Shown here: positions 1-64,000 of the stretch, in pieces | Position numbering within the stretch: the first letter of the stretch is position 1 | Layout: every line of letters begins with the position of its first letter | Assembly: GCF_003014475.1 (NCBI RefSeq) | Contig: NZ_PYGJ01000014.1 | Location: 1-64,000, forward strand | Reading direction: 5' to 3' | Origin: Shimia abyssi | GTDB taxonomy: Bacteria; Pseudomonadota; Alphaproteobacteria; Rhodobacterales; Rhodobacteraceae | DNA length: 64,000 nt | The notes under the pieces: generated by a model | Database searches by the model: none | What the model was told of the DNA's origin: nothing | What the model saw: the letters and a program-made list of their open reading frames with translations, nothing else | Made by a program: the position numbers and the translations under genes

Positions 1-60
1 GGTGGGCAGTCTCAGCGTTTTGAGGTGATGGGCCAGGAGCAGTTCCGGAGCGCTCGTCAT
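1..60 (-). CDS. istB: IS21-family ATP-binding protein IstB, N-terminal fragment (cut by window edge)
   Basis: Reading the minus strand from an ATG at 60 gives MTSAPELLLAHHLKTLRLPT, which resembles the first residues of IS21-family IstB helper ATPases. A GGAGG ribosome-binding site sits 6 bases upstream (67-71 on the plus strand). The rest of the gene lies beyond the left edge. IstB is the AAA+ partner of the IstA transposase, but the sequence upstream on the minus strand (beyond 60) is occupied by a different plus-strand gene, so a full-length istA is not next to it. Only 20 residues are visible, so the call rests on family recognition. Confidence 0.7.
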   Translation of the reverse strand, partial: MTSAPELLLAHHLKTLRLPT

Positions 61-130
61 GCTCGACCTCCGCCCAGCAGGCTCATGTAGGATGCCCCTC
101 GCTCATCAAAGCAAACACAGGAGATGAGCG

Positions 131-559
131 ATGATGGATTTTGTAACGAATGTCTTAAAGATTTTTGGAATCGTGTTTCTGCGGTTTCGTCCGGTGCCTC
201 GGATCTGGAATGTTTGGTTAGTGGGGGTCAACCTGATGTGCCTGTACTTCATCGGGCATCTTGAGGCGCAGGTGGTTCTGGGCACGACGCTTTTGTCGGT
301 CGTCGTTCAGGCGATGATATATGGCCAGTTCGGCTTCACGCGGGTCCTGGGTATCGGCCACTTGCTTTGGATTCCAATGTTCGCCTGGTTAGCGACGCGC
401 TGGGATAGCATAGCCGCACACCCCGACTTGTTTGTTTGGATCGCTGTGCTGGCCGTTACCAACACTGTGTCGTTCGTAATCGACATCGCCGATGTGACAC
501 GCTTCGTTAATGGCGAGCGCACACCCCATTACAGCTGGGCTCGCGACTCCGCTGCCTGA
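131..559 (+). CDS. Small integral membrane protein of unknown function
   Basis: A 142-residue protein with about four hydrophobic segments (roughly residues 27-45, 48-66, 73-92 and 98-118) and little soluble sequence. The start is an ATG 7 bases after AGGAG (119-123). I do not recognise the family. It lies between an istB fragment and a methyltransferase gene in a region of mobile-element remnants, so it is probably accessory cargo. No partner or substrate is suggested by the sequence. Confidence 0.55.
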   Translation: MMDFVTNVLKIFGIVFLRFRPVPRIWNVWLVGVNLMCLYFIGHLEAQVVLGTTLLSVVVQAMIYGQFGFTRVLGIGHLLWIPMFAWLATRWDSIAAHPDLFVWIAVLAVTNTVSFVIDIADVTRFVNGERTPHYSWARDSAA

Positions 560-621
560 CCCCGCACGCTGTAGCCGCGTTCTCAGAATTCCAGCGGCCC
601 GTTTAACTTAGGAGATGTCCA

Positions 622-1542
622 TTGTCTGAATTAGTACACGCTTCCCGCTTCGGGTCATCCGGCACGCCGGTTTCGCCGATCGTCGAGTTCTGGAACAACA
701 CTCTCGCCCCCAAGTTCCTGACCTATCGCCACATCCTCGAGGGCGGCCTATCGCGCCACGGCGACCAGGTTTTTCCGCTCATTGATATCCGAAAGGGCGA
801 ACGGTTGCTCGATGTCGGCTGCGGTTTCGGTGACATGACACTAGCTCTTGCTCGGAAGGTTGGACAATGCGGACATGTGACCGGGGTCGACTGTTGCCCT
901 GATTTCCTCAATGTTGCGCAATCGGATCTCGATGTCTCGGGCCTCGGCAATGTGACATATCACGTTGCTGATGCAGAAAGCGGGCTGCCGAAACAACGAT
1001 TTGACAGCATCTTTGCTCGCTTCGGCACGATGTTTTTCGTGAATCCGGTCGCGGGTCTCCACAGCATGTGTACGGCACTCCGACCCGGAGGACGTATGAC
1101 CCATATCGTCTGGCGCGATCGTTCGGAAAATCCTTGGCTTGATGCAGCAAGGTCGGTTCTTCTTGAGCATCTTCCCCAACCGGAAACAGATGCGCCCAGT
1201 TGCGGTCCGGGCCCGTTTTCAATGGCTGATCCCAAGTTGGTCTGCACGCAGATGAAAGCGGCGGGTTTCATGGATATCTCGTTCCAGAAGATTGACGCCA
1301 TGGTTCTGGTCGGACGGACCATAGACGAGGCCATCGCATTTCAACTTGCACTCGGGCCTGCAGGCGAGATCTTCCGGACCGCCGGCGATGAGGCGATGCG
1401 CAAGCAGCGAGCCATCGAAGCAGACCTGCGCGATCTGTTTACTACCGCAGATCGTCACAATGACGGCATTTGGATGGAAAGTGCTTCGTGGATGATTACC
1501 GCCACGTCGCCGCAAGATCGCGATAGGGGACGTCATGACTAG
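622..1542 (+). CDS. Class I SAM-dependent methyltransferase
   Basis: A 306-residue protein with the SAM-binding glycine-rich loop DVGCGFG at residues 64-70 and an acidic residue at the end of the next strand (GVDCCP), as in class I (Rossmann-fold) methyltransferases of the UbiE/Methyltransf_11-25 type. The C-terminal third has no recognisable domain and may form the acceptor-binding part. The start is TTG, with GGAG at 611-614. The 3' end overlaps the next gene by 8 bases, so the two are probably co-transcribed and translationally coupled. The acceptor substrate cannot be read from the sequence. Confidence 0.8.
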   Translation: MSELVHASRFGSSGTPVSPIVEFWNNTLAPKFLTYRHILEGGLSRHGDQVFPLIDIRKGERLLDVGCGFGDMTLALARKVGQCGHVTGVDCCPDFLNVAQSDLDVSGLGNVTYHVADAESGLPKQRFDSIFARFGTMFFVNPVAGLHSMCTALRPGGRMTHIVWRDRSENPWLDAARSVLLEHLPQPETDAPSCGPGPFSMADPKLVCTQMKAAGFMDISFQKIDAMVLVGRTIDEAIAFQLALGPAGEIFRTAGDEAMRKQRAIEADLRDLFTTADRHNDGIWMESASWMITATSPQDRDRGRHD

Positions 1543-2068
1543 CCCTTCCGAAGTATGGCCAGAAAATCTCGAGACCCATGCTGCGTTTGAAGGTGGATGT
1601 ACTTGCGGCCAAGTTAGGTATCGATTGTCTTCGCGGCCTCTAATCGTGCATGGCTGCCATTGCACCCTTTGCCAAAGGCAATCAGGTGGAGCATATGCGG
1701 TCAATGCTCTCATTGAACAAGACCGCGTAGAAGTCCTTTCCGGATCGATGAGAGTTGTCCGCGTTTCCACGCCGAGTGGGGCAGGGCAGTCCATTACCCG
1801 CTGCGAGACTTGCGGTGTGGCGGTCTGGAGTAAGTATCATGCCCTGCCGAAGATCGGAAACGAGGTGCTGTTCATTCGCGTCGGGACGCTGGACGATCCC
1901 GCGACAATGCCGCCCGATGTGCATATCCACACCTCATCCAAGCAGCCTTATGTCACCCTTTCCGAACACACGCGGAGGTTTGAAGAATTCTACACCCCCC
2001 AAAGCGTCTGGTCGCAAGGAAGCATCAAGCGATATTCGGAAGTGGTCAAAACTCATGGTTTGGGATGA
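1535..2068 (+). CDS. GFA / CENP-V family zinc-binding protein
   Basis: A 177-residue protein with the cysteine pattern of the GFA (glutathione-dependent formaldehyde-activating enzyme-like) fold: CTC at 22-24, CHCTLC at 41-46 and CETC at 90-93, together able to bind two structural zinc ions. Despite the family name, most members have no proven formaldehyde activity, so no reaction is assigned. The ATG lies inside the end of the methyltransferase gene. About 270 bases follow before the convergent flavoprotein gene, and I see no gene or clear terminator in them. Confidence 0.8.
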   Translation: MTSPSEVWPENLETHAAFEGGCTCGQVRYRLSSRPLIVHGCHCTLCQRQSGGAYAVNALIEQDRVEVLSGSMRVVRVSTPSGAGQSITRCETCGVAVWSKYHALPKIGNEVLFIRVGTLDDPATMPPDVHIHTSSKQPYVTLSEHTRRFEEFYTPQSVWSQGSIKRYSEVVKTHGLG

Positions 2069-2336
2069 ACACCTGTTCTGGTTGGACCGCGATGTGTTGC
2101 TTTCCAACCTCGTAGCCGATCCGGATCTTTCGATCGTTTGAAGGTCGCTGACTAGAGCTACCGGCCCTGTCCGGCAGCCGCCTAACAACAAATCTATTCC
2201 ATCGCGTTTTCTTGGATTCAGCCTTTGCGGGAAGACCCACTTTCAATCACGACAAAGAAGACGCGCATTTGCAACCAAACGTCAGATGTGTCGAGTGACG
2301 TATGGGGTGTTCAACCGAAATCGATGCTCCTAGACG

Positions 2337-3836
2337 CTAGTTCAAAGAAGCGCAGCGCACCTCGAAACGATCAGCGACCCGATCAAGGACGGCTCTGCAA
2401 TGCGCGATGTCTTCATTAGCCGTTGCCTTCATTTGATAAAGCGCCGCCATTCTTCTGGGAAACGGATACCACCTGTCCAAATCAAGGCCACACCTATCAA
2501 GGAGCATCATCGGCAGTGTCTGAACTGCAATCACTTGGTTCATATATGCCTGTGCCGCAGATGCGCCGACCCAAGCATTTCGATCTTTGCGAAACAACGC
2601 CTCTAGATCCAGTGTATAAAAACCTCTCCCCCTAAGCTCTCCCCGATATAGGAGGTGCATCAAAAAGAAACCTGCGACGCTTGTCAGAAAATGGAACGCG
2701 TCCCTCGCATTGATGGAGACAATTGTTCCATGTGGCGAAATGCAGGACATCGGTTCAGCCATTTCATCCGCCCTGAAGAAGCTACCTGTACAGTTGACGA
2801 AAATGCTACCTGGCTCGACCTCTAGTGGTTCACCATTCCGAAGTAGTATCTCGAGTCCTTCTTGCGTCCCTGCAACATCAACAAGGTAATCGCCGATAGT
2901 CTGCTGCAGTCCCGAAGCGATCCTATGATGCTCTTCTTCTGACTGCAGGCCATAGAGGAACACGCCGTTGGGACTTTGCGTATCGGTCGCGTGATGACGC
3001 CTGAAGTGATCAATGGTCTGCGTTTCATTGTCGCCGTCAAACTTTAGCGCCAAGTCGCGGAACAACCGAGAAACGGGCAGGCCAGATGTCCAACGTTTCA
3101 ATCCGTTGGGAATATATTTTGTCCGATTGAGGAAATTCGTTCCACGACCGTTTATCAACGATACCTTGCGACCATCACCCTTCGCTAATACTGCCAAGAC
3201 AGTGTCCATACCGGTCTTTCCACCACCAACGACATAGACTGGAGTGCTGGGATGAGACTTGAGCGTTTCAAGAAGGTCTTGTGGGATGATCGAAGCTACC
3301 GCATCAGTACTGAATGCTAGTGGTTGCGTTTCCTTGTAGTTCAATCCCGGCGCATACACTGCCTGTCGAGCTTCAATCGTCGCTTTCTGGTCGGGATGGT
3401 CGTTGCGGTGAAAGACAATTCTAGCTCGATATCCTTCCGATGTTCCGACCTCATTACTCGAGACAACCTTCGTCTCGAAACAACAGTCCAGGTTAACGAG
3501 TTTTGCAACAGATTCGAGCGAGCTGGAAAGATGGTCTCGCACCTCATCACGTCTCGCCAGATAATCCCTCGGCTTCCTCCAATCCCACCGCAAATCTCCA
3601 ACAGTGAACATAGGGTGCGGCTGATGCAATCGAACGAAATCATAAGCGGTATTCCACATACCACCAGCCATCGCCTTCTCATCGAGCAAAAGAACACTAG
3701 AGCCCTTAGGTAAGTACCGGGTGGCGGCGTAAAGCGCGTTCAATCCGGCGACTCCCGCCCCAATGACCACAAGGTCGTAAACTTTGGTGACATCAACTTG
3801 GTTTTGAAAGGTATCTTTGGAAATTTGATCCAGCAC
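2337..3836 (-). CDS. FAD/NAD(P)-binding flavoprotein (monooxygenase-like)
   Basis: A 499-residue protein with two Rossmann dinucleotide folds: GAGVAG at 26-31 for FAD, followed by an acidic strand end (LLDEK), and GGGKTG at 204-209 for NAD(P)H. The layout fits flavin-containing monooxygenases and related amine or thioredoxin-reductase-like flavoproteins. The open frame continues upstream to 4061, but I place the start at GTG 3836. It has a GGAGG 5 bases upstream, and the residues before it are low-complexity and cysteine-rich, not protein-like. The gene faces the decayed IS1182-like element about 230 bases upstream. Local base composition is more AT-rich than the core genes, which fits acquired DNA. 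The substrate is unknown. Confidence 0.75.
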   Translation of the reverse strand: MLDQISKDTFQNQVDVTKVYDLVVIGAGVAGLNALYAATRYLPKGSSVLLLDEKAMAGGMWNTAYDFVRLHQPHPMFTVGDLRWDWRKPRDYLARRDEVRDHLSSSLESVAKLVNLDCCFETKVVSSNEVGTSEGYRARIVFHRNDHPDQKATIEARQAVYAPGLNYKETQPLAFSTDAVASIIPQDLLETLKSHPSTPVYVVGGGKTGMDTVLAVLAKGDGRKVSLINGRGTNFLNRTKYIPNGLKRWTSGLPVSRLFRDLALKFDGDNETQTIDHFRRHHATDTQSPNGVFLYGLQSEEEHHRIASGLQQTIGDYLVDVAGTQEGLEILLRNGEPLEVEPGSIFVNCTGSFFRADEMAEPMSCISPHGTIVSINARDAFHFLTSVAGFFLMHLLYRGELRGRGFYTLDLEALFRKDRNAWVGASAAQAYMNQVIAVQTLPMMLLDRCGLDLDRWYPFPRRMAALYQMKATANEDIAHCRAVLDRVADRFEVRCASLN

Positions 3837-4062
3837 TACAGCCTCCAGAACAATATGGCGCAGAATAACACAGCGTCTCGAAAACACCGAATCTGCGTCT
3901 GCCTTGTCGTTGCAATTGAATGTCTGCGTCGCGCACCCATATCCGCCAAGATCCACCACAGCGCCAACAGGTCGTTGGCAATCCCAGGTAACACTCTCTG
4001 GTGCAATCGCGGAGAAAGGCAGGTACGAGCTCTTTTTGTGCTTCGGCCCAACCTGCGGCACC

Positions 4063-4093
4063 GGTCAAAAGGGCCAATTCTGTTGAAAAACTC
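4063..4093 (+). repeat. Putative left terminal inverted repeat of the IS1182-like element
   Basis: The shared part with the right end is a TTCTGTTGAAAAAC-type block (TTCCGTGAAAAAC on the other end, read inward) plus an outer GGTC. The match is imperfect, with at least one single-base gap, as expected for an old copy. Confidence 0.45.
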
Positions 4094-4152
4094 TTGCTTG
4101 ATGGGGTGCCTATTCGCTGATTCAATTGCCGTATTGATTGGGGGATTTCGCG

Positions 4153-5576
4153 ATGATGGGAACGAAGCAGGAAGCGCAAGCAGCTTTGTTTTATGAGTTC
4201 TCGTTGGAGGGTCATATCCCGCAGGATCATCTGCTGCGGTTGATCGACCGGTTCGTTGATCTGGACGACACTCGGCAGTATCTGGCCGAGTTTTACAGCC
4301 ACACAGGACGTCCTTCCATCGACCCTGAACTGCTGATCCGCATGCTGTTGGTGGGCTATTGCTTCGACATCCGATCTGAGCGGCGGCTGTGTGAAGAGGT
4401 GCATTTGAACCTCGCGTATCGTTGGTTCTGCCGCCTCAAATTGTCTGACCCAGTGCCGAACCATTCGACCTTTTCCAAGAACCGACACGGGCGTTTCCGT
4501 GAGAGCGCACTGTTGCGTCATTTGTTTGAGAAGACTGTAGCGCGGTGCATTGCGGATGGCTTGGTAAGCGGGCAACGCCTTGCAGCAGACGCTAACCTGA
4601 TCGAAGCAGATGCGAACAAACAGAACTCCACACCAAAGGAAGACTGGGATCACAGTGCCGTCGATCCAAACGATGCGCCGCGTGCTGTGAAGGAATATCT
4701 GGATGTTTTGGACGACGCAGCTTTTGGCGCTGCATCTGAGGTTGAACCCAAGTTCACATCACATTCTGATTCATCAAGCCAATGCCTCTCGTGACATTGC
4801 TGCGCAATGCACTGCCGGTAATAGACGGCGGCGCGCAAAGTTCCAGCATTCTTTGTGTATTCAACCAACTATTTGATCGACGCTGATCACAGCGTCATCG
4901 TGGATGTGGAAGGCACAAGATCGATCCGACAGGCAGAAGTTGTCTCTTTGCGCACCATGTTGGACCGGATCAAAGTGCAGCATGATATTGATCCTGAGAG
5001 ATTGATCGCAGACAGCGCCTATGGATCAGGGCCGATGTCGGGATGGCTCGTTGATCGCGACATCAAACCCCATATTCCTGTGCTGGACAAAGCAGGGCGG
5101 ACAGACGGCACATGCTCTCGCACCGACTTTGAATGGGACCCGGAGAACAATCAGTACATCTGCCCCGAAGGTGAACCGCTCAAGCAGTTCCGGCGCAACT
5201 ACTCTGATCCTAACCGGGGTCCGGACGGCAAAGGTGTCGCCAAATACCGTGCATTGAAACTGACGTGCAAAGCATGTCCGTCAAAAGCTAAATGCTGCCC
5301 AAATGCCGACTTCCGCTCCATCACTCGAGAAGACTATGAAGACGCCCGCCAGATCGCTCGCGATATAGCCAAGACCAAGCAATACAAAATCTCAATGCGG
5401 CCCGAAAGAAGGTGGAAATGCTCTTCGCTCACCTCAAACGCATCCTCGGCCTGGGACGGCTCAGATTGCGTGGCCCATGTGGCGCAAATGACGAATTCCT
5501 GCTCGCCGCAACCGCCCAAAACCTCCGCAAACTCGCCAAGATCTTTCCTGCACCGCAGCAATTGCGCAAAGCCTGA
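4153..5576 (+). pseudogene. IS1182-family transposase, inactivated (insertion with stops, then frameshift)
   Basis: Three blocks together make one IS1182-type transposase: an N-terminal DUF772-like part (4153-4791), a DDE-type catalytic part with a cysteine-rich insert (CPEGE..CKACPSKAKCCP, to about 5400), and a C-terminal tail ending at TGA 5574-5576. Blocks one and two are in the same frame but separated by about 39 extra bases near 4783-4822, carrying TGA (4792-4794) and followed by TAG where TGG is expected. Near 5400 a single base is missing from a GGGCC run; restoring it puts the frame back into RKKVEMLFAHLKRILG and the C-terminal tail. The gene cannot make a full transposase. The start is the ATG at 4153 or 4156. 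Confidence 0.8.
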
Positions 5577-5632
5577 CAGGTAATGCGCTCACGCTCCGCC
5601 TGGATCGCTACTTTCTGCGCCAGCAACACCTT

Positions 5633-5662
5633 GTTTTTCACGGAATCGGCGGGCACCAGACC
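5633..5662 (-). repeat. Putative right terminal inverted repeat of the IS1182-like element
   Basis: The plus strand reads GTTTTTCACGGAATCGG then CGGGCACCAGACC, an imperfect reverse complement of the left end. It starts about 55 bases after the transposase stop codon, and the degenerate TTCGCTGC repeat begins directly after it. Confidence 0.45.
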
Positions 5663-5736
5663 TTCGCTGCGCTTTGAACCAAAGTCTGCTCAGCGGACAA
5701 AGTGAGCTTTCGCTGCGGCTGTGCCAAGGTCCGCTT
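5663..5736 (+). repeat. Degenerate paired repeat, left copy
   Basis: Two related units lie here, 5663-5689 and 5708-5736. Each begins TTCGCTGC and ends CCAAAGTCTGC or CCAAGGTCCGCTT. The unit at 5708 matches the one at 7622 at 24 of 29 positions, and the 5663 unit matches 7576 at about 20 of 27. The spacing between units is 45 bases here and 46 in the right copy. The sequence is non-coding. Confidence 0.6.
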
Positions 5737-5748
5737 TGTGCCAGGCTG

Positions 5749-6138
5749 TTATCCATTCCCTGTTTGATGGGAATACGCATCTGCGTCAAACCATCCTCGT
5801 GAAGCCTGAACTTCCATCTCGTGGTTCAAATCCCATTCCTCCCAACCATGGATTTTGAGTGGATTGCCACTGGCTGCGTCATGCCCCGTGAAAGTCCACA
5901 GAAAGAGCGCGTGCTGCCCGGAAATGCGCACGTCATCGCAGGTGAGCGTCAGGTCTGGCACATCTCTGAAAAAACCATCTGCCATATCCTGCACCCGGTC
6001 CTGACCGGACCACGGCTCACCCCGATTGATCACGATCTCGCCGTCCTGTGCATAAAATGATGCAACGGCCTCAGCGGATTTCGAGTTCCAAGCATTTGTG
6101 TAATCCTGTGCCATTTGCGCGATTTTCATGGTGTCCAT
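5749..6138 (-). CDS. SnoaL-like (NTF2-fold) polyketide cyclase / ketosteroid-isomerase family protein
   Basis: A 129-residue protein with the NTF2-like pattern: an N-terminal helix (YTNAWNSKSAEAVASFYAQDGE), G-P/W loop, and strands ending in the EEWDL..ASRGWFDA motif seen in SnoaL-like proteins. The frame extends upstream to 6333, but the ATG at 6138 has GGAAG just upstream and begins where family similarity begins. The family covers isomerases, cyclases and binding proteins, so no reaction is assigned. It is divergent from the winged-helix/hydrolase gene about 96 bases away, which may regulate it. Confidence 0.75.
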   Translation of the reverse strand: MDTMKIAQMAQDYTNAWNSKSAEAVASFYAQDGEIVINRGEPWSGQDRVQDMADGFFRDVPDLTLTCDDVRISGQHALFLWTFTGHDAASGNPLKIHGWEEWDLNHEMEVQASRGWFDADAYSHQTGNG

Positions 6139-6234
6139 CTTAACTTCCTTTGTGACTTCTATTGTCTCAGGAATGTCGCCGAACCAATACGTTTGCGCTT
6201 GAGGAAAGCCTTGGGAAACTATTAGGATTTTCCT

Positions 6235-7461
6235 GTGATTGACCCAATTGTGAAAGAAGACTCGGTGCGAGCTATGCAAAAATACAAGTTTGGCGGTTTT
6301 GTTCTCGACCCAGAGCAGCACAGTCTGATGCATTCAGGAGCACCGGTTTCGATTGAACCGAAAGTGTTCGATCTTTTGTTGCTTTTGGTGAAAAACGCAG
6401 GTGAATTGATCAGCCGCGACACATTGATCGAACGCATCTGGCAAGGGCGTATCGTCTCAGACTCTGCGATCAGCGCCTGCGTTGCCGCAGCGCGACGGGC
6501 GGTCGGCGATGACGGGCAATCTCAGGCAGTTATCCGTACCGTAGCGCGGCGCGGCTTTTTATGTTGTGCCGAGGTGGAGGTTGTTGAAACCGCAGATGAA
6601 GCCCAATCCAGAGAGCTTTCGCCACGGCTCCAGTTTACGAAGAACCGCGAAGACAAATCTCTCGCCTTTACCGTGACAGGCGAAGGGCCACCGATCATCT
6701 ACAAGACCTTTGGCGGAACCAGTATCGAAGCCGACTGGAATTCCCCGTTTTTCCGCCCGTTGCTCGACGCAATCCGTGCGAAAAACACGCTGGTGCGCTT
6801 CGACGAAATGGGCAGCGGCCATTCTGATCTTGAAATGAATCCCGATAGGGTCGAGGCCGTAGCCTATGATTTATTGAGTGTTGCAGATGCCATCGGGCTG
6901 GACCGGTTCAGCTTGTTCAGCCAATCGGGCTCGGCCCTTTCCGCTGTATTTCTGGCAGCGCACTATCCAGACCGGGTTCAATCCATGGTATTGAATGGTG
7001 GTTATGTTGAAGGTCGGAATGTACGGCAGAACACCACTGGCACCCCAGAAATGCTGGGCATGATATCCGAAGGGTGGGACAAGCCGGACAGTAGCTTCCT
7101 ATTGGCCTATTCGTTGCTTTACTTCCCAGAAGGCCCGTTAGATTTGGCCAAGGATATCGTCGAGATTATGCACAAGTCCTGCCCGGCAGAAAACATGTTG
7201 CGCATGCGGAAATCGCATAGCGACGCGTCAGTGGCTGACTTCTTGCCCATGGTGCAATGCCCAACGTTTATCGTTCATGCCCGCAACGATTCAATCCACC
7301 CGCTTTCCCAGGCCAGAAAATTGGCCGCAGGCATCGCAGGTTCTGAACTATTGGTTCTGGATTCGGCAAATCACGTTCCCATGCCCAAAAGCCCGGATTG
7401 GAACGCATTTCTGGAGGCCACGCTGAGCTTCTTAAATGGGAATATGGATCACTTTAGATAG
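6235..7461 (+). CDS. Winged-helix (OmpR/CadC-type) DNA-binding domain fused to an alpha/beta hydrolase
   Basis: A 408-residue protein in two parts. Residues about 15-112 are an OmpR/CadC-type winged helix (FVLDPEQHSL, PKVFDLLLLLV, ELISRDTLIERIW, TVARRGFLC). Residues about 125-405 are an alpha/beta hydrolase with a probable nucleophile serine in FSQSGSA, an acid in HARNDS and a histidine in SANHVP. The nucleophile elbow is S-Q-S-G-S rather than G-x-S-x-G, so the domain may sense a ligand and not catalyse; that is inference. There is no transmembrane segment, unlike CadC. The start is GTG 6235 with AGGA at 6224-6227; an ATG at 6274 is possible. Divergent from the SnoaL-like gene. Confidence 0.8.
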   Translation: MIDPIVKEDSVRAMQKYKFGGFVLDPEQHSLMHSGAPVSIEPKVFDLLLLLVKNAGELISRDTLIERIWQGRIVSDSAISACVAAARRAVGDDGQSQAVIRTVARRGFLCCAEVEVVETADEAQSRELSPRLQFTKNREDKSLAFTVTGEGPPIIYKTFGGTSIEADWNSPFFRPLLDAIRAKNTLVRFDEMGSGHSDLEMNPDRVEAVAYDLLSVADAIGLDRFSLFSQSGSALSAVFLAAHYPDRVQSMVLNGGYVEGRNVRQNTTGTPEMLGMISEGWDKPDSSFLLAYSLLYFPEGPLDLAKDIVEIMHKSCPAENMLRMRKSHSDASVADFLPMVQCPTFIVHARNDSIHPLSQARKLAAGIAGSELLVLDSANHVPMPKSPDWNAFLEATLSFLNGNMDHFR

Positions 7462-7772
7462 CCAAATACTCAGTAGCGATCAGTGCTACTTCTACCCAAT
7501 CTAAGCACAGCTACTTAACAACTTCAGACATTCATCCAACGCGCGGCATCAGTTGCTTTGGGCTCATCGCAGCCATTCGCCGCGTTTGGTTTCAAGGTCT
7601 GCAATGCAGGACGAAGCACCTTTTCGCTGCAGTTGCTCCAAAGTCCGCTTCAACGTGTGAACGGCGGAGCAATACTCGTCCACGGTAGCGTCGGCGTTGT
7701 GCCGTCGCGGGCGGCGTAAAAGTCGTCCACTTTGGCCCTTTCGATATTCGGGAGGGCTTGGGGATTTTCACC
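7462..7772. other. Gene-free stretch holding the right copy of the paired repeat
   Basis: I see no gene in these 311 bases. The stretch contains the right copy of the degenerate paired repeat (7576-7650) and, at its end, the leader of the istA fragment with a GGGAGGG at about 7750. Confidence 0.5.
7576..7650 (+). repeat. Degenerate paired repeat, right copy
   Basis: Units at 7576-7602 (TTCGCCGCG to CAAGGTCTGC) and 7622-7650 (TTTCGCTGC to CCAAAGTCCGCTT) correspond in order, orientation and spacing to the units at 5663 and 5708. The pair therefore brackets the SnoaL-like gene and the fusion regulator. Confidence 0.6.
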
Positions 7773-7946
7773 GTGGAATTATATTTGAGGGTGCGCCGGG
7801 CTCATTTTCAGGATGGTCTGAGTGGTCGGCAGATTGCCCGCGATTTTGGCATCAGCCGGGATAGCGTCGCGAAGATGTTGGCCTATTCAGAGCCGCCTGG
7901 GTATCGACGGACGGCGCCGATCAAGCGGCCCAAGCTGGACCCGTAG
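7773..7946 (+). pseudogene. istA: IS21-family transposase IstA, N-terminal remnant
   Basis: From GTG 7773 the frame reads VELYLRVRRAHFQDGLS, then GRQIARDFGISRDSVAKML and a PPGYRR..KRPKLDP segment. This is the N-terminal helix-turn-helix part of IS21-family IstA. It stops at TAG after 57 residues, just where the linker to the DDE catalytic core should start, so about 85% of the protein is missing. It runs on the plus strand, opposite to the istB start at the left edge, so the two pieces are not simply halves of one interrupted element. A structured inverted repeat follows the stop by about 10 bases. Confidence 0.75.
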
Positions 7947-7955
7947 CCCTACAGG

Positions 7956-8032
7956 TTAAGCCGGCGCTGCTGCATCCGATCCTAACGGATCGTCCTCAGA
8001 CGCGCTGCCGGCTTAAGGCGCCCTTCGGGCGC
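7956..8032. repeat. Nested inverted repeats (three stem-loops)
   Basis: Outer arms TTAAGCCGGC (7956-7965) and GCCGGCTTAA (8007-8016) are perfect 10-base inverted copies. Between them is a second hairpin, CGATCC-TAAC-GGATCG (about 7977-7992). Directly after the right arm is GCGCCC-TTC-GGGCGC (8018-8032). No T-run follows, so it does not look like an ordinary terminator. It lies between the istA remnant and the end of the HUH-like gene and could be an origin-like or transposon-end structure, or a structured RNA. Confidence 0.6.
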
Positions 8033-8175
8033 TATCCTATGATTTGGTTTGATTAGCTGCCTGAGTGTCTGTCATTAGACAATAGGAAACAATTACCATC
8101 TCGCGATGGTGTCTGCTCGCACAATACCAGAAGTTGGTTTACCCTTAGCGTCGCACCAGGTTCCAGAATTCTGTA

Positions 8176-8745
8176 TTAGATTTCGAAGTACTCTCGAAAC
8201 ATCACAAAGTCTTCGAAGTTGGGTTCATGACCAAGCGATTTTGTCACATAGTCAAAAACGCGTTTCTTGTCTTGGCGGTTGGCTGCAATCCGTTGAACAT
8301 CGACCGTTCCGCTCGGCACCAGCTTTTTCCAAGCCACAGTAAGCGACTCCTCGAACGGGCACTGTTCATGTGTCTCGATATCTGCAAGCACTTCTAGTTG
8401 CTCAGGAAGGAGTTGCATCAATAGATGCCAATGAGGATTCACCCCTGATTTCTCCGGAAAGGCAATCCAGTGCATGCGTTCGTCAATCCGCTTGTGCCAT
8501 TTAGGGCCGACGAGTGCATGGTTGACTCTCGCGTCCCACGCTCGAAGTTTGTCCTTCATATTGTCTTGAGACATCATTTGACTGTTGGAAGACAGCGTGA
8601 CGAAGTGTGTGAAATGCATATCGACCATCCAACTGCGAGTGGCCTCTCGTTCACAGCCCTTCCAAGATACTCCGAACTGTCTGGGGGAAGTTTTCATGGG
8701 AATCATTATAGCATATGCCCGCGACGGAATTAAGTAATATCCCAT
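8176..8745 (-). CDS. Orphan HUH-endonuclease-like (rolling-circle Rep type) protein
   Basis: A protein of up to 189 residues with, in order, the three motifs of HUH single-strand endonucleases: motif 1 FVTLSS (48-53), motif 2 HWHLLM (105-110, fitting H-U-H-U-U-U), and motif 3 YVTK (166-169, fitting Y-x-x-K with one catalytic tyrosine). Such enzymes nick DNA at hairpin origins in plasmids, filamentous phages and some transposons. No helicase domain follows. The start is uncertain: ATG 8745 lacks a clear ribosome site, while ATG 8697 lies just after a TATAAT sequence and could be leaderless. The gene sits between the nested hairpins and the 3' end of tRNA-Phe. The function is inferred from motifs only. 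Confidence 0.6.
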   Translation of the reverse strand: MGYYLIPSRAYAIMIPMKTSPRQFGVSWKGCEREATRSWMVDMHFTHFVTLSSNSQMMSQDNMKDKLRAWDARVNHALVGPKWHKRIDERMHWIAFPEKSGVNPHWHLLMQLLPEQLEVLADIETHEQCPFEESLTVAWKKLVPSGTVDVQRIAANRQDKKRVFDYVTKSLGHEPNFEDFVMFREYFEI

Positions 8746-8994
8746 TTTTTCAATTGTTTATCCTAGAACACAGGGAAGTCAGAACTAGCCATCAACAGAT
8801 TTGACGAGAGCATCATCATTTTGCGTTGCTACAACAGAAACAAATTACAACGGCAGCATGTAGCCTGCGCAAAAGATTGAGATAACCGACAATTACCAAT
8901 CGTAACCGGCGGGCCAAATCTACGGACATTGATACAGATGCCGCGACAGCACGGAACTGCTCACGCAAAGCGATTACTGCAATCTTGCTTGAAG

Positions 8995-9069
8995 TGGTGC
9001 CCGGGGGCGGAATCGAACCACCGACACGAGGATTTTCAATCCACTGCTCTACCCCTGAGCTACCCGGGC
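8995..9069 (-). tRNA. tRNA-Phe (GAA)
   Basis: The minus strand folds as a tRNA: acceptor stem GCCCGGG pairing with CCCGGGC, D arm GCTC/GAGC, anticodon loop TTGAAAA with anticodon GAA, T arm GGTGG-TTCGATT-CCGCC, and an encoded CCA. The anticodon stem GTGGA/TCCTC contains a T-T mismatch at its second pair. It lies 80 bases downstream of yacG on the same strand. Its 3' end faces the accessory region 1-8990, the usual side for integration of mobile elements. Confidence 0.95.
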
Positions 9070-9149
9070 ACGGGTGAACTTCTTACGTTCGGGTGCAGGC
9101 GTTCTATGTCAGGTCGGTAGGGCTGTCCAGAGGGATTCGTCAAAAATAT

Positions 9150-9332
9150 TTAGTGTCGTAGCTGGGACTTGCTAACATCTTTTGTTAGCACATCTTCAAG
9201 GCCTTCTTGGTCATCGGAAACCACAGAATAGCCTCCTTTTAGCCATTTGCTGAGATCAACTTCGGCGCATCTCTTGGAGCAGAACGGTCGGTATTTTGGT
9301 GACACCGGCTTGGCGCAAATTGGGCAGCTCAT
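9150..9332 (-). CDS. yacG: DNA gyrase inhibitor / zinc-binding protein YacG
   Basis: A 60-residue protein with the YacG zinc site: CPIC at 3-6 and CSKRC at 18-22, followed by the DLSKWLKGGYSV stretch typical of the family. In E. coli YacG binds GyrB and inhibits gyrase; here this is by homology. The ATG overlaps the end of the RNase E/G gene by 4 bases, so it is translationally coupled to it at the end of a short operon. Confidence 0.9.
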   Translation of the reverse strand: MSCPICAKPVSPKYRPFCSKRCAEVDLSKWLKGGYSVVSDDQEGLEDVLTKDVSKSQLRH

Positions 9333-10351
9333 TTCAGCAAAGTATACGTGGCTATACGTGCGTTCTTGCGTTGCAGTTCAAAATGTCCCAACGAGGTCCA
9401 GCCGACCAGGTTTGTGTCAATTGCGTCACGTCGAAACGCAGCGCGCAACGCGCTCTCAAAAACGCGACGGTCTTTCTTTGGCATGGGAGCCAAATCCAGA
9501 ACGATTTGTCCCCCAAGGCCACGCACACGCAATGCGCGAGGCAGGGACTGGGCCAGAGCCATGTTGGCCTTTAACCCGGCTGCAGGGGATGTGTCACGCC
9601 CGGTGTTTACATCTACGGCAACCAGGGCGCGCGTCGGCTCGACATACATATTCGCGCCGCTACCAAGTGGTACTTCAGGCTGCAAAACGCAGTCGATTGC
9701 GTCCAAAGCACCCAATGCGTCAAGACAGCCCGGTTCGGTGTTCACTTCCGCAGCCTCTGACCAGTCGCGCCATGCCGAAACATGTGGACCGTCGCCATCA
9801 ATCAGTTTTTCTGCGGCGCCTTCGGGGGCCTCCGTAACGCTGTGTGCGAGATCCAGCATTGCCTGAATATCTTCGGCAATATCCTCGGCATCCGCGTCTT
9901 CACAAGCCGAACGCAGTATCAAACCCATATTCGCCTCGCCCGCCACGTCATGGGCGATTGCCATCAATGAGTCGCGCACATCATCGTCGCGAATAGAACG
10001 GCTGATGTTGAGCCCCGGTGCACCTGGTGTGATGATGGCATATCTGCTTTTGAACAAGAGCTTTTGCGTTACCGGGATTGCTTTGCCTGGCTCTGCATAA
10101 CCAGTTACTTGCACCAAAAGTGCCTGCCCTGGAGCAAGCCCTTTGACCTGTCGCAAAAAGGCAGGACCATCAGGCGTTTTTAGGAACAAGCCACCTTGCC
10201 CCTTTACCGGGCGATCTGCGATGGCGCGATAGACCGTTCCTGGGCGTGGGGCGTCAGTATCGATCAACAGGTCGTCCAATTGCCCGTCGACCATCAGCGC
10301 CGCTACTTCGCGTTCGCCGATATGGTCCAAAATGATCTGACGACCCTTCAT
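9329..10351 (-). CDS. Compact ribonuclease E/G family protein
   Basis: A 340-residue member of the RNase E/G family. The catalytic magnesium site is visible as VAVDVNTG and GGQIVLDL in the C-terminal half (equivalents of the two aspartates of E. coli RNase E). The N-terminal S1 region is shortened, and the zinc-link CPxCxG and the C-terminal scaffold arm are absent, so this is shorter than RNase G (about 490 residues). Known family members cut single-stranded RNA in rRNA or mRNA processing; the exact substrate here is unknown. The start overlaps the end of maf by 4 bases and the 3' end overlaps yacG, forming a coupled infA-maf-RNase-yacG unit. Confidence 0.85.
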
Positions 10352-10926
10352 GATCTCTCCTTAAAAAGCGGATATCCCGCCGCCTGTAACAGACCAGCAG
10401 TTTCCGAAACTGGTAGACCGACGATGCCTGTAAAGGAACCGCTGATCCATGGGATGAAGGCTCCCGCGGGGCCTTGGATGGCATAGCCGCCCGCCTTGCC
10501 TTGCCAGTCATCTGTCGCCAAATAGCTGTTAAGCTCTTCGTTCGAAAGGCGCTTCATCTTGACTGCGCTGACAACGTCACGCTCCCATACCCGATCGCCG
10601 CGCCGCACGACAACTGCGGTGATCACCTGATGGCGACGCCCTGATAATGTCATAAGGAACTCGGCCGCTTCGCCGGAATTCTTGGGTTTGCCCATGATGC
10701 GACGTCCAAGCGCCACAGTGGTGTCTGCGCATAGGACGATATCGTCTGCATCCGCCACCACAGCGCGCGCTTTTTCGCGTGCGATACGCTGGCAATAGGG
10801 GCGCGGCAGTTCGTTTTTTGTTGGGTCTTCATCGATGTCGGGTGGACGGATTTCATCCGCCACCACACCGATCTGTGCCAGCAATTCCCGGCGGCGCGGG
10901 CTACCCGAGCCAAGGATAAGTTTCAT
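10348..10926 (-). CDS. maf: Maf-family nucleoside triphosphate pyrophosphatase
   Basis: A 192-residue protein with the Maf signature [12 protein letters not shown] near the N-terminus, the EKARAV segment, the catalytic ADTTV motif and the [12 protein letters not shown] motif. Maf proteins hydrolyse modified or canonical dNTP/NTPs to monophosphates as house-cleaning enzymes; some act on m7GTP or dTTP. Which subtype this is cannot be told by eye. It lies 31 bases downstream of infA on the same strand and overlaps the next gene. Confidence 0.9.
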
Positions 10927-10957
10927 CCCGGACCTCGTTTCTGCCCGCGCAAAGTGC

Positions 10958-11176
10958 TTACTTGAAGCGATAGTTGATCCGACCCTTGGTCAGATCATAT
11001 GGTGTCATTTCCACCTGAACTTTGTCGCCAGCCAGAACGCGGATGCGGTTCTTGCGCATCTTGCCTGCCGTGTGTGCGATGATCTCATGGCCGTTTTCCA
11101 GCTCGACCCGAAACGTCGCATTGGGCAGGAGTTCCTTCACGACACCGGGAAATTCGAGCAGTTCTTCCTTGGCCAT
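10958..11176 (-). CDS. infA: Translation initiation factor IF-1
   Basis: A 72-residue protein matching IF-1 over its full length: an S1/OB fold beginning [11 protein letters not shown], the [20 protein letters not shown] core and the [14 protein letters not shown] end. IF-1 binds the ribosomal A site during initiation. It is the first gene of the infA-maf-RNase E/G-yacG unit, in front of tRNA-Phe. Confidence 0.97.
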
Positions 11177-11256
11177 GGTTTCTCCTTCACATAATACCCA
11201 CCATATCGCGGGCTGCCCCTAAATGGGCCTATATGATCAGGTTTTCAAGGGCTATC

Positions 11257-12138
11257 TCAGCTCAGATGCTGATATGTGACCTGTGAATCACGAGGGGACT
11301 GATTGACCCAATCCCACCGGTTGCGAACAACCCCGTTTGCACGCACTTCGGCAATGGTTTGCGGGTCGACCTCGGCATAAACCCAGCCGGATTGGTTCAA
11401 GGTGCCTTCATTGATTACACCAGTTGGTGGAAAGCCGGTATCAGGCGGGCCAAAAATGCCACCCATACCGGTATTCATGTCTACAGCCTGGGACCAGTCC
11501 GCCGGCCCGACAAGTGATGCCATGGCGGTTACGCATTGGTTTTCCAACGCTCGCGCCATCGAACCGATTCGCACCCTCCAGTACCCGGTCAGCGTTTCGG
11601 TGCAACTTGGTGTCAGGACTATATCACAGTCTACCAGCGCATGACCTAGCAAGGGAAACTCGCAATCGTAACAGATCAGCACACCAATTTTACCCAACGC
11701 AGTGTCAAACACTTTGAGCTCGCTGCCGGGCACGACATCCCACGGGCTTGTTTCGAACCGGGTCATAATCTGTTTGTCTTGGAACCCACTATTCCCGTTT
11801 GGTGAGAATAGCCGGGCTCGGTTAACTGGACGTGTCCCGCCATCAAAAACCGGAGCAGAAGCGCCAAGAATATAGACGTCAAACTCCTTTGCGAGCTGGG
11901 AATAAAGCGAGTCTGCCTCTGGCATCCGGTCGGAAACCGCATAAAGCGACTGTTCCAGATCCCGTGCGGTTTTCTCGCCTGCCAGTGTCGCCAATTCCAT
12001 CGCGCCGTATTCGGGAAACACCAATAGATCGGCACCTTGCCCGGCGGCTGTCGACACCCACTTGTGCAGCTTGTCTTCATATGCCGCCCAGCTGTCGAGG
12101 AAATCGAGCGGATAGCCCGCGGTTGCGATCTTCATCAT
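11257..12138 (-). CDS. Carbon-nitrogen hydrolase (nitrilase superfamily)
   Basis: A 293-residue nitrilase-superfamily protein. The catalytic glutamate is in VFPEYG, the nucleophile cysteine is in LICYDCEFP and a lysine lies in the DKQIMTRFE segment, giving the Glu-Lys-Cys triad. Family members cleave nitriles, amides or carbamoyl groups; the second and third branch types (aliphatic amidases, carbamoylases) are all possible. It lies 9 bases downstream of a GNAT gene on the same strand, so the two are probably co-transcribed. The substrate is unknown. Confidence 0.85.
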   Translation of the reverse strand: MMKIATAGYPLDFLDSWAAYEDKLHKWVSTAAGQGADLLVFPEYGAMELATLAGEKTARDLEQSLYAVSDRMPEADSLYSQLAKEFDVYILGASAPVFDGGTRPVNRARLFSPNGNSGFQDKQIMTRFETSPWDVVPGSELKVFDTALGKIGVLICYDCEFPLLGHALVDCDIVLTPSCTETLTGYWRVRIGSMARALENQCVTAMASLVGPADWSQAVDMNTGMGGIFGPPDTGFPPTGVINEGTLNQSGWVYAEVDPQTIAEVRANGVVRNRWDWVNQSPRDSQVTYQHLS

Positions 12139-12147
12139 GGGTCCCCG

Positions 12148-12729
12148 TTATAATTTCCGCATCCAGAATTGCAGTGGCTTTTGTGTTTCAGCTGGCTGAT
12201 CAATGTCTTTCCAGCCAAATTCGGCAATAACCCCCGCCAGCGGTGCATAACCTCGTTTGCGCCAAAACGCATCAAGCGGAACATAGTTCTTTGGTCTCAG
12301 GGCATGATCTTGTGGGCGTATTACGCTGCAAAACGCCGAACGAATAAACCCCAGATCACGCCCGTGTGCTTCGCGTTTGTCAAAGAAAAGATGTCCGATC
12401 CCGCGTCCCCGATAATCTGGCAGCAGAACTGATTCTGCACAGTAAAAAACACTGTCCTGTTCGAAATCAGCCCCACCAAAGGCAGCGGCAAAATCGTCTG
12501 CATGATCAGACAGCGGCGTGCCAGTCGCCGCGCCTACCAGCGTCTTTCCGTCAAAGGCCCCCACCAAGATCGCGGCGTCACTTTCGGCATAGGTGTTCAA
12601 ATAATCGAGTTCATAAGCTAGATCACCGTCATATAGATACGGAAAGGCCCGAAACACGCAGATCCTCAAACGCGCCACATCGTCAAGCGCCGCTTCCAGC
12701 GCCGCACCTGTGAGTTTGCGAACCTCCAT
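12148..12729 (-). CDS. GNAT-family N-acetyltransferase
   Basis: A 193-residue protein with GNAT features: the acetyl-CoA loop as LLPDYRGRGIGHLFFDKREAHGR (R-x-x-G-x-G/A) and a preceding beta strand FYCAESVLL. The frame extends to TTG 12750, but I chose the ATG at 12729 because it overlaps the stop codon of the upstream SnoaL-like gene (TGATG), a typical coupling junction. The acceptor is unknown. It is in an apparent operon with the nitrilase homologue. Confidence 0.8.
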   Translation of the reverse strand: MEVRKLTGAALEAALDDVARLRICVFRAFPYLYDGDLAYELDYLNTYAESDAAILVGAFDGKTLVGAATGTPLSDHADDFAAAFGGADFEQDSVFYCAESVLLPDYRGRGIGHLFFDKREAHGRDLGFIRSAFCSVIRPQDHALRPKNYVPLDAFWRKRGYAPLAGVIAEFGWKDIDQPAETQKPLQFWMRKL

Positions 12730-13124
12730 CACGACACCTGTTTGATCCAATCCTGAAGGTTGTAATAGGTCGTCACCCGCGTGATTTTGCTGCCTTCGAG
12801 GGAAAAGAACCCGCCCGCTGGCAGCACGTATGTCTGGCCTCTGGCCTCGGGAAGCCCGGCATCCGTCTCCAGATAGGCGCCGTTCACCAAAAATTCGGCT
12901 GCCGCTCGGGTGCCGTCTTCGCTGACCATGATCACCATGTCGGTCAGTGTTTCTTTGTAGCAGCGGTTCATGTGCGTGCAGAACGCGGCAAACGCCGCCT
13001 TGCCATCACGGCGCGCACCCTCGTTGGCGTCATGCACAAAATCATCCGAAAGACAGTCTAGCATAGCGTCCAGATCACCGGCATTGAAGCCGTCATAATA
13101 CGCGCGAATAGTCTCTATGCTCAT
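12729..13124 (-). CDS. SnoaL-like / ketosteroid-isomerase-like NTF2-fold protein
   Basis: A 131-residue NTF2-fold protein: IRAYYDGFNAGDLDAMLDCLSDDFVHD at the start, a G-A-Y strand and a C-terminal ITRVTTYYNLQDWIKQ typical of the nuclear-transport-factor-2-like group. The frame extends upstream to 13244, but the ATG at 13124 follows a CAGGA site and the family similarity begins there. It is coupled to the GNAT gene by a TGATG overlap. No reaction is assigned. Confidence 0.8.
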   Translation of the reverse strand: MSIETIRAYYDGFNAGDLDAMLDCLSDDFVHDANEGARRDGKAAFAAFCTHMNRCYKETLTDMVIMVSEDGTRAAAEFLVNGAYLETDAGLPEARGQTYVLPAGGFFSLEGSKITRVTTYYNLQDWIKQVS

Positions 13125-13219
13125 GTCTTGTGTCCTGAGTTGGCCATATTGAAACATATTAGGCAACACGCCAGGCAGCAGTTGACCAGAACCGACATTT
13201 CGTTCGCGAAACCGGACGA

Positions 13220-13678
13220 TCAGCTTGTCGAAGGTTCGCCCCAACGCGCCGTCAGCTGCCTGACAATCTCATCACGAGACCCGCGATATGCCTCCAACCG
13301 AGTATCCCGTGTTTCGCCTGACCCCGATGGATCTGTGATCGGCCAGTACTCCAGGGGCAAATGGTAATAACGGGTAAGGTCTTCGGCTTTGGCCCGGCTG
13401 GCCGGGGTCAGCGCAACAACAAGATCAAAAGACGAAAGCTGATCGCCCAATTTCTCCATTTCCTCGAAGCTGCGCGACCGATGACGCGATAGCTCAACGC
13501 CCAACTCGTCGCACACCGCAATGGCAAAGCCGTCGATTTCCAGATCGTTGCGGATGCCCGCAGATTGGACATAGACGTCTATACCGTAGAATTTCTTCAT
13601 TATGCCTTCTGCCATTGGCGAACGCACAGCATTATGGTCACAGCAAAAAAGAACCGACTGAGGAAGCTCTTCAGCCAC
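13220..13678 (-). CDS. Low-molecular-weight protein-tyrosine-phosphatase-like protein
   Basis: A 152-residue protein with a CX5RS phosphatase loop (Cys13 to Arg19-Ser20, CDHNAVRS) at the N-terminus, as in low-molecular-weight phosphotyrosine phosphatases and arsenate reductases. A C-terminal DP (ITDPSGSG) fits the general-acid aspartate of that family. I use GTG 13678, which has GGAGG 9 bases upstream, not the upstream ATG inside the UPF0262 gene. It directly follows UPF0262 (5-base gap). Substrates are unknown; arsenate reduction is not supported by any ars neighbour. Confidence 0.8.
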   Translation of the reverse strand: MAEELPQSVLFCCDHNAVRSPMAEGIMKKFYGIDVYVQSAGIRNDLEIDGFAIAVCDELGVELSRHRSRSFEEMEKLGDQLSSFDLVVALTPASRAKAEDLTRYYHLPLEYWPITDPSGSGETRDTRLEAYRGSRDEIVRQLTARWGEPSTS

Positions 13679-13683
13679 GCGTC

Positions 13684-14163
13684 TCAGCCTCCAAATTGCA
13701 GAACGCATATCAAGGTAAATAGCCGCCGCGCGGTATCGTTGTCCACTTCCGCCTTGCCCTCCAAGCGCTCTTGCAACACACGAGCGCCCTCATTGTGGAT
13801 GCCGCGGCGCGCCATGTCGATAGTTTCGATCTGGCTTGGTGGAAGATTTTTGACCGCGTCAAAATAGCTTTCGCAGATGGCCCAGTAATCTTTGACCACT
13901 TGCCGGAACGGCGACAGGCTCAAGTGAAACTCTGCCGCCTTCTGACCGGCGTCACTGTTCAGATCAAAAACCAACCGTTTATCCCGGATCGACAGGTCCA
14001 GAGAATACGGGCCTTGAGGCACCACGCGATCATCCCGTTTGGGCAGGTCAAACGAGTTATCCTCCAACAGATCGAACATCGCAACTTTACGCTCCTGCTC
14101 GATTTCGGGCGTCGGAGGAGGCATGTTGCTGTCATCGATCGCTATGTGACTGATGTGGGACAT
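13684..14163 (-). CDS. UPF0262 family protein
   Basis: A 159-residue protein matching the UPF0262 family of alphaproteobacteria: IAIDD near the start, the PYSLDLSIRDKRLVFDL strand pair and the AICESYFDAVK / MARRGIHNEGARVLQERL helices. No function is known. The ATG at 14163 has GGAG about 9 bases upstream; an in-frame TTG two codons earlier is less likely. It is followed on the same strand by the phosphatase gene. In relatives it commonly sits near hisD and infA; here hisD is not visible upstream. Confidence 0.85.
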   Translation of the reverse strand: MSHISHIAIDDSNMPPPTPEIEQERKVAMFDLLEDNSFDLPKRDDRVVPQGPYSLDLSIRDKRLVFDLNSDAGQKAAEFHLSLSPFRQVVKDYWAICESYFDAVKNLPPSQIETIDMARRGIHNEGARVLQERLEGKAEVDNDTARRLFTLICVLQFGG

Positions 14164-14319
14164 TTCCAAAGCTCCAGCATGTGGCTAGCTATTGCCTAGC
14201 GCAGCCGCGCCTGACGGGCAATGCGTCGCGCGCGATATGCGACGCTGTGTGCTTTTCCGGTGCTTGACTTACCGGACAGTGCGTCCTCATTTTGTCTCAC
14301 TCAACCAAGAGGCGCAAAA

Positions 14320-15087
14320 ATGAATCCAAGCAATACGTTTTCCCTGACAGGCCAAAATGCGCTGATCACTGGTAGCTCGGATGGGCTGGGTTTTGCGGCG
14401 GCCCGGGCGTTGGCGCTTGCGGGTGCGCGCGTATGGATCAACGGGCGTAGTGAGGCGCGATGCCAGTCGTCGATAGATCAGATCCGCGATGAAGGTGGGA
14501 ACGCAAAGCTATTGGCATTTGACGTTGCAAACGAAGACGCCGCCGATATGGCGTTTCAGACACTTGCGCAGGCGGGTGGGCTACACATTCTGGTTAACGA
14601 CGTTGGTCAACGTGACCGCCGCTCATTGCCTGAGTTTTCGCGCGATGATCTTAGTGCCATGCTGGATGTCGACCTTATCGCGCCATTCAGATTGGCACAG
14701 CGCGCCAGCGAACAGATGATCGGCCATGGTTACGGGCGCATTGTAAATGTGAGCTCTATCGCCGGCCTAGTCGCACAATCCGGGGATGCGGCGTATACGA
14801 CAGCAAAGTCCGGAATGCTCGGGCTGACCCGCGCATTGGCAGCCAAGCTTGGGCCTAAAGGAATTAACGTCAACGCCGTGGCACCCGGTTTTTTTAAAAC
14901 TGCTCCAAACGCGGACGCCGCCAGAAGCCCAGTTATCGCAGAAAGGCTCCGCGCTGCCACGTCACTCGGGCGTTGGGGAGATCCCGACGAGCTTGCGCCA
15001 GCCATCTTATTTCTTGCCTCACCCGCAGCCAGCTATGTTACCGGACAGGTCCTTGCCGTTGATGGTGGATACACAGCCCACTACTGA
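14320..15087 (+). CDS. Short-chain dehydrogenase/reductase
   Basis: A 255-residue classical [11 protein letters not shown] cofactor loop (TGxxxGxG), NDVG where NNAG is usual, catalytic Ser in NVSSIAG and the YTTAK (YxxxK) motif, with the C-terminal PG..TP/A loop and [13 protein letters not shown] end. The [12 protein letters not shown] start resembles gluconate-5-dehydrogenase-like enzymes. The frame opens at 14221, but the ATG at 14320 with AAGAGG upstream begins the family similarity. It precedes a quinone-oxidoreductase-like gene by 95 bases. The substrate is unknown. Confidence 0.85.
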
Positions 15088-15182
15088 TCCGGCGACACGA
15101 CTTGGCCCTTGGTCCTATTGCCACCGCTGGCTGGAGTGATAACCATTTCCACAATTACGTAACCAACCCATTAGGAGCACAC

Positions 15183-16169
15183 ATGTCACACATGATGAAA
15201 GCCGTTGAAATAACACAACCTGGCGGTCCCAATGTGCTGGCATTAACCGAGCGTCCAGTTCCACAACCTGGTCCGGGTGAAGTCCTGATCAAGATTGCAT
15301 ATGCTGGTGTAAACCGCCCAGACGCATTGCAACGTGCCGGCAAATACGCGCCTCCGTCCAACGCCTCTGATCTCCCGGGGCTAGAAGGTGCTGGTACGAT
15401 TGCCGCAGTTGGGGCAGGGGTCAGTGACTGGGCCGAGGGCGATCAGGTTTGCGCTCTTTTACCAGGTGGTGGTTATGCTGAATACGCCTTGACCCCCGCT
15501 GCGCACTGCCTGCCAGTGCCGGACGGAATGGGGCTGAAAGAGGCCGCATGCCTGCCAGAAACGTTTTTCACTGTTTGGTCGAATGTTTTTCAACGGGGGG
15601 CGTTGAATGCAGGCGAATTGTTCTTGCTGCATGGCGGGTCCAGCGGGATTGGTACGACTGCAATTCAACTGGCTAAAATCTATGGCGCACGTGTGTTTGC
15701 CACCGCCGGTTCGGATGAGAAATGCCAAGCCTGCCTTGACCTTGGTGCCGAGCGCGCCATCAACTACCGTGCCGAAGACTTTGTTGATGTTGTCCGCGCC
15801 GAAGGTGGCGCCAACCTGATTCTTGACATGGTGGGAGGGGATTATATCCCGCGTAATATCAAATCCCTCGCTGATGATGGTCGTTTGGTGCAGATCGCAT
15901 TCTTGCAAGGCCCTAAAGTTGAGCTGAACTTTGCCCAGATGATGACCCGGCGTCTGACGATCACAGGATCAACGTTGCGTCCGCAAAGTGATCTGGCCAA
16001 GTCGCGCATTGCCAATTCCTTGCGCGAACACGTTTGGCCCTTACTAAATGCGGGTCGCATTGGGCCTGTCATGGATAGTGAATTTCCATTTTCAGACGCT
16101 GCCGGGGCTCATGCGCGTATGGAAACCAGCGCGCATGTCGGCAAGATCGTATTGAACGTATCAGGCTAA
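15183..16169 (+). CDS. NAD(P)H-quinone oxidoreductase / zeta-crystallin-like MDR
   Basis: A 328-residue medium-chain reductase of the quinone oxidoreductase (PIG3/QOR) group: N-terminal GroES-like fold (PGPGEVLIKIAYAGVNRPD), HGGSSGIGTTAIQLAK cofactor loop and no zinc-ligand cysteines, as expected for QOR. The PIG3 subgroup is known for the MKAVEI..PGGPNVL start. The ATG at 15183 has AGGAG 6 bases upstream. The stop codon overlaps the stop of the convergent FadR-type gene (CTAA). The physiological electron acceptor is unknown. Confidence 0.85.
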   Translation: MSHMMKAVEITQPGGPNVLALTERPVPQPGPGEVLIKIAYAGVNRPDALQRAGKYAPPSNASDLPGLEGAGTIAAVGAGVSDWAEGDQVCALLPGGGYAEYALTPAAHCLPVPDGMGLKEAACLPETFFTVWSNVFQRGALNAGELFLLHGGSSGIGTTAIQLAKIYGARVFATAGSDEKCQACLDLGAERAINYRAEDFVDVVRAEGGANLILDMVGGDYIPRNIKSLADDGRLVQIAFLQGPKVELNFAQMMTRRLTITGSTLRPQSDLAKSRIANSLREHVWPLLNAGRIGPVMDSEFPFSDAAGAHARMETSAHVGKIVLNVSG

Positions 16170-16933
16170 CGATTCAACTCGTGAACATAGCGCTGTTTGG
16201 CAATCTCTTCGTTCTTTTGGAACTTTTGATGGTCGGACAGCGATTGCTCCACATAGTTCAGATGGTGCTCAACTGCTGCGCGCGCAGCGACTGGATCGCG
16301 CGCTTGCAACGCGCTGTTGATCGCGCGGTGTTGCTCCAAAAGTTCAGAACGCGTTGTGCGTTGTTTGAACATTATGGTGCGGTTATAAAACACGCCTTCG
16401 CGTAGCAATTGATACATTGAGCGCATCATGTGCAGCATAACGACGTTATGGCTTGCCTCGATAATCGCCAGGTGGAAATCGGCATCCAAAAGGGCTTCGT
16501 CCGCCGGGTTTCGTTTGGGATGCGCGGCTTCCATTTTCTCAAAAACCGCTTGAATGACATGCAAATCCGTATCTGACGCCAATGTGGCGGCACGCTCCGC
16601 CGCGAGCCCCTCCATGTCGCGACGGAATGAGATATAGTCAAAGACAGCTTCGTCATGGGCGGCAAAAAGTTGCACCAAAGCTTCTGAAAAAGCGCTGCCC
16701 AAAACGTCCGCCACAAAGATCCCGGCACCCGCTTTTGATGTTAGTAACCCTTTGTCTTGCAAAGAAGAAACCGCCTCTCGCAATGACGGACGCGACACTC
16801 CCAATTGCTCGCTTAACTCCCGCTCCGCCGGCAGCCGTTCGCCCGGGCGCAAAATACCGCGCAGGATTAACAATTCGATCTGGCGTACGACGGAGGTGGA
16901 GAGTTTTTCGGGTTGGACCTTTTGGAATGGCAT
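16166..16933 (-). CDS. FadR/PdhR-type GntR-family transcriptional regulator
   Basis: A 255-residue regulator: N-terminal GntR winged helix (LRPGERLPAERELSEQLGVSRPSLREAVSSLQDKGLL) and a C-terminal FCD all-helical effector domain with the D..FH..H..H metal/acid-binding pattern (LDADFHLAIIEASHN, EQHRAI, HH). The ATG at 16933 begins the MPFQKVQPEKLS sequence; TTG 16957 is an upstream alternative. It is divergent from an aminotransferase gene, and the region between contains two GTCAA-N5-TTGAC palindromes, so I infer autoregulation and control of the aminotransferase. Confidence 0.88.
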   Translation of the reverse strand: MPFQKVQPEKLSTSVVRQIELLILRGILRPGERLPAERELSEQLGVSRPSLREAVSSLQDKGLLTSKAGAGIFVADVLGSAFSEALVQLFAAHDEAVFDYISFRRDMEGLAAERAATLASDTDLHVIQAVFEKMEAAHPKRNPADEALLDADFHLAIIEASHNVVMLHMMRSMYQLLREGVFYNRTIMFKQRTTRSELLEQHRAINSALQARDPVAARAAVEHHLNYVEQSLSDHQKFQKNEEIAKQRYVHELNR

Positions 16934-16951
16934 TTGAGAGCTCGCGTAATT

Positions 16952-16970
16952 GGTCAAGATATTTGACCAC
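16952..16970. promoter_or_regulatory. Putative FadR-type operator 1
   Basis: TGGTCAAGATATTTGACCA is a near-perfect palindrome whose core GTCAA-N5-TTGAC (16954-16968) recurs at 17023. TGGT/ACCA half-sites are known for the FadR/PdhR group. It lies just upstream of the regulator start, where it could block its transcription. Confidence 0.6.
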
Positions 16971-17022
16971 GTTTTCGACTTAAGAGCAAGCGGGCAGTGT
17001 GATCACGTTTCATGTCAATGGG

Positions 17023-17037
17023 TCAATGTTATTGACT
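17023..17037. promoter_or_regulatory. Putative FadR-type operator 2
   Basis: GTCAATGTTATTGAC repeats the GTCAA-N5-TTGAC core of operator 1, centred 69 bases away and 52 bases upstream of the aminotransferase ATG. The position fits repression of the divergent promoter. Confidence 0.6.
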
Positions 17038-17088
17038 TAGTTTGGTGGCTGGATAGTCTCCGTCCAACTGCACAGGGAGGATTCTGTT

Positions 17089-18303
17089 ATGACACTGGAA
17101 AACTTGTTCGCCAGCCGCACTCAACACATGCGGGCCTCGGAAATTCGCGAGCTACTTAAGCTGCTTGAGCAGCCGGGTATTTTGTCTTTTGCGGGCGGCA
17201 TTCCTGATCCCGCGCTCTTCCCCTCAGACGCCTTTGCCAAAGCTTATGCCAGCGCGCTGACACCCGAACGCCAAGCCGGGTCACTGCAATACTCGGTCAG
17301 CGAAGGGTATCTGCCGCTTCGCAAATGGATCGCTGACCGAATGGCGCTGTTCGGGGTAGCGTGCTCTGTCGAAAATGTCCTCATTACCTCCGGGTCTCAG
17401 CAAGCTCTGGACTACTTGGGCAAGCTCTTTCTGTCTCCCAATGACACCGCATTGGTACGCTGGCCCACGTACATGGGCGCGCTGGGCGCGTTTCGCGCGT
17501 ATGAGCCGCGTTTCGACCGGTTGAGCCTTGGCGCAAATCGTCCGGTTCAAGACTTGAAAGATGCCGCACAGGCTTCGGGTGGATCGGTCAAATTTGCGTA
17601 TCTTTCCTCAGATTTTTCCAACCCAACTGGCGAAACGGTGGACCGGCAAGGGCGTGAACAACTGCTTGATTTGGCCGAGGCATTGAATAGCGCAGTGATC
17701 GAGGATGCAGCCTATCAGGAGTTGCGATTTGACGGCGATTTTGTGCCGCCAATCCTAGCAATTGAGTTGGAACGAAAAGGGCATATTGATGCCTGTCGCA
17801 CGATCTATTGCGGAAGCTTCTCAAAGACGCTTTCACCGGGCCTCAGGGTGGGTTGGGTGGTTGCAGCGCAGCCGGTTATTCAGCAATTGGTGCTGACGAA
17901 ACAGGCCAGCGACCTACACTCTCCAACCATCAATCAGATCGTGATACACGATGTCGCAGCACGGATGTTTGAGACGCATCTTGCCAAGCTGCGAGAGCAT
18001 TACGGTTCACGTCGCGACGCGATGTTGTCTGCGTTGGAACGGCACATGCCAAACGGTGTCGCGTGGACCAAACCCGAGGGGGGTATGTTTGTCTGGCTCA
18101 CGTTACCTGAGGGCATGAATGGGGCTGATCTATTGGCGGATGCCCTGCGGACAGAGCAGGTTGCCTTTGTTCCGGGGGCCGCATTTTTCCCGGATGGATC
18201 GGGTGAAAATACACTGCGCTTGAACTTTTCCAGCCCCAATATAGAACAGATCAATGAGGGTATGCTGCGGCTAGGCCGGGTGCTGCGTGGTTCGATGAAC
18301 TGA
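17089..18303 (+). CDS. PLP-dependent class I/II aminotransferase (2-aminoadipate-type)
   Basis: A 404-residue fold-type I aminotransferase: FAGGIPDPALFP at the N-terminus, the LQYSVSEGYLPLR and TSGSQQALD segments, the PLP-binding lysine in SFSKTLSPGLRVGW and the C-terminal arginine region LRLNFS. This arrangement fits the 2-aminoadipate/LysN and KAT-like group. The amino donor cannot be read from the sequence. GGGAGG about 10 bases upstream supports the ATG at 17089. It is divergent from the FadR-type regulator, which probably controls it. Confidence 0.85.
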   Translation: MTLENLFASRTQHMRASEIRELLKLLEQPGILSFAGGIPDPALFPSDAFAKAYASALTPERQAGSLQYSVSEGYLPLRKWIADRMALFGVACSVENVLITSGSQQALDYLGKLFLSPNDTALVRWPTYMGALGAFRAYEPRFDRLSLGANRPVQDLKDAAQASGGSVKFAYLSSDFSNPTGETVDRQGREQLLDLAEALNSAVIEDAAYQELRFDGDFVPPILAIELERKGHIDACRTIYCGSFSKTLSPGLRVGWVVAAQPVIQQLVLTKQASDLHSPTINQIVIHDVAARMFETHLAKLREHYGSRRDAMLSALERHMPNGVAWTKPEGGMFVWLTLPEGMNGADLLADALRTEQVAFVPGAAFFPDGSGENTLRLNFSSPNIEQINEGMLRLGRVLRGSMN

Positions 18304-18324
18304 CCAATTTGGTATTTCGGTGTC

Positions 18325-18357
18325 ACGTCGGTATAACGTCGGTATTGCGTCGGCATC
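18325..18357 (+). repeat. Three direct 11-bp repeats
   Basis: ACGTCGGTATA (18325-18335), ACGTCGGTATT (18336-18346) and GCGTCGGCATC (18347-18357) follow each other without gaps. The period is close to one helical turn, so a protein could bind all three on one face. They lie about 75-100 bases upstream of the lipoprotein gene. Confidence 0.6.
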
Positions 18358-18389
18358 ATTTTCTAAAAACCGCGTGTGGCCCGACGCGT

Positions 18390-18404
18390 TTAAGAGCGCG
18401 TTAA
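18390..18404 (+). promoter_or_regulatory. CtrA-like box (TTAA-N7-TTAA)
   Basis: TTAAGAGCGCGTTAA exactly fits the TTAA-N7-TTAA consensus of the alphaproteobacterial regulator CtrA, 24 bases upstream of the lipoprotein ATG. A single short match can arise by chance. Confidence 0.45.
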
Positions 18405-18428
18405 CCAATCTCATGCAAATCTGGCGCC

Positions 18429-18827
18429 ATGCGATGGCTGGCGATGTGTGTGGGTCTGGTACTGGCGGGGTGCAATGCACCCACGCCCTATTTTCGTGGA
18501 ACTGAGGTAACGCGCATTTCTGTCGGCGGCAGCACTTTTGACATTCGTCAACGCGGGCGGCTTGCCGAGGCGGTGCGCGTGAACACGGAATATGCGCCCC
18601 GGTTGGGACCCATCGGGCGGCGTGCAGAAGTTGCCATTGAAACCGTGACGGGCTGTGACGTGGTTGAAATCCGCGGTGATGCGGCGTTGGTATTGGGCAT
18701 CATGGATTGCGGAGATGACTACCGTCCACCCATGGCCAGCTATGCTCCACGCTATCAGGATTGCGAGGTTGTGGACGTGTTTGTACCCAGTGGCGGCGAT
18801 ATCGCGTATCTGGAGGCCGAGTGTTGA
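18429..18827 (+). CDS. Small predicted lipoprotein of unknown function
   Basis: A 132-residue protein with a lipoprotein signal: MRW start, hydrophobic LAMCVGLVLAGC with lipobox LAGC and the modified cysteine at residue 15. The mature part is a compact domain with conserved-looking cysteines (GCDVVEIRGD, MDCGDD, DCEVVD, terminal EAEC). I do not recognise a named family. It would be anchored in the inner or outer membrane facing the periplasm. It is preceded by the 11-bp repeats and a CtrA-like box. Confidence 0.65.
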   Translation: MRWLAMCVGLVLAGCNAPTPYFRGTEVTRISVGGSTFDIRQRGRLAEAVRVNTEYAPRLGPIGRRAEVAIETVTGCDVVEIRGDAALVLGIMDCGDDYRPPMASYAPRYQDCEVVDVFVPSGGDIAYLEAEC

Positions 18828-18831
18828 TCAA

Positions 18832-19302
18832 TCAGCCCAGAGTGCGTGTCATGAAAATCGAGCTGCTGTTGGCCTCGTAGTCGCCAAATGGTGCACATTC
18901 CGTGAAACCATGGGCGCGATATAGGCTGTGGGCCTGTTCCAGTTTGTCGCCTGTTTCCAATTTCAGCTCAGTAAATCCTTGGGCCGTGGCCTCGGCGGCA
19001 AGCCGATGCAACAACTTGTGCGCAATGCCTTTGCCGCGGGCGCCGGGATCGACAAACATCGATTTCACTTCGCCATAACTGCCTTTGTTGGCCAACGCGG
19101 CGCAGCCTAATGTCTTGTCGCCCTCAAGCGCGACAAAGAACCGGATGTCAGGCACACACAGCGCGTCTATCGACAGGAAATGGTTGTCTTCGGCGTTAAA
19201 GAGGGACCGCATGAGCGCATGGCTTGCCTGCAAGAGCGCGGTTGCCTGTCGGTCTCGCGGGTTTCCCGGCACGATACGGATGTCTGACATGGTCTCAACC
19301 AT
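18832..19302 (-). CDS. GNAT-family N-acetyltransferase
   Basis: A 156-residue GNAT protein with the acetyl-CoA site VDPGARGKGIAHKLLHRLAAEA and the following TELKLETGDKLEQAHSLYRAHGF, typical of the PanZ/ElaA-like or putative acetyltransferase group. GGGAG 9 bases upstream supports ATG 19302; ATG 19290 (MSDIRIV) is also possible. It is convergent with the lipoprotein gene, with only 4 bases between stops. The acceptor is unknown. Confidence 0.8.
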   Translation of the reverse strand: MVETMSDIRIVPGNPRDRQATALLQASHALMRSLFNAEDNHFLSIDALCVPDIRFFVALEGDKTLGCAALANKGSYGEVKSMFVDPGARGKGIAHKLLHRLAAEATAQGFTELKLETGDKLEQAHSLYRAHGFTECAPFGDYEANSSSIFMTRTLG

Positions 19303-19388
19303 TTCTTTATGCTCCCGACTGCTAAGTGAGGTACTTGTGTCGCATTGCATCGCCCATTAGTCCAGAATTAACGAAACCCGAGGCGGCT

Positions 19389-19724
19389 ATGAACCATATC
19401 ATATTTGTATGTGACACATGTTGTGCAAATGGTGAAAAACCGGGTGGCGAGGGGTTTGCCGCAGCACTGCGCGAGGCCGCACCTGACGATGTTGAGGTGC
19501 GCTCGGTGAGTTGTCTGAACATGTGCGATGAGCCGCTTGCGTTGGCGCTGCGCGCGTCGGACAAGGTTGCGTATTTGTTTGCCGGAGTGAACCCAGAGAC
19601 AGATGTCGCCGACGCCTTGGAGCTGATACGGCTTTATCGAACTGCGCCTGGAGGTGTGATTGAAGACGCCCGTTCGGTTGGGCGTCTTCGGTTTTGTCTA
19701 AAAGGGCGCATTCCCGCGCTTTGA
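19389..19724 (+). CDS. DUF1636 family, thioredoxin-like [2Fe-2S]-type protein
   Basis: A 111-residue protein with two cysteine pairs, CDTC near the N-terminus and CLNMC in the middle, fitting the thioredoxin-like ferredoxin fold of DUF1636 proteins that are often found among cobalamin genes. An iron-sulfur cluster is likely but not provable here. The frame opens at 19326; ATG 19389 with GAGG upstream is the better start. It is convergent with cbtA (2-base gap), consistent with a link to cobalt/B12 metabolism. Confidence 0.75.
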   Translation: MNHIIFVCDTCCANGEKPGGEGFAAALREAAPDDVEVRSVSCLNMCDEPLALALRASDKVAYLFAGVNPETDVADALELIRLYRTAPGGVIEDARSVGRLRFCLKGRIPAL

Positions 19725-19726
19725 TT

Positions 19727-20416
19727 TTAGCTTTCTTCGCCTCGGGCGAAAAAGAAGGCGCAGAAATACCCGAGCACAGACCAGCCAATAGCAGCAAAGC
19801 CAAGGCTGATTGTGGCAAATTCTGCCGACAGTTCAGGTGGCGCGATGCCGAAATATGTGTCCAGATGCGGTGCGCCGTAAAACTGTGGCGCAAGAATTAG
19901 GACAAGCCCGAGAGCGTGCATCACCAGCGAACGACCAAAGGCGATGAGCGCAAGGCCAGCAGCCGTGAACAGGATAGTCGCAATCCACCAGACCTGTCGC
20001 GGTGCAAGCTCTGCGGCAGGGGTGCCCGGCAGTTCGGGCGGCAGGCCGACAGCAGGTGCAAGCAGCACGGCGATAAAGCCCGCAAGTCCCCAGATCAGAC
20101 CGTTTTGCGGTGTGATCTGTGTGCCGTTGCGTTCGCGCGCAAAACCCATTGCCGCGATCAACAACAGGGCATAGCCGGTGTATGTCACAACGTTAAAGCC
20201 AATGGTCATCAAGTGACGCGCCCATTCCGTGCCCAAACCGGGAGAGCCCTTGTCAGACTGGGTCATGCCATCAACGAGGAAGTGCACTCGTTCGCCGGAT
20301 TCATACAATTCGCCCTCCAGCAAAAGCGGGATGACAAAAACGAGCTGAAGCAGGGCGGCAATCAGTCCTGCTATCAGGCCAGCGAACACAGCGCTGGATA
20401 ACAAATTTTTGGTCAT
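19727..20416 (-). CDS. cbtA: CbtA-family cobalt transporter subunit
   Basis: A 229-residue membrane protein with five or so hydrophobic segments (N-terminal SSAVFAGLIAGLIAALLQL, then segments near 72-90, 108-125, 145-165 and 205-225). It matches the CbtA family of predicted cobalt transporters that work with CbtB. It is 19 bases downstream of cbtB and both are behind a cobalamin riboswitch, so expression should fall when adenosylcobalamin is abundant. The transport role is inferred from this regulation and family knowledge. Confidence 0.85.
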   Translation of the reverse strand: MTKNLLSSAVFAGLIAGLIAALLQLVFVIPLLLEGELYESGERVHFLVDGMTQSDKGSPGLGTEWARHLMTIGFNVVTYTGYALLLIAAMGFARERNGTQITPQNGLIWGLAGFIAVLLAPAVGLPPELPGTPAAELAPRQVWWIATILFTAAGLALIAFGRSLVMHALGLVLILAPQFYGAPHLDTYFGIAPPELSAEFATISLGFAAIGWSVLGYFCAFFFARGEES

Positions 20417-20435
20417 GTGGCCGATTGGCCCCTGC

Positions 20436-20603
20436 TTAGTGGCAGGGGAACGCCATCGCGTGACGCTGATCGTGCGCTGCGTCGTGCAGGACGGTTGCCT
20501 GCGCCATGCCCGAAACGGTCAGCAGTGCAACGCCAACTGTCATTGCCAGTACAAAAGCCAGGCCATGTGTGCGGACAGCTGTGATATTTGCGGTCGTGTT
20601 CAT
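20436..20603 (-). CDS. cbtB: CbtB-family cobalt transporter subunit (short ORF)
   Basis: A 55-residue protein, MNTTANITAVR.., with one membrane helix (about residues 15-33) and a histidine-rich C-terminus (HDAAHDQRHAMAFPCH), the hallmark of CbtB. The histidines probably bind cobalt at the membrane surface. Because it is short it can easily be missed; the start at 20603 follows GGAGAAAAAG. It is immediately upstream of cbtA and downstream of the riboswitch, so it is the first gene of a B12-controlled pair. Confidence 0.85.
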   Translation of the reverse strand: MNTTANITAVRTHGLAFVLAMTVGVALLTVSGMAQATVLHDAAHDQRHAMAFPCH

Positions 20604-20654
20604 TCTTTTTCTCCTTATCCCGTCACACCCGACGGGCAGATTCCGGTCCTATTT

Positions 20655-20836
20655 GCATACGGCTGGTCTCCTGGCTTGCGGGTCAACGCGGTGCATTCCC
20701 TTCCCGGGGCGAACCCCAGTGGTTTTGAACGCGCGCTCGCCGCTTACAGTCGCGGGGGCGGCTGTGGACTTGGGGCAGGCCCCGTACCACATTCCCATTT
20801 GATCCTCGGGCTTGTTGGCCTCTGAATACCGTATGC
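20655..20836 (-). promoter_or_regulatory. Cobalamin (B12) riboswitch
   Basis: On the minus strand the outer stem GCATACGG (20836-20829) pairs with CCGTATGC (20662-20655). Inside are the hallmark elements in order: GGGAATGTGGT, CCCCCGCGACTGTAAGCGG, the CCACTGG and GGGAAGG segments, and the B12 box GCCAGGAGACC (read on the minus strand, about 20674-20664). It lies 52 bases upstream of cbtB. Binding of adenosylcobalamin is expected to shut off cbtBA. Confidence 0.93.
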
Positions 20837-20945
20837 TTCCTGTTTGGCCTGAGAGAGCCTTGCCGGTCAAGGCCGATTCCGACATGCGAGTCACTTGAAA
20901 CGGCATTGCAATCAGTGTGCTTTGGGTGTTGTTGCTCCAATATCT

Positions 20946-20954
20946 TGTGGATAA
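20946..20954 (-). other. Isolated perfect DnaA-box sequence
   Basis: TTATCCACA on the minus strand matches the strongest E. coli DnaA box exactly, 102 bases upstream of smc. No second perfect box was found nearby, so it may be chance. Confidence 0.35.
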
Positions 20955-21055
20955 CTGGCCAATACCTGCCACATTCAGTGGTTTGGCGTTGACTCGGGGC
21001 CAAACGGCTTTGCAAACTCGTTAAACGCGGACGGAATCAGGAGACCCCAAACCCA

Positions 21056-24000
21056 TTGCGCTTTTCCAAACTTAGACTGAACGGCTTCAAAAGCTTTGTC
21101 GATCCGACCGACCTGATCATCGCTGATGGTCTGACCGGGGTTGTCGGACCGAATGGCTGTGGCAAGTCGAACCTGCTGGAAGCGTTGCGCTGGGTTATGG
21201 GCGAAAACCGACCCACTGCGATGCGCGGTGGTGGTATGGAAGATGTGATCTTTGCCGGTGCGGCAACCCGACCGGCGCGCAACTTTGCCGAAGTGAACCT
21301 GCTGCTCGACAACTCAGAGCGCCTCGCGCCGGCAGGATTCAACGAAGACGACTCGCTTGAGATCGTGCGGCGTATCACCCGTGACGTGGGCAGCGCCTAT
21401 AAGGTTAACACCAAGGATGTGCGGGCGCGGGATGTTCAGATGCTGTTTGCCGATGCCTCTACCGGAGCGCATTCGCCGGCACTTGTACGGCAGGGGCAGA
21501 TTTCCGAGTTGATTAACTCCAAGCCCAAGGCCCGCCGCCGTATTCTTGAGGAAGCAGCGGGGATTTCGGGGCTGTATCAACGGCGTCACGAGGCAGAGTT
21601 GAAGCTCAGAGGTGCGGAAACCAATCTGGCCCGCGTCGACGACGTGATCGAGCAGCTGGCGACTCAACTGGCGCAACTGGCGCGGCAGGCCAGACAGGCC
21701 GCGCGCTATCGTGCGATTGGCGAGGAATTGCGCCAGTCAGAGGGGATGCTGCTATATCGCCGTTGGCGCGAGGCGGATGACGGCCGGTTGAAAGCCGAAA
21801 ACGAGTTGCGCGAGCGCACCACCGCCGCCGCGCAGGCCGAAACGACGTCTCGAACGGCGGCCAAAGACCGCACTGCGCGCGACGACGCACTGCCAGCGTT
21901 GCGCGAAGAAGAGGCGATAGCCGCCGCCATTCTGCAACGCCTTCAGGTGCAGCGCGACGCGCTCAACGATCAGGAATCGCACGCGCTTCAGATCATCGAG
22001 ACGTTAAAGAACCGGATTGTGCAGCTTGCCCACGATATGGAGCGAGAAGCGGGATTGAACCGGGACGCCGGGGAAACCATCGATCGGTTAGAGTGGGAGC
22101 AGCGAGAGCTGGCTAAGGCGGGCGAGGGGCACACGGATCGACTTGAAGCCGCTGCCGATGAATCGCGCGAGGCTGCGAGTGTTTTGCAGGAACGCGAATC
22201 CGAGCTATCGGAAATGACCGAAGATGTCGCCCGCCTTGCGGCGCGCCACCAATCCGCGCATCGGTTGTTGGACGACAGCCGCAAGACATTGGCCAAAAGC
22301 GAGGGCGAGGCGGTTAAGGCGCGTGATGCCGTGGCCACTTCGCAAGAAGCGCTTGAACGCGCTGCTGGCGATCTGGAGCTTGCGCGGGAGGCTGAGGAAG
22401 AGGCTATCGAGGCCGCCGAAGCAGCTGAAGAACGGCTGGCCGAGACCGAAGAAGAACGCGCCGAAACGCAATCACGCGAGGCAGACGCTCGTGCCGAACG
22501 GTCAGAGGCCGAGGGCGAGTTGAACGCGCTGCGCGCGGAAACGACGGCGCTGGCGAAATTGGTCGAGCGTGACACGGCTGAGGGGGGACAGATCCTTGAC
22601 CGCCTTCAAGTTCAGCAAGGATTTGAGAAGGCGCTGGGCGCGGCGATGGCGGATGATCTGCGCGCGCCCGAAGTGGAAGAGGACGGCCCGTCGGGCTGGT
22701 TTGTTCTGCCTCCGTATGACCAAGATCAGCCCTTGCCTGATGGTGTCACGTCACTGGTGCAGCACGTGTCTGTGCCCGAGGTTTTGGAACGCCGGATGAG
22801 CCAGATTGGCCTGGTCTCTGCCGAAGATGCGCTGCGGCTGCAACCTTTGTTGAAACCAGGGCAACGCTTGGTATCGCTTGAGGGCGATTTGTGGCGTTGG
22901 GATGGATATCGTGCATGGGCCGAAGATGCGCCGAGCGCGGCAGCGTTGCGTCTGCAACAGCTGAACCGATTGGAAGAATTAAAGCAGGCAATGGCTCAGG
23001 CCACAGCCCGCACCGACGGGGCGGTTCAGGCCCACGAAACCTTGCAGATGCGGCTGCGGGATCTGTCGGAGATCGACAAGGCCGCGCGGATCGCAAGGCG
23101 TGACGCGGACCGCGCCGTGGCCGATGCAAATCGTGCCCTGTCGCGCGCCGAGGCAGACCGAAATCTGGCCGAAGGGCGACTGGATTCTCTGGGTCTTGCC
23201 GTGACTCGCCACGAGGAAGAAGCCCTGTCCGCGCGGGCGCAGGTACAAGAAGCAGAGGCGGCGTTGACTGACCTTGGCGATCTGGATGCAGCGCGCCAAA
23301 AGGTTGAAGACGTAAAAATGACGGTTGAGGCCGCGCGTATCATGATGATGTCGCGCCGTTCGGCCCATGACGAGGTGCGCCGCGAGGGCGAGGCGCGTTT
23401 GAAGCGCGCGCAGGAAGTGACCAAGGAAATCAGCGGTTGGCGTCACCGATTGGAAACCGCTGAAAAGCGCATCAATGAGTTGGCTGAACGCAAGGAAACC
23501 TCGGAAGAGGAATTGTTCGACGCGGGGAGTGCACCCGAAGAGATTGCGGCCAAGCGCGAAGAGTTAACCGACGCCATTGCCGAAGCCGAAGAACGGCGGC
23601 GGACGGCTGCGGATGCGTTGGCCGAGGCCGAAACAGCCTCTCGCGAGGCGGAACACGCGGCGCGTGATGCAGAGCGGTTGGCCGGTGAGGCCCGCGAGGC
23701 GCGCGCACGGGCCGAGGCGCGATCAGACGCGGCGCGCGAAACGGTTGCCTATGCCGCCGAGCGCATCATGGAAGATCAGGAAGTTTCGCCTGCAGATTTG
23801 CTGGAGCGGCTGGCGGTTGATCCAGATGACATGCCGGATGCGCAGGTGATCGAGGCGGATGTTAACCGTTTGAAACGTCAGCGTGATTCGCTGGGCGCGG
23901 TAAATCTGCGGGCAGAAGAGGACGCTAAGGAAGTTCAGGAAGAGCACGATACGCTGGTTAATGAAAAGGCCGATTTGGAAGAGGCAATCCGCACCTTGCG

Positions 24001-24511
24001 CAATGGGATTGCCAGCCTGAATCGCGAAGGGCGCGAGCGGCTTTTGACCGCGTTTGAGCAGGTCAATTCGAACTTTTCTATGTTGTTCCGCCATCTGTTT
24101 GGCGGAGGTGAGGCCAATTTGGTGCTGGTGGAAAGCGATGATCCGTTGGATGCGGGTCTTGAGATTATGTGCCAGCCGCCGGGCAAAAAGTTGTCGACCT
24201 TGTCGTTGCTATCGGGGGGGGAGCAAACCCTGACAGCGATGGCGTTGATTTTTGCGGTGTTCCTGGCCAACCCGGCGCCGATCTGTGTGTTGGACGAGGT
24301 CGACGCGCCGCTGGATGATGCCAACGTCACGCGGTTTTGTGATTTGCTCGACGAGATGTGCCGCCGCACCAACACCCGGTTCCTGATCATAACCCACCAC
24401 GCGGTGACCATGGCACGCATGGATCGGCTATTTGGCGTGACGATGGCCGAGCAGGGTGTTTCGCAGCTGGTCTCAGTTGACCTAAAAGCAGCGGAGACGC
24501 TGGTGGCGTAA
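21056..24511 (+). CDS. smc: Chromosome segregation ATPase SMC
   Basis: An 1151-residue SMC protein: N-terminal Walker A GPNGCGKSN (31-39), long coiled coils rich in Ala/Glu/Arg (about 165-490 and 650-985), a hinge region around 500-640, and a C-terminal head with the LSGGEQTLTAMAL signature and the Walker B VLDEVDAPLDDAN. The length is normal for bacterial SMC. The start is TTG 21056 with AGGAG 12 bases upstream. ScpA/ScpB partners are not in the window. It acts on the chromosome as the core of condensin. Confidence 0.96.
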   Translation: MRFSKLRLNGFKSFVDPTDLIIADGLTGVVGPNGCGKSNLLEALRWVMGENRPTAMRGGGMEDVIFAGAATRPARNFAEVNLLLDNSERLAPAGFNEDDSLEIVRRITRDVGSAYKVNTKDVRARDVQMLFADASTGAHSPALVRQGQISELINSKPKARRRILEEAAGISGLYQRRHEAELKLRGAETNLARVDDVIEQLATQLAQLARQARQAARYRAIGEELRQSEGMLLYRRWREADDGRLKAENELRERTTAAAQAETTSRTAAKDRTARDDALPALREEEAIAAAILQRLQVQRDALNDQESHALQIIETLKNRIVQLAHDMEREAGLNRDAGETIDRLEWEQRELAKAGEGHTDRLEAAADESREAASVLQERESELSEMTEDVARLAARHQSAHRLLDDSRKTLAKSEGEAVKARDAVATSQEALERAAGDLELAREAEEEAIEAAEAAEERLAETEEERAETQSREADARAERSEAEGELNALRAETTALAKLVERDTAEGGQILDRLQVQQGFEKALGAAMADDLRAPEVEEDGPSGWFVLPPYDQDQPLPDGVTSLVQHVSVPEVLERRMSQIGLVSAEDALRLQPLLKPGQRLVSLEGDLWRWDGYRAWAEDAPSAAALRLQQLNRLEELKQAMAQATARTDGAVQAHETLQMRLRDLSEIDKAARIARRDADRAVADANRALSRAEADRNLAEGRLDSLGLAVTRHEEEALSARAQVQEAEAALTDLGDLDAARQKVEDVKMTVEAARIMMMSRRSAHDEVRREGEARLKRAQEVTKEISGWRHRLETAEKRINELAERKETSEEELFDAGSAPEEIAAKREELTDAIAEAEERRRTAADALAEAETASREAEHAARDAERLAGEAREARARAEARSDAARETVAYAAERIMEDQEVSPADLLERLAVDPDDMPDAQVIEADVNRLKRQRDSLGAVNLRAEEDAKEVQEEHDTLVNEKADLEEAIRTLRNGIASLNREGRERLLTAFEQVNSNFSMLFRHLFGGGEANLVLVESDDPLDAGLEIMCQPPGKKLSTLSLLSGGEQTLTAMALIFAVFLANPAPICVLDEVDAPLDDANVTRFCDLLDEMCRRTNTRFLIITHHAVTMARMDRLFGVTMAEQGVSQLVSVDLKAAETLVA

Positions 24512-24512
24512 G

Positions 24513-24551
24513 GGGGCTCTGCCCCGTCGCCTGCGGCGACTCCCCGGGATA
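24513..24551 (+). terminator. GC-rich double hairpin after smc (possible terminator)
   Basis: GGGGCTCTGCCCC (24513-24525) and GTCGCC-TGC-GGCGAC (24526-24540) form two adjacent hairpins starting directly at the smc stop codon, followed by TCCCCGGGATATTTCTGG. There is no clear T-run. I believe similar GC-rich units recur after genes in Roseobacter genomes. Confidence 0.45.
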
Positions 24552-24638
24552 TTTCTGGCGAAAGGAAGCATCTGCATCACCCTATTGTGAGGGCCGTTTA
24601 CGGGGCTGGCGGGCTAGGGTAACGCAGGAGGTGCGCGA

Positions 24639-24998
24639 ATGAAGGCATGGGTTTTAACAGCTGCCATACTGGCGACGCCGGTGGCGGCGCAGGAATGGAC
24701 AACGCGGGAGGGCGATACGGTTTTTGACGCCGAAGCACTTAGCGCGCGGCTGTCTGGTCAAACATTGGTGTTTTATGATGATGGCCGATCGGTTTACGAG
24801 GCAGATGGCAAATACAACTACACCTATGGCGGCGGCGGAACGTGGTTTGGCCATTGGGAGACCAAGGGCGATAGCGTGGTTTGCGTGACTTTTGTCACCG
24901 GGGTTGAGCGTTGTGACCGAATTGTTGAAAACGCGGGCAAACTGATTGTGTTAACCGCTGACGGGCAGCGGTTTCCGGTGCGTCCGCAAGAAGGGTAG
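24639..24998 (+). CDS. Small exported protein of unknown function
   Basis: A 119-residue protein with a clear Sec signal peptide (MKAWVLTAAILATPVAAQ, cleavage after AAQ at about 18). The mature part contains the FYDDGRSVYEADGKYNYTYGGGGTWFGHWETKGDSVC-like beta-rich region with two cysteines (CVTF..ERCDR) that could form a disulfide. It resembles small periplasmic proteins common in Rhodobacteraceae; no function is known. GGAGG lies 8 bases upstream of the ATG. It is convergent with the SorC regulator gene. Confidence 0.7.
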   Translation: MKAWVLTAAILATPVAAQEWTTREGDTVFDAEALSARLSGQTLVFYDDGRSVYEADGKYNYTYGGGGTWFGHWETKGDSVVCVTFVTGVERCDRIVENAGKLIVLTADGQRFPVRPQEG

Positions 24999-25015
24999 CC
25001 CGAGCAAGGTCGGAT

Positions 25016-26014
25016 TCAGGATGCGCGCGACAGGATCTGCTCTGCTTGGGAATAGTCCAACACGGCTTGGGCCGTTGTGTCGTCCACAACCAGCGTGCTG
25101 ATGTGCCCACCGTTCAGGGCAGCGCAGGCAGGTTCGACCTTGTCCGCGCCTGTGGCGACGCCGATGCGCACGGGGATATTGAGCGCGTCTTGCAGGGGTA
25201 GGCTGACCAGTCGCGAATTGAGATCGCTGTCACACAACGCGCCCCGCGCATCTACAAGATGGCCCAGTAATTCGGCGCGAACACCGTCGTTATAGAGTTG
25301 TTCGCGATCTGCGGACGAGATTGGGTGGGCGGTGTAGTAAGTCGCGCTTTCACCTGCGACGGCCCCCAGACCGAGCAGCGAGACATCGGCGCGGCGCGCC
25401 TGATCCAGAACATCGCGCACCGAGCGGACCGATAGCACCATGTCGCGTTCCTGTTGTGTGTCCGTGTGTAGCGGTGCATGGATCAGTGTTGCCGTGCCAC
25501 CAAGCCCATCGGCAATTCGGGTCGCGATGTGGTTTACATCGGTATAATGCTGCCCTTGAACGCCACCAGTCATGGGGACGACCACGTTTGAGGTCTGGGC
25601 CCTTGCGTTTAGGTGGTTTGCCACAGCGCTTAGGGTTTTGCCGCCCGAAATCGCCAGAACACTGTCGTCATCCAGCAGGTTCGCCAAATGCTGCGCCGTT
25701 GCTTTGCCGACAAGGTCGAGCGTGGTTTCAGCATTATCTGTCACTGTGTCTACCACCAGACATTCGGCCAGCGGCCAGCGCGCCTTCATCTGGCGCTCCA
25801 GTTCGAACAATCGCTGGAACGGGCTGTGGATTTTAAACTCGACCATCCCCAGTTCCCGCCCTTGCTTGATCAGGCGGTTCACCTTGGCCGTGGACAGCCG
25901 CAAGGCGCTGGCAATTTCTGCTTGCAGCATGCCTTCTTGGAAATGCAGGGTCAGCACCCGTGCGATCAACCTTAATGTTTCGGTGGCAGGTTCACTCGTA
26001 CTCACTCTAGTCAT
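25016..26014 (-). CDS. SorC/DeoR-family sugar-binding transcriptional regulator
   Basis: A 332-residue SorC-type regulator: N-terminal helix-turn-helix (MLQAEIASALRLSTAKVNRLIKQGRELGMVEF) and a C-terminal sugar-phosphate-binding domain with the ISGGKTLSAVANHL, MTGGVQG and IGVATGADKV segments. LsrR (AI-2), EryD (erythritol) and SorC belong here and respond to phosphorylated ligands made by a kinase in the same locus. It overlaps the end of the last permease gene, at the end of the first ABC operon. The TGAAATTTATTNCA motif in front of both operons is a candidate binding site (inference). Confidence 0.88.
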   Translation of the reverse strand: MTRVSTSEPATETLRLIARVLTLHFQEGMLQAEIASALRLSTAKVNRLIKQGRELGMVEFKIHSPFQRLFELERQMKARWPLAECLVVDTVTDNAETTLDLVGKATAQHLANLLDDDSVLAISGGKTLSAVANHLNARAQTSNVVVPMTGGVQGQHYTDVNHIATRIADGLGGTATLIHAPLHTDTQQERDMVLSVRSVRDVLDQARRADVSLLGLGAVAGESATYYTAHPISSADREQLYNDGVRAELLGHLVDARGALCDSDLNSRLVSLPLQDALNIPVRIGVATGADKVEPACAALNGGHISTLVVDDTTAQAVLDYSQAEQILSRAS

Positions 26015-27035
26015 CCTTTCTGCTTACCAAATGATTTGATGCCGCGGCCAGCAGCAATGCGGCGCCGACGACCAGTGTTTGGAAATAGGCAGGTACCAAG
26101 GTCAACATTCCTACTGTCAGCGACATGATGATCAGCGCACCTATAAAGGATTTCAAGACGCGCCCTTCGCCACCGCTGAAGGCTGTACCACCCAAAAGAA
26201 CCACAAGTATAGCGGTCAATTCCATGCCATCCCCGGACAGTGGATCACCCAGCGACATAAAGCTGGAACGGGCAATCCCGGCCAGCGCGGCACAGATGCC
26301 AACAAGGATGTAAAGGGTGATAACCGTGCGCTTGGTGTTGATACCGGAAAGCTCGGCTGCGGTAGGATTGCCACCTGTGGCAGCCGCGTATTTGCCCAGC
26401 TTCATCCGGTCCTGAACAACGATCATCGCAAGTGTCACCAACACCGCCACCCAAAACGCCCAAGGCAGGCCGAGCAATACGCCGTCGCGCCCGTAATCGT
26501 TGAACCATCCCGGCATTTTCAAACCGCCGCCGGATTTTATCGCGGAAACCCCATCTTCAACCAGCAATAGGGCAATGCCTTTGTATAGGCTGAGTGTAAT
26601 CAACGTCGCGATCACCGGCGTGATCTTGAGCCTTATGACCAGAAATCCGTTAATTGCGCCAAGAATGACCCCGACAACAACTGTCGCAGCAAAGGCAGGC
26701 ACAAAGGGCACGCCATTGATGACAAGCATGGCATAAACCACGGCACTCAGGCTCATGGCGCTGCCGACAGAGAGGTCAATATAGCCCGAGATCATCAGGA
26801 GCGTGAACGCACCGGCCAGAGTTAATATCGGTGCAGAGATTCGCAGGATGTTGATGATATTGCGCTCGCTTAAAAAATTGCCACGCTCAAAGAGCGGGAA
26901 TTTATCAAGGTTGGCCGTGCTCAGCACGACCACCACAGCGATGAGTACCAGATAGATGTAGTAGTCTTTGAGAAAGGTCTTGAGCCGTTGGCCAAAGCCG
27001 CGTTCGACGCCCGTTTGCGCGGTTGCATGTGTCAT
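26007..27035 (-). CDS. Sugar-type ABC transporter permease (RbsC/LsrD-like)
   Basis: A 342-residue permease of the BPD_transp_2 (RbsC) family with about nine to ten membrane helices and the family loop SLSAVVYAMLVINGVP / GAINGFLVIRLKITPVIATLITL..YKG. The ATG at 27035 overlaps the stop of the upstream permease (ATGA) and has GGAG 9 bases upstream, so I prefer it to 27062. It should pair with the other permease as a heterodimer, as LsrC and LsrD do. Confidence 0.88.
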   Translation of the reverse strand: MTHATAQTGVERGFGQRLKTFLKDYYIYLVLIAVVVVLSTANLDKFPLFERGNFLSERNIINILRISAPILTLAGAFTLLMISGYIDLSVGSAMSLSAVVYAMLVINGVPFVPAFAATVVVGVILGAINGFLVIRLKITPVIATLITLSLYKGIALLLVEDGVSAIKSGGGLKMPGWFNDYGRDGVLLGLPWAFWVAVLVTLAMIVVQDRMKLGKYAAATGGNPTAAELSGINTKRTVITLYILVGICAALAGIARSSFMSLGDPLSGDGMELTAILVVLLGGTAFSGGEGRVLKSFIGALIIMSLTVGMLTLVPAYFQTLVVGAALLLAAASNHLVSRKDD

Positions 27036-28063
27036 GAAGAATGTCTCCGGGCCAATGCCCATGTCTGCGCCATGATGGCTATGAACACGGCGATGGCCTT
27101 GAGCGTGAATTGCCAGTCCGGGGACAGGACCAAACCCGTCGCCGCAGAAGTGACCGTGGCGAGCACGATCGCGCCAAAAAACATACCGATAACTGACCCG
27201 AAACCGCCCGCAATGGCGACGCCGCCCAACAGGGAAATCACCAGCGCATCAAACTCCATCAACGTGCCCCGGTTGGAAAAGCCGGATTTGAATTCCGACG
27301 CCAGCAAGATGCCAACACCGCCAGCGACCAAGGAGCTAAAGAGGTAAAGATTGACCACGTGCCGCGCATTGTCCACGCCGGACAGGCGCGAGGCGACGGG
27401 ATTTGCGCCAATAAGGTATGTCAGACGACCAAACACTGTTTTGCGCTCGACAAACACCGCAATCAAAATCAGAGCGGCCATCAGCACCACGGGCAGTTTG
27501 ATTGAGGTGCCAAACATTGTCATATTGCCCAATGCGCCAAAATCCGATGGCAGATTTGTGTTGCGCTGCGAGCCTTGCGTGACCACTTGGGCAATGCCTC
27601 GGGCCAGCATCATTGTGCCCAACGTTACAATGATTGACGGTACGCGCAGCACCACGACAAACAGTGCGTTCAACGCCCCTATCATTACTGCACACAGCAA
27701 CGCGCCCATCATTGCCAGCCAGGCTGGCAACCCCCAGCCTGTCGAGAGCGGGTTGGTCCCATCGCTGGCCTGTGCAAACCAAACGGCCATAACGCCGGAC
27801 AGCGCGACGATGCCGCCCACGGACAGGTCAAAATTCCCTGACACCAACAGGAAAGTGACGCCGACACCCAGCGCGATCACCGACCAGTTATTTGTGACAA
27901 GGTTCACAACATTTTGAAACTGAAAGAAATTTGGCACCAGCATTGAGGCCAGCAAGAACAGAACAATTGCTGCGCCCGCAACCAGAGCGGTTATGAACAT
28001 CTCGTCGCTGAGCTTGTTGTCGCGGGCCTGTAGCCGGCGACCGGCGATTGCCTGATCGGTCAT
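27032..28063 (-). CDS. Sugar-type ABC transporter permease (RbsC/LsrC-like)
   Basis: A 343-residue BPD_transp_2 permease with about ten hydrophobic segments and the RbsC-type motifs LSVGGIVALSGV and LRVPSIIVTLGTMMLARG. The start codon overlaps the stop of the ATPase gene and its stop overlaps the next permease (both ATGA), so the three subunits are translationally coupled. Confidence 0.88.
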   Translation of the reverse strand: MTDQAIAGRRLQARDNKLSDEMFITALVAGAAIVLFLLASMLVPNFFQFQNVVNLVTNNWSVIALGVGVTFLLVSGNFDLSVGGIVALSGVMAVWFAQASDGTNPLSTGWGLPAWLAMMGALLCAVMIGALNALFVVVLRVPSIIVTLGTMMLARGIAQVVTQGSQRNTNLPSDFGALGNMTMFGTSIKLPVVLMAALILIAVFVERKTVFGRLTYLIGANPVASRLSGVDNARHVVNLYLFSSLVAGGVGILLASEFKSGFSNRGTLMEFDALVISLLGGVAIAGGFGSVIGMFFGAIVLATVTSAATGLVLSPDWQFTLKAIAVFIAIMAQTWALARRHSS

Positions 28064-29571
28064 GTGCCTGCTTTACCCCCACCTGTTACGATATTCAGAA
28101 TTTTGGGAATATCGACCGTTGCGCCATTCCGGATTTCTGCTTCGACCCGGCCGTCATACATCAGGAATATGCGGTCGCAGAGGCCCAGCACTTCTTCTAA
28201 TTCAGACGAAAACACACAGACCGCCCGACCAGTATTGGCAAAGTCGCGGATCAGATCATAGATTTCAGATTTCGCGCCCACATCTACACCGCGTGTCGGT
28301 TCGTCCAACAAAAGCAAATCGGCGTCGGCAAACAGGCATTTGGCCAAGACCACCTTTTGCTGGTTTCCTCCGGATAGTTTTTCCGCATATTTTTCGACAG
28401 AATTGGTCGCGATACCCAGCTTGCTCACGTATTCCTTGGCAACGGACTTTTCCTGGTCATCCTGAAAAATGCCGAACTTTGCCAGTTTGTTGATATTCAT
28501 GATTGGTATGTTGCGCCGAATAGTCAGCGCCGTGAACAGGCCCTCTGTGCGCCGTTCCTCCGGCACCAGCGCGATGCCAGAGGCGATTGCCTCTTTCGGG
28601 GATCGTGCGCGGGGCCGTCCTTTGAATGTGACCTGCCCATGAGCCTTGTCCGCACCATAGATTGCACGGGCAACTTCTGTCTTGCCCGCACCGACAAGGC
28701 CATAAAAGCCAATAATCTCGCCCGCGTTGACCTGAAACGAAACATCTTTGAGCAGGTGCGAGTTCAAGCCTTTGACAGTTAGAACCGGGTTATCGGCAAT
28801 GTCGCCTCGCGGTCGATAGTCGTGTGTGATGGAACGTCCCACCATCATTTCGATCAACTCGGGGCGACCGTTTACCTGCGCAAGCGGTTTGGTTGCGATG
28901 TGTTTGCCGTCACGCATCACCGTGACATTGTCGCCCAGCTCAAATATCTCGTCTAGCTTGTGTGAGATGTAGATCACGGTCACGTCGCTGTCGCGCAATC
29001 GCCGGATCACGCCAAACAAGCGCTCCACTTCGCGCTCTGACAGGGCGGCGGTCGGTTCGTCCATGATGATAATATTCGCCCCGGAAGAGGCGGCACGGGC
29101 AATCTCGACGATCTGTTTTTGCGCCACGCTCAGCGACGATACACGCGCATTTGGGTCAATGCCTGGTTCAATGGCGGCGAGGGTTTTTGTGACCCGATCC
29201 TCCAGATCAGACTTGATCAGGAACCCAAATCTGCTGACTTCCATCCCCATCGTGAGGTTTTCCAGTACCGTCAACTGGTCCACAACGTGCAGCTCCTGAA
29301 ACAACGTGCCGATGCCGCCATTGCGCGCATCCTGTGTGCTGTTGGGCTGATAGGGTTTTCCCAGAACGGCCATTGTCCCGCTGGTTGGTTCTAAAGCCCC
29401 CGTCAGCATCTTGACGATGGTTGATTTGCCGGCGCCGTTTTCGCCAACAAGGCAGTGCACTGTATTCGGCTCGATATCGAATGACACGGTATCCACGGCG
29501 CGCACGCCAGGATAATCCTTGGTCAAATCCTTGATGGACAGAGCTTTTTCTGCAAGTGCGGTCTGCACCAT
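28060..29571 (-). CDS. Sugar ABC transporter ATP-binding protein (RbsA/LsrA-like, two ATPase halves)
   Basis: A 503-residue protein with two ABC domains. The first has Walker [10 protein letters not shown], a divergent signature (LSVAQKQIVEIAR) and Walker B IIIMDEPTAALS. The second has GLVGAGKTE, the signature [13 protein letters not shown] and [12 protein letters not shown]. This layout is typical of RbsA/MglA/LsrA. I chose ATG 29571 (GGGGAAG just upstream) over TTG 29592. It lies after a strong intergenic stem-loop that separates it from the binding-protein gene. Confidence 0.9.
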   Translation of the reverse strand: MVQTALAEKALSIKDLTKDYPGVRAVDTVSFDIEPNTVHCLVGENGAGKSTIVKMLTGALEPTSGTMAVLGKPYQPNSTQDARNGGIGTLFQELHVVDQLTVLENLTMGMEVSRFGFLIKSDLEDRVTKTLAAIEPGIDPNARVSSLSVAQKQIVEIARAASSGANIIIMDEPTAALSEREVERLFGVIRRLRDSDVTVIYISHKLDEIFELGDNVTVMRDGKHIATKPLAQVNGRPELIEMMVGRSITHDYRPRGDIADNPVLTVKGLNSHLLKDVSFQVNAGEIIGFYGLVGAGKTEVARAIYGADKAHGQVTFKGRPRARSPKEAIASGIALVPEERRTEGLFTALTIRRNIPIMNINKLAKFGIFQDDQEKSVAKEYVSKLGIATNSVEKYAEKLSGGNQQKVVLAKCLFADADLLLLDEPTRGVDVGAKSEIYDLIRDFANTGRAVCVFSSELEEVLGLCDRIFLMYDGRVEAEIRNGATVDIPKILNIVTGGGKAGT

Positions 29572-29656
29572 CTTCCCCTTGTTTCTATTCAATTCACTCT
29601 CATGACGTTTTCAGTACGGCCATTAAAGAGAGCTTAGCGGAGTTTTGGCGAACGTT

Positions 29657-29702
29657 CACCAGCCCGTCCCAACACGGGAGTGATTGGGCCGAAGGGCTGG
29701 TG
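29657..29702 (-). repeat. Intergenic stem-loop after the first binding-protein gene
   Basis: Perfect 9-base arms CACCAGCCC (29657-29665) and GGGCTGGTG (29694-29702) with an inner CCCGT/ACGGG pairing. It lies between the substrate-binding gene and the ATPase gene. Such hairpins in ABC operons often protect the upstream message and lower downstream expression. A similar one lies at 41800-41831. Confidence 0.6.
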
Positions 29703-29722
29703 ACGTTGCTGTTGCTGCTCGA

Positions 29723-30760
29723 TTAACCGCCGAACTGGTCTTTTAGCCACTGTTCCGCGTCAGATTGAGGCATGCTCCAATATGATACGGTGTAAGCTTT
29801 GTAGAAGAACTCTTCCGCTGTGTCGGACTTTGCGGCGACTTTGCCGTCCAGAACATCCATGATCAGGTCAATCCGCCCATGTGCCGTTTCGACAGGCGGC
29901 AGACCCATTGACACCTTGAGGCTGGAATTTGGGTCATAGACCTGTTCAAACTCGACCGAGTCAAAGTCGACGCTGGCAACGATTTCAGTCAGCGGCTTTC
30001 CGTTGTCGAACTTGCCGCGACCCAGTTGTGCCAATCCGGCCATCGTACCAACTGTCAGGTTTGAGGCCTCTGAGTAGATCAGGTTCACCTCGGGGCGCTG
30101 CGTTAGCAGGTCGACGATGATCTGCTTGGCCGCTTCCTGGCCTTTGCTGCTATCCAACGCGCCAAGGTTCTCGGCACTTGGGTCAATCGACAAAACGCCT
30201 TCGGCGAATGGTGCTGTGCGGCCAGAGTTCACCTCGGTGTGGTTTGGCCATCCCAGTTGTACCATGACAATTGGCGTGTCTGGATGTGCCTCTTTCCAGG
30301 CTTTGGCCATCTCTGCGCCCATCTCGAACGACACGGCGGCCTCGTCGCTGCGTGCGGTCGGGATACCTGTATCTGTAATCGGGCTGAAAAATGACGTCAT
30401 CACGATGTCATCCGCCAACGCATCCTCGACACCCGGCGTCGCGGCCTCTGCGTCCCAGATGTGCAGTGTCGCGGCATCAAAGCCACCTGCAACAACCTGA
30501 TCGACGTTTTGGGTCATGACTGCCGAATCCGCACGTCCGTCAAAAACCACAACCTCTGCACCATACTTCTCCTTGGCATATCGCTGGGCCTCGGCGGCCT
30601 GAGATTGGTGAAATACGTTTGAAAGATCCGAGACAAAGAAAGCGATACGCTTTCCGTCTGCTGCAATTGCGCCGGTGCCCCCGGCAATGATCAAAGTCGT
30701 CGCCATCAGGCCCGCTTTGATAAGTGTCCTCCGCTGCATTTTTCTCGCTTCCCTTTTCAT
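29723..30760 (-). CDS. Periplasmic sugar-binding protein of ABC transporter (RbsB/LsrB type)
   Basis: A 345-residue periplasmic-binding-protein-1-type receptor with a signal peptide carrying an RR pair (MKREARKMQRRTLIKAG, then a hydrophobic stretch to AIAADG at about 35). The mature sequence KRIAFFVSDLSNVFHQSQAAEAQRYAKEKYGAEVVVFDG is typical of the LsrB/RbsB superfamily. GGAGGAAAAA precedes the ATG. It is the first gene of operon 1 (binding protein, ATPase, two permeases, SorC regulator). The ligand is unknown. Confidence 0.88.
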   Translation of the reverse strand: MKREARKMQRRTLIKAGLMATTLIIAGGTGAIAADGKRIAFFVSDLSNVFHQSQAAEAQRYAKEKYGAEVVVFDGRADSAVMTQNVDQVVAGGFDAATLHIWDAEAATPGVEDALADDIVMTSFFSPITDTGIPTARSDEAAVSFEMGAEMAKAWKEAHPDTPIVMVQLGWPNHTEVNSGRTAPFAEGVLSIDPSAENLGALDSSKGQEAAKQIIVDLLTQRPEVNLIYSEASNLTVGTMAGLAQLGRGKFDNGKPLTEIVASVDFDSVEFEQVYDPNSSLKVSMGLPPVETAHGRIDLIMDVLDGKVAAKSDTAEEFFYKAYTVSYWSMPQSDAEQWLKDQFGG

Positions 30761-31030
30761 TTTTTCCTCCTAAAGCGTGGCGCGCTGACGTGGGTCAGAT
30801 CGCCGGACCGCCATCCCATAATCCATCTCAAATTGGCGAAATGAAATTTATTGCAGTCTATGTTATTTTTGCCAATAGAAGGTTATGTGTCAATTGTTTT
30901 CTGGAAATTTGCGCGCGCAATTATTACTATCTAGAATGAGGCAATATCTTTTCTAACTAATTGAAAATAAATGTATAAAATTGACACATCCGTGGCTTGA
31001 TCGCCCGGTATTTTGAAGACACAAAAACAA
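30761..31030. promoter_or_regulatory. AT-rich control region of the first ABC operon
   Basis: No gene is visible in this stretch. Reading the minus strand, a TTGACA at about 30892 is a possible -35 element for the binding-protein gene; the -10 is weak. Downstream of it lies TGAAATTTATTGCA (30842-30855), which recurs in the second operon's promoter region. A perfect 11-base inverted repeat ATGTGTCAATT / AATTGACACAT brackets 30885-30989. Confidence 0.5.
30842..30855. promoter_or_regulatory. Putative SorC-type operator, first operon
   Basis: TGAAATTTATTGCA, matching TGAAATTTATTACA at 43016-43029 at 13 of 14 positions. Both lie upstream of ABC binding-protein genes on the minus strand, and the only sugar-type regulator in the region is the SorC protein. 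Confidence 0.5.
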
Positions 31031-31031
31031 C

Positions 31032-31060
31032 CAGAAAATCGTGTCCGTCACGATTTCTGT
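31032..31060 (-). terminator. Terminator of the second (long) operon
   Basis: On the minus strand, AAATCGTG-ACGGA-CACGATTT (31056-31036), extended by flanking CAG/CTG, forms a stem-loop followed by a T-rich tail (GTTGTTTTTGTG). It lies about 45 bases beyond the stop of the ABM-domain gene, the last gene of the operon. Confidence 0.6.
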
Positions 31061-31102
31061 TAGCGCCCAAACAAACGGTTAGAAACGAATCTCTTTTTGG
31101 CG

Positions 31103-31387
31103 TCAGATGGTTTGAAGTTTCTGAACTGCGACCTCGGCGCGACCACTGATTTCGGTCTTGAATCGGGCGATGTGATCTGTTGACCCGTGCGCCAAAAGCG
31201 ACTCTTGATCGGCCCAAATTTCGTGGATCAACGTCAATCCGAATTGCGTTTCAGACACAAATATTTCGTAGGCAAGACACCCATTTTCGGAGCGGGTTGC
31301 AGCGGCCAAACGTTCGATTGCCTCAGAGACAATTTCAGCTTCCTTTTCCCGTGCCATAATCCGGGCGAGGACTGTGATTTCGGTCAT
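31103..31387 (-). CDS. ABM-domain protein (quinol monooxygenase / LsrG-like)
   Basis: A 94-residue single-domain protein of the antibiotic-biosynthesis-monooxygenase (ABM) fold: ITVLARI strand, an amphipathic helix, RSENGCLAYEIFVSE (the E-x-G-C/N-x-x-Y signature), LIHEIWAD and the HGSTDHIARFK helix. YgiN-type quinol monooxygenases and the AI-2-phosphate isomerase LsrG share this fold and size. It is the last gene of the long operon, 1 base after the GMC oxidoreductase. An Lsr-like role is suggested only by the other genes present. Confidence 0.75.
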   Translation of the reverse strand: MTEITVLARIMAREKEAEIVSEAIERLAAATRSENGCLAYEIFVSETQFGLTLIHEIWADQESLLAHGSTDHIARFKTEISGRAEVAVQKLQTI

Positions 31388-31388
31388 T

Positions 31389-33008
31389 TCACGCGCCCTT
31401 CCGGATCATGTCAGCAGCCTTTTCTGCAATCATGATCACAGGTGAAGCGGTATTGCCAGACACGATTTTCGGCATGATTGACGCGTCGATCACCCGCAAT
31501 CCGTTCAGCCCGTGCACCCTAAGGTCTGGACCCACGACGGCACTTGGATCAGAGCCCATTTTGCAGGTTCCGACCGGGTGGAAAATTGTCGTGCCAATGT
31601 CGCCTGCTGCGCGCACCAAATCGGCCTGATCTGCGACGGTTGGACCAGGCAAAATCTCTTCTGGTGCATGTGGCACGAGGGCCTTAGCCGACATGATTTC
31701 TCGCGCCTGACGCACCGATTCCGCCGCGACGTGTTTGTCGCGCTCCGCTGAGAGATAGTTCAGACGAATTTCTGGTTGCACGTGGCGGTCATTCGACTGG
31801 ATATGGCAATTTCCTACGCTTTCAGGACGCAAATTGCATACCGACATCGTGATGGCGGGGAAGGGATGCAGCGGGTCGCCCAGTTTATCGGTCGACAAAG
31901 GCTGAACGTGGTATTCCAAGTCTGGTGTTTCCAGCGAGGGATCAGACTTGGTGAACATACCAAACTGGCTGGGTGCCATAGACATTGGCCCCTTTTGGGT
32001 CAGTGCATACTGCAAGCCGATCTTCATCTTGCCAATTGGGCTATTGGCCAGAGTATTCAGAGTTCTGGCGTTTTGAACCTTGTAAACAGTCCGAATTTGC
32101 AAGTGATCCTGAAGGTTCTCGCCAACCCCTTCACTTTGATGCCGCGTATCTATACCGAATTGGGACAGCACTTCATGTGGTCCAATGCCCGACAATTGCA
32201 GGATTTTGGGCGAATTGATCGCACCCGCCGCCAGCAAGACTTCGGCCTTAACCTGGGCTGAGTAGGTCGTTCCACGGCGGTCATACCGCACCCCAGTGAC
32301 TTGCCTTCCCTCAAGTTCCAGCGTCTCAACTTCGGCTTCGGTCACAACTCTCAGATTTTTGCGCTTGAGTGCCGGGCGCAGGAACGCCTTGGATGTGTTC
32401 CACCGCACGCCGTTCTTTTGGTTTACTTCAAAAAAACCGCTGCCCTCGTTGTTTCCGTCGTTGAAATCGCTCCTTGGCAACACGCCAAATTCTTTTGCGC
32501 CCTCTTGCACGGCTTTGAGGATATCCCACTCCAGCCGTTGCTTGGACACTTTCCATTCACCGCCCTGCTGGTGCAGATCGCTGCTTTCAGAATGGTGATC
32601 TTCGGATTTCAGGAAATAGGGCAACACATCGTCCCAGCCCCAACCCGTATTGCCCATCTGTCTCCATTGATCGTAGTCCGCCGCCTGACCTCGCATATAG
32701 ATCATGCCATTGATCGAGCTGCACCCGCCCAAAACCTTGCCACGCGGATAGACAAGGCTGCGCCCGTTCAGGCCCGGTTCGGGGGCGGTTTTCATCATCC
32801 AATCAGTGCGGGGATTACCGATGCAATAGAGATACCCGACCGGGATATGAACCCAGTGGTAATTGTCGGACTTGCCCGCCTCGAGCAGCAAAACACGCGT
32901 CTTTGGGTTTTCGCTCAGCCGATTGGCCAAAACGCAGCCGGCTGTTCCCGCGCCAACAATGATATAATCGTAATCCCCATCCAGACGGGGCGGAGTCTTG
33001 GTGTTCAT
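31389..33008 (-). CDS. GMC-family FAD-dependent oxidoreductase (choline dehydrogenase-like)
   Basis: A 539-residue GMC oxidoreductase: FAD site DYIIVGAGTAGCVLA near residue 15-29, the GMC signatures around PRGKVLGGCSSINGMIYMRG and GAINSPKILQLSGIGP, and C-terminal catalytic FHPVGTCKMG (His) plus NTASPVIMIAEKAAD. Known relatives oxidise alcohols such as choline or polyethylene glycol and pass electrons to the respiratory chain. In this operon it may oxidise a hydroxyl of the imported compound or a side product. It is preceded by the zinc-type dehydrogenase (17-base gap). Confidence 0.88.
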   Translation of the reverse strand: MNTKTPPRLDGDYDYIIVGAGTAGCVLANRLSENPKTRVLLLEAGKSDNYHWVHIPVGYLYCIGNPRTDWMMKTAPEPGLNGRSLVYPRGKVLGGCSSINGMIYMRGQAADYDQWRQMGNTGWGWDDVLPYFLKSEDHHSESSDLHQQGGEWKVSKQRLEWDILKAVQEGAKEFGVLPRSDFNDGNNEGSGFFEVNQKNGVRWNTSKAFLRPALKRKNLRVVTEAEVETLELEGRQVTGVRYDRRGTTYSAQVKAEVLLAAGAINSPKILQLSGIGPHEVLSQFGIDTRHQSEGVGENLQDHLQIRTVYKVQNARTLNTLANSPIGKMKIGLQYALTQKGPMSMAPSQFGMFTKSDPSLETPDLEYHVQPLSTDKLGDPLHPFPAITMSVCNLRPESVGNCHIQSNDRHVQPEIRLNYLSAERDKHVAAESVRQAREIMSAKALVPHAPEEILPGPTVADQADLVRAAGDIGTTIFHPVGTCKMGSDPSAVVGPDLRVHGLNGLRVIDASIMPKIVSGNTASPVIMIAEKAADMIRKGA

Positions 33009-33025
33009 TCGTTTTTCGGTCTTGT

Positions 33026-34042
33026 TCAGCTAGCGTAATCGACCACAAGTTTGCCGACCATAGCACCGGTTTCGATGATCTCATGCGCGTTTTTGAGTGT
33101 CTGTGCGCTCAGCCCGTGTAACACACGGGTTTCAGTTGTGGAGATCACACCGTCATCCACCAATCGCGCCATTCGGTTCAGGATTTGCCCCTGCTTGGCC
33201 ATATCCGGCGTGCCAAAGAGCGAGCGGGTGAACATCAATTCCCACATCAGAGCAGCAGATTTGCCCTGCAACGCCGAGATGTCCAACGTGTCGTCGGTTT
33301 CGACTATTGTGCCGATCCGCCCCTGTGGCGCAACGAGTTCACACATCGCGTCCCAATGCATGGATGTGTCCGCGTATTGCGCGATATATTGAATAAACTC
33401 CGGCCCCAGTGCGCGGGTTTCTGCAATCAATTCGCGGTGGTTCACCACATGATGCGCGCCCATTTTGCGGCACCATGCCGCCGTTTCCGGGCGAGAGGCC
33501 GTGGAAATCACGTTCAGCCCTGTCAGTTTGCGGGCCAACTGTGTGGTGATTGAGCCAACTCCGCCCGCGCCACCAATGATCAACAGGCTGGCTGGTGTCT
33601 CATCCACCGGGACTTGCAAGCGTTCAAACAGCATTTCCCACGCGGTCAGCGATACAAGGGGCAGGGCGGCTGCGGCGGGCTTAGAAACCGACTTTGGCGC
33701 ATGCGCGACGATCCGGTGATCCACCGCCTGAAGCTCAGCATAAGAACCGGCGCGATTGGCGTCGCCTGCGTACCAAACCAGATCGCCAGCCTTGAAACCC
33801 GTTACATCCTTGCCAAGCGCCTCGACCGTGCCAACTGCGTCATAACCAAGGATAAACGGCTCTGCGTGGGGCGTATCAACGGCGGTGCGGATGCGTCGTT
33901 TGGCGTCGGCGGGGTTGATCGAAATCGCCTCAACCTTAACCAAAAGATCCGCATCACGCAGGTCAGGCGTGGGCAGGGTGACATCGGTAAGGCTGTCTTC
34001 GGCCTCAATTGGCAATGATTTCAAAAATCCAACGGCTTTCAT
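33026..34042 (-). CDS. Zinc-type alcohol dehydrogenase-like MDR protein
   Basis: A 338-residue medium-chain dehydrogenase/reductase of the zinc-binding alcohol dehydrogenase-like group close to quinone reductases: SINPADAKRR, ILGYDAVGTVEALG, and the cofactor loop IIGGAGGVGSITTQLARK. Catalytic zinc cysteines are not evident, so it may act as an NADPH reductase and not a zinc ADH. ATG 34042 has GGAG 8 bases upstream and is preferred to 34075. It overlaps neither neighbour and lies 11 bases after the kinase stop. Confidence 0.8.
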   Translation of the reverse strand: MKAVGFLKSLPIEAEDSLTDVTLPTPDLRDADLLVKVEAISINPADAKRRIRTAVDTPHAEPFILGYDAVGTVEALGKDVTGFKAGDLVWYAGDANRAGSYAELQAVDHRIVAHAPKSVSKPAAAALPLVSLTAWEMLFERLQVPVDETPASLLIIGGAGGVGSITTQLARKLTGLNVISTASRPETAAWCRKMGAHHVVNHRELIAETRALGPEFIQYIAQYADTSMHWDAMCELVAPQGRIGTIVETDDTLDISALQGKSAALMWELMFTRSLFGTPDMAKQGQILNRMARLVDDGVISTTETRVLHGLSAQTLKNAHEIIETGAMVGKLVVDYAS

Positions 34043-34053
34043 GGCGCATCTCC

Positions 34054-35556
34054 TCAGGTGCTGGCGCGCGCCCAAAAGCTGCGCATGGTGTCAATCAGAT
34101 CCAGATACGTGCTGTAGCGGTCCGAATAGTGCGCGCCCATTGACGCGTCTGGTTCAAAATGTTGCTTGGCGCGGGTCATGCGCGCGATGCCGTCGTCGTA
34201 GTCACTGACTTCGCCAACAGCCACAGCCGCGCCGATTGCGGCACCAAGCGCGCCTGTTTCGCGGGCTTCGGCCACCGTGATCGGTACGTCGAGGCAATCG
34301 GCAAACATCTGAGGCCAATGCGGGCTGCGCGAACCGCCGCCTGACAGCACCGCCCGATCAAAGCTGACACCTGCCGATTGCAGCACCTCGATGTGGCGAC
34401 GATGCTCAAACATCACACCCTCAAAGAGCGCGCGCAGCATGTGACCTTCGCCATGCCACCCGGCCAGCCCGTAAAACCCGGCGCGAAATTCGGCACCTTG
34501 CCCGGATCCATATAGGAATGGGTGAAAGAACGGATCGTTCTTGGATGGCGAAACTTTACCAAGCAGATCGTTGCAGAATCCGAAGGGATCGTCGTGATGC
34601 GCGCCGCGCTCAACGAACTCGCGCACGTACCACTCCAGGTTTGCAGCTGATGTCGCGCTGGCCTCGATATTCACAAAACGGTTTGCCCCAAATCCAGACA
34701 CCATAAAGACAGACGGATCTGTTACCGGGGCACTGGAGAACACCTGATTGATGCTCCACGTCCCGGCGATGATCGACGCTTCTCCGGCTTTCACCACGCC
34801 CGATCCCATCGCGCTCGACACTACGTCAAAATAGCCCCCAATAACTGGTGTGCCTTGCGCCAGCCCGGTGACTGCCGCTGCCTCGGCGGTGACAGTGCCA
34901 GCCACCTCGGCCGGATCAATCAGACGCGGCAACAGCCCGCGCGCGTCTGCAAGCCCGTAAAGCGCCAGCAATTCGTCATCATACCCACAGGCGGGCATCC
35001 GGGTCAGCCCACACCCGGACATGTCCGACAACTCGCTGACCCGTTCCCCGGTCAGCTGATATGTGATGAAATCTTTGCACAACAGCACTGTGCCGGCCTT
35101 GGCGTAGACCTCTGGTCGATGGCGTTTGATCCACGCCAACAGGGTCGGTGTCTGTGAAGGCCAAGGTTTTTGCAGGCAGATTTCGTGGAAACGGTCCCCG
35201 TGCGCCGCGCTCAGCTCAGCCGCGATATCGGCAGCGCGTGTGTCCAAAGATTGGATTCCAACCAACGGTGCGCCCGCCTGATCCAGCAAATACAACCCGT
35301 TGCCATGCCCAGCACAGCCAATGGCGGCAATTTGGTCCGCCGCCACACCTGCTTTGGTAAGGCATCCACGGATAGCTTCGCCTGAATTTAACCAAAGTTC
35401 GTTCAGATCGCGTTCCACATGTCCCGGTTCGGGGGTTGTGGACTGACCGTCAAGCGTGTGCATGGCGATCTGGCGCCCCTCAAGATCAAAGAGCACCGCC
35501 TTGATCACGGTATTGCCGGCGTCCAGCCCCAACAGGTATTTGCTGTTCTTAGCCAC
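34054..35556 (-). CDS. FGGY-family carbohydrate kinase
   Basis: A 500-residue FGGY kinase: phosphate-1 motif LLGLDAGNTVIKAVLFD at the N-terminus, catalytic-type segment IQSLDTRAA, VIGGYFDVVSSAMGSG, and the second FGGY signature GEGHMLRALFEGVMFEHRRHI, then the adenosine motif LSGGGSRSPHWPQMFAD. LsrK, EryA, xylulokinase and others share this family. The ATP-dependent phosphorylation it performs would give the phospho-ligand usually sensed by SorC regulators. The start overlaps the aldolase gene by 8 bases. The exact sugar or polyol is unknown. Confidence 0.88.
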   Translation of the reverse strand: MAKNSKYLLGLDAGNTVIKAVLFDLEGRQIAMHTLDGQSTTPEPGHVERDLNELWLNSGEAIRGCLTKAGVAADQIAAIGCAGHGNGLYLLDQAGAPLVGIQSLDTRAADIAAELSAAHGDRFHEICLQKPWPSQTPTLLAWIKRHRPEVYAKAGTVLLCKDFITYQLTGERVSELSDMSGCGLTRMPACGYDDELLALYGLADARGLLPRLIDPAEVAGTVTAEAAAVTGLAQGTPVIGGYFDVVSSAMGSGVVKAGEASIIAGTWSINQVFSSAPVTDPSVFMVSGFGANRFVNIEASATSAANLEWYVREFVERGAHHDDPFGFCNDLLGKVSPSKNDPFFHPFLYGSGQGAEFRAGFYGLAGWHGEGHMLRALFEGVMFEHRRHIEVLQSAGVSFDRAVLSGGGSRSPHWPQMFADCLDVPITVAEARETGALGAAIGAAVAVGEVSDYDDGIARMTRAKQHFEPDASMGAHYSDRYSTYLDLIDTMRSFWARAST

Positions 35557-36391
35557 GGTTATAGATATCCCATGCTTTTTCGCCGTCCGCGTTGTTGTGG
35601 ATCATTGCCATCAACGCGGCGACAACGGCTTTTGGGTTGTTATGCTGATAGATATTGCGCCCATAAACCATGCCCTTTGCGCCCTGAGCGATCATTGCGG
35701 CGGATTTCATCAACACAGTTTTGAGGTCTTCTTTGCCCCCGCCCCGCACCAGAACCGGCACGCGGGCGGCCTCGACCACACGATGGAAATCTTCGGGGTT
35801 TTCAGTGGGGTCGGCCTTTATTATGTCCGCGCCCATTTCCGAGGCGAGCCGCGTCAAAGTTACGATTTTTTCGGCGTTACCATCCACCTGATACCCACCG
35901 CGCACGTCATTGGGCAGCATCACCAACGGTTCGATCATCAGCGGCATTCCGTATTTGCGACATGCCTCGCGCACACGGCTGATATTGTCGACACATTGGC
36001 GGAACAACTCCGGTTCGTCCGGCAACATGAACAAGTTCACAACCACCGCCGCCGCATCCATTTCCAGCGCGCCAATGATCGGCTCGTCAGCGTTTTGCAA
36101 CATCGACCACATAATGCGATGGCGCTGGTCGTTATAAGGGTTGCCCATGTCGATACGCATCACCAGCGCTGGTTTGTCTTTCTCCGGGCGGTTTTGCAGC
36201 AGATCCGCCTGACCATAGGCGCATTGTATCGCGTCCGGTTTGGCCCTGATCAGCGTATCCATCACGCCGGGCATGTCCTCCAGACCAACCATAAAGCTGG
36301 GTTCGTTGCAGACGCCGTGATCAATTGCGACGTCCAGACAGCCGCCATTGGTAAACATCCGATTCATGCGGGCTTTGGTGCTTACGCGCAT
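35549..36391 (-). CDS. DhnA/LsrF-type class I aldolase
   Basis: A 280-residue protein of the DhnA/LsrF class I aldolase group: LDVAIDHGV near the start (the A-x-DHG motif), a Schiff-base lysine in ADIIKADPTE, the phosphate-binding VPVLVRGGGKEDL and GAKGMVYGRNIYQ..NP. The last two motifs are shared with LsrF. It lies between the kinase (8-base overlap) and the FAD dehydrogenase (10-base overlap), so all three are coupled and probably act in sequence. I infer cleavage or thiolysis of a phosphorylated keto compound. Confidence 0.85.
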   Translation of the reverse strand: MRVSTKARMNRMFTNGGCLDVAIDHGVCNEPSFMVGLEDMPGVMDTLIRAKPDAIQCAYGQADLLQNRPEKDKPALVMRIDMGNPYNDQRHRIMWSMLQNADEPIIGALEMDAAAVVVNLFMLPDEPELFRQCVDNISRVREACRKYGMPLMIEPLVMLPNDVRGGYQVDGNAEKIVTLTRLASEMGADIIKADPTENPEDFHRVVEAARVPVLVRGGGKEDLKTVLMKSAAMIAQGAKGMVYGRNIYQHNNPKAVVAALMAMIHNNADGEKAWDIYNRG

Positions 36392-38103
36392 TCTGTTCTC
36401 CGTTCATTGTGTCCTGTGGTCAGGGCATCGGGGCTTACGCCGTAATACTCTGTCAGTTCGTGGATGAGCGCCTCTTGCTGTTGCTTGATGCTTTCGGCGC
36501 TCAGGTCGCGCTCTTGGGCAAGGATCGCACTCAGGGCGTCCAGTACGCCCGATGTCATCTGTCCGGTGATTGCCAGTGCGGTACGACGCAGCGCGATATC
36601 CGAAAGCGTTTCAATATATTCCGTGCGCAACAGCCAGCTAATTTCGGCTTGTGAGTAAGGGCTTCCCGAGATCAGTGGGGCGTCATTTTGCGTCAGGCAG
36701 AACCGCGCCACGTCGTGTGCGTTGCTGCCATAGTGATCGATCAAATGGGCCGCGCGGTTAGGAGAGAGGGCAAAGGCGTCGCTCAGTTTGCGGGCCAGAA
36801 CTTCTGGTGTTTCGCGAAACCCCGCGCCGCCGCCAATGGGTAAATTCAGTGTCGAGAGACGGCGCTCGCGCCCGATTTCGGCCAGCACCATCTCGCCTGT
36901 CTGCTCGGCAAAGGCGCGAAATGTGGTCCATTTGCCCCCAACCATGCAGAATTGCACAGGCGCGCCAGCGAGTCGGCGCGTGTCGTGGCCGCGTGAAATC
37001 CGCCCGGTGAAATCATGGTCGCTTTTGGGTAGTGGGCGAATGCCGGAATAACTGAACACAACTTGATCCGGCGTGACGTCGATTTCCGGGAACACCAATC
37101 TAAGCGAGCCAAGAATATAGTCCCGCTCGTCCGGTTCACAGCGCACGCGTGTTGCCTTGTCGACGCGAATATCGGTCGATCCGGCCAAAACCTTTCCCTG
37201 ATAGGGAAAGACAATGCACACCCTGCCGTCGGTGTTTTCAAAATACACCATGTGCTCGCCAAGCGCATTAAGCAGCGCGGCGTTGTCGATGATCAGGTGT
37301 GACCCTTTGGTGCCTGACACCATCGTTTCATTTGCTCCGCCGCCCAGGCTTTGGACCGTGTCGTCCAGCCATGCTCCAGTCGCGTTCACAATTACCTTGG
37401 GATTGACGCTAAGGGTCTCGTCACTGCGGCGGTCGGTGACGTGGTACGCCGCGCCGTCTTTGTGCATCTCCGCATAGTTGAAGGCCGCACATTCCGGTGC
37501 CGTCGCAGCAATATCGCGGATCATTTCCACGCAAAGCCGTTCTGGATGTGTGATTTGCGCGTCGTGATACACGGCGGAACGGGTCGCCTTGTCTGTTAGT
37601 GCGGGCCAGAACCGGCGGGTTTGCGCACCTGTGTTGAAATGATGTTTGGGCAGTACACGGCGTTTGCGTGTAACCCAGTCATAAAGTGACAGCCCCAGCT
37701 TGATCGGTACGGCGCCACGGCTGGATGGCTTTCCAGTGCCGCCGAAAAAACTAGCGGCGGCGTTGAACACCCCGGAAAATGTTGAGGTGATTGGAATGAC
37801 TGTCGGCAGTGGATGAACCATATGCGGCGCATTTCGCAAAAGCGCGTCACGCTCTTGCAACGACTCGCGCACCAGATCGAATTCACCATTCTCAAGATAG
37901 CGCAGCCCACCGTGGATCATCCGTGATGGCGCTGCGCTACAACCTGATGCAAAGTCGTTGCGCTCAACCAACAATACCCGCAGCCCTTGCAAGGCAAGCT
38001 CGCGATAAACGCCTATCCCATTGACGCCGCCGCCTATCACGACAACGTCGAAATCCGCGTTGCTGCGCAGCTGTGTCAGGGTCTGTTGTCGTTGGTCTGA
38101 CAT
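36382..38103 (-). CDS. GlpD-like FAD-dependent sugar-phosphate dehydrogenase
   Basis: A 573-residue protein homologous to aerobic glycerol-3-phosphate dehydrogenase: FAD loop DVVVIGGGVNGIGVYRELA, the GlpD signature FASGCSAAPSRMIHGGLRYLENGEF, and VFSYSGIRPLPKS, with a C-terminal helical domain. Some GlpD-like enzymes in polyol operons (for example EryB) oxidise other polyol phosphates. Because it is coupled to a kinase and aldolase, oxidation of a polyol phosphate to a keto-phosphate is the likely step (inference). It probably passes electrons to ubiquinone at the inner membrane. Confidence 0.85.
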   Translation of the reverse strand: MSDQRQQTLTQLRSNADFDVVVIGGGVNGIGVYRELALQGLRVLLVERNDFASGCSAAPSRMIHGGLRYLENGEFDLVRESLQERDALLRNAPHMVHPLPTVIPITSTFSGVFNAAASFFGGTGKPSSRGAVPIKLGLSLYDWVTRKRRVLPKHHFNTGAQTRRFWPALTDKATRSAVYHDAQITHPERLCVEMIRDIAATAPECAAFNYAEMHKDGAAYHVTDRRSDETLSVNPKVIVNATGAWLDDTVQSLGGGANETMVSGTKGSHLIIDNAALLNALGEHMVYFENTDGRVCIVFPYQGKVLAGSTDIRVDKATRVRCEPDERDYILGSLRLVFPEIDVTPDQVVFSYSGIRPLPKSDHDFTGRISRGHDTRRLAGAPVQFCMVGGKWTTFRAFAEQTGEMVLAEIGRERRLSTLNLPIGGGAGFRETPEVLARKLSDAFALSPNRAAHLIDHYGSNAHDVARFCLTQNDAPLISGSPYSQAEISWLLRTEYIETLSDIALRRTALAITGQMTSGVLDALSAILAQERDLSAESIKQQQEALIHELTEYYGVSPDALTTGHNERRTECA

Positions 38104-38153
38104 GGCGTGTCCGTATTGTTAATGGGCTTGGGTAATGTGGGTGGAGCTGGCAA

Positions 38154-39149
38154 TCAGCTGTCCAGATCGCTCAAATGCGCGCGCGCCTGCGCCTCGATCT
38201 CGGCGATCTGATCAGCGCTCAGCCGCAGCATCCCCGCCTTGGCATTCTCGGTCGCCTGCGATGCATCGCGTGCGCCGCAGAGCGAAAAGGTGATGCCCGG
38301 CTGTTGAACAGTCCAGGCAATCACTGTCTGGGCCAGCGTGGCGCCGTGCGCTTGTGCAATGGGTGTTATGGCTTGCATCAGGTCAGCCACCTTTTGGCGG
38401 TTGGCCATGGAAAACCGCGGGTTGTCCTTGCGCTGATCATCGCCTTCAAACACGCGGTCCGGGCCGATTTTGCCGCTGAGCAACCCGAGTGCCAGAGACG
38501 AGTAGCTGAGAACCGACACGCCATTGTCGCGACACACCGGCAGTAGCGTGCCCTCGATGTCGCGTTTGACCATCGAATATTCTTCCTGAATGGCATCCAG
38601 CTGACCCGCAGCGATGTAGGCCTGTGTTTCTTCGACCGAGGTGTTGCTGGCCCCGATAGAGCGGATCTTGCCCTGAGATTTCAGCGCCTCAAGCGCTTCC
38701 ATCGTTTCGTCAATCGGGGTGGTCGGATCCTGCCAATGGGTGATGTAGTGATCGATATAGTCAGTCCGCAGCCTCTTAAGGCTTTGTTCCACCTCATAGA
38801 TTATCGCATCTTTGCCTAGATAACGGTGCACCGGCGCACCATCGAAGTCAAAGAAGTGGTTGCCCTTTTGCGTATGCCAGACCAGTCCGCATTTGGTGGC
38901 CAAGACCACTTTGTCGCGCCGCTCTTGCAGGGCCTTGCCAACAATGTCTTCGGCTACACCCTGGCCATAGGCCGGGGCAGTGTCGATCAAGGTCACGCCA
39001 GCATCGACCGATGCTTGAATTGCTGCGATGGACTTGGCCTCGTCGGTGCCGCCCCACATCCAGCCGCCAATAGCCCATGTGCCCAGCCCGATCACCGAGG
39101 CCTGAATGCCCGAATTGCCAATCTCCCGTGTCAGCATGTCACCGGTCAT
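38154..39149 (-). CDS. Aldo/keto reductase
   Basis: A 331-residue aldo/keto reductase with the catalytic tetrad visible: Asp and Tyr in LIDTAPAYGQG, Lys in VVLATKCG and His in YIDHYITHW. C-terminal PGITFSLCGARDASQATEN fits the NADPH-binding end. The open frame runs on to 39527 through non-coding sequence; the ATG at 39149 with AAGGAAGGA upstream is the start that matches the family. It is in the operon between the second permease and the FAD dehydrogenase, so it probably interconverts an aldehyde or ketone with an alcohol in the same pathway. Confidence 0.88.
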   Translation of the reverse strand: MTGDMLTREIGNSGIQASVIGLGTWAIGGWMWGGTDEAKSIAAIQASVDAGVTLIDTAPAYGQGVAEDIVGKALQERRDKVVLATKCGLVWHTQKGNHFFDFDGAPVHRYLGKDAIIYEVEQSLKRLRTDYIDHYITHWQDPTTPIDETMEALEALKSQGKIRSIGASNTSVEETQAYIAAGQLDAIQEEYSMVKRDIEGTLLPVCRDNGVSVLSYSSLALGLLSGKIGPDRVFEGDDQRKDNPRFSMANRQKVADLMQAITPIAQAHGATLAQTVIAWTVQQPGITFSLCGARDASQATENAKAGMLRLSADQIAEIEAQARAHLSDLDS

Positions 39150-39226
39150 TGCTCTGTTCCTTCCTTGTCCTGTGGTGCGGCCGTTGCAGCATATTTGTTG
39201 TTGGGCTGGTGAGCGGCATTGCGCAC

Positions 39227-40228
39227 TCACGCCCGCCTTTTGTTGAGGTAATGATCTATCGTAACTGCGGCGAGCAGGATCGAGCCGCGAATAATATCCT
39301 GCCAGTAGACGGACACATCCAGCAACGCCAAGGAGCTGGAGACCAGAGACAACAGAATCACACCCAGAATGGCCCCAAGGATCGACCCCGAGCCGCCGTT
39401 CAGGCTCGCCCCGCCAATGACCGCTGCCGCGATGATAGTCAGCTCTAATCCCAATCCGAATGTCGGTTGGGCCGATCCAAACCGCGCCATGTAGATAATG
39501 CCGGCAACACCACACAGAGTTGAACACAGCGTGGTTGTCAGAAAGATCACCTTTTTGGTGCGAATACCGGAATAGGCCGCGGCCTTTTCGTTGCTGCCGG
39601 TATAGAAAACTTTGCGAAACATCGTCGTGCGGCGCAGCATAAAGTCAAAAGCGATCACAAAGACGAGGAAGATCACGATCACAATCGGGATCGGGCCGAT
39701 TGTGCCCTGGCCGATGAACTTGAACTCTGGTGGCAGTGTATAAAGCCCCAGCGGACGGCCACCGGTGAACAACAGGCAGGCACCCCGTGCAATCACCATG
39801 ACCGCCAGCGAAACGATGAAATGATGAAGCCCGATGCGGGTGACGAAAAACCCCATAAACGCCCCGATCCCGGTGCATAGTGCGATGGAAATGCCCGATG
39901 CGACCCATGGGTCAATGCCGCTCAGAAACAGCCACCCCGCGATCACCATCGCCAACGCCGTGACCGACCCGACCGACAAGTCAATTCCGCCGGAAATCAG
40001 CAGGATCGTCATCCCAACGACAAGAATGCCATCGACGGCAAACGCCATTGACATCGCCCGCATGTTTGCCCAAGTCAGAAAGTAAGGCGAGGCGAAGGAC
40101 ATGATGAAAAACAGTCCAAGAATGATCACGATCAGCCCGGTTTCCCGCATCCGCAGCAGCCGTTTGTAAAATGGTGCGGCCTCTGCTGAAACGGTGCCTT
40201 CACCTGCCAGGTTAGCTGTGCTGTCCAT
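39227..40228 (-). CDS. Sugar-type ABC transporter permease (RbsC-like), second transporter
   Basis: A 333-residue BPD_transp_2 permease with about ten hydrophobic segments, DGILVVGMTILLISGGIDLSVG and GLHHFIVSLAVMVIARG as family landmarks. Unlike the first transporter, there is only one permease gene, so it should form a homodimer as RbsC does. It lies 14 bases after the ATPase gene. Confidence 0.88.
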   Translation of the reverse strand: MDSTANLAGEGTVSAEAAPFYKRLLRMRETGLIVIILGLFFIMSFASPYFLTWANMRAMSMAFAVDGILVVGMTILLISGGIDLSVGSVTALAMVIAGWLFLSGIDPWVASGISIALCTGIGAFMGFFVTRIGLHHFIVSLAVMVIARGACLLFTGGRPLGLYTLPPEFKFIGQGTIGPIPIVIVIFLVFVIAFDFMLRRTTMFRKVFYTGSNEKAAAYSGIRTKKVIFLTTTLCSTLCGVAGIIYMARFGSAQPTFGLGLELTIIAAAVIGGASLNGGSGSILGAILGVILLSLVSSSLALLDVSVYWQDIIRGSILLAAVTIDHYLNKRRA

Positions 40229-40242
40229 TGTCTTCTCAGCCC

Positions 40243-41763
40243 TTATGCAACTGCTGCGTCCGCATCCATGACCGAGGCCAGATGCATTATGTTTTCTTCT
40301 GTCATCGCGTCACCAGCGACCTGCCCGCTGATGCGCCCTTCACGGACCACCAGCACCCGGTCGCAAACCCCGATCAGTTCAGGAAGTTCGGATGAGATCA
40401 CGACAATCCCCACACCGTCATGCGCCAGGTCCCGCAAAATACGGTGAATTTCCGATTTGGCGCCGACGTCGACACCGCGTGTCGGCTCATCCAGAAAGAT
40501 CAGGCGCGGGTTCACCGATAACAGTTTGGCCAGCGCCACCTTTTGCTGGTTACCACCAGAGAGCGACGATACCGGGTCACTTAGGGAGCCGCATTTCAGG
40601 TTCAGCTTGCGTCCTAATGCGTCCGCCTGAGCCATTTCTGCGCCCGATTGGATCAGGCCCATGCCATTGGCCACCTGTTCCAGCTTTAATGCAGAAATAT
40701 TGGCGGCAATCGGCAAGTCCAAAAACACGCCATCTCCTTTGCGATCCTCTGAAAGATAGACAATCCCGTTGGCGATGCTGTCTTGATAATTCTTCAGCTT
40801 GAGCGGCGTACCATTGAGTAAAACGTCACCACTGACGCTGCCCTCTAACTGGCAGATACCTTTGACAATCTCGCTACGCCCCGCGCCAATCAATCCGGCA
40901 ATCCCGAGGATTTCGCCACGCTTGAGGGCAAAAGAGACATCGTGAAACCGCTTCGCGTCGCTCAGGTTACGCACTTCGAGTATGGCCTCGTCACTTCGTG
41001 CTTCTGCGCGTTGTTTTTCCGGGTAAAGCTCATCGATCACGCGCCCGACCATGGCGTTGACCACGTCGCTGGGCCCAACGTCTTTTACGTTTTGGGTGAC
41101 AATATGCTGCCCGTCACGAAACACCGAAACCCGGTCGCAATTGTCAAAAATCTCAACCATCCGGTGCGAGATATAGATGATGGAAATGCCCTGATCGGCC
41201 AGTCGACGCATGATTGCGAACAGCGTTTGTGCCTCGGCTTCGGTCAGGGCGGCGGTTGGTTCGTCCAGAATGAGGATGCGGCAATCCAGTGTTAGCGCCT
41301 TGGCGATCTCGACCAGCTGCTGGTTCGAAATTGACAGGCTTTTGACCAGAACCGAAGGATCAATGTCGCTGAGCTGCTTGAAGACATCGATGGCTTCGCG
41401 CTCAAGCTTGCGGTAATCCATCAGCCACGACCGGCTGACATTGGTTTTGGCCATAAAGATATTTTCGGCCACGGACACATCCGGGCACAGGGCGATTTCC
41501 TGATGTACAAACCCAATGCCAAGCCGCTGCGCCTTTGTTGGCGAAGTGATCTTGACCGAAGCGCCATCCAAAATGATCTGGCCGCTATCGGGTTGCAGGA
41601 TGCCGTCGATCACATTCATCAGCGTCGACTTACCCGCACCATTTTCCCCGGCGATCGCGTGGATCTCTCCTTTTCGGAGCTCAAAATCGATCCCACGCAA
41701 TGCTTTGACCGGGCCAAAGGACTTGCTGAGGTTCGAGATGTTGAGGATCACATCGTCTTGCAT
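40243..41763 (-). CDS. Sugar ABC transporter ATP-binding protein (RbsA-like), second transporter
   Basis: A 506-residue double-ABC ATPase. First half: Walker [10 protein letters not shown], signature-region [15 protein letters not shown], Walker [13 protein letters not shown]. Second half: GLIGAGRSE (the degenerate P-loop usual in the second half), [13 protein letters not shown] and [12 protein letters not shown]. It is separated from the binding-protein gene by a GC-rich stem-loop. Confidence 0.9.
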
Positions 41764-41799
41764 TGCGCTACCTGTTCAGGGGCATGGTGAAAAGAGGGT

Positions 41800-41831
41800 T
41801 GGCCGCCCGCAGCGCTGGGCACGGGCGGCCA
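41800..41831 (-). repeat. Intergenic stem-loop after the second binding-protein gene
   Basis: Perfect 10-base arms TGGCCGCCCG (41800-41809) and CGGGCGGCCA (41822-41831). It occupies the same place in this operon as the 29657-29702 hairpin in the first, between the binding-protein and ATPase genes. Confidence 0.65.
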
Positions 41832-41837
41832 GTTGGG

Positions 41838-42854
41838 TCAGGACGCGTCGCGGCCATCCATGTACACATTCAAGTCAAAGCTGTCGGCGTTGTCCTGGGT
41901 GATCACGGCAAACCCGTTGTCCACAAATGGGATCTGCACGGGGTTGAAACCGCTGGTTTTCCAATCGTTGAACGGATCAAAGATCTCGGAACGGTTGGCC
42001 ATATGCACCGCCATAAAGCCCATGAACCCTTGAACACCTTGGTTGGGGTTCAGCGACATATGGATATTGCCGGCGCGGATATGTTCCAACGTGGTTGGTG
42101 TCACGTCGGCGTGCATGATCAAGATGTCAGAACCTGCTTCCAACTTGGCAGCTACGGCTCCTTCTGCTGAACCGGCTTCCGGTATCCAGATAGCTGCGAC
42201 TTCTGGATTGGCCTGAATGATCGATGAAGTGGCGCGATAGGCTGCGTTGCTGTCCTGATTTGTTGCCTGACGTCCGACCAGTTTCATGTTCGGATAGTTC
42301 GCTTCCATATAGGCGATCAGGGACGTGACGCGCAGGTCGTGATTGGATTGCCCCGGGTTTTCCAGAACCGCATATTCGGCGCTGTCGCCGACCTGTTTGA
42401 CGATCTCTTCCGCTGCAAATTTTGCCTCGGCGTGGTTGTCAGACGTGATGTAGGCGGTGCGGTTCGATTTGGGTGAATCCGCCGCGAATGTCACGATCTC
42501 GGTTCCATTACCAATCGCGCGATTAATCGGTTCAATGAACGGGTCCGACTGCATCGGATGCAACAACACGCCGGCGGGCGATTTCACCATGTCCTGCTCG
42601 AACGAAGCAATCTGCTTGGTGATGTCGTAATCCGGTGTGCCTGAGAATACTGTCTCACACCCAAACGCCTCTGCGGCTTGTTTGAACCCTTGATAGACTG
42701 GCACCCAATAAGGATGGCCGGACACCATGACGTTCATGATATAGGTTTCGCCCGGCTCGCACATGATGCCCTCTGCGGATGCAGGTGCACTGGTCATTCC
42801 TGCGGCTGCAATGACGGCGGGCGCAATTAATCCGTTTACTTTCAGATGTTTCAT
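41838..42854 (-). CDS. Periplasmic sugar-binding protein of ABC transporter, second transporter
   Basis: A 338-residue periplasmic-binding-protein-like receptor with a Sec signal peptide (MKHLKVNGLIAPAVIAAAG, then a small-residue cleavage site at ASA near 27). The mature YIMNVMVSGHPYWVPVYQGFKQAAEAFG is typical of type-1 sugar receptors. GGGAGGAG lies upstream of the ATG at 42854. It is the first gene of a minus-strand operon of ten genes running to 31103. The ligand is unknown. Confidence 0.88.
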   Translation of the reverse strand: MKHLKVNGLIAPAVIAAAGMTSAPASAEGIMCEPGETYIMNVMVSGHPYWVPVYQGFKQAAEAFGCETVFSGTPDYDITKQIASFEQDMVKSPAGVLLHPMQSDPFIEPINRAIGNGTEIVTFAADSPKSNRTAYITSDNHAEAKFAAEEIVKQVGDSAEYAVLENPGQSNHDLRVTSLIAYMEANYPNMKLVGRQATNQDSNAAYRATSSIIQANPEVAAIWIPEAGSAEGAVAAKLEAGSDILIMHADVTPTTLEHIRAGNIHMSLNPNQGVQGFMGFMAVHMANRSEIFDPFNDWKTSGFNPVQIPFVDNGFAVITQDNADSFDLNVYMDGRDAS

Positions 42855-42999
42855 AGAACTCCTCCCAAGAGCTTGCCCTTGCGGTGTCTTGACATTCTTC
42901 CTCCAAGAACATCACGATTGCAAGAAATTTCACAAAGCGCTTATTTTTGCACTGCCTAATGCATAATGGGAGAGCTGTAGAATCGTCAACCAGAATTTG

Positions 43000-43029
43000 A
43001 ATAAATTTTACCATGTGAAATTTATTACA
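43000..43029. promoter_or_regulatory. Palindromic operator-like site of the second operon
   Basis: AATAAATTT (43000-43008) and AAATTTATT (43018-43026) are perfect 9-base inverted arms. The right arm is inside TGAAATTTATTACA (43016-43029), the motif shared with the first operon. It is about 150 bases upstream of the binding-protein start. Confidence 0.55.
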
Positions 43030-43042
43030 CACCATCTGAACA

Positions 43043-43075
43043 AAAACCCCGGCGCACTTTCAAAGAGGCCGGGGT
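43043..43075 (-). terminator. Rho-independent terminator of the lytic transglycosylase gene
   Basis: On the minus strand CCCCGGCC (43075-43068) pairs with GCCGGGG (43053-43047), followed by TTTTTG. It starts 30 bases after the transglycosylase stop codon. Confidence 0.75.
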
Positions 43076-43106
43076 GTCTGGTTCAATCGCGGCTGACTTA
43101 GAGAGG

Positions 43107-44276
43107 TCAGAGCCGGTTCAGTAACGCCGGGGTTGGCCACGCATCTGCTGGCATACCCAGTCGCGCCTGTTCTTTTTGCACGGCCGCACGGGTCAGCTTC
43201 CCAAGGATACCATCCACTTTGCCCACGTCATGCCCGCGCGCCTTGAGTTTGGTTTGCAGCTGTTTCATCTGCCCGCTCGACAATCCTTGGTCGGGTTTGC
43301 CCGCATCATAACGCGGCGCGCCTTCCAGCCGGGTTGCGAAATAGGCTGCGGTGGTCACATAGACAAAGCTCTTGTTCCACTCGAAATACACGCGATAGTT
43401 CGGGTAAGCGAGGAACGCAGGGCCATTGCGCCCTTGCGGCAGAAGCAACGACGCCGGCAAGTTCGCCAGTTGTCCAGCACGCGGTTTGACACCCATACGC
43501 GCCCATTCGCTGGTTTTCATCTGGTGATCCAGTCCGGACTTCGTCCAGTCAATATTCTGCGGAACAACCACTTCCTGCAACCAAGGCTCGCCCTTGCGCC
43601 AACCCAGATGGTTTAGCATCTTACCGCCCGACATCAGCGCATCTGGCGCTGAGGTTTTCAGGCTGACCTTGCCATCACCATCACCATCCACACCGTTTTT
43701 AATGATGTCCGCAGGCAGCATTTGCACCATGCCAATTTCACCGGCCCATGCGCCGGTGGTTTTGGTCGGGCTGAAATTACCGCTTTCATAAAGCTCTAGT
43801 GCAGCGAAAACCTGAGGTCGGAACAGGGCAGGGCGGCGGCAGTCATGCGATAGCGTCACCAGCGAGTTTAACGTGTTGAAATTCCCTTGAAACGCGCCGA
43901 AATCCGTCTCAAACGCCCAGAACGCCAATAATACGCCGCGCGACACGCCGTATTTTCGTTCGATCTGGTCGAACACGGCACGATACTGCGCCTCTTTCTT
44001 GCGCCCGTTGTCGATGCGGTTCTGGCTGATCAGACGTTGCGAAAAATCAAGGAACGGCATCTGGAACACACCCTGTGATCGGTCCGCGTTCAGCGTTTTC
44101 TGATCTTGGCGTACATTGGCAAAAAAGCGATCCACCGACGCCTTGGAATGGCCTTTCTGGACGGCCTCTTTCTTGAGTCCGTTGACAAAACTATTGAACG
44201 ATCCACCACAGGGAACCGACGCCAACGCGGTGCCCGCGCTGAGCGTAAGGGCGGCAAGAACAGTGAAAAAGCGCAT
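43107..44276 (-). CDS. Lytic murein transglycosylase with peptidoglycan-binding domain (MltB-like)
   Basis: A 389-residue exported enzyme: signal peptide (MRFFTVLAALTLSAGTALA), SLT_2/MltB catalytic domain (about 25-315) with the catalytic glutamate in AFWAFETDFG and the AGEIGMVQMLPADI segment, then a C-terminal PG_binding_1 domain (about 330-389, SSGQMKQLQTKLKARGHDVGKVDGILGKLTRAAV). It cuts the glycan strand of peptidoglycan with 1,6-anhydro product formation. It stands alone, ending at a clear terminator. Confidence 0.92.
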   Translation of the reverse strand: MRFFTVLAALTLSAGTALASVPCGGSFNSFVNGLKKEAVQKGHSKASVDRFFANVRQDQKTLNADRSQGVFQMPFLDFSQRLISQNRIDNGRKKEAQYRAVFDQIERKYGVSRGVLLAFWAFETDFGAFQGNFNTLNSLVTLSHDCRRPALFRPQVFAALELYESGNFSPTKTTGAWAGEIGMVQMLPADIIKNGVDGDGDGKVSLKTSAPDALMSGGKMLNHLGWRKGEPWLQEVVVPQNIDWTKSGLDHQMKTSEWARMGVKPRAGQLANLPASLLLPQGRNGPAFLAYPNYRVYFEWNKSFVYVTTAAYFATRLEGAPRYDAGKPDQGLSSGQMKQLQTKLKARGHDVGKVDGILGKLTRAAVQKEQARLGMPADAWPTPALLNRL

Positions 44277-44346
44277 TTTGAAACCTCTTAACGAATTTTC
44301 AGGAACGTTAACAGGAAGCAGGCGTAGAGCAAGGCCCGGACAGGGT

Positions 44347-45255
44347 TCAGAACAGTGAAATCACAATCACAATTGCGAGGAATGCGCCCCAGCTGCGCCA
44401 AAGCGCGGTGCAGCAGGCGTCGATGTCTTGCGGCCCCAAATCCCGGCGTCCGTGCGGATTTACGAAAGGAAAGTCCCGCATTTTGCCGTCATAGGCGCGT
44501 GGTCCGGCGATGGCCGCATTGATCGCTCGCGCCATCGCGGACTCGGGCCAGCCCGCGTTTGGTGAGCGGTGCAATTTGGCGTCCGCCCGAATGGCGCGCC
44601 AACCATGCAGCCCGGAATGGGTCGCGGCTATCAGCAGCGCGGTCAGCCGTGCAGGGATCAGGTTGAGCACATCATCCAGCCGGGCAGCGGCCCAGCCAAA
44701 GGCGGCATAGCGCTCGTTTTTGTATCCAATCATGCTGTCGCCGGTGTTGACGATCTTGTAGATCAACACCCCCGGCAATCCGCCGATCAAGTACCAAAAC
44801 GCAGGCGCAATGATCCCGTCCGACAGGTTTTCTGCGCCAGACTCGATGGCGGACCGTGCCACTGCACTTTGGTCCATTGCCTTTGTGTCCCGGCTGACGA
44901 TCCGCGCAACCATCATGCGACCATCCCCTAGCGAAAGGCGCAACGCGTCACCCACAGCGCGGACATGATCTACCAGCGCGCGCTGTGCGAGCAAAGCTGC
45001 AACCAACAGCATTTCCGGCAACCATCCCAAGGCGGACACGAACCGCCCCAACCCCCACGCGCCCAGCACCAGCGCCAGTATTAGAAACACACCGCTCGCA
45101 CGGCGCCTGCCGCCCTTGTTGAGCCGTTTCTCCGCCCAGCCAATCGCGCGACCCATCAGGACCGCCGGGTGGGGCACACGTTTCCATGCCCAGTTCGGCT
45201 CTCCCAAGGCGGCATCCAAAAGCATTGCCCAGATCAGAATACACGCCGTGTTCAT
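44347..45255 (-). CDS. cobD: Adenosylcobinamide-phosphate synthase CobD/CbiB
   Basis: A 302-residue membrane protein of the CobD/CbiB family: LLDAALGEPNWAWKRVPHPAVLMGR at the N-terminus, the SAIESGAENLSDGIIAPAFWYLIGGLPG core and NAGWPESAMARAI. It joins an aminopropanol-type side chain to adenosylcobyric acid in late B12 synthesis. It overlaps cobC by 4 bases (ATGA). The cobD name follows the Pseudomonas/Rhodobacter scheme. Confidence 0.93.
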   Translation of the reverse strand: MNTACILIWAMLLDAALGEPNWAWKRVPHPAVLMGRAIGWAEKRLNKGGRRRASGVFLILALVLGAWGLGRFVSALGWLPEMLLVAALLAQRALVDHVRAVGDALRLSLGDGRMMVARIVSRDTKAMDQSAVARSAIESGAENLSDGIIAPAFWYLIGGLPGVLIYKIVNTGDSMIGYKNERYAAFGWAAARLDDVLNLIPARLTALLIAATHSGLHGWRAIRADAKLHRSPNAGWPESAMARAINAAIAGPRAYDGKMRDFPFVNPHGRRDLGPQDIDACCTALWRSWGAFLAIVIVISLF

Positions 45256-46202
45256 AGCGCTGCCTCAAGCTGGTTCCAGCGTCCCGGTGCGGGCAGGCCA
45301 AGCCGGAGAAATGTCTTTGAATACGGAAAGATGCGGCTCCAGACATGGTGCTGGGCCAATCGGTTCTGCCATTGTGTAGCGTCATCCACGTCGTAGAGAC
45401 GGAACAAGGATGTCCCCCCAGCCAATGTGCCGCCTGCGTTTGTCATCAGCGCATCCAGCCGGTCGCCATCCGATTGCAGCCGCGCCCGCGTAGTTTGCGC
45501 CCACGACGGATCAGTCAAGGCCGCCGCCCCAATCTGCAATGCAGGTCCGGATACCGCCCATGGCCCCGTCATGTCGGCCATCCGCGCAATCAATTCGGGA
45601 TCGCCCAGCAGAAATCCCAGCCGCAACCCCGCCAGCCCCCAGAATTTGCCAAAGCTTTTGAGGATCAAACGTCCCGGTACAACTCCGTCACTGACAAAGC
45701 TCTCGTTTGGACAAACATCGCAAAAGCTTTCATCAATCACCGTTAAAGGGGCGTTCAGATCGTCGCGCGCCCATAGCCGACCAGTGGGGTTGTTCGGATG
45801 CACCAGCACTCGCGCATTTGCCGGGTCGCCCACGGTCCAGCCTTGCGCCAGAAAGGCCGCAGTGTGTTCGTTGTAGGTGGGTTTGGGGATATCCACCGTT
45901 CCGCGCTTGGTTAACGCTGGGATGCGCGCAATCAATGCTGACGCGCCGGGGGCAGCCAAGACACCCATGTCTTCGGGCACATTCCAAAAGGCGCGTGCCG
46001 CGTCCACCAAAACCGCTTGTGCGCCCTTGTCGGGCAGCTCGGCCCAAACGGTAGTTGGCACGTGGCGCACTGGATAAGGTACAGGGTTTATCCCGGTCGA
46101 AAGATCAAGCCAAGCGTCGCGCGATCCACCCCATCTGGCAACGGCCGCGTCCACACCACCGCCATGATCACGCGTGTTCTGGTTAATCAGTGACGCGATT
46201 GT
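45252..46202 (-). CDS. cobC: L-threonine-O-3-phosphate decarboxylase-like CobC
   Basis: A 316-residue PLP-dependent class I/II aminotransferase-fold protein: DLSTGINPVPYP, APGASALIARIPAL, VLVHPNNPTGRLW and the PLP lysine in ILKSFGKFWGLAGLRLGF. CobC/CobD-type enzymes supply the (R)-1-amino-2-propanol phosphate used by the next enzyme. I chose ATG 46202 (GGGAG upstream) over 46247. There is no B12 riboswitch before it, unlike cbtBA. Confidence 0.9.
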   Translation of the reverse strand, partial: TIASLINQNTRDHGGGVDAAVARWGGSRDAWLDLSTGINPVPYPVRHVPTTVWAELPDKGAQAVLVDAARAFWNVPEDMGVLAAPGASALIARIPALTKRGTVDIPKPTYNEHTAAFLAQGWTVGDPANARVLVHPNNPTGRLWARDDLNAPLTVIDESFCDVCPNESFVSDGVVPGRLILKSFGKFWGLAGLRLGFLLGDPELIARMADMTGPWAVSGPALQIGAAALTDPSWAQTTRARLQSDGDRLDALMTNAGGTLAGGTSLFRLYDVDDATQWQNRLAQHHVWSRIFPYSKTFLRLGLPAPGRWNQLEAAL

Positions 46203-46281
46203 CATTTGCGCTCTCCCAAGGTTCACGGCGTTGAAGCCGAAATTCACGTTCTTGGCAAGACACCGCCGGAATCCCCAACCG

Positions 46282-46307
46282 TTAATGGCATGTTAACCTT
46301 TCGTTAG
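46282..46307 (+). promoter_or_regulatory. Overlapping CtrA-like boxes upstream of the receiver gene
   Basis: TTAATGGCATGTTAA (46282-46296) is an exact TTAA-N7-TTAA. The second TTAA is followed after 7 bases by TTAG (46304-46307), giving a near-second box in tandem. It is 69-95 bases upstream of the ATG at 46376. Confidence 0.5.
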
Positions 46308-46375
46308 GAAACTCGTGACATCAGCAATTTCTTATGAATTTAGCGCAATTTGCCAAGACCACGGCAGGGGGGATC

Positions 46376-46735
46376 ATGCGCGCGTTGATCGTGGAAAATC
46401 AAGCGGAGCTCGGCGGCTTGTGGCAACGTCACATGCAGCGTTTGGGTGTAGACGCCGATCTGGTCTTGTCAGAGGCCGACGCACTCGCAGCTCTTGAGGC
46501 AGCGGATTATAATGTGATGGTTTTGGATTTGGTGTTGGAAAAGGGCGCGGCACTCGCGCTTTCGGATTACGCCAGCTATCGCCACCCGTCGGTCAAGGTG
46601 ATCTTTGTCACCAATACCGGTTTCTTTTCCGACGGCTCGATCTTCAACCATTGTGCTAACGCTTGCGCATTTGTGCCAACTGGTACGCCGCCAGATGATC
46701 TGGCGGCGATGGTCGAACATTACGGCACAGGTTAA
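46376..46735 (+). CDS. Stand-alone receiver-domain protein, atypical
   Basis: A 119-residue single receiver (REC) domain. The phosphorylatable aspartate (Asp51 in MVLDLVL) and the switch Thr79 are present. The usual N-terminal acidic pair is replaced by Glu7-Asn8, and the conserved lysine before the last helix is replaced (AFVPTG, Val100). Such receivers may be phosphorylated poorly or act as phosphate sinks or protein-docking units. No output domain follows. The ATG at 46376 with GGGGGG just upstream is preferred to 46334. CtrA-like boxes lie upstream, but no histidine kinase is nearby. Confidence 0.75.
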   Translation: MRALIVENQAELGGLWQRHMQRLGVDADLVLSEADALAALEAADYNVMVLDLVLEKGAALALSDYASYRHPSVKVIFVTNTGFFSDGSIFNHCANACAFVPTGTPPDDLAAMVEHYGTG

Positions 46736-46740
46736 AGTGC

Positions 46741-47715
46741 TTATCCGCGTCCGTGCGGGGCGTCGTAGTCCAGCACTGGGTTGATCGGAATAATCCGGTT
46801 TGGATTGATGCTCTCGTGGCTATAGTGATAGTGGCGTACGATATGATCCAGGTTCACCGTCTCGCGCACGCCTGGTATCTGATACAGTTCGCGCGTAAGG
46901 CCCCATAGATTGGGATAATCCACGATCCGACGTCGATTGCATTTGAAATGCAAATGATACACCGGATCAAACCGGATCAGCGTTGTAAATAGCCTCCAAT
47001 CTGCCTCTGTCAGAATATCACCCATCAGGTAGCGATTGGTCGACAATCGCGCCTCCAGCCAGTCTAAAGTGTCAAACAGCGGATAGACCGCGTCTTCATA
47101 CGCTTCCTGCGTTGACGAGAACCCGCTTTTGTACACCCCGTTGTTCAACGTGTGATAAATGCGTTCATTCACCTCTTCGATAGCGTCGCGCATCGCTTCC
47201 GGCCAGTAATCGAGTATATTTCCTGTGATCCCGTCAAAGGCACTGTTGAACATGCGGATAATCTCGGAACTCTCGTTCGACACGATGGTCTCGTTCTGTT
47301 TGTCCCACAAGATCGGCACCGTCACCCGGCCGGAATAGTCGGGGTCCGCGTGGGAATAGAGTTTGTACGCAAACTCGTGCCCATAAAGTGTATCTCCTGA
47401 TGCGCCTTTGTCAGCGGTTTTGAATGTCCAGCCGTCATCCATCATGTCCGGATGTACGACCGACACGCTGACGTGCTGCTCCAGCCCTTTAAGTGCGCGG
47501 AAAATCATCGTGCGGTGGGCCCATGGGCAGGCGTTAGAAACATAGAGGTGATAGCGGCCGCTTTCCGCTTTAAATCCATCGCGCCCACTGGGGCCGGCGC
47601 TACCGTCTGCAGTGATCCAATTGCGAAACTGCGCCGCCGAGCGCACGAATTTACCGCCCGTTTCCTTGGTGTCGATCGGGTGTTTCACCCAGTTGCCGTC
47701 CAGCATATGTCCCAT
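46741..47715 (-). CDS. Glutathionyl-hydroquinone reductase (Xi-class GST)
   Basis: A 324-residue Xi-class glutathione transferase: the catalytic Cys in NACPWAHR, the substrate-capping segment VSVVHPDMMDDGW, VPILWDKQNETIVSNESSEIIRMFN and the C-terminal YLMGDILTEADWRLFTTLIRFDPVYHLHFKCN. These enzymes reduce glutathionyl-hydroquinones using glutathione. ATG 47715 with GGGAG 8 bases upstream fits better than GTG 47721. It is convergent with the receiver gene (5-base gap). The length is normal for the family. Confidence 0.92.
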   Translation of the reverse strand: MGHMLDGNWVKHPIDTKETGGKFVRSAAQFRNWITADGSAGPSGRDGFKAESGRYHLYVSNACPWAHRTMIFRALKGLEQHVSVSVVHPDMMDDGWTFKTADKGASGDTLYGHEFAYKLYSHADPDYSGRVTVPILWDKQNETIVSNESSEIIRMFNSAFDGITGNILDYWPEAMRDAIEEVNERIYHTLNNGVYKSGFSSTQEAYEDAVYPLFDTLDWLEARLSTNRYLMGDILTEADWRLFTTLIRFDPVYHLHFKCNRRRIVDYPNLWGLTRELYQIPGVRETVNLDHIVRHYHYSHESINPNRIIPINPVLDYDAPHGRG

Positions 47716-47886
47716 TGTCACGCTCCCGCTTGTTACCCACCCTATTTAGGTCTCCCTGACTGGGGAGAAAACGCAACACTGCGCAAAGGAGTTGCGCGCT
47801 GATGCACATGGTGGACTGTTTCATGAAATGTTGACTTGACCGAATCCATAATGAGCGGAACCCTACGGTCAGGAATGGAGCGCCGC

Positions 47887-48237
47887 ATGTCCACGTATAT
47901 CCCACCAGAAGTTCAGGCAGGCCTGGATGCCGCACGCAAGAAAGATCGCCGTCGTCGCAACAAGATTCGCGTCGAAGCCGACGGGCAAAGCTTTCGCGTT
48001 ATCCGCTTTCAGGAGGATGGCTTTACGCTCGATGTCGAAGACGCGCCGCATCTGCGCGGGCTGGTGGACCTGTATGATGGTGGGCGGCATTTTCTGCAAT
48101 GCCTGATCGTTGCATCCGAAGAGGAAAGCGGTGAAATGCGCTATGAATTCAAGCGGGCGACACCAGCCACGGATCATGCTCCGGTGGATTTTGAGCTGGA
48201 TGAGTTCGTGCCTGCTGGGCTGATTCCTCAATCCTGA
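47887..48237 (+). CDS. Conserved small protein of unknown function
   Basis: A 116-residue cytoplasmic protein with a basic N-terminus (AARKKDRRRRNKIRV) and an acidic beta-rich C-terminal part (DGQSFRVIRFQEDGFTLDVEDAPHLRGLVDLYDGGRHFLQCLIV). The second half recalls a small beta-barrel (PilZ-like in spacing, without the RxxxR motif), but I do not assign a family. The ATG at 47887 follows GGAG. It is convergent with the C-S lyase gene and followed by two hairpins. Confidence 0.65.
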   Translation: MSTYIPPEVQAGLDAARKKDRRRRNKIRVEADGQSFRVIRFQEDGFTLDVEDAPHLRGLVDLYDGGRHFLQCLIVASEEESGEMRYEFKRATPATDHAPVDFELDEFVPAGLIPQS

Positions 48238-48269
48238 TAATCGCCCGGCGCGACAAAAAGACAGAACCG

Positions 48270-48320
48270 CGCGCCAACGGCGCGCCACGCCCAACCCGCA
48301 GGGGCATGGCTTTGCCATGC
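48270..48320. terminator. Two hairpins between convergent genes
   Basis: CGCGCC-AAC-GGCGCG (48270-48284) and GCATGGC-TTT-GCCATGC (48304-48320) lie between the stop codons at 48237 and 48344. They may end transcription from both sides, although no long T-run is present. Confidence 0.5.
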
Positions 48321-48343
48321 GCCATAGGGGCGGGAGCATTTCC

Positions 48344-49525
48344 TTATTGGAGATCCGAAAACGCCGCCTTGAGCCTTTCTGCGGCTTCGGCCACCCGTGA
48401 CCGCTGTGTCGCCAGATTTACACGCTGGCACAATTCACCGCCAGCGCCAAATCCCGGACCGGACGATGCCGCGATCCGCGCACCGTCCCTAAAGCGGGCG
48501 TTGATCTCGTCATAACTCATACCAGTGCCCGCAAAATCCACCCACGCCAGGTAGGTCGACTGCAATGGCATCGACCAAACACCAGGAATGGAGTTCATCG
48601 CCTCGTCAAACAGCCGTCGATTGCCGTCCAGATGCGCCATTTGCGCATCCACCCAAGCCGCGCCGGCGGGGGAATATGCCGCTGTAATCATGTCGATCCC
48701 AAGCGATGAGGGGCTATAATCCAGCGACTGCTGGGTTTGTTTCATTGTTGCTCGCAACGCGTTGTCGGGAATAATCATCGCGCCCGTGCGCTGCCCGGCG
48801 ATATTAAACGTCTTGGACGCCGCCACCAGCGTTACGGTGCGATGGCGGTATTCGGGGGCGGCCACATCCATGGGCACAAACGTATTGCCGGCATAGACCA
48901 GATCGTGATGCACCTCATCCGACACCAGAATAAGATCATTGCGCTCGGCAAACTCCGCCACAGCGCGCAGCTCCTCTGATGTCCAAACCCGGCCTGACGG
49001 GTTCTGCGGCGAGCACCAGAGCAGGACCCGCTCGTCTCCCGACAGGCGTCTCTGAGCGTCGTCAAAATCTATCACATAGGTCTCGCCATCGCGCACCAGT
49101 GGTATCTCGACCAACCGCCGCCCGCACTTTTTGGTCTTGTGGGCAAACTCGTGATATACGGGCGAGAAAATCACGACCCCTTCGCCCGGTGCCGCCCATG
49201 TCGTAATTGACATGGCAATTGCATTGCCAAGGCCCTGTGAGGTCAAAATCCAATCTGTATCAATGTCCCAGTTGTGCCGGTTGGCCATCCACCATTGCAC
49301 GGCTGCCTTATACTCCGGGTGATCCCAGCTATAGCCAAAAACGCCCCGCTCTGCCGCCTGCTTGACGGCGTCAATGACACAAGGCGCGGTCTGGTAATCC
49401 GAGTCGGCTGTCCACATCGCCAACCCGTCTTCGGCGGGCACACCATAGAGCCGCTGCATCTTATCCCATTTGGTTGAGTTGGTGCCGCGGCGTTCGATGA
49501 TGGTGTCAAAGTCAAAGGTGGTCAT
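48344..49525 (-). CDS. MalY/PatB-family C-S lyase (cystathionine beta-lyase-like)
   Basis: A 393-residue PLP enzyme of the MalY/PatB group: RRGTNSTKWDKM at the start, PMWTAD-like AMWTADSDYQTAP, the CSPQNPSGRVW segment, VSDEVHHDLVY and the PLP lysine in AASKTFNIAGQR. Such enzymes split cysteine-S conjugates (beta-lyase), and some also act on DMSP-related methionine products. I chose ATG 49525, which has GGAG 6 bases upstream, over 49540. It is divergent from the def cluster. Confidence 0.88.
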   Translation of the reverse strand: MTTFDFDTIIERRGTNSTKWDKMQRLYGVPAEDGLAMWTADSDYQTAPCVIDAVKQAAERGVFGYSWDHPEYKAAVQWWMANRHNWDIDTDWILTSQGLGNAIAMSITTWAAPGEGVVIFSPVYHEFAHKTKKCGRRLVEIPLVRDGETYVIDFDDAQRRLSGDERVLLWCSPQNPSGRVWTSEELRAVAEFAERNDLILVSDEVHHDLVYAGNTFVPMDVAAPEYRHRTVTLVAASKTFNIAGQRTGAMIIPDNALRATMKQTQQSLDYSPSSLGIDMITAAYSPAGAAWVDAQMAHLDGNRRLFDEAMNSIPGVWSMPLQSTYLAWVDFAGTGMSYDEINARFRDGARIAASSGPGFGAGGELCQRVNLATQRSRVAEAAERLKAAFSDLQ

Positions 49526-49664
49526 GCAGGTCTCCGTCATGGGCCGAAAGTGGGTCCAAAACGCACGTTACCGCGCTTGCGCGTGGGTGCAACCCTAACT
49601 GAACGTGATTTGCCCAACAGGATATCCAACCGCCCCGGTTGCACCAAACGCGCGCTTGTCCTAG

Positions 49665-50186
49665 ATGAAGCGCATGATCAAACCTATTCTTATTCACCCC
49701 GATCCCCGGCTCAAGAAAATCTGCGACGCTGTTGATGATTTGACAGATGAACGCCGTGCTTTGGCCAAGGATATGCTAGCGACCATGTATGACGCGCCGG
49801 GCATCGGCCTTGCCGCGCCTCAGGTCGGCGTATTAGAGCGCCTGATCGTGCTGGATTGCGTCAAAGACGGCGATCCGGAACCTACTGTGATGTTCAATCC
49901 CGAGGTTCTGAGTCACGCGGACGAGACCAATGTTTACGAGGAAGGTTGCCTGTCGATCCCCGATCAATTTGCCGAAGTCACCCGCCCGGCCGAGGTACGC
50001 GTCGGCTGGATCGATATCGACGGCAACCCACGGGAAAAAGACTTCGATGGCCTTTGGGCGACTTGTGCGCAGCACGAGATTGATCACCTCAACGGCAAGC
50101 TGTTCATTGACTATCTCGGACCAATGAAACGCCAGATGATGACCCGAAAATCCCAAAAGCTAAAGCGCGAGCTGGCTCGCGGATGA
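49665..50186 (+). CDS. def: Peptide deformylase 1 (active-type)
   Basis: A 173-residue deformylase with all three catalytic motifs: GIGLAAPQVG (46-55), EEGCLS (Cys95 as metal ligand) and HEIDH (His137, catalytic Glu138, His141). It removes the formyl group from new proteins. It is the first of three tandem homologues followed by fmt, with the second gene overlapping it by 4 bases. ATG 49665 has a weak ribosome site; ATG 49674 is an alternative. Confidence 0.95.
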   Translation: MKRMIKPILIHPDPRLKKICDAVDDLTDERRALAKDMLATMYDAPGIGLAAPQVGVLERLIVLDCVKDGDPEPTVMFNPEVLSHADETNVYEEGCLSIPDQFAEVTRPAEVRVGWIDIDGNPREKDFDGLWATCAQHEIDHLNGKLFIDYLGPMKRQMMTRKSQKLKRELARG

Positions 50187-50677
50187 GCGTTCTGCCGCTT
50201 GTGTTCTGGCCAGACCCACGCCTGTCGCAGCCTTGCGCCCCAGTTGGTGAAGCGGATCACGAAGCGCTGGTCGCCGACATGTTTGACACGCTTTATGCCG
50301 CCAAGGGACGCGGCCTTGCTGCACCACAAGTCGGTGTGCTGAGGCGCATTTTTGTCATGGATGTCGGCTGGAAAAGTGGCGATCCCACCCCAGAGGCGTT
50401 TCTTGACCCGGTCATCACGGTACGTGAGCAACGTGTCGACGTGCTCGAAGAAGGGTGCCTGTCGATCCCCGGCCTGATGGTGCCAGTCGAACGCCCTGTC
50501 GCGATCACACTTGCGTGGCGTGATGCACGTGGCGACATGCATATGCGTGATTTTGACGGGTTCGAGGCGCGATGTATCCAACACGAGATCGACCATCTTG
50601 ATGGGCGCATAACGCTCGATCATCTTTCATCACAAGACAAGGCCGCCCTGCTGGCCGAATATAAAGGGCCACAATGA
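50183..50677 (+). CDS. def: Peptide deformylase 2 (active-type)
   Basis: A 164-residue second deformylase with complete motifs: GRGLAAPQVG (42-51), EEGCLS (Cys92) and HEIDH (His134, Glu135, His138). It overlaps both neighbours by 4 bases (ATGA), so all three are translated as one coupled unit. The difference from deformylase 1 in the S1' region could reflect different substrates or expression, but nothing in the sequence shows which. Confidence 0.93.
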   Translation: MSVLPLVFWPDPRLSQPCAPVGEADHEALVADMFDTLYAAKGRGLAAPQVGVLRRIFVMDVGWKSGDPTPEAFLDPVITVREQRVDVLEEGCLSIPGLMVPVERPVAITLAWRDARGDMHMRDFDGFEARCIQHEIDHLDGRITLDHLSSQDKAALLAEYKGPQ

Positions 50678-51168
50678 CCGTTCGCAAATGCCTGCAATGG
50701 CCTGATAAACGCCTGCGCACACCCGCTGCGCCAATTTCGGAAATCACCGACGATGTGCGCCGTATCTGGGACGATCTGGTCGACACAATGGAGGCGATGC
50801 CCGGTGTCGGCATGGGCGCCAATCAGATTGGCGAGATGCACCGCCTGATCGTGGTTGATGCCTCGGATACGCGCGGCGCGGCGGTGCGGATGGCCAATCC
50901 CGAAATTCTGCACGCTTCGATCGAGGATCGCGAGCATGAAGAAGCCAGCCCGAACCTGCCCGGTGTGTCGGCCAAGATCAAACGCCCCCGTGCTGTGACC
51001 GTGCGCTTTCTGAACGAAGATGGCATGATTGACCGCAGGGATTACGTGGGCCTCTGGGCCACTTCGGTGCAGCATCAGATTGACCATATCAACGGTAAAA
51101 TGTTCTTTGATCATCTGTCCAAAACCAAACGCGACATGCTGATCAAAAAGGCGCGCAAGCTCCGTTAA
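50674..51168 (+). CDS. Degenerate peptide deformylase homologue
   Basis: A 164-residue protein clearly related to the two preceding deformylases but changed at each catalytic motif: [10 protein letters not shown] (44-53) instead of GxGLAAPQxG, EEASPNLPG (89-97) with no metal-ligand cysteine, and HQIDH (134-138) in which the catalytic Glu is Gln135. It should not be a normal deformylase. The reading frame is intact and overlaps the second gene, so it appears to be maintained. It might bind formyl-methionine peptides or modulate the active pair (inference). Confidence 0.88.
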
Positions 51169-51187
51169 CCGGCAAAGGATCTGCCTT

Positions 51188-52099
51188 ATGCGCATTGTCT
51201 TTATGGGAACCCCGGATTTTTCCGTTCCAGTGCTCGACGCGCTGGTGGATGCGGGGCATGACATTGTGGCCGTCTATTGTCAGCCGCCACGGCCAGCCGG
51301 GCGTGGCAAGAAAGACCGGCCAACACCGGTGCACGCCCGCGCCGAGGCGCTGGGCCTGACCGTACGCCATCCCACGTCTCTCAAGACACCTGATGCGCAA
51401 GGCGACTTCTCTGCGTTGGGTTCAGATGTCGCCGTGGTCGTCGCTTACGGTCTGATCCTGCCCCAAGTCGTACTTGATGCGCCCAAGCAAGGGTGCCTCA
51501 ATATCCATGCCAGCCTGTTGCCACGTTGGCGCGGGGCGGCGCCAATCCATCGCGCCATCATGGCGGGCGATCCTGATACGGGTATCTGCATCATGCAGAT
51601 GGAGGCCGGGCTCGATACTGGCCCGGTGTTAATGCGATCAAAGACACCCATCCGGGCGGAGGAGACCACCGCCCAGCTGCACGACCGCCTCTCGGATATG
51701 GGTGCATCACTCATCGTTGAAACGTTGAACCAGCTCGAAACGCTTGTCCCCGAACCACAGCCCGGCGAGGGTGTTACCTATGCGCACAAGATCGACAAAT
51801 CTGAGGCGCATATCGACTGGTCCGCGCCTGCGGTTGAGGTTGATCGAAAAATTCGCGGCCTTTCGCCGTTCCCCGGTGCCTGGACCGAGATCGACGGCCA
51901 GCGTGTGAAACTGCTTTCCTCACGTCTTGTTGACAGGGGCGGGGCGCCTGGGACAGTGCTGGATGATACGCTCACCATCGCTTGCGGTTCCGGGGCGGTT
52001 CAGCTTCTGACCTTGCAACGCGCGGGCAAAGGCGCGCAGGATGCAGAGACCTTTCTGCGGGGCTTTCCTTTGCTCCCCGGTCGCCAGCTTCAGGAGTAG
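51188..52099 (+). CDS. fmt: Methionyl-tRNA formyltransferase
   Basis: A 303-residue Fmt: [15 protein letters not shown] at the start, the formyl-folate site with [12 protein letters not shown] and the C-terminal OB-like tRNA-binding domain ([25 protein letters not shown]). It adds a formyl group to initiator Met-tRNA; the deformylases upstream remove it after translation. It begins 19 bases after the third def-like gene. Confidence 0.97.
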
Positions 52100-52103
52100 C
52101 GGC

Positions 52104-52340
52104 ATGTTCTTTGCATTCTTTGGTACGGTCATCATTGCCGGTATCATCGGTTACGCATCCGAGCGAACCGGGTTTACCCACAACGGCTATATCCCTTCGA
52201 TCATCATCTGCATCGGCGGAGCATTTCTATTTTTCATGATTTCGCGATTGTTCCACATCGGCTTTGGCAGTCCGGGCATGAACGCGATCATCTCTGCCAT
52301 TGGTGCCTTGATCATCGTGCCAACGCATTATCGCAAGTGA
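52104..52340 (+). CDS. Small membrane protein (YeaQ/GlsB-like)
   Basis: A 78-residue protein with two to three hydrophobic segments (about 1-18, 28-46 and 58-73). The GTVIIAGIIGYASERTG start recalls the YeaQ/YmgE transglycosylase-associated small membrane proteins, although similarity is only general. ATG 52104 has AGGAG 7 bases upstream. It is 4 bases after the fmt stop codon, so it is probably in the same transcript. No function is known. Confidence 0.65.
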   Translation: MFFAFFGTVIIAGIIGYASERTGFTHNGYIPSIIICIGGAFLFFMISRLFHIGFGSPGMNAIISAIGALIIVPTHYRK

Positions 52341-52477
52341 ATGCGAACCGAGTCCTGTGGGGCACACCCCTGAAAAATTGACTAAATTTGTAGACGAACT
52401 ACCCCACCTCTTGCTAAGCTGACCTCACAATCGCGGCCGTCAAATGAGCCGCACTATATATATGAGGCAGCAGACCA

Positions 52478-53488
52478 GTGGCATTGTTCGGATTTGGAGG
52501 CGACTCCGCCGCGCCAAAAGTGACCGTTGTGACCACCATGAAAGACGAGGGGCCTTACATCCTCGACTGGGTGGCGCATTATCGGGCACTAGGAGCGACG
52601 GATATCGTTGTTTACACAAACGACTGTAGCGATCAGACAGACATGATCCTGCGCAATCTCAACCGCATGGGCGAAGTCCATCACCGCTTTAACCGCGTGA
52701 TGCGACGAGGGCCGCACAAAAGCGCGCTCATGTGGGCGGAACAGGAACCTGTCGTGCGCGAGGCCGATTGGATCCTGGTGGTCGATGTGGACGAGTATCT
52801 TCAAATCAATGTGGGCGACGGAACGTTCGGCGCGCTGATCAACGCCTTCCCGGATGTCGACGCGATTTCGCTGGTTTGGCGCATCTTTGGCAATGACGGT
52901 GTGCAGGACATGGTCGACACTCCCGTTCCATTGCAGTTCACCCGCACCCAGCCTGCCGAAGGTGCCGAAAACGAGCATCGTTTCTTCAAGACACTGTTTA
53001 AAAACGACAAGACCAAATTCAACCGCATGGGCGTTCACCGCCCGTTTATTCAGCAGGACCACGAGCCGATCAATTGGGTCACACCCGATGGCACGCGTTT
53101 GGATGATCGTCACGTCAAAGGCGGCCTGCATGTGCGCACAGGCTATGGCTATGATGTGGCCCAGCTAAATCACTATGCGCTACGCTCGATGGACAGCTTT
53201 CTCAATAAGCAACGCCGCGGAAGGGCCAACCACGTCAAAGGCAAGATTGATCTCGGTTACTGGCGCAAATTTGACAAGAATGATGTCGAAGATACCACCC
53301 TTGCGCAACAGTTTGGCAAAGCTCTCAAGATCAAGGAATTGCTCCTGCGGGACGAGGCGGTCGCCAAGAACCACTTCAAGGCTGTGGAATGGGCTCAGGA
53401 TCGCGCCCAACGCGCCCGCCGCCAGCCATTGGCTAAGAATTTTCTGGCCAATCTGGCCAAGCGTTACGAACTGGATCAGGCCGCCTGA
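52478..53488 (+). CDS. Glycosyltransferase family 2-like protein
   Basis: A 336-residue protein of the Glyco_tranf_2_4 type: VTVVTTMKDEGPYILDWVAHYRALGATDIVVYTNDCSD at the N-terminus and a DxD-type metal site in VVDVDEYL (about residue 108-115). The C-terminal half has the HYALRSMDSFLNKQRRGRAN helix seen in this group. No membrane segment is visible, so it should be cytoplasmic and act on a cell-surface or secreted glycan. The start is GTG 52478. A methyltransferase-like gene follows after 41 bases. Confidence 0.82.
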   Translation: MALFGFGGDSAAPKVTVVTTMKDEGPYILDWVAHYRALGATDIVVYTNDCSDQTDMILRNLNRMGEVHHRFNRVMRRGPHKSALMWAEQEPVVREADWILVVDVDEYLQINVGDGTFGALINAFPDVDAISLVWRIFGNDGVQDMVDTPVPLQFTRTQPAEGAENEHRFFKTLFKNDKTKFNRMGVHRPFIQQDHEPINWVTPDGTRLDDRHVKGGLHVRTGYGYDVAQLNHYALRSMDSFLNKQRRGRANHVKGKIDLGYWRKFDKNDVEDTTLAQQFGKALKIKELLLRDEAVAKNHFKAVEWAQDRAQRARRQPLAKNFLANLAKRYELDQAA

Positions 53489-53529
53489 CGGCCCGATCAT
53501 TCACTTTGTAAAAGGTTTGGGGGAAAGAA

Positions 53530-54291
53530 ATGGCAATTTCCGACACGCTCGCCGTGCGCATCATGGATGTGGTCAAGGAACATGAACTGAGTGGCAACTT
53601 TGTTATGCTCGGTCGCCAACGCTGGATTGGCAAACGTCGCAAACGCTCTTCGGCATTGTTCGACGAAACGCTGGCTGAATATTATCCGGGCCTGACCGAA
53701 GCCGATCTCAAAAACGCAGAGGACATCTACTCCGAAACGTTTTTTGAAAAAATCGGCTTTGACAAAGTGGACAGCATGGATGTGTCGGAATTTGAAAACG
53801 CCACCATTGTTCAAGACCTCGCCGGAGAATTGCCAGAAGACCTTATGAACCGGTTCGATGTTGTCTATGATGGCGGTACTTGTGAGCATGTTTTTGACCT
53901 GCCCACGGCCTATCGCAACATCAACAAGATGCTAAAGCCGGGCGGCGTGTTGATTGGTCATTCGCCTTGTAACAACTGGATAAACCACGGGTTTTATCAA
54001 ATCACCCCGGAAATGGTTTACGGTTTTTGGGAGAAAACACTCGGTTACGAAGTGCTGCAATGTGCGCTGCAACCGATGCTGCCAATGTTTGCTCGCCGTG
54101 TCGTGACCACCTCAAACCCCAATGAAACCGGGGTACGTCCGCGTCTGAAGGGCAAGCTGCCCGAAGGGCCGGTGATCCTGACCTACGCTGTGCGAAAACC
54201 GCTCAGCGGGGCAGGCGAAGGCGAAAAGGTGTACCAGAGCGACTATACTCAGCGCTGGGCCGAGAGCGACACGTCAATCGCGGCAGAGTAA
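53530..54291 (+). CDS. SAM-dependent methyltransferase-like protein
   Basis: A 253-residue protein with a Methyltransf_11-like middle (RFDVVYDGGTCEHVFDLPTAYRNINKMLKPGGVLIGHSPCNN). The usual glycine-rich motif I (GxGxG) is not obvious, so SAM binding is uncertain. GGGG(G)AAAG lies upstream of the ATG. It follows the glycosyltransferase on the same strand, which suggests modification of a surface glycan. It is convergent with rnhA. Confidence 0.7.
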   Translation: MAISDTLAVRIMDVVKEHELSGNFVMLGRQRWIGKRRKRSSALFDETLAEYYPGLTEADLKNAEDIYSETFFEKIGFDKVDSMDVSEFENATIVQDLAGELPEDLMNRFDVVYDGGTCEHVFDLPTAYRNINKMLKPGGVLIGHSPCNNWINHGFYQITPEMVYGFWEKTLGYEVLQCALQPMLPMFARRVVTTSNPNETGVRPRLKGKLPEGPVILTYAVRKPLSGAGEGEKVYQSDYTQRWAESDTSIAAE

Positions 54292-54367
54292 AGTGCTAAA
54301 GAGTTTGCTATCGCTGGCTCAAATGCCGGCGGTGGCACAAACGCTTCCAGGCCACGGCGCAGCCCAG

Positions 54368-54823
54368 CTATTTCTTTTTGAACGGTGCCATACCCGCGCG
54401 GGCCAATTCGTCGGCACGCTCGTTTTCGGGGTGCCCGGCGTGGCCCTTGACCCATTCCCAAGTGACGATGTGCCGTGCCTGAGCCGCGTCCAATCGCTTC
54501 CACAGCTCTTCATTCTTGACCGGCTTCTTAGAGGCTGATTTCCAGCCGTTACGTTTCCAGCCATGCACCCATTTGGTGATGCCGTCTTTGACATAGGCGC
54601 TGTCGGTCACCACGGTAATGGTCGTCGCCCGCTCCAACGTTTCCAATGCCATGATGGCGGCCATCAGTTCCATCTGGTTATTGGTCGTTCCCGCCGCTCC
54701 TCCAGAGAGCTCGCGTTCCTTTAATATGGCGTCCCCGTCCATTGCGCGCATCAGCACACCCCAGCCCCCGGGGCCGGGATTTCCAGAGCAGGCACCATCG
54801 GTATAAGCAAACAAATCAGGCAT
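54368..54823 (-). CDS. rnhA: Ribonuclease HI
   Basis: A 151-residue RNase HI with the DEDD catalytic residues: Asp in YTDGAC, Glu in NQMELMA, Asp in VVTDSAYV and Asp in NERADELAR. The basic [20 protein letters not shown] handle helix is present. It cleaves RNA in RNA-DNA hybrids. Its start overlaps the end of the upstream methyltransferase by 8 bases. Confidence 0.97.
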
Positions 54824-55415
54824 GTGCGGTGACTATGACATATGTCTCCTCGCCACCAGCCAAACCTTTGCCATTTCCGCGTCTTGAGCGCGTAACTTTG
54901 AAACCAGCTTCACCCAGCAGCGACTTCAACTCGTCTTCGCCGTAATAGGCGTAAAACCGACCCAGCGAATCCCGCCCTTCGGCCTCGCCCAGCTTCATAC
55001 CGATATGGAAAACCCCACCGGGTTTCAAAGCGGTGTAAACGCGGGCCAGATACCCTGGAAAAGCTGCTCGCGGGGCGTGCAACAGGCTGAAATTTGCCCA
55101 GATCCCATCATAAACGCCTTTTGCCACCAGATCATCAAATGTCGCGACGGTCGCATCTATCCCAAAATCGTCCTTTGCCAGTGCAGCCATTTCAGGGGAT
55201 GCATCCGTTGCGCTGACCAGAAACCCGTGATTGGCAAATCGCGCCGCCCAATGTCCGGGGCCGCATCCCAGATCAAGTACATGCCCACCCTCAGGCAGCG
55301 CACTGACAAAGGCGTCGAAGTCTGGGTCGTGAAACTTGTCCGCAGGCTTGGCAAACCCGTCCGCATATTGCCGTGCTGCCCCGGCATAAACATCCAGCGT
55401 CTCTTTGTCCGTCAT
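54816..55415 (-). CDS. Class I SAM-dependent methyltransferase
   Basis: A 199-residue methyltransferase with motif [12 protein letters not shown] (about 48-58), the acidic strand end SATDASPEM and the [16 protein letters not shown] post-motif region. It may act on a small molecule; the acceptor is unknown. It begins just downstream of the DUF3429 gene (16-base gap) and overlaps rnhA, so ispH, DUF3429, this gene and rnhA look like one operon. Confidence 0.85.
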
Positions 55416-55431
55416 GGCCTGTTCCTTTGGT

Positions 55432-55893
55432 CTAATACACGATGGTGATAGCTAGGCAGCTGACAACCACCGCTGTCAGGATCAGGCGCAGCCGCATCCA
55501 CCAGCGCGGCGCCAATCCCCATTGTGAAAAAGCGTAATCCAACAGCAATAGCCCGGCGAAACCGAACATCAGGTTGGTTGCGGCGCTGACCGGGCCACCG
55601 CCGGTCATGAAAAAGGCCCAAAGGGCAGGGATCACCGACAGCGCGTACCCCATGGCGGCGCGTGTGCCTTTGGTCTTGGTGGCAAACCCCCAAAGCACAC
55701 CAGACATAAACGATAGAATGACCGACCCGTAGAATAGCTGGATATATGGCCCCACAAAGCGTGGTCCTAAAGCACTCGCGCCCCAGTCGGCCAGGGCAGG
55801 ATTCAATATGGTCACAGCGCCCCACACAAAGGGGACCAGCCCGGCCAGCCCCAAAACAAGCGGCGCGGTGGGGATGTGCCTTACGATGCTCAT
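55432..55893 (-). CDS. DUF3429 family membrane protein
   Basis: A 153-residue membrane protein with about five hydrophobic helices and the [14 protein letters not shown] / [16 protein letters not shown] motifs characteristic of DUF3429. The function is unknown. Its start overlaps the end of ispH by 4 bases. Confidence 0.8.
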
Positions 55894-56843
55894 ACCGGCA
55901 CGTCCCTCAGGACGCGCGGCACTTTGAAATTAACCCGCTCCACGGCGGTTTCCACTACATCGACAGTCACATCGTACCGCGCGCGGAACGCGTCGATCAC
56001 CTCATTCACCAGAACCTCAGGCGCGCTTGCGCCCGCTGTGATGCCGATGATGCGCACGCCGTCCAGCGCGCGCCAGTCAATGTCGCCGCTGCGTTGAACC
56101 AGCTGCGAATAGGCGCAGCCATTTTTGGCGCCCACTTCGACCAGACGACGTGAGTTTGACGAATTCGGCGCGCCGACAACCAGTATCGCGTCTACATCCG
56201 GCGCGATGGCCTTGACGGCCTCTTGCCGGTTGGTGGTGGCGTAACAGATGTCTTCTTTATGGGGGCCGACAATCTTGGGAAAGCGCGCGTTCAGCGCCGC
56301 GACAATGCCAATCGTGTCATCCACTGATAACGTTGTCTGTGTGACAAATGCCAGTTTTTCCGGATCGCGCACGTCGATGGTCGCCACGTCAGCCTCGGTT
56401 TCGACCAGCAAAACCTCTCCATCAGGCAGCTGACCCATAGTGCCCACGGTTTCCGGGTGGCCTTCGTGGCCGATCATAATGATCTGCAATCCGGCATCTG
56501 CGTGGCGTTCTGCTTCGATATGAACCTTGCTGACCAGCGGACAGGTGGCATCCACGTAAATCATCTCGCGTCGTTGGGCTTCGGCTGGCACAGCCTTGGG
56601 AACACCGTGTGCTGAGAAAATCACAGGTCGGTCTGTTGGACACTCGTCCAACTCTTCGACAAACACCGCGCCCTTTTCGCGCAGCCCGTCTACGACAAAC
56701 TTATTGTGCACGATTTCGTGGCGGACATAAACGGGGGCGCCCCATTTTGCGAGTGCCATCTCAACGATCTTGATGGCGCGGTCGACGCCCGCGCAAAAAC
56801 CGCGTGGCGCGGCAAGGTGGATTGTCAAAGGGGGCTTGGTCAT
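55890..56843 (-). CDS. ispH: 4-hydroxy-3-methylbut-2-enyl diphosphate reductase IspH
   Basis: A 317-residue IspH with the three cluster cysteines in [18 protein letters not shown] and [10 protein letters not shown], and the catalytic region HEIVHN and [10 protein letters not shown]. It makes IPP and DMAPP in the last step of the MEP isoprenoid pathway, using a [4Fe-4S] cluster. ATG 56843 has GAGG upstream and fits known starts better than 56870. Confidence 0.97.
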
Positions 56844-56918
56844 GCGTGCCTCAAAATGGGTTTGAGGCATAGGTAAGCATTTGTGTGGTGCCGGTCCAGT
56901 GTTTGGCGCGTATCAACG

Positions 56919-56942
56919 AAAAACCGGGGCGCGAGGCCCCGG
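56919..56942 (-). terminator. Rho-independent terminator of the NYN-domain gene
   Basis: On the minus strand CCGGGGCC-TCG-CGCCCCGG (56942-56924) is followed by TTTTT. It starts 9 bases beyond the stop codon at 56951. Confidence 0.85.
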
Positions 56943-56950
56943 TATTCCTG

Positions 56951-57526
56951 TCATTCCTCAGAGTACTCGACCTCACGGTCGCGTTCTGGCATCGGGTCGC
57001 GCGGTGGGCGCCCGATCACTTCGCGCAAACCGTCGAGCTCGATAAAATTGTCCGCCTGACGGCGCAACTCGTCCGAGATCATCGGCGGCTGGCTACGTAT
57101 AGTCGATACGACCGATACGCGAACACCTTGGCGCTGTAGGCTCTCAACGAGCGGCCGGAAATCCCCATCTCCGGAAAACAGCACAACATGGTCCACATGC
57201 GGCGCAAGCTCCATCGCGTCTACCGCCAGCTCAATATCCATGTTCCCCTTGACCTTGCGACGACCTTGGGAGTCTGTGTACTCCTTGGCCGGCTTGGTCA
57301 CCATGGTAAAGCCGTTGTAGTGCAGCCAGTCCACCAAGGGGCGGATTGGCGAATACTCGTCATTCTCAAGCAAAGCAGTGTAATAAAACGCACGCAGCAT
57401 CTTGCCACGGCGCATGAATTCTTGCCGAAGAAGTTTGTAATCGATATCGAAGCCCAACGATTTCGCTGCGGCGTACAGATTCGACCCGTCTATGAACAGC
57501 GCGAGCCGTTCGTCCTTATAAAACAT
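56951..57526 (-). CDS. NYN-domain (LabA/DUF88-like) putative RNase
   Basis: A 191-residue NYN (PIN-like) domain protein: acidic residues in LFIDGSNLYAA, KGNMDIELAVDAM and LFSGDGDFRPLVESL form the expected metal site of NYN/PIN nucleases. The DUF88/LabA family is widespread; the RNA substrate is unknown. ATG 57526 has AAGGA 9 bases upstream; TTG 57529 is one codon earlier. It ends at a clear terminator. Confidence 0.85.
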   Translation of the reverse strand: MFYKDERLALFIDGSNLYAAAKSLGFDIDYKLLRQEFMRRGKMLRAFYYTALLENDEYSPIRPLVDWLHYNGFTMVTKPAKEYTDSQGRRKVKGNMDIELAVDAMELAPHVDHVVLFSGDGDFRPLVESLQRQGVRVSVVSTIRSQPPMISDELRRQADNFIELDGLREVIGRPPRDPMPERDREVEYSEE

Positions 57527-57682
57527 CAATAATGTCCTTTCTGACTCTGCAGCGCCTTAGAGAAGTCCCGTGAGTAAATAAATTTGCAGGCGCGACAGAC
57601 CGTATAGGGTAATGAAATTTGCCCTACCTTCAAGGCTACGATCCTGTGATCGCAGCAATACGTTACGAGAGGTTAACAAAAA

Positions 57683-58243
57683 GTGAACGAAACCTGCCTG
57701 TTAGCCCTTGGAGGCAACCTTACGTCACCGTTTGGTGAGCCGGTTGAAACAATATCCGAAGCGTTGAAACACCTGAACAAAGGCGCGATTAAGCTGCTCG
57801 CGGTGAGTCGTTTTTTTCAAACCCCGTGTTTCCCCGCCGGAGCCGGACCCGACTATGTAAACGCGGCTGTCGTGGTGCGCACAGCGCTGGATCCCCACGC
57901 GCTTTTGATGCGCCTGCACGAGATCGAGGCAGTGTTCGGGCGCGAGCGGGTTCAGCGATGGGGAATGCGCACCCTTGATATTGACCTGATCGCCTTTGGC
58001 CAACGCGTATTGCCGGATCAGGATACGCAAATTGCATGGCAGCAAATTGCCCCGGATGCACAAACAAGCGCGACGCCATCAGAGCTGATTCTCCCGCACC
58101 CTCGTTTGCAGGATCGGGCCTTTGTGTTGGGCCCGCTTTGTGACGTGTCGCCCACATGGGTTCACCCCCTGCTTGGGCGTACTCTGGCGGAAATCTATTC
58201 GCAATTGCCGCAATCTGAACGTGATGCGTTGGTTTCGCTGTGA
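57683..58243 (+). CDS. folK: 2-amino-4-hydroxy-6-hydroxymethyldihydropteridine pyrophosphokinase
   Basis: A 186-residue HPPK: LLALGGNLTSPFG at the start, VSRFFQTPCFPAGAGPDYVNAAV, LMRLHEIEAVFGRER and the signature RWGMRTLDIDLIAFG, then HPRLQDRAFVLGPLCDV. It transfers pyrophosphate from ATP in folate synthesis. The GTG at 57683 has GAGAGG 9 bases upstream. It is followed by rpoZ. Confidence 0.95.
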   Translation: MNETCLLALGGNLTSPFGEPVETISEALKHLNKGAIKLLAVSRFFQTPCFPAGAGPDYVNAAVVVRTALDPHALLMRLHEIEAVFGRERVQRWGMRTLDIDLIAFGQRVLPDQDTQIAWQQIAPDAQTSATPSELILPHPRLQDRAFVLGPLCDVSPTWVHPLLGRTLAEIYSQLPQSERDALVSL

Positions 58244-58318
58244 TTCAATGCTTGTCAAGGGGCGCAAACCTCCTTACATACACGACTTCTTATCCGATCC
58301 GTCAAAACTGGAGTGCCC

Positions 58319-58672
58319 ATGGCCCGCGTTACCGTAGAAGATTGCGTCGACAAGGTTCAGAACCGTTTCGAGCTGGTCATGCTCGCCTCTCACCGTGCGC
58401 GTGAGATTTCGTCAGGTACACCGATCACGCTGGACCGCGACAACGACAAGAACCCCGTTGTTGCCTTGCGCGAGATTGCCGAAGAGACCCAGACCGCTGA
58501 TGAACTGCGTGAGCGTCTGATCGAAAGCAATCAGACCCAGATCGAAGTTGACGAGCCTGAAGAGGACCGTATGGCCCTGTTGATGGGCGCCGAAAGCGAC
58601 GCCCCGGCCGAGGACGATATGTCCGAAGAAAAACTTCTGCGCGCCCTTATGGAAGCGCAAGGCCAAGGCTGA
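58319..58672 (+). CDS. rpoZ: RNA polymerase omega subunit
   Basis: A 117-residue omega subunit: [33 protein letters not shown], the conserved core, then an alphaproteobacterial-type acidic tail. It helps assemble RNA polymerase and, in many bacteria, forms part of a ppGpp site. ATG 58319 has TGGAG upstream; an in-frame GTG two codons earlier is less likely. It precedes rsh, as in many alphaproteobacteria. Confidence 0.96.
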
Positions 58673-58699
58673 TCCAACTGCATTTCAGGTAGGCACTCA

Positions 58700-60835
58700 A
58701 TGATTCCGGCAGACGATCTTGTCGACCTTGTAAGCGCCTATAACCCGAAATCTAACACTGCGCTTATACGCGCGGCCTATGAATATGGCCGCGCTATGCA
58801 CGATGGTCAGACTCGCCGGTCTGGCGAACCGTATTTCTCGCATCCCATCGAAGTGGCAATGATCCTTGCCGGTCAGCATCTTGATGATGGTACCATCATC
58901 ACGGCCTTGCTGCATGACACAATCGAAGACACCGACGCGTCTTATGACGAGGTGGCTGAAAAGTTTGGCAAAGATATTGCCGTAATGGTTGATGGTGTCA
59001 CCAAGCTGACCAATCTTCAGCTCAGCTCGACCGAGACCAAACAGGCTGAAAATTTCCGCAAACTCTTCATGGCCATGTCCAAAGACCTGCGGGTCATTCT
59101 GGTCAAGCTTGCCGACCGTCTGCACAACATGCGCACGATCAGGGCGATGAAGTTTGAAAAGCAGCAACAAAAGGCGCGGGAGACGATGGATATCTATGCG
59201 CCTCTGGCAGGTCGCATGGGCATGCAGTGGATGCGCGACGAGCTCGAGGACCTTGCGTTCCGGGTATTGAACGCTGAAGGGCGCGCCTCGATCATCCGTC
59301 GTTTTATCACGTTGCAAAAAGAGACAGGTGACGTGGTTGAGCGTATCACCGCAGATATGAAGACCGAGCTGGCCAAACAGAACATCGACGCAATTGTCGT
59401 GGGGCGGGCCAAGAAACCCTATTCGATCTGGCGCAAAATGCAGACCAAGGAACAAGGGTTTTCCCGTCTCTCTGACATCTATGGGTTTCGGATCATCACG
59501 CAGAATGAAAACGACTGCTACGGGGCGCTTGGTGCAATTCACCAACGCTGGCGTGCAGTGCCCGGTCGTTTCAAAGATTACATCAGCCAGCCCAAATCCA
59601 ACGGGTATCGTTCCATTCACACCACCGTCTCCGGTCGTGACGGACGCCGGGTCGAAGCGCAGATTCGCACACAACAGATGCATGACGTGGCCGAATCGGG
59701 TGTGGCGGCGCATTGGTCGTACAAGGATGGCGTGCGCGGCGAAAACCCGTTTGCCGTTGACCCTGTAAAGTGGATCAGTGGCCTGTCGGAACAATTCGGC
59801 GCAGAGGACGACCACGAGGATTTCCTCGAGGCCGTCAAGCTTGAAATGTACCCGGATCAGGTGTTCTGCTTTACGCCCAAAGGTGAGGTGGTCAAACTGC
59901 CCCGTGGCGGTACGCCGCTCGACTTCGCGTATGCAATCCATACACGGATTGGCCACGCTTGTGTCGGTGCGAAAATCGACCACGTGCGCGTTCCCCTATG
60001 GACGCGGGTCAAAAACGGCCAGTCGGTCGAAATCATCACCGCAGAAGGCCAGATGCCGCAGGCAACCTGGCTGGACATCGCGATCACCGGCAAGGCGCGC
60101 ACCGCCATTCGCCGCGCCCTGCGCGAGATGGATCGCGAACGGTTTGTGCGTCTGGGCGCACAGCTCGCGCGGTCCGGCTTTGAAAACATGGGGAAAAAAG
60201 CCACTGACAAGGTTTTGGACCTCGCCGCCAAGAACCTGCGCCTGAAGGAAAAAGACGAGGTTCTCGCCCGCCTCGGTTCGGCTGAATTGTCGGTGCAGCA
60301 GGTGTTGCAATCTGTCTATCCCGACTTGGCGCCCACCCAAGCCGAAGAAGTGCCTTCGGATCGTGCTGTCATTGGTCTCACACCGGACCAAAGCTCGTTG
60401 CGCGCGCCGTGTTGCCAGCCCTTGCCAGGGGAACGCATCGTTGGGATCACCATGCGCGGCAAGGGTGTCGAGGTGCACGCGATTGATTGCGACACACTTG
60501 GCAGCTTCGAACACCAACCAGAACGTTGGCTCGACTTGCATTGGGACGCAGGAAAACACCAGCCGATCTATGCTGTTCAGTTGTGGCTGACGATTGGTAA
60601 TGACTCTGGGGTACTGGGACGTATTTGCACATTGATTGGTGAGCAGGGGGCGAATATCTCAGACCTTGTATTCGTGGACCGCAAGCCGGATTTCTTTCGC
60701 CTGCTGATTAGCGTCGACCTGAGCGACGCATCGCATCTGCATCGCCTGATGCTGGCTTTGGAAGCAGAGACCGACGTGGCGGAAATCGAGCGTTACCGCA
60801 ACCCAGATAAGGCCGGCCAATCGGTCGGGTCCTAA
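58700..60835 (+). CDS. rsh: Bifunctional (p)ppGpp synthetase/hydrolase RelA/SpoT homologue (Rsh)
   Basis: A 711-residue long RSH protein: HD hydrolase domain with HDTIEDT (72-78), synthetase domain with GRAKKPYSIWRKM (about 234-247) and NGYRSIHT, TGS domain beginning at about residue 384 (VFCFTPKGEVVKLPRGGTPLDFAYAIHTRIG), and a C-terminal ACT domain (about 635-700). The intact HD motif suggests both synthesis and breakdown of (p)ppGpp, as usual for the single alphaproteobacterial RSH. It lies directly after rpoZ. Confidence 0.96.
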   Translation: MIPADDLVDLVSAYNPKSNTALIRAAYEYGRAMHDGQTRRSGEPYFSHPIEVAMILAGQHLDDGTIITALLHDTIEDTDASYDEVAEKFGKDIAVMVDGVTKLTNLQLSSTETKQAENFRKLFMAMSKDLRVILVKLADRLHNMRTIRAMKFEKQQQKARETMDIYAPLAGRMGMQWMRDELEDLAFRVLNAEGRASIIRRFITLQKETGDVVERITADMKTELAKQNIDAIVVGRAKKPYSIWRKMQTKEQGFSRLSDIYGFRIITQNENDCYGALGAIHQRWRAVPGRFKDYISQPKSNGYRSIHTTVSGRDGRRVEAQIRTQQMHDVAESGVAAHWSYKDGVRGENPFAVDPVKWISGLSEQFGAEDDHEDFLEAVKLEMYPDQVFCFTPKGEVVKLPRGGTPLDFAYAIHTRIGHACVGAKIDHVRVPLWTRVKNGQSVEIITAEGQMPQATWLDIAITGKARTAIRRALREMDRERFVRLGAQLARSGFENMGKKATDKVLDLAAKNLRLKEKDEVLARLGSAELSVQQVLQSVYPDLAPTQAEEVPSDRAVIGLTPDQSSLRAPCCQPLPGERIVGITMRGKGVEVHAIDCDTLGSFEHQPERWLDLHWDAGKHQPIYAVQLWLTIGNDSGVLGRICTLIGEQGANISDLVFVDRKPDFFRLLISVDLSDASHLHRLMLALEAETDVAEIERYRNPDKAGQSVGS

Positions 60836-60856
60836 ACCGCAAAGGAACCGCTGCCC

Positions 60857-61513
60857 GTGGTATTCAAGCGCCGCGATAAAAGGCCCTTTCTCCAGATCGT
60901 GGCAGAGATCTTTTATCCGCGCGGCGGCTGGAAGCGGGCGTTCTATTACGTCCGCCATCGCCTGCATCGGTTGCCCGGCAGTCCTGAGTTTATTGCACGT
61001 GGTATCTGGTGCGGTGTGTTCACCACGTTCACACCATTCTACGGGCTGCATTTCTTTATTGCGGCGTTCTTGGCACGCTTGCTTTCGGGTAACATCCTCG
61101 CTGCGTTGCTGGCGACGTTCTTTGGTAACCCGCTGACCTATCTGCCGATTGGTATCGCCTCTCTCAAAACCGGGCACTTCTTGCTTGGGACCGAATTTCA
61201 CGAAGGCGCACATCAGTCGCTTGCCGCCAAATTCGCCAATGCCGCCGCAGATTTGTGGCACAATTTCTGGTCCCTCTTTGACGATCACGAACCGGATTGG
61301 CACGGGCTCAAGATTTTTTATGACGAGGTTTTTTATCCCTACATGATCGGTGGCATCCTACCCGGTATTCTTGCTGCAACTGTGATGTATTACCTGTCGG
61401 TTCCGGTGATCCGAGCCTATCAGAAGCGCCGCTCAGCGCGGGTTCAGAAAAAGATTGCTAAAGCTGTTGCAAAAGCCGCTCGTGCCGCCGCGCCAGAAAA
61501 AGGCAAACCCTGA
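60857..61513 (+). CDS. DUF2062 family membrane protein
   Basis: A 218-residue protein with the DUF2062 core ([51 protein letters not shown]) and two or three membrane helices, with a basic C-terminal tail. The function is unknown. The GTG start at 60857 follows AAAGGAA. It lies between rsh and pdxJ, a common arrangement in alphaproteobacteria. Confidence 0.85.
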
Positions 61514-61589
61514 GAGAATCCGGTTTTCTTGGCCCGGTGCCCGTCATAGTGTCACCCGTACGAGAAACGAATTGTCCAAAGGTGATCCA

Positions 61590-62336
61590 ATGCTGCGTCT
61601 TGGTGTGAATATCGACCATGTTGCCACTGTCCGGAATGCGCGCGGTGGTTCCTATCCTGATCCTGTGCGCGCAGCCAAAATGGCTGAAGCTGCCGGGGCC
61701 GACGGCATTACGGCCCACCTGCGCGAGGATCGTCGCCATATTCTGGATGGCGACATCGATGCGCTGATGGAAAACCTCACTGTGCCGCTCAACTTCGAGA
61801 TGGCCGCAACCGACGAGATGCAGGCCATCGCCCTGCGCCACAAACCCCATGCCGTCTGCATCGTGCCGGAAAAGCGCGAGGAGAAAACCACCGAAGGCGG
61901 GCTCGAAGTGGCGCGCGAGGAAAACAAACTGGCGCACTACATTGCGCCCCTGCGTGAAGTGGGCTGTCGTGTGTCGATCTTTATCGCGGCTGATCCGGCC
62001 CAGATCGAAGCCGCCAACCGCATTGGCGCGCAGGTCATAGAACTGCACACCGGCGCTTATTGTGATCTCCATGCCGAGGGACGGTTTGAAGAGCGTGACG
62101 CCGAACTCAAACGCCTGACCGAGATGGCCACTTTCGCCGACTCTCTCGGCCTCGAAGTGCACGCAGGTCACGGCCTGACCTTTGACACGGTTCAACCCGT
62201 TGCAGCATTGCCAGAAGTCATGGAACTCAACATCGGTCATTTCCTGATTTCCGAGGCGATTTTTACGGGCATTGAACCGGTGATCCACGAAATGCGCCGC
62301 CTGATGGATGTCGCGCGTGGCCCAACCGAGCAATAG
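61590..62336 (+). CDS. pdxJ: Pyridoxine 5'-phosphate synthase
   Basis: A 248-residue Pdx[27 protein letters not shown] at the N-terminus, the HLREDRRHI loop, catalytic Glu in LNFEMAA, and [12 protein letters not shown] with [14 protein letters not shown]. It condenses 1-deoxyxylulose 5-phosphate with 3-amino-1-phosphohydroxyacetone to form vitamin B6. The frame opens earlier, but ATG 61590 with AAGGTGA is the family start. Confidence 0.97.
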
Positions 62337-62343
62337 GCCCGAC

Positions 62344-62790
62344 ATGACATTAAACCTGCGAAAATACGCCCAGCTTTATATTCTGCTTGCCGTGCTGGTG
62401 GTTGTGGCATCGTTTGGCCTGTCGCTGGTCAATATCGACATGCCAACCGGGCTGAGCACCATTTTGCCACCGATGGTGGCTGCCCAAATGCTTGGCGCGA
62501 AACACGGCGAGGCCACGGGGGCACCTTTGGCCAAGGGCGAAGCGTGGCGATTGGCGGTCCCAATGACGGTTTGTGCCGTTGTGGTTCAGATTGTGCTTGG
62601 CGTTGTGTGGGGGGGCGTCATGATGGCTTCGGGTGTTGATCTGATGGCGACCTTTGGGACCGTTGGCTTGCCCGGTCTGGCGATTGTATTTGGCCTGATG
62701 ATTTTGATCATCTATCTGGTCAACCGCGCCTTCCTTGGACTGGGCGTTCGCAATGGCATGCGCGCGGCGCAGCGAAAGGCCGCCAAATGA
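62344..62790 (+). CDS. ABZJ_00895-family membrane protein
   Basis: A 148-residue integral membrane protein with four predicted helices (about 9-27, 38-50, 72-95 and 108-128). The pattern fits the ABZJ_00895 family of small membrane proteins of unknown function. It starts 7 bases after pdxJ and overlaps the LysE-family gene by 4 bases. Confidence 0.7.
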   Translation: MTLNLRKYAQLYILLAVLVVVASFGLSLVNIDMPTGLSTILPPMVAAQMLGAKHGEATGAPLAKGEAWRLAVPMTVCAVVVQIVLGVVWGGVMMASGVDLMATFGTVGLPGLAIVFGLMILIIYLVNRAFLGLGVRNGMRAAQRKAAK

Positions 62791-63416
62791 TGATCACACC
62801 CGAGTTCATGGCCATCTGGGTCGCTTGGTTGCTTGCGGGTGGCTCTCCGGGGCCGGCCACGATGGGTATTGCGGGCACGGCAATGTCTTCTGGACGCAAG
62901 CCTGCATTTGCTTTTGCGCTCGGCATCCTTGCCGGATCGGCCAGTTGGGGCATTGCCGCCGCGCTGGGTTTATCCGCGCTGATGCTGGCCAATGCATGGG
63001 TGTTCGAGCTACTCCGCTATTTGGGTGCTGCGTATCTCGGCTGGCTGGCGATCAAGGCACTGCGCCGCGCCGCTACGTCCGGCGGGGCCGCGCCTGGTAC
63101 GCCGTTCTCGGGTGATTTCAGAACCCTTTTTGCTAAGGGCACCGCCATACACCTAACCAACCCTAAAGCGATCCTCAGCTGGGGCGCGATCTATGCGATT
63201 GTTGCCCCTGCGGATGCAACACCCGCGACGCTCTTTGCCTATTTCGCCATGCTCTACGCAGGTTCGATCATGATTTTTATCGGCTATGCGTTCCTGTTTT
63301 CCTCGGCCCGCGCAGTACGTGCTTATGCTCGCGCCAGCCGCTGGTTCGATCTGGCCTTTGCCGGGTTCTTCGGGCTGGCAAGCTTCAAAATTCTCACCGC
63401 TCGATTGGAGGCTTGA
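62787..63416 (+). CDS. LysE/RhtB-family amino-acid exporter
   Basis: A 209-residue membrane protein of the LysE superfamily with about six helices and the N-terminal GGSPGPATMGIAGTAMSSGRKPAFAFALGILAGSASWG motif. Family members export amino acids or related small molecules. The start overlaps the preceding gene and the next gene follows after 1 base, so it is part of a coupled run from pdxJ to acpS. Confidence 0.88.
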   Translation: MMITPEFMAIWVAWLLAGGSPGPATMGIAGTAMSSGRKPAFAFALGILAGSASWGIAAALGLSALMLANAWVFELLRYLGAAYLGWLAIKALRRAATSGGAAPGTPFSGDFRTLFAKGTAIHLTNPKAILSWGAIYAIVAPADATPATLFAYFAMLYAGSIMIFIGYAFLFSSARAVRAYARASRWFDLAFAGFFGLASFKILTARLEA

Positions 63417-63417
63417 G

Positions 63418-63879
63418 ATGAGATACGCGAGCTTTTTGGCGTGCGCTTTGGTGGCGATCGCAACGACAAAGCCCACTGAACTAGTCGCACAAGAGGCTTT
63501 TGACTGTGACTGGCCCGCGCGCGCCGAAGCGATTGTAGAACCATGGAGCGAGAACACGCGTACATTTGCGAATGGAGAAGTGCGCCTTGCGTTGCTCGAT
63601 ACAATAGAACCCGCGGCGGCGGCATTTCACATCCTCATTCTTTCTCCTCCCTATGATGAGGTTGGCGGTCGCCAATGCAAAACGCTGAGCCTCGCCGAAG
63701 GCATTGGCTTTGCCGGAGTGGATTTTGGCCAGCTTCAAGCGGGCTATGACCCTGCCGTTGGTTTGGTCTTTGACGTATCAGCCGGAGAATATGATACCGG
63801 GAGCGGAACAACAGGAATGCAGCATTTGCGCTTTACGTTAAATCAGGCCACGGGCGAAATACGAGCGTTCTGGCCATGA
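63418..63879 (+). CDS. Small exported protein of unknown function
   Basis: A 153-residue protein with a signal peptide ([25 protein letters not shown], cleavage after VAQ at about 25). The mature part has cysteines ([18 protein letters not shown]) and no domain I recognise. GGAGG lies 6 bases upstream of ATG 63418. Its stop overlaps the ATG of acpS (ATGA). Confidence 0.65.
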
Positions 63880-64000
63880 TCCTCGGCATCGGCACAGACC
63901 TTGCGAATATTGACCGTGTTGCTGGAACGCTGGAACGGTTCGGAGATCGGTTTCGCAACCGTGTCTTTACCCAAACAGAGCTGGCCAAGGCTGCTCGCCG
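63876..64000 (+). CDS. acpS: Holo-[acyl-carrier-protein] synthase (start; cut by window edge)
   Basis: The first 41 residues, [22 protein letters not shown].., match the start of AcpS: ILGIGTD with the metal-binding aspartate, then R-x-x-x-x-x-R-F. It transfers 4'-phosphopantetheine from CoA to acyl carrier protein. It overlaps the previous gene by 4 bases. The remaining two thirds lie beyond the window. Confidence 0.93.

Follow-up and report, generated by a model that had tools for sequence, protein, structure and literature searches.

The erythritol (ery) catabolic cluster of rhizobia and Brucella comprises EryABCD and EryEFG and contains tetrulose-phosphate isomerases. Set beside it by gene class, an accessory island of Shimia abyssi has in common an FGGY kinase, a GlpD-like dehydrogenase, a SorC regulator and a CUT2-type importer. 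It differs in having a class I aldolase, an aldo/keto reductase (AKR) and a GMC oxidoreductase, and in lacking an isomerase family, which was found neither by NCBIfam among the 15 island proteins nor by Pfam among the 10 of these 15 that were run. Like the glycerol GlpK/GlpD pair, the island has an FGGY kinase and, for the step after it, an FAD dehydrogenase that would act next to the phosphate. The island proteins, however, score under the cut-offs (287.1 of 360 bits for GlpD and 116.9 of 590 for GlpK), and an aldolase is added. A glycerol assignment was rejected on these scores and because a separate GlpK/GlpD-like pair is present elsewhere in the genome (C17).

With the lsr operon, which serves the uptake and breakdown of AI-2, the island shares gene classes only, namely a SorC regulator, an FGGY kinase, a binding protein (SBP), a double ATPase, two permeases, a DhnA-type aldolase and an ABM-domain protein. 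It adds the GlpD-like protein, the AKR, the GMC oxidoreductase and a second importer, and reaches none of the Lsr cut-offs tested. According to NCBIfam, the kinase, aldolase and SorC protein reach 204.6, 104.2 and 147.4 bits for LsrK, LsrF and LsrR (cut-offs 528, 297 and 486, respectively), the two ATPases 438.8 and 382.6 for LsrA (586), SBP1 39.7 for LsrB (384), with no match for SBP2, and the permeases at most 140.6 for LsrC (388) and 106.4 for LsrD (500). At 1e-5, no NCBIfam model matches the ABM protein. A genome-wide profile search returned no LuxS match, an absence that alone is compatible with AI-2 uptake, and no LsrF above the cut-off; in the control the LsrF model matched in 5 of 14 genomes, including E. 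coli, and exceeded its cut-off in 0 of 14, so sensitivity at the cut-off is unproven by this control. The LsrF of Sagittula passes the same model in hmmscan. The lsr assignment was rejected on the missed family cut-offs together with the missing LuxS match, and the lsr likeness claimed in an earlier note on this DNA is not supported beyond gene class, given also that no LsrF in the genome scores above its cut-off. Its statement that the gene set matches neither the standard lsr nor the standard ery cluster is supported.

Gene content and extent of the island

The island occupies positions 24999-43106 of the window, i.e., the whole 64,000-nt stretch of DNA analysed. Its boundaries follow from the flanking genes (24639-24998 and 43107-44276), which lie side by side in a congener; the 18-kb block is missing from this close relative. 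The 15 genes are all on the minus strand, and the gene calls hold up. Since the enzyme order recurs in 87 related loci and the island flanks adjoin in the congener, the gene set is beyond chance.

In transcription order, the first unit begins with SBP1, the periplasmic binding protein (PF13407) of the type-A importer (41838-42854), followed by the double-domain CUT2-type ATPase 1 (40243-41763), permease 1 (39227-40228), the AKR (38154-39149), the GlpD-like FAD dehydrogenase, which retains the substrate-site motifs (36382-38103), the DeoC/LacD-family (DhnA-type) class I aldolase (35549-36391), the FGGY carbohydrate/polyol kinase (34054-35556), an MDR zinc-binding alcohol dehydrogenase family protein (TIGR02817; 33026-34042), the GMC oxidoreductase (31389-33008) and the ABM-domain protein (PF03992; 31103-31387). 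The MDR and ABM genes are optional in relatives. Terminator-like stem-loops on the minus strand, both consensus matches only, lie in the SBP1/ATPase 1 interval (41800-41831) and at the close of this unit (31035-31057). After a 342-nt gap the second unit follows, with SBP2, the periplasmic binding protein (PF13407) of the type-B importer (29723-30760), the double-domain CUT2-type ATPase 2 (28060-29592), permeases 2 (27032-28063) and 3 (26007-27062), and a SorC-family regulator of the type-B lineage (25016-26014). The latter is the sole regulator gene recognised in the island, and its SorC sugar-binding domain (PF04198) scores 199.5 bits against a cut-off of 27. Ahead of the unit is a sigma-70-like promoter, TTGACA-17-AAAAAT (30865-30893, minus strand; consensus match only). 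The two ATPases are 38% identical, and BLASTP found no significant similarity between SBP1 and SBP2; the structure model of SBP2 is too poor for use (pLDDT 37).

The AKR start was corrected, as the mechanical open reading frame (from 39527) is over-long and the ATG at 39149 has an RBS-like AGGAAGGAA. The MDR gene may start with the ATG at 34042; it overlaps the kinase gene, by 22 nt, only with a TTG start at 34075. The overlap of the kinase, aldolase and FAD dehydrogenase genes claimed in the earlier note is real (10 nt for GlpD-like/aldolase and 8 nt for aldolase/kinase), and both the lsr gene classes that it named (SorC, FGGY, SBP, double ATPase, permeases, aldolase and ABM) and those it listed as added (GlpD-like dehydrogenase, aldo/keto reductase, GMC, MDR and a second importer) are found at the coordinates given above.

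Recurrence of the module and its operator

Related loci, 87 in total, were picked by their aldolase. The types among them are 65 A (enzymes behind importer 1 with its own SorC), 18 B (behind importer 2 with its own SorC) and 3 AB, with 1 locus cut short; in the AB loci, from Ruegeria, importers 1 and 2 are both present, as is the SorC belonging to each. The AKR, GlpD-like protein, class I aldolase, FGGY kinase and GMC oxidoreductase are the recurring enzymes: the GlpD-like gene is present in 87/87 loci, the AKR in 86/87, and the GlpD-like and FGGY genes together in 85/87. An ABM-like gene occurs in 8/87 at the main thresholds and in at least 11 when small-ORF clusters are added. The window is a hybrid, a type-A operon minus its SorC plus the type-B importer and SorC; the type-A SorC gene, placed 3' of permease 1 in relatives, is absent, with a 77-bp gap instead. 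Type-B enzyme sets do not form one clade (3 changes on the tree; AU p 0.0009), and the sequences therefore indicate that importer-regulator cassettes have been swapped around a single enzyme pathway.

Among 295 family genomes, the core aldolase (at least 63% identity) occurs in 15, with SBP1 or SBP2 on its contig in 14 of them. Distant aldolases (47-54% identity) are found in 7/295, with PfkB-like kinases, recognised by eye, in two of the three contexts fetched. The module is present in many marine and plant-associated Alphaproteobacteria, and pSymB of Sinorhizobium meliloti carries the operon, with the aldolase gene at 518533-519375 of NC_003078.1 in strain 1021. Judging by the 87 loci, the gene set is no one-off mixture but a widespread operon type, joined by another importer-regulator cassette that is interchangeable with the first. 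Close orthologues arranged in the same order do exist; the earlier note would have taken them as a refutation had they been characterised for a known substrate, and no characterised one was found.

Several loci depart from the common pattern. One (L162) has the GlpD-like, aldolase, FGGY, MDR and GMC genes without importer, SorC, AKR or operator. A second copy of the module within one genome (L163) has importer, SorC, AKR, GlpD-like, FGGY and GMC genes and no aldolase among them, so in some cases the third step may be other than aldol cleavage. Unassigned neighbour clusters, named by eye, are ABC-ATPase-like (17/87 loci), aldehyde-dehydrogenase-like (12/87) and SDR-like (9/87); as they occur in few loci and vary in place and strand, the accessory genes give no substrate clue. 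The Rhizobium (L044) and Sagittula (L043) variants examined offer no pointer to the substrate.

The matrix for the 14-bp operator was trained on relatives alone, with the window left out. The operator is present in 57/64 type-A and 17/18 type-B promoters (shuffled mean 2.1 each); neither the type-B locus L053 nor L163 has a site of 12/14 or better. The window's top three sites fall at its two promoters. Predicted operators TGTAATAAATTTCA (43016-43029, minus strand) and TGCAAGAAATTTCA (42919-42932, plus strand) lie 5' of SBP1, and TGCAATAAATTTCA (30842-30855, minus strand) lies 5' of SBP2, with a -10-like hexamer 9 nt away. A degenerate form of the operator has exactly three sites in the 4.7-Mb genome, all in the island. 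In the genomes of five relatives 10 sites were found, 4/10 of which are not placeable at a cluster promoter. Since the operator is common to both promoters and its three genomic sites all lie in the island, the two units are probably one regulon, and the common operator makes their separate induction unlikely. We infer that one SorC protein would bind this operator and repress both promoters, and that a pathway intermediate would relieve the repression.

Proposed pathway and competing explanations

An alignment to E. coli GlpD (2qcu) covers IHGGLRY, SGIRPL and GGKWTT of the GlpD-like protein. Residues His64, Arg68, Tyr69, Arg356 and Lys391, positions with functional roles in GlpD, are invariant in 87/87 proteins, including that of the window. 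All 88 aldolases compared, again including the window, share Asp24, Glu154, Lys192 and Gly-Arg-Asn 244-246 without variation; the place of the window's aldolase in the DeoC/LacD family is supported by PF01791 (187.5 bits, cut-off 23.8) and the conserved Schiff-base Lys192. Its AlphaFold model (pLDDT 83.6) is closest in fold to LsrF and to entries for ADH synthase of M. jannaschii, including one in which DHAP is covalently attached; archaeal FBP aldolase, LacD and YihT have the same fold. DHAP-forming aldolases of the family share the Schiff-base lysine and phosphate-site glycines in sequence alignment, whereas the identity to them is 14-27% (Foldseek rows) and, where the island aldolase has its invariant Glu154, the aligned ADH synthase shows a gap of three residues.

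These invariant residues fit phosphorylation by the kinase, FAD-dependent oxidation beside the phosphate and Schiff-base cleavage to DHAP and an aldehyde. Together with the fold match to DHAP Schiff-base aldolases, they make likely the route proposed in the earlier note, from import through phosphorylation and FAD oxidation to aldol cleavage. The two CUT2-type ABC importers would take up a polyol or a close derivative, and the FGGY kinase would phosphorylate a terminal hydroxyl. The GlpD-like flavoprotein would then oxidise the carbon beside the phosphate, giving a ketose 1-phosphate and passing electrons to quinone, and the class I aldolase would split this product, via a lysine Schiff base, into DHAP and an aldehyde with three carbons fewer. 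The AKR, the GMC oxidoreductase and, optionally, the MDR protein may interconvert the substrate or the aldehyde. We consider it likely that the island encodes an accessory catabolic regulon of this kind, with two importers, kinase, FAD oxidation, aldol cleavage and one SorC. As for the substrate, a tentative guess would be a C4-C6 linear polyol, with a pentitol slightly favoured because its cleavage would give glycolaldehyde.

Of the NCBIfam models the kinase scores highest on that for xylulokinase (256.8 bits against a cut-off of 380), so the substrate may be a sugar instead of a polyol. In a sugar pathway the AKR would reduce an aldose, or the GMC oxidoreductase oxidise a polyol, the kinase would directly make the ketose 1-phosphate, and the GlpD-like protein would serve a side branch. 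The near-constant AKR agrees with this, as does a locus (L164) with an SBP1-type importer, AKR, distant DhnA aldolase and distant FGGY kinase, in which no GlpD-like gene was detected in 17 kb. However, the GlpD-like and FGGY genes occur together almost throughout, also where the aldolase is absent (L163), and the GlpD site is invariant, which fits a kinase-then-oxidation pair; the sugar pathway is judged unlikely. It appears very improbable that the island is an Lsr system that has diverged and that takes up, phosphorylates and breaks down AI-2 or a signal like it. The best PDB match of the kinase is indeed the AI-2 kinase, the aldolase fold resembles LsrF, SorC and ABM domains are present, and Sagittula L043 has an FGGY kinase and a GlpD-like protein alongside an LsrF that is genuine (499 bits against a cut-off of 297). 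Against these points stand the Lsr and LuxS results given above, an ABM-like gene in only a minority of loci, and the GlpD-like dehydrogenase in every locus, an enzyme that is not known as a component of lsr.

Compatible with the proposed regulon is a further explanation, in which the two importers bring different substrates to the same enzymes. SBP1 and SBP2, lacking significant similarity, may carry different compounds, and the three Ruegeria AB loci retain both importers and both regulators; types A and B, however, alternate around the same enzymes at more than one position on the tree, and one operator is common to both promoter kinds. This explanation seems possible, short of probable. 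We lean slightly towards an undescribed, chiefly alphaproteobacterial pathway for a plant or algal polyol, in which a kinase, an FAD dehydrogenase and a new aldolase lineage would yield DHAP and an aldehyde. Strains would have traded importer-regulator cassettes of two unrelated types because the operator has stayed the same in both SorC lineages, and in this genome one SorC would have taken over both promoters.

Significance for the family

The operon is not described in the accessible portions of the literature searched, including PMC2597717, PMC12542648, PMC11005471, PMC3454389, PMC4961836, PMC11302038 and PMC4581636. In the parts of these sources that mention them, neither SMb20504 (table in PMC12542648), SMb20854-6 (PMC2597717) nor SMb20484-7 (PMC4961836) could be linked to the S. 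meliloti operon, locus tags having been guessed in the search. The module reaches a model symbiont, yet no description was found in the literature searched. Its fixed operator and exchangeable importer-regulator cassettes are a clear natural example of how a catabolic regulon may switch inputs while its wiring stays as it is. For assigning the whole family, the 14-bp operator provides a handle.

Gene content and genomic setting

The block comprises 15 genes, all on the minus strand and running from 42854 down to 25016, with families assigned by NCBIfam for 15/15 proteins and by Pfam for 10/15. It begins with the periplasmic binding protein SBP1 (PF13407), double ATPase 1, and permease 1, followed by an aldo/keto reductase (AKR), a GlpD-like FAD dehydrogenase with DAO and DAO_C domains, a DeoC/LacD-family aldolase, an FGGY kinase, an alcohol dehydrogenase family protein (MDR), a GMC oxidoreductase, and an ABM protein. 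The remaining genes encode SBP2 (PF13407), double ATPase 2, permeases 2 and 3, and a SorC-family regulator. Among the matches listed (at most 25 per protein), the only NCBIfam cut-off reached is that of TIGR02817 for MDR (399 bits vs 284).

Transcription probably proceeds in two units: ABM and SBP2 are 342 nt apart, and this gap has a stem resembling a terminator and a promoter-like TTGACA-17-AAAAAT. Because the scan as a whole counts 7 promoter-like sites vs 9.9 in shuffled sequences and 23 terminator-like sites vs 18.7, these calls draw on position only. A 12-pair stem-loop with a T-rich tail (41800–41831), with SBP1 upstream and ATPase 1 downstream, could provide surplus mRNA for SBP1.

The block is an accessory island. 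In the congeneric genome G210, where neither the aldolase nor SBP1 or SBP2 has a match, the flanking genes (119-aa protein gene on the left, 24639–24998; gene at 43107–44276 on the right) adjoin each other on contig C3 (225785–226951 and 226961–227293). The distance between the two matched gene ends is 12 nt in G210 (both stop codons counted) vs 18.1 kb in the window, and the order SMC, 119-aa gene, 43107 gene, CobD-like, CobC-like is common to both genomes according to tblastn (the SMC, CobD-like, and CobC-like labels were assigned by us from sequence). One relative alone does not decide between gain and loss; gain is, however, favoured because the core aldolase (at least 63% identity) is restricted to 15 of 295 family genomes.

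Exchange of importers around one enzyme module

Relatives were found by tblastn in plasmids and in a scan covering a single genome for each species, from which the best 80 of 287 relative-encoding stretches were kept; both sources contain loci with the same gene order. With 7 of the 10 annotated plasmid loci added (variants L043 and L044 and a second Sinorhizobium meliloti locus, L046, were excluded), the set totals 87 loci, nearly all labelled Alphaproteobacteria (L100 is Marinicella, L110 only "bacterium"). They comprise 65 loci of type A (SBP1-ATPase1-permease1-SorC-AKR-GlpD-aldolase-FGGY-(MDR)-GMC), 18 of type B (SBP2-ATPase2-permease2-permease3-SorC, then the type-A enzymes), 3 with both importers (AB; L049, L051, and L052, all Ruegeria), and 1 incomplete (L096). 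In L106, a type-B variant, permease 2 precedes the ATPase.

With identity thresholds applied and loci truncated at contig ends scored as misses, AKR, GlpD, and aldolase are each present in 65/18/3 of the A/B/AB loci, FGGY in 64/17/3, GMC in 55/15/3, MDR in 9/12/3, and ABM in 4/1/3. The architecture is frequent among genomes; the type-A operon is present in two annotated S. meliloti strains, and in strain 1021 the aldolase is on pSymB. No description of the operon was found in the open-licence papers searched. Ruegeria sp. Alg231-54 carries type-B (L053) and type-A (L064) operons on different contigs, both with enzymes, and on Alloyangia pacifica plas3 the annotation divides the GMC gene into two pieces (L032, 14778–15850).

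The importers have been swapped around a common enzyme module. A tree was built from concatenated AKR, GlpD, aldolase, and FGGY for the window and the 84 loci (out of 87) that have all four, 85 rows in total; on it, type B requires 3 changes, and starred branches force at least 2 of them. For a 49-row subset (all 17 type-B sets, 4 with both importers, and 28 of 64 type-A), the best tree constraining the 17 type-B sets together is rejected (p-AU 0.0009). Across the 295 family genomes, all 4 that carry SBP2 and 11 of the 12 that carry SBP1 also have the core aldolase; the 15 core-aldolase genomes have SBP1 only (10), SBP2 only (3), both (1, S. abyssi), or neither (1, G073). SBP1 is not significantly similar to SBP2, and ATPases 1 and 2 are 38% identical.

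The window SorC belongs to the type-B lineage. It shares 74–77% identity with the second SorC found in each of the three AB loci, compared with 47–61% for type-B and 44–50% for type-A SorCs. A SorC tree groups it with 14 type-B rows and one AB row in a starred set of 16; as the b lineage requires 2 changes in that tree, its separation is imperfect. In type-A and AB loci the type-A SorC lies between permease 1 and AKR, and the corresponding window gap spans 77 bp without it. Because the SorC is of type-B lineage and the type-A SorC is absent, the window has a hybrid make-up: a type-A operon that lacks its own regulator, then the importer and regulator of type B with no second set of enzymes.

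A shared operator

The two promoters share one operator sequence and probably constitute one regulon. According to k-mer counts, ATAAATTTCA occurs in 38/64 type-A and 5/22 SBP2 promoters. The 14-mer TGAAATAAATTTCA (at least 11/14) is found upstream of 57/64 type-A and 17/18 type-B importers (shuffled mean 2.1 in each set). With a weight matrix built from relatives only (types A and B trained separately, window and AB loci excluded), the top three window sites are 30842–30855, 42919–42932, and 43016–43029, all within the two promoter regions. The degenerate TGNAAKAAATTTCA, a form picked after these sites were known, recovers exactly the same three with up to one mismatch (0.18 expected). In the 4.73-Mb genome it has three exact occurrences, all in the window, and 12 with up to one mismatch vs 4 for the reversed control.

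In five relatives' genomes the latter search gives 10 sites vs 0 for controls: 5 agree with cluster promoters (two of L049, one each of L085, L113, and L047), another is identical in sequence to the site in the L064 promoter, and 4 could not be matched to a cluster promoter. S. meliloti (L041) has a 13/14 site before SBP, and L053 has no site of at least 12/14. Site 30842–30855 begins 9 nt past a −10-like hexamer, a placement that would suit a repressor.

Proposed chemistry and variant loci

The GlpD-like protein aligns with Escherichia coli GlpD and retains the motifs, invariant in 87/87 proteins, with which GlpD binds the phosphate and keto site. Aldolase residues Asp24, Glu154, and Lys192 are retained in 88/88, and the alignment, together with what is known of the family, points to Lys192 as the Schiff-base lysine. 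The predicted aldolase structure (pLDDT 83.6) is closest to Methanocaldococcus jannaschii ADH synthase entries containing fructose 1,6-bisphosphate or covalently attached DHAP, followed by LsrF and archaeal FBP aldolase, and more distant from LacD- and YihT-type aldolases. In the simplest route, the substrate would be phosphorylated, oxidized at the carbon beside the phosphate, and cleaved to DHAP and an aldehyde. As for AKR (closest to general stress protein 69, a putative oxidoreductase, and IolS) and GMC (closest to a chloramphenicol-inactivating oxidoreductase and to choline and alcohol oxidases), neither set of sequence neighbours points to a substrate.

Four variant loci count against this reading. 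Next to a GlpK/GlpD-like pair, L163 (G112:C6:122000–141000) contains a second module copy made up of importer, SorC, AKR, GlpD-like, FGGY, and GMC genes; GlpD and FGGY have no aldolase gene between them. L162 (G073:C6, 9683–16342) consists of GlpD-like-aldolase-FGGY-MDR-GMC, its aldolase 93% identical to the window's, and lacks importer, SorC, AKR, and operator. L164 (G040:C14), a related operon, combines AKR and an SBP1-type importer with a distant DhnA aldolase and a distant FGGY, and no GlpD-like gene was detected in it; neither L163 nor L164 has an operator site. On Sagittula sp. MA-2 plasmid p3 (L043, 3699–13606), an SBP-ATPase-permease-SorC-GlpD-like-FGGY operon with a 12/14 operator-like site before SBP has, in place of the window-type aldolase, a true LsrF that scores above cut-off together with a class II aldolase resembling RhaD. 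This set fits a ketose 1-phosphate intermediate but shows that the third step varies.

L127 and L129 encode aldolases that share about 50% identity with that of the window; the genes around them resemble, by eye, PfkB-type kinases and, in L129, Gfo/Idh-like oxidoreductases. Given these neighbours, the aldolase lineage may be used in further pathways.
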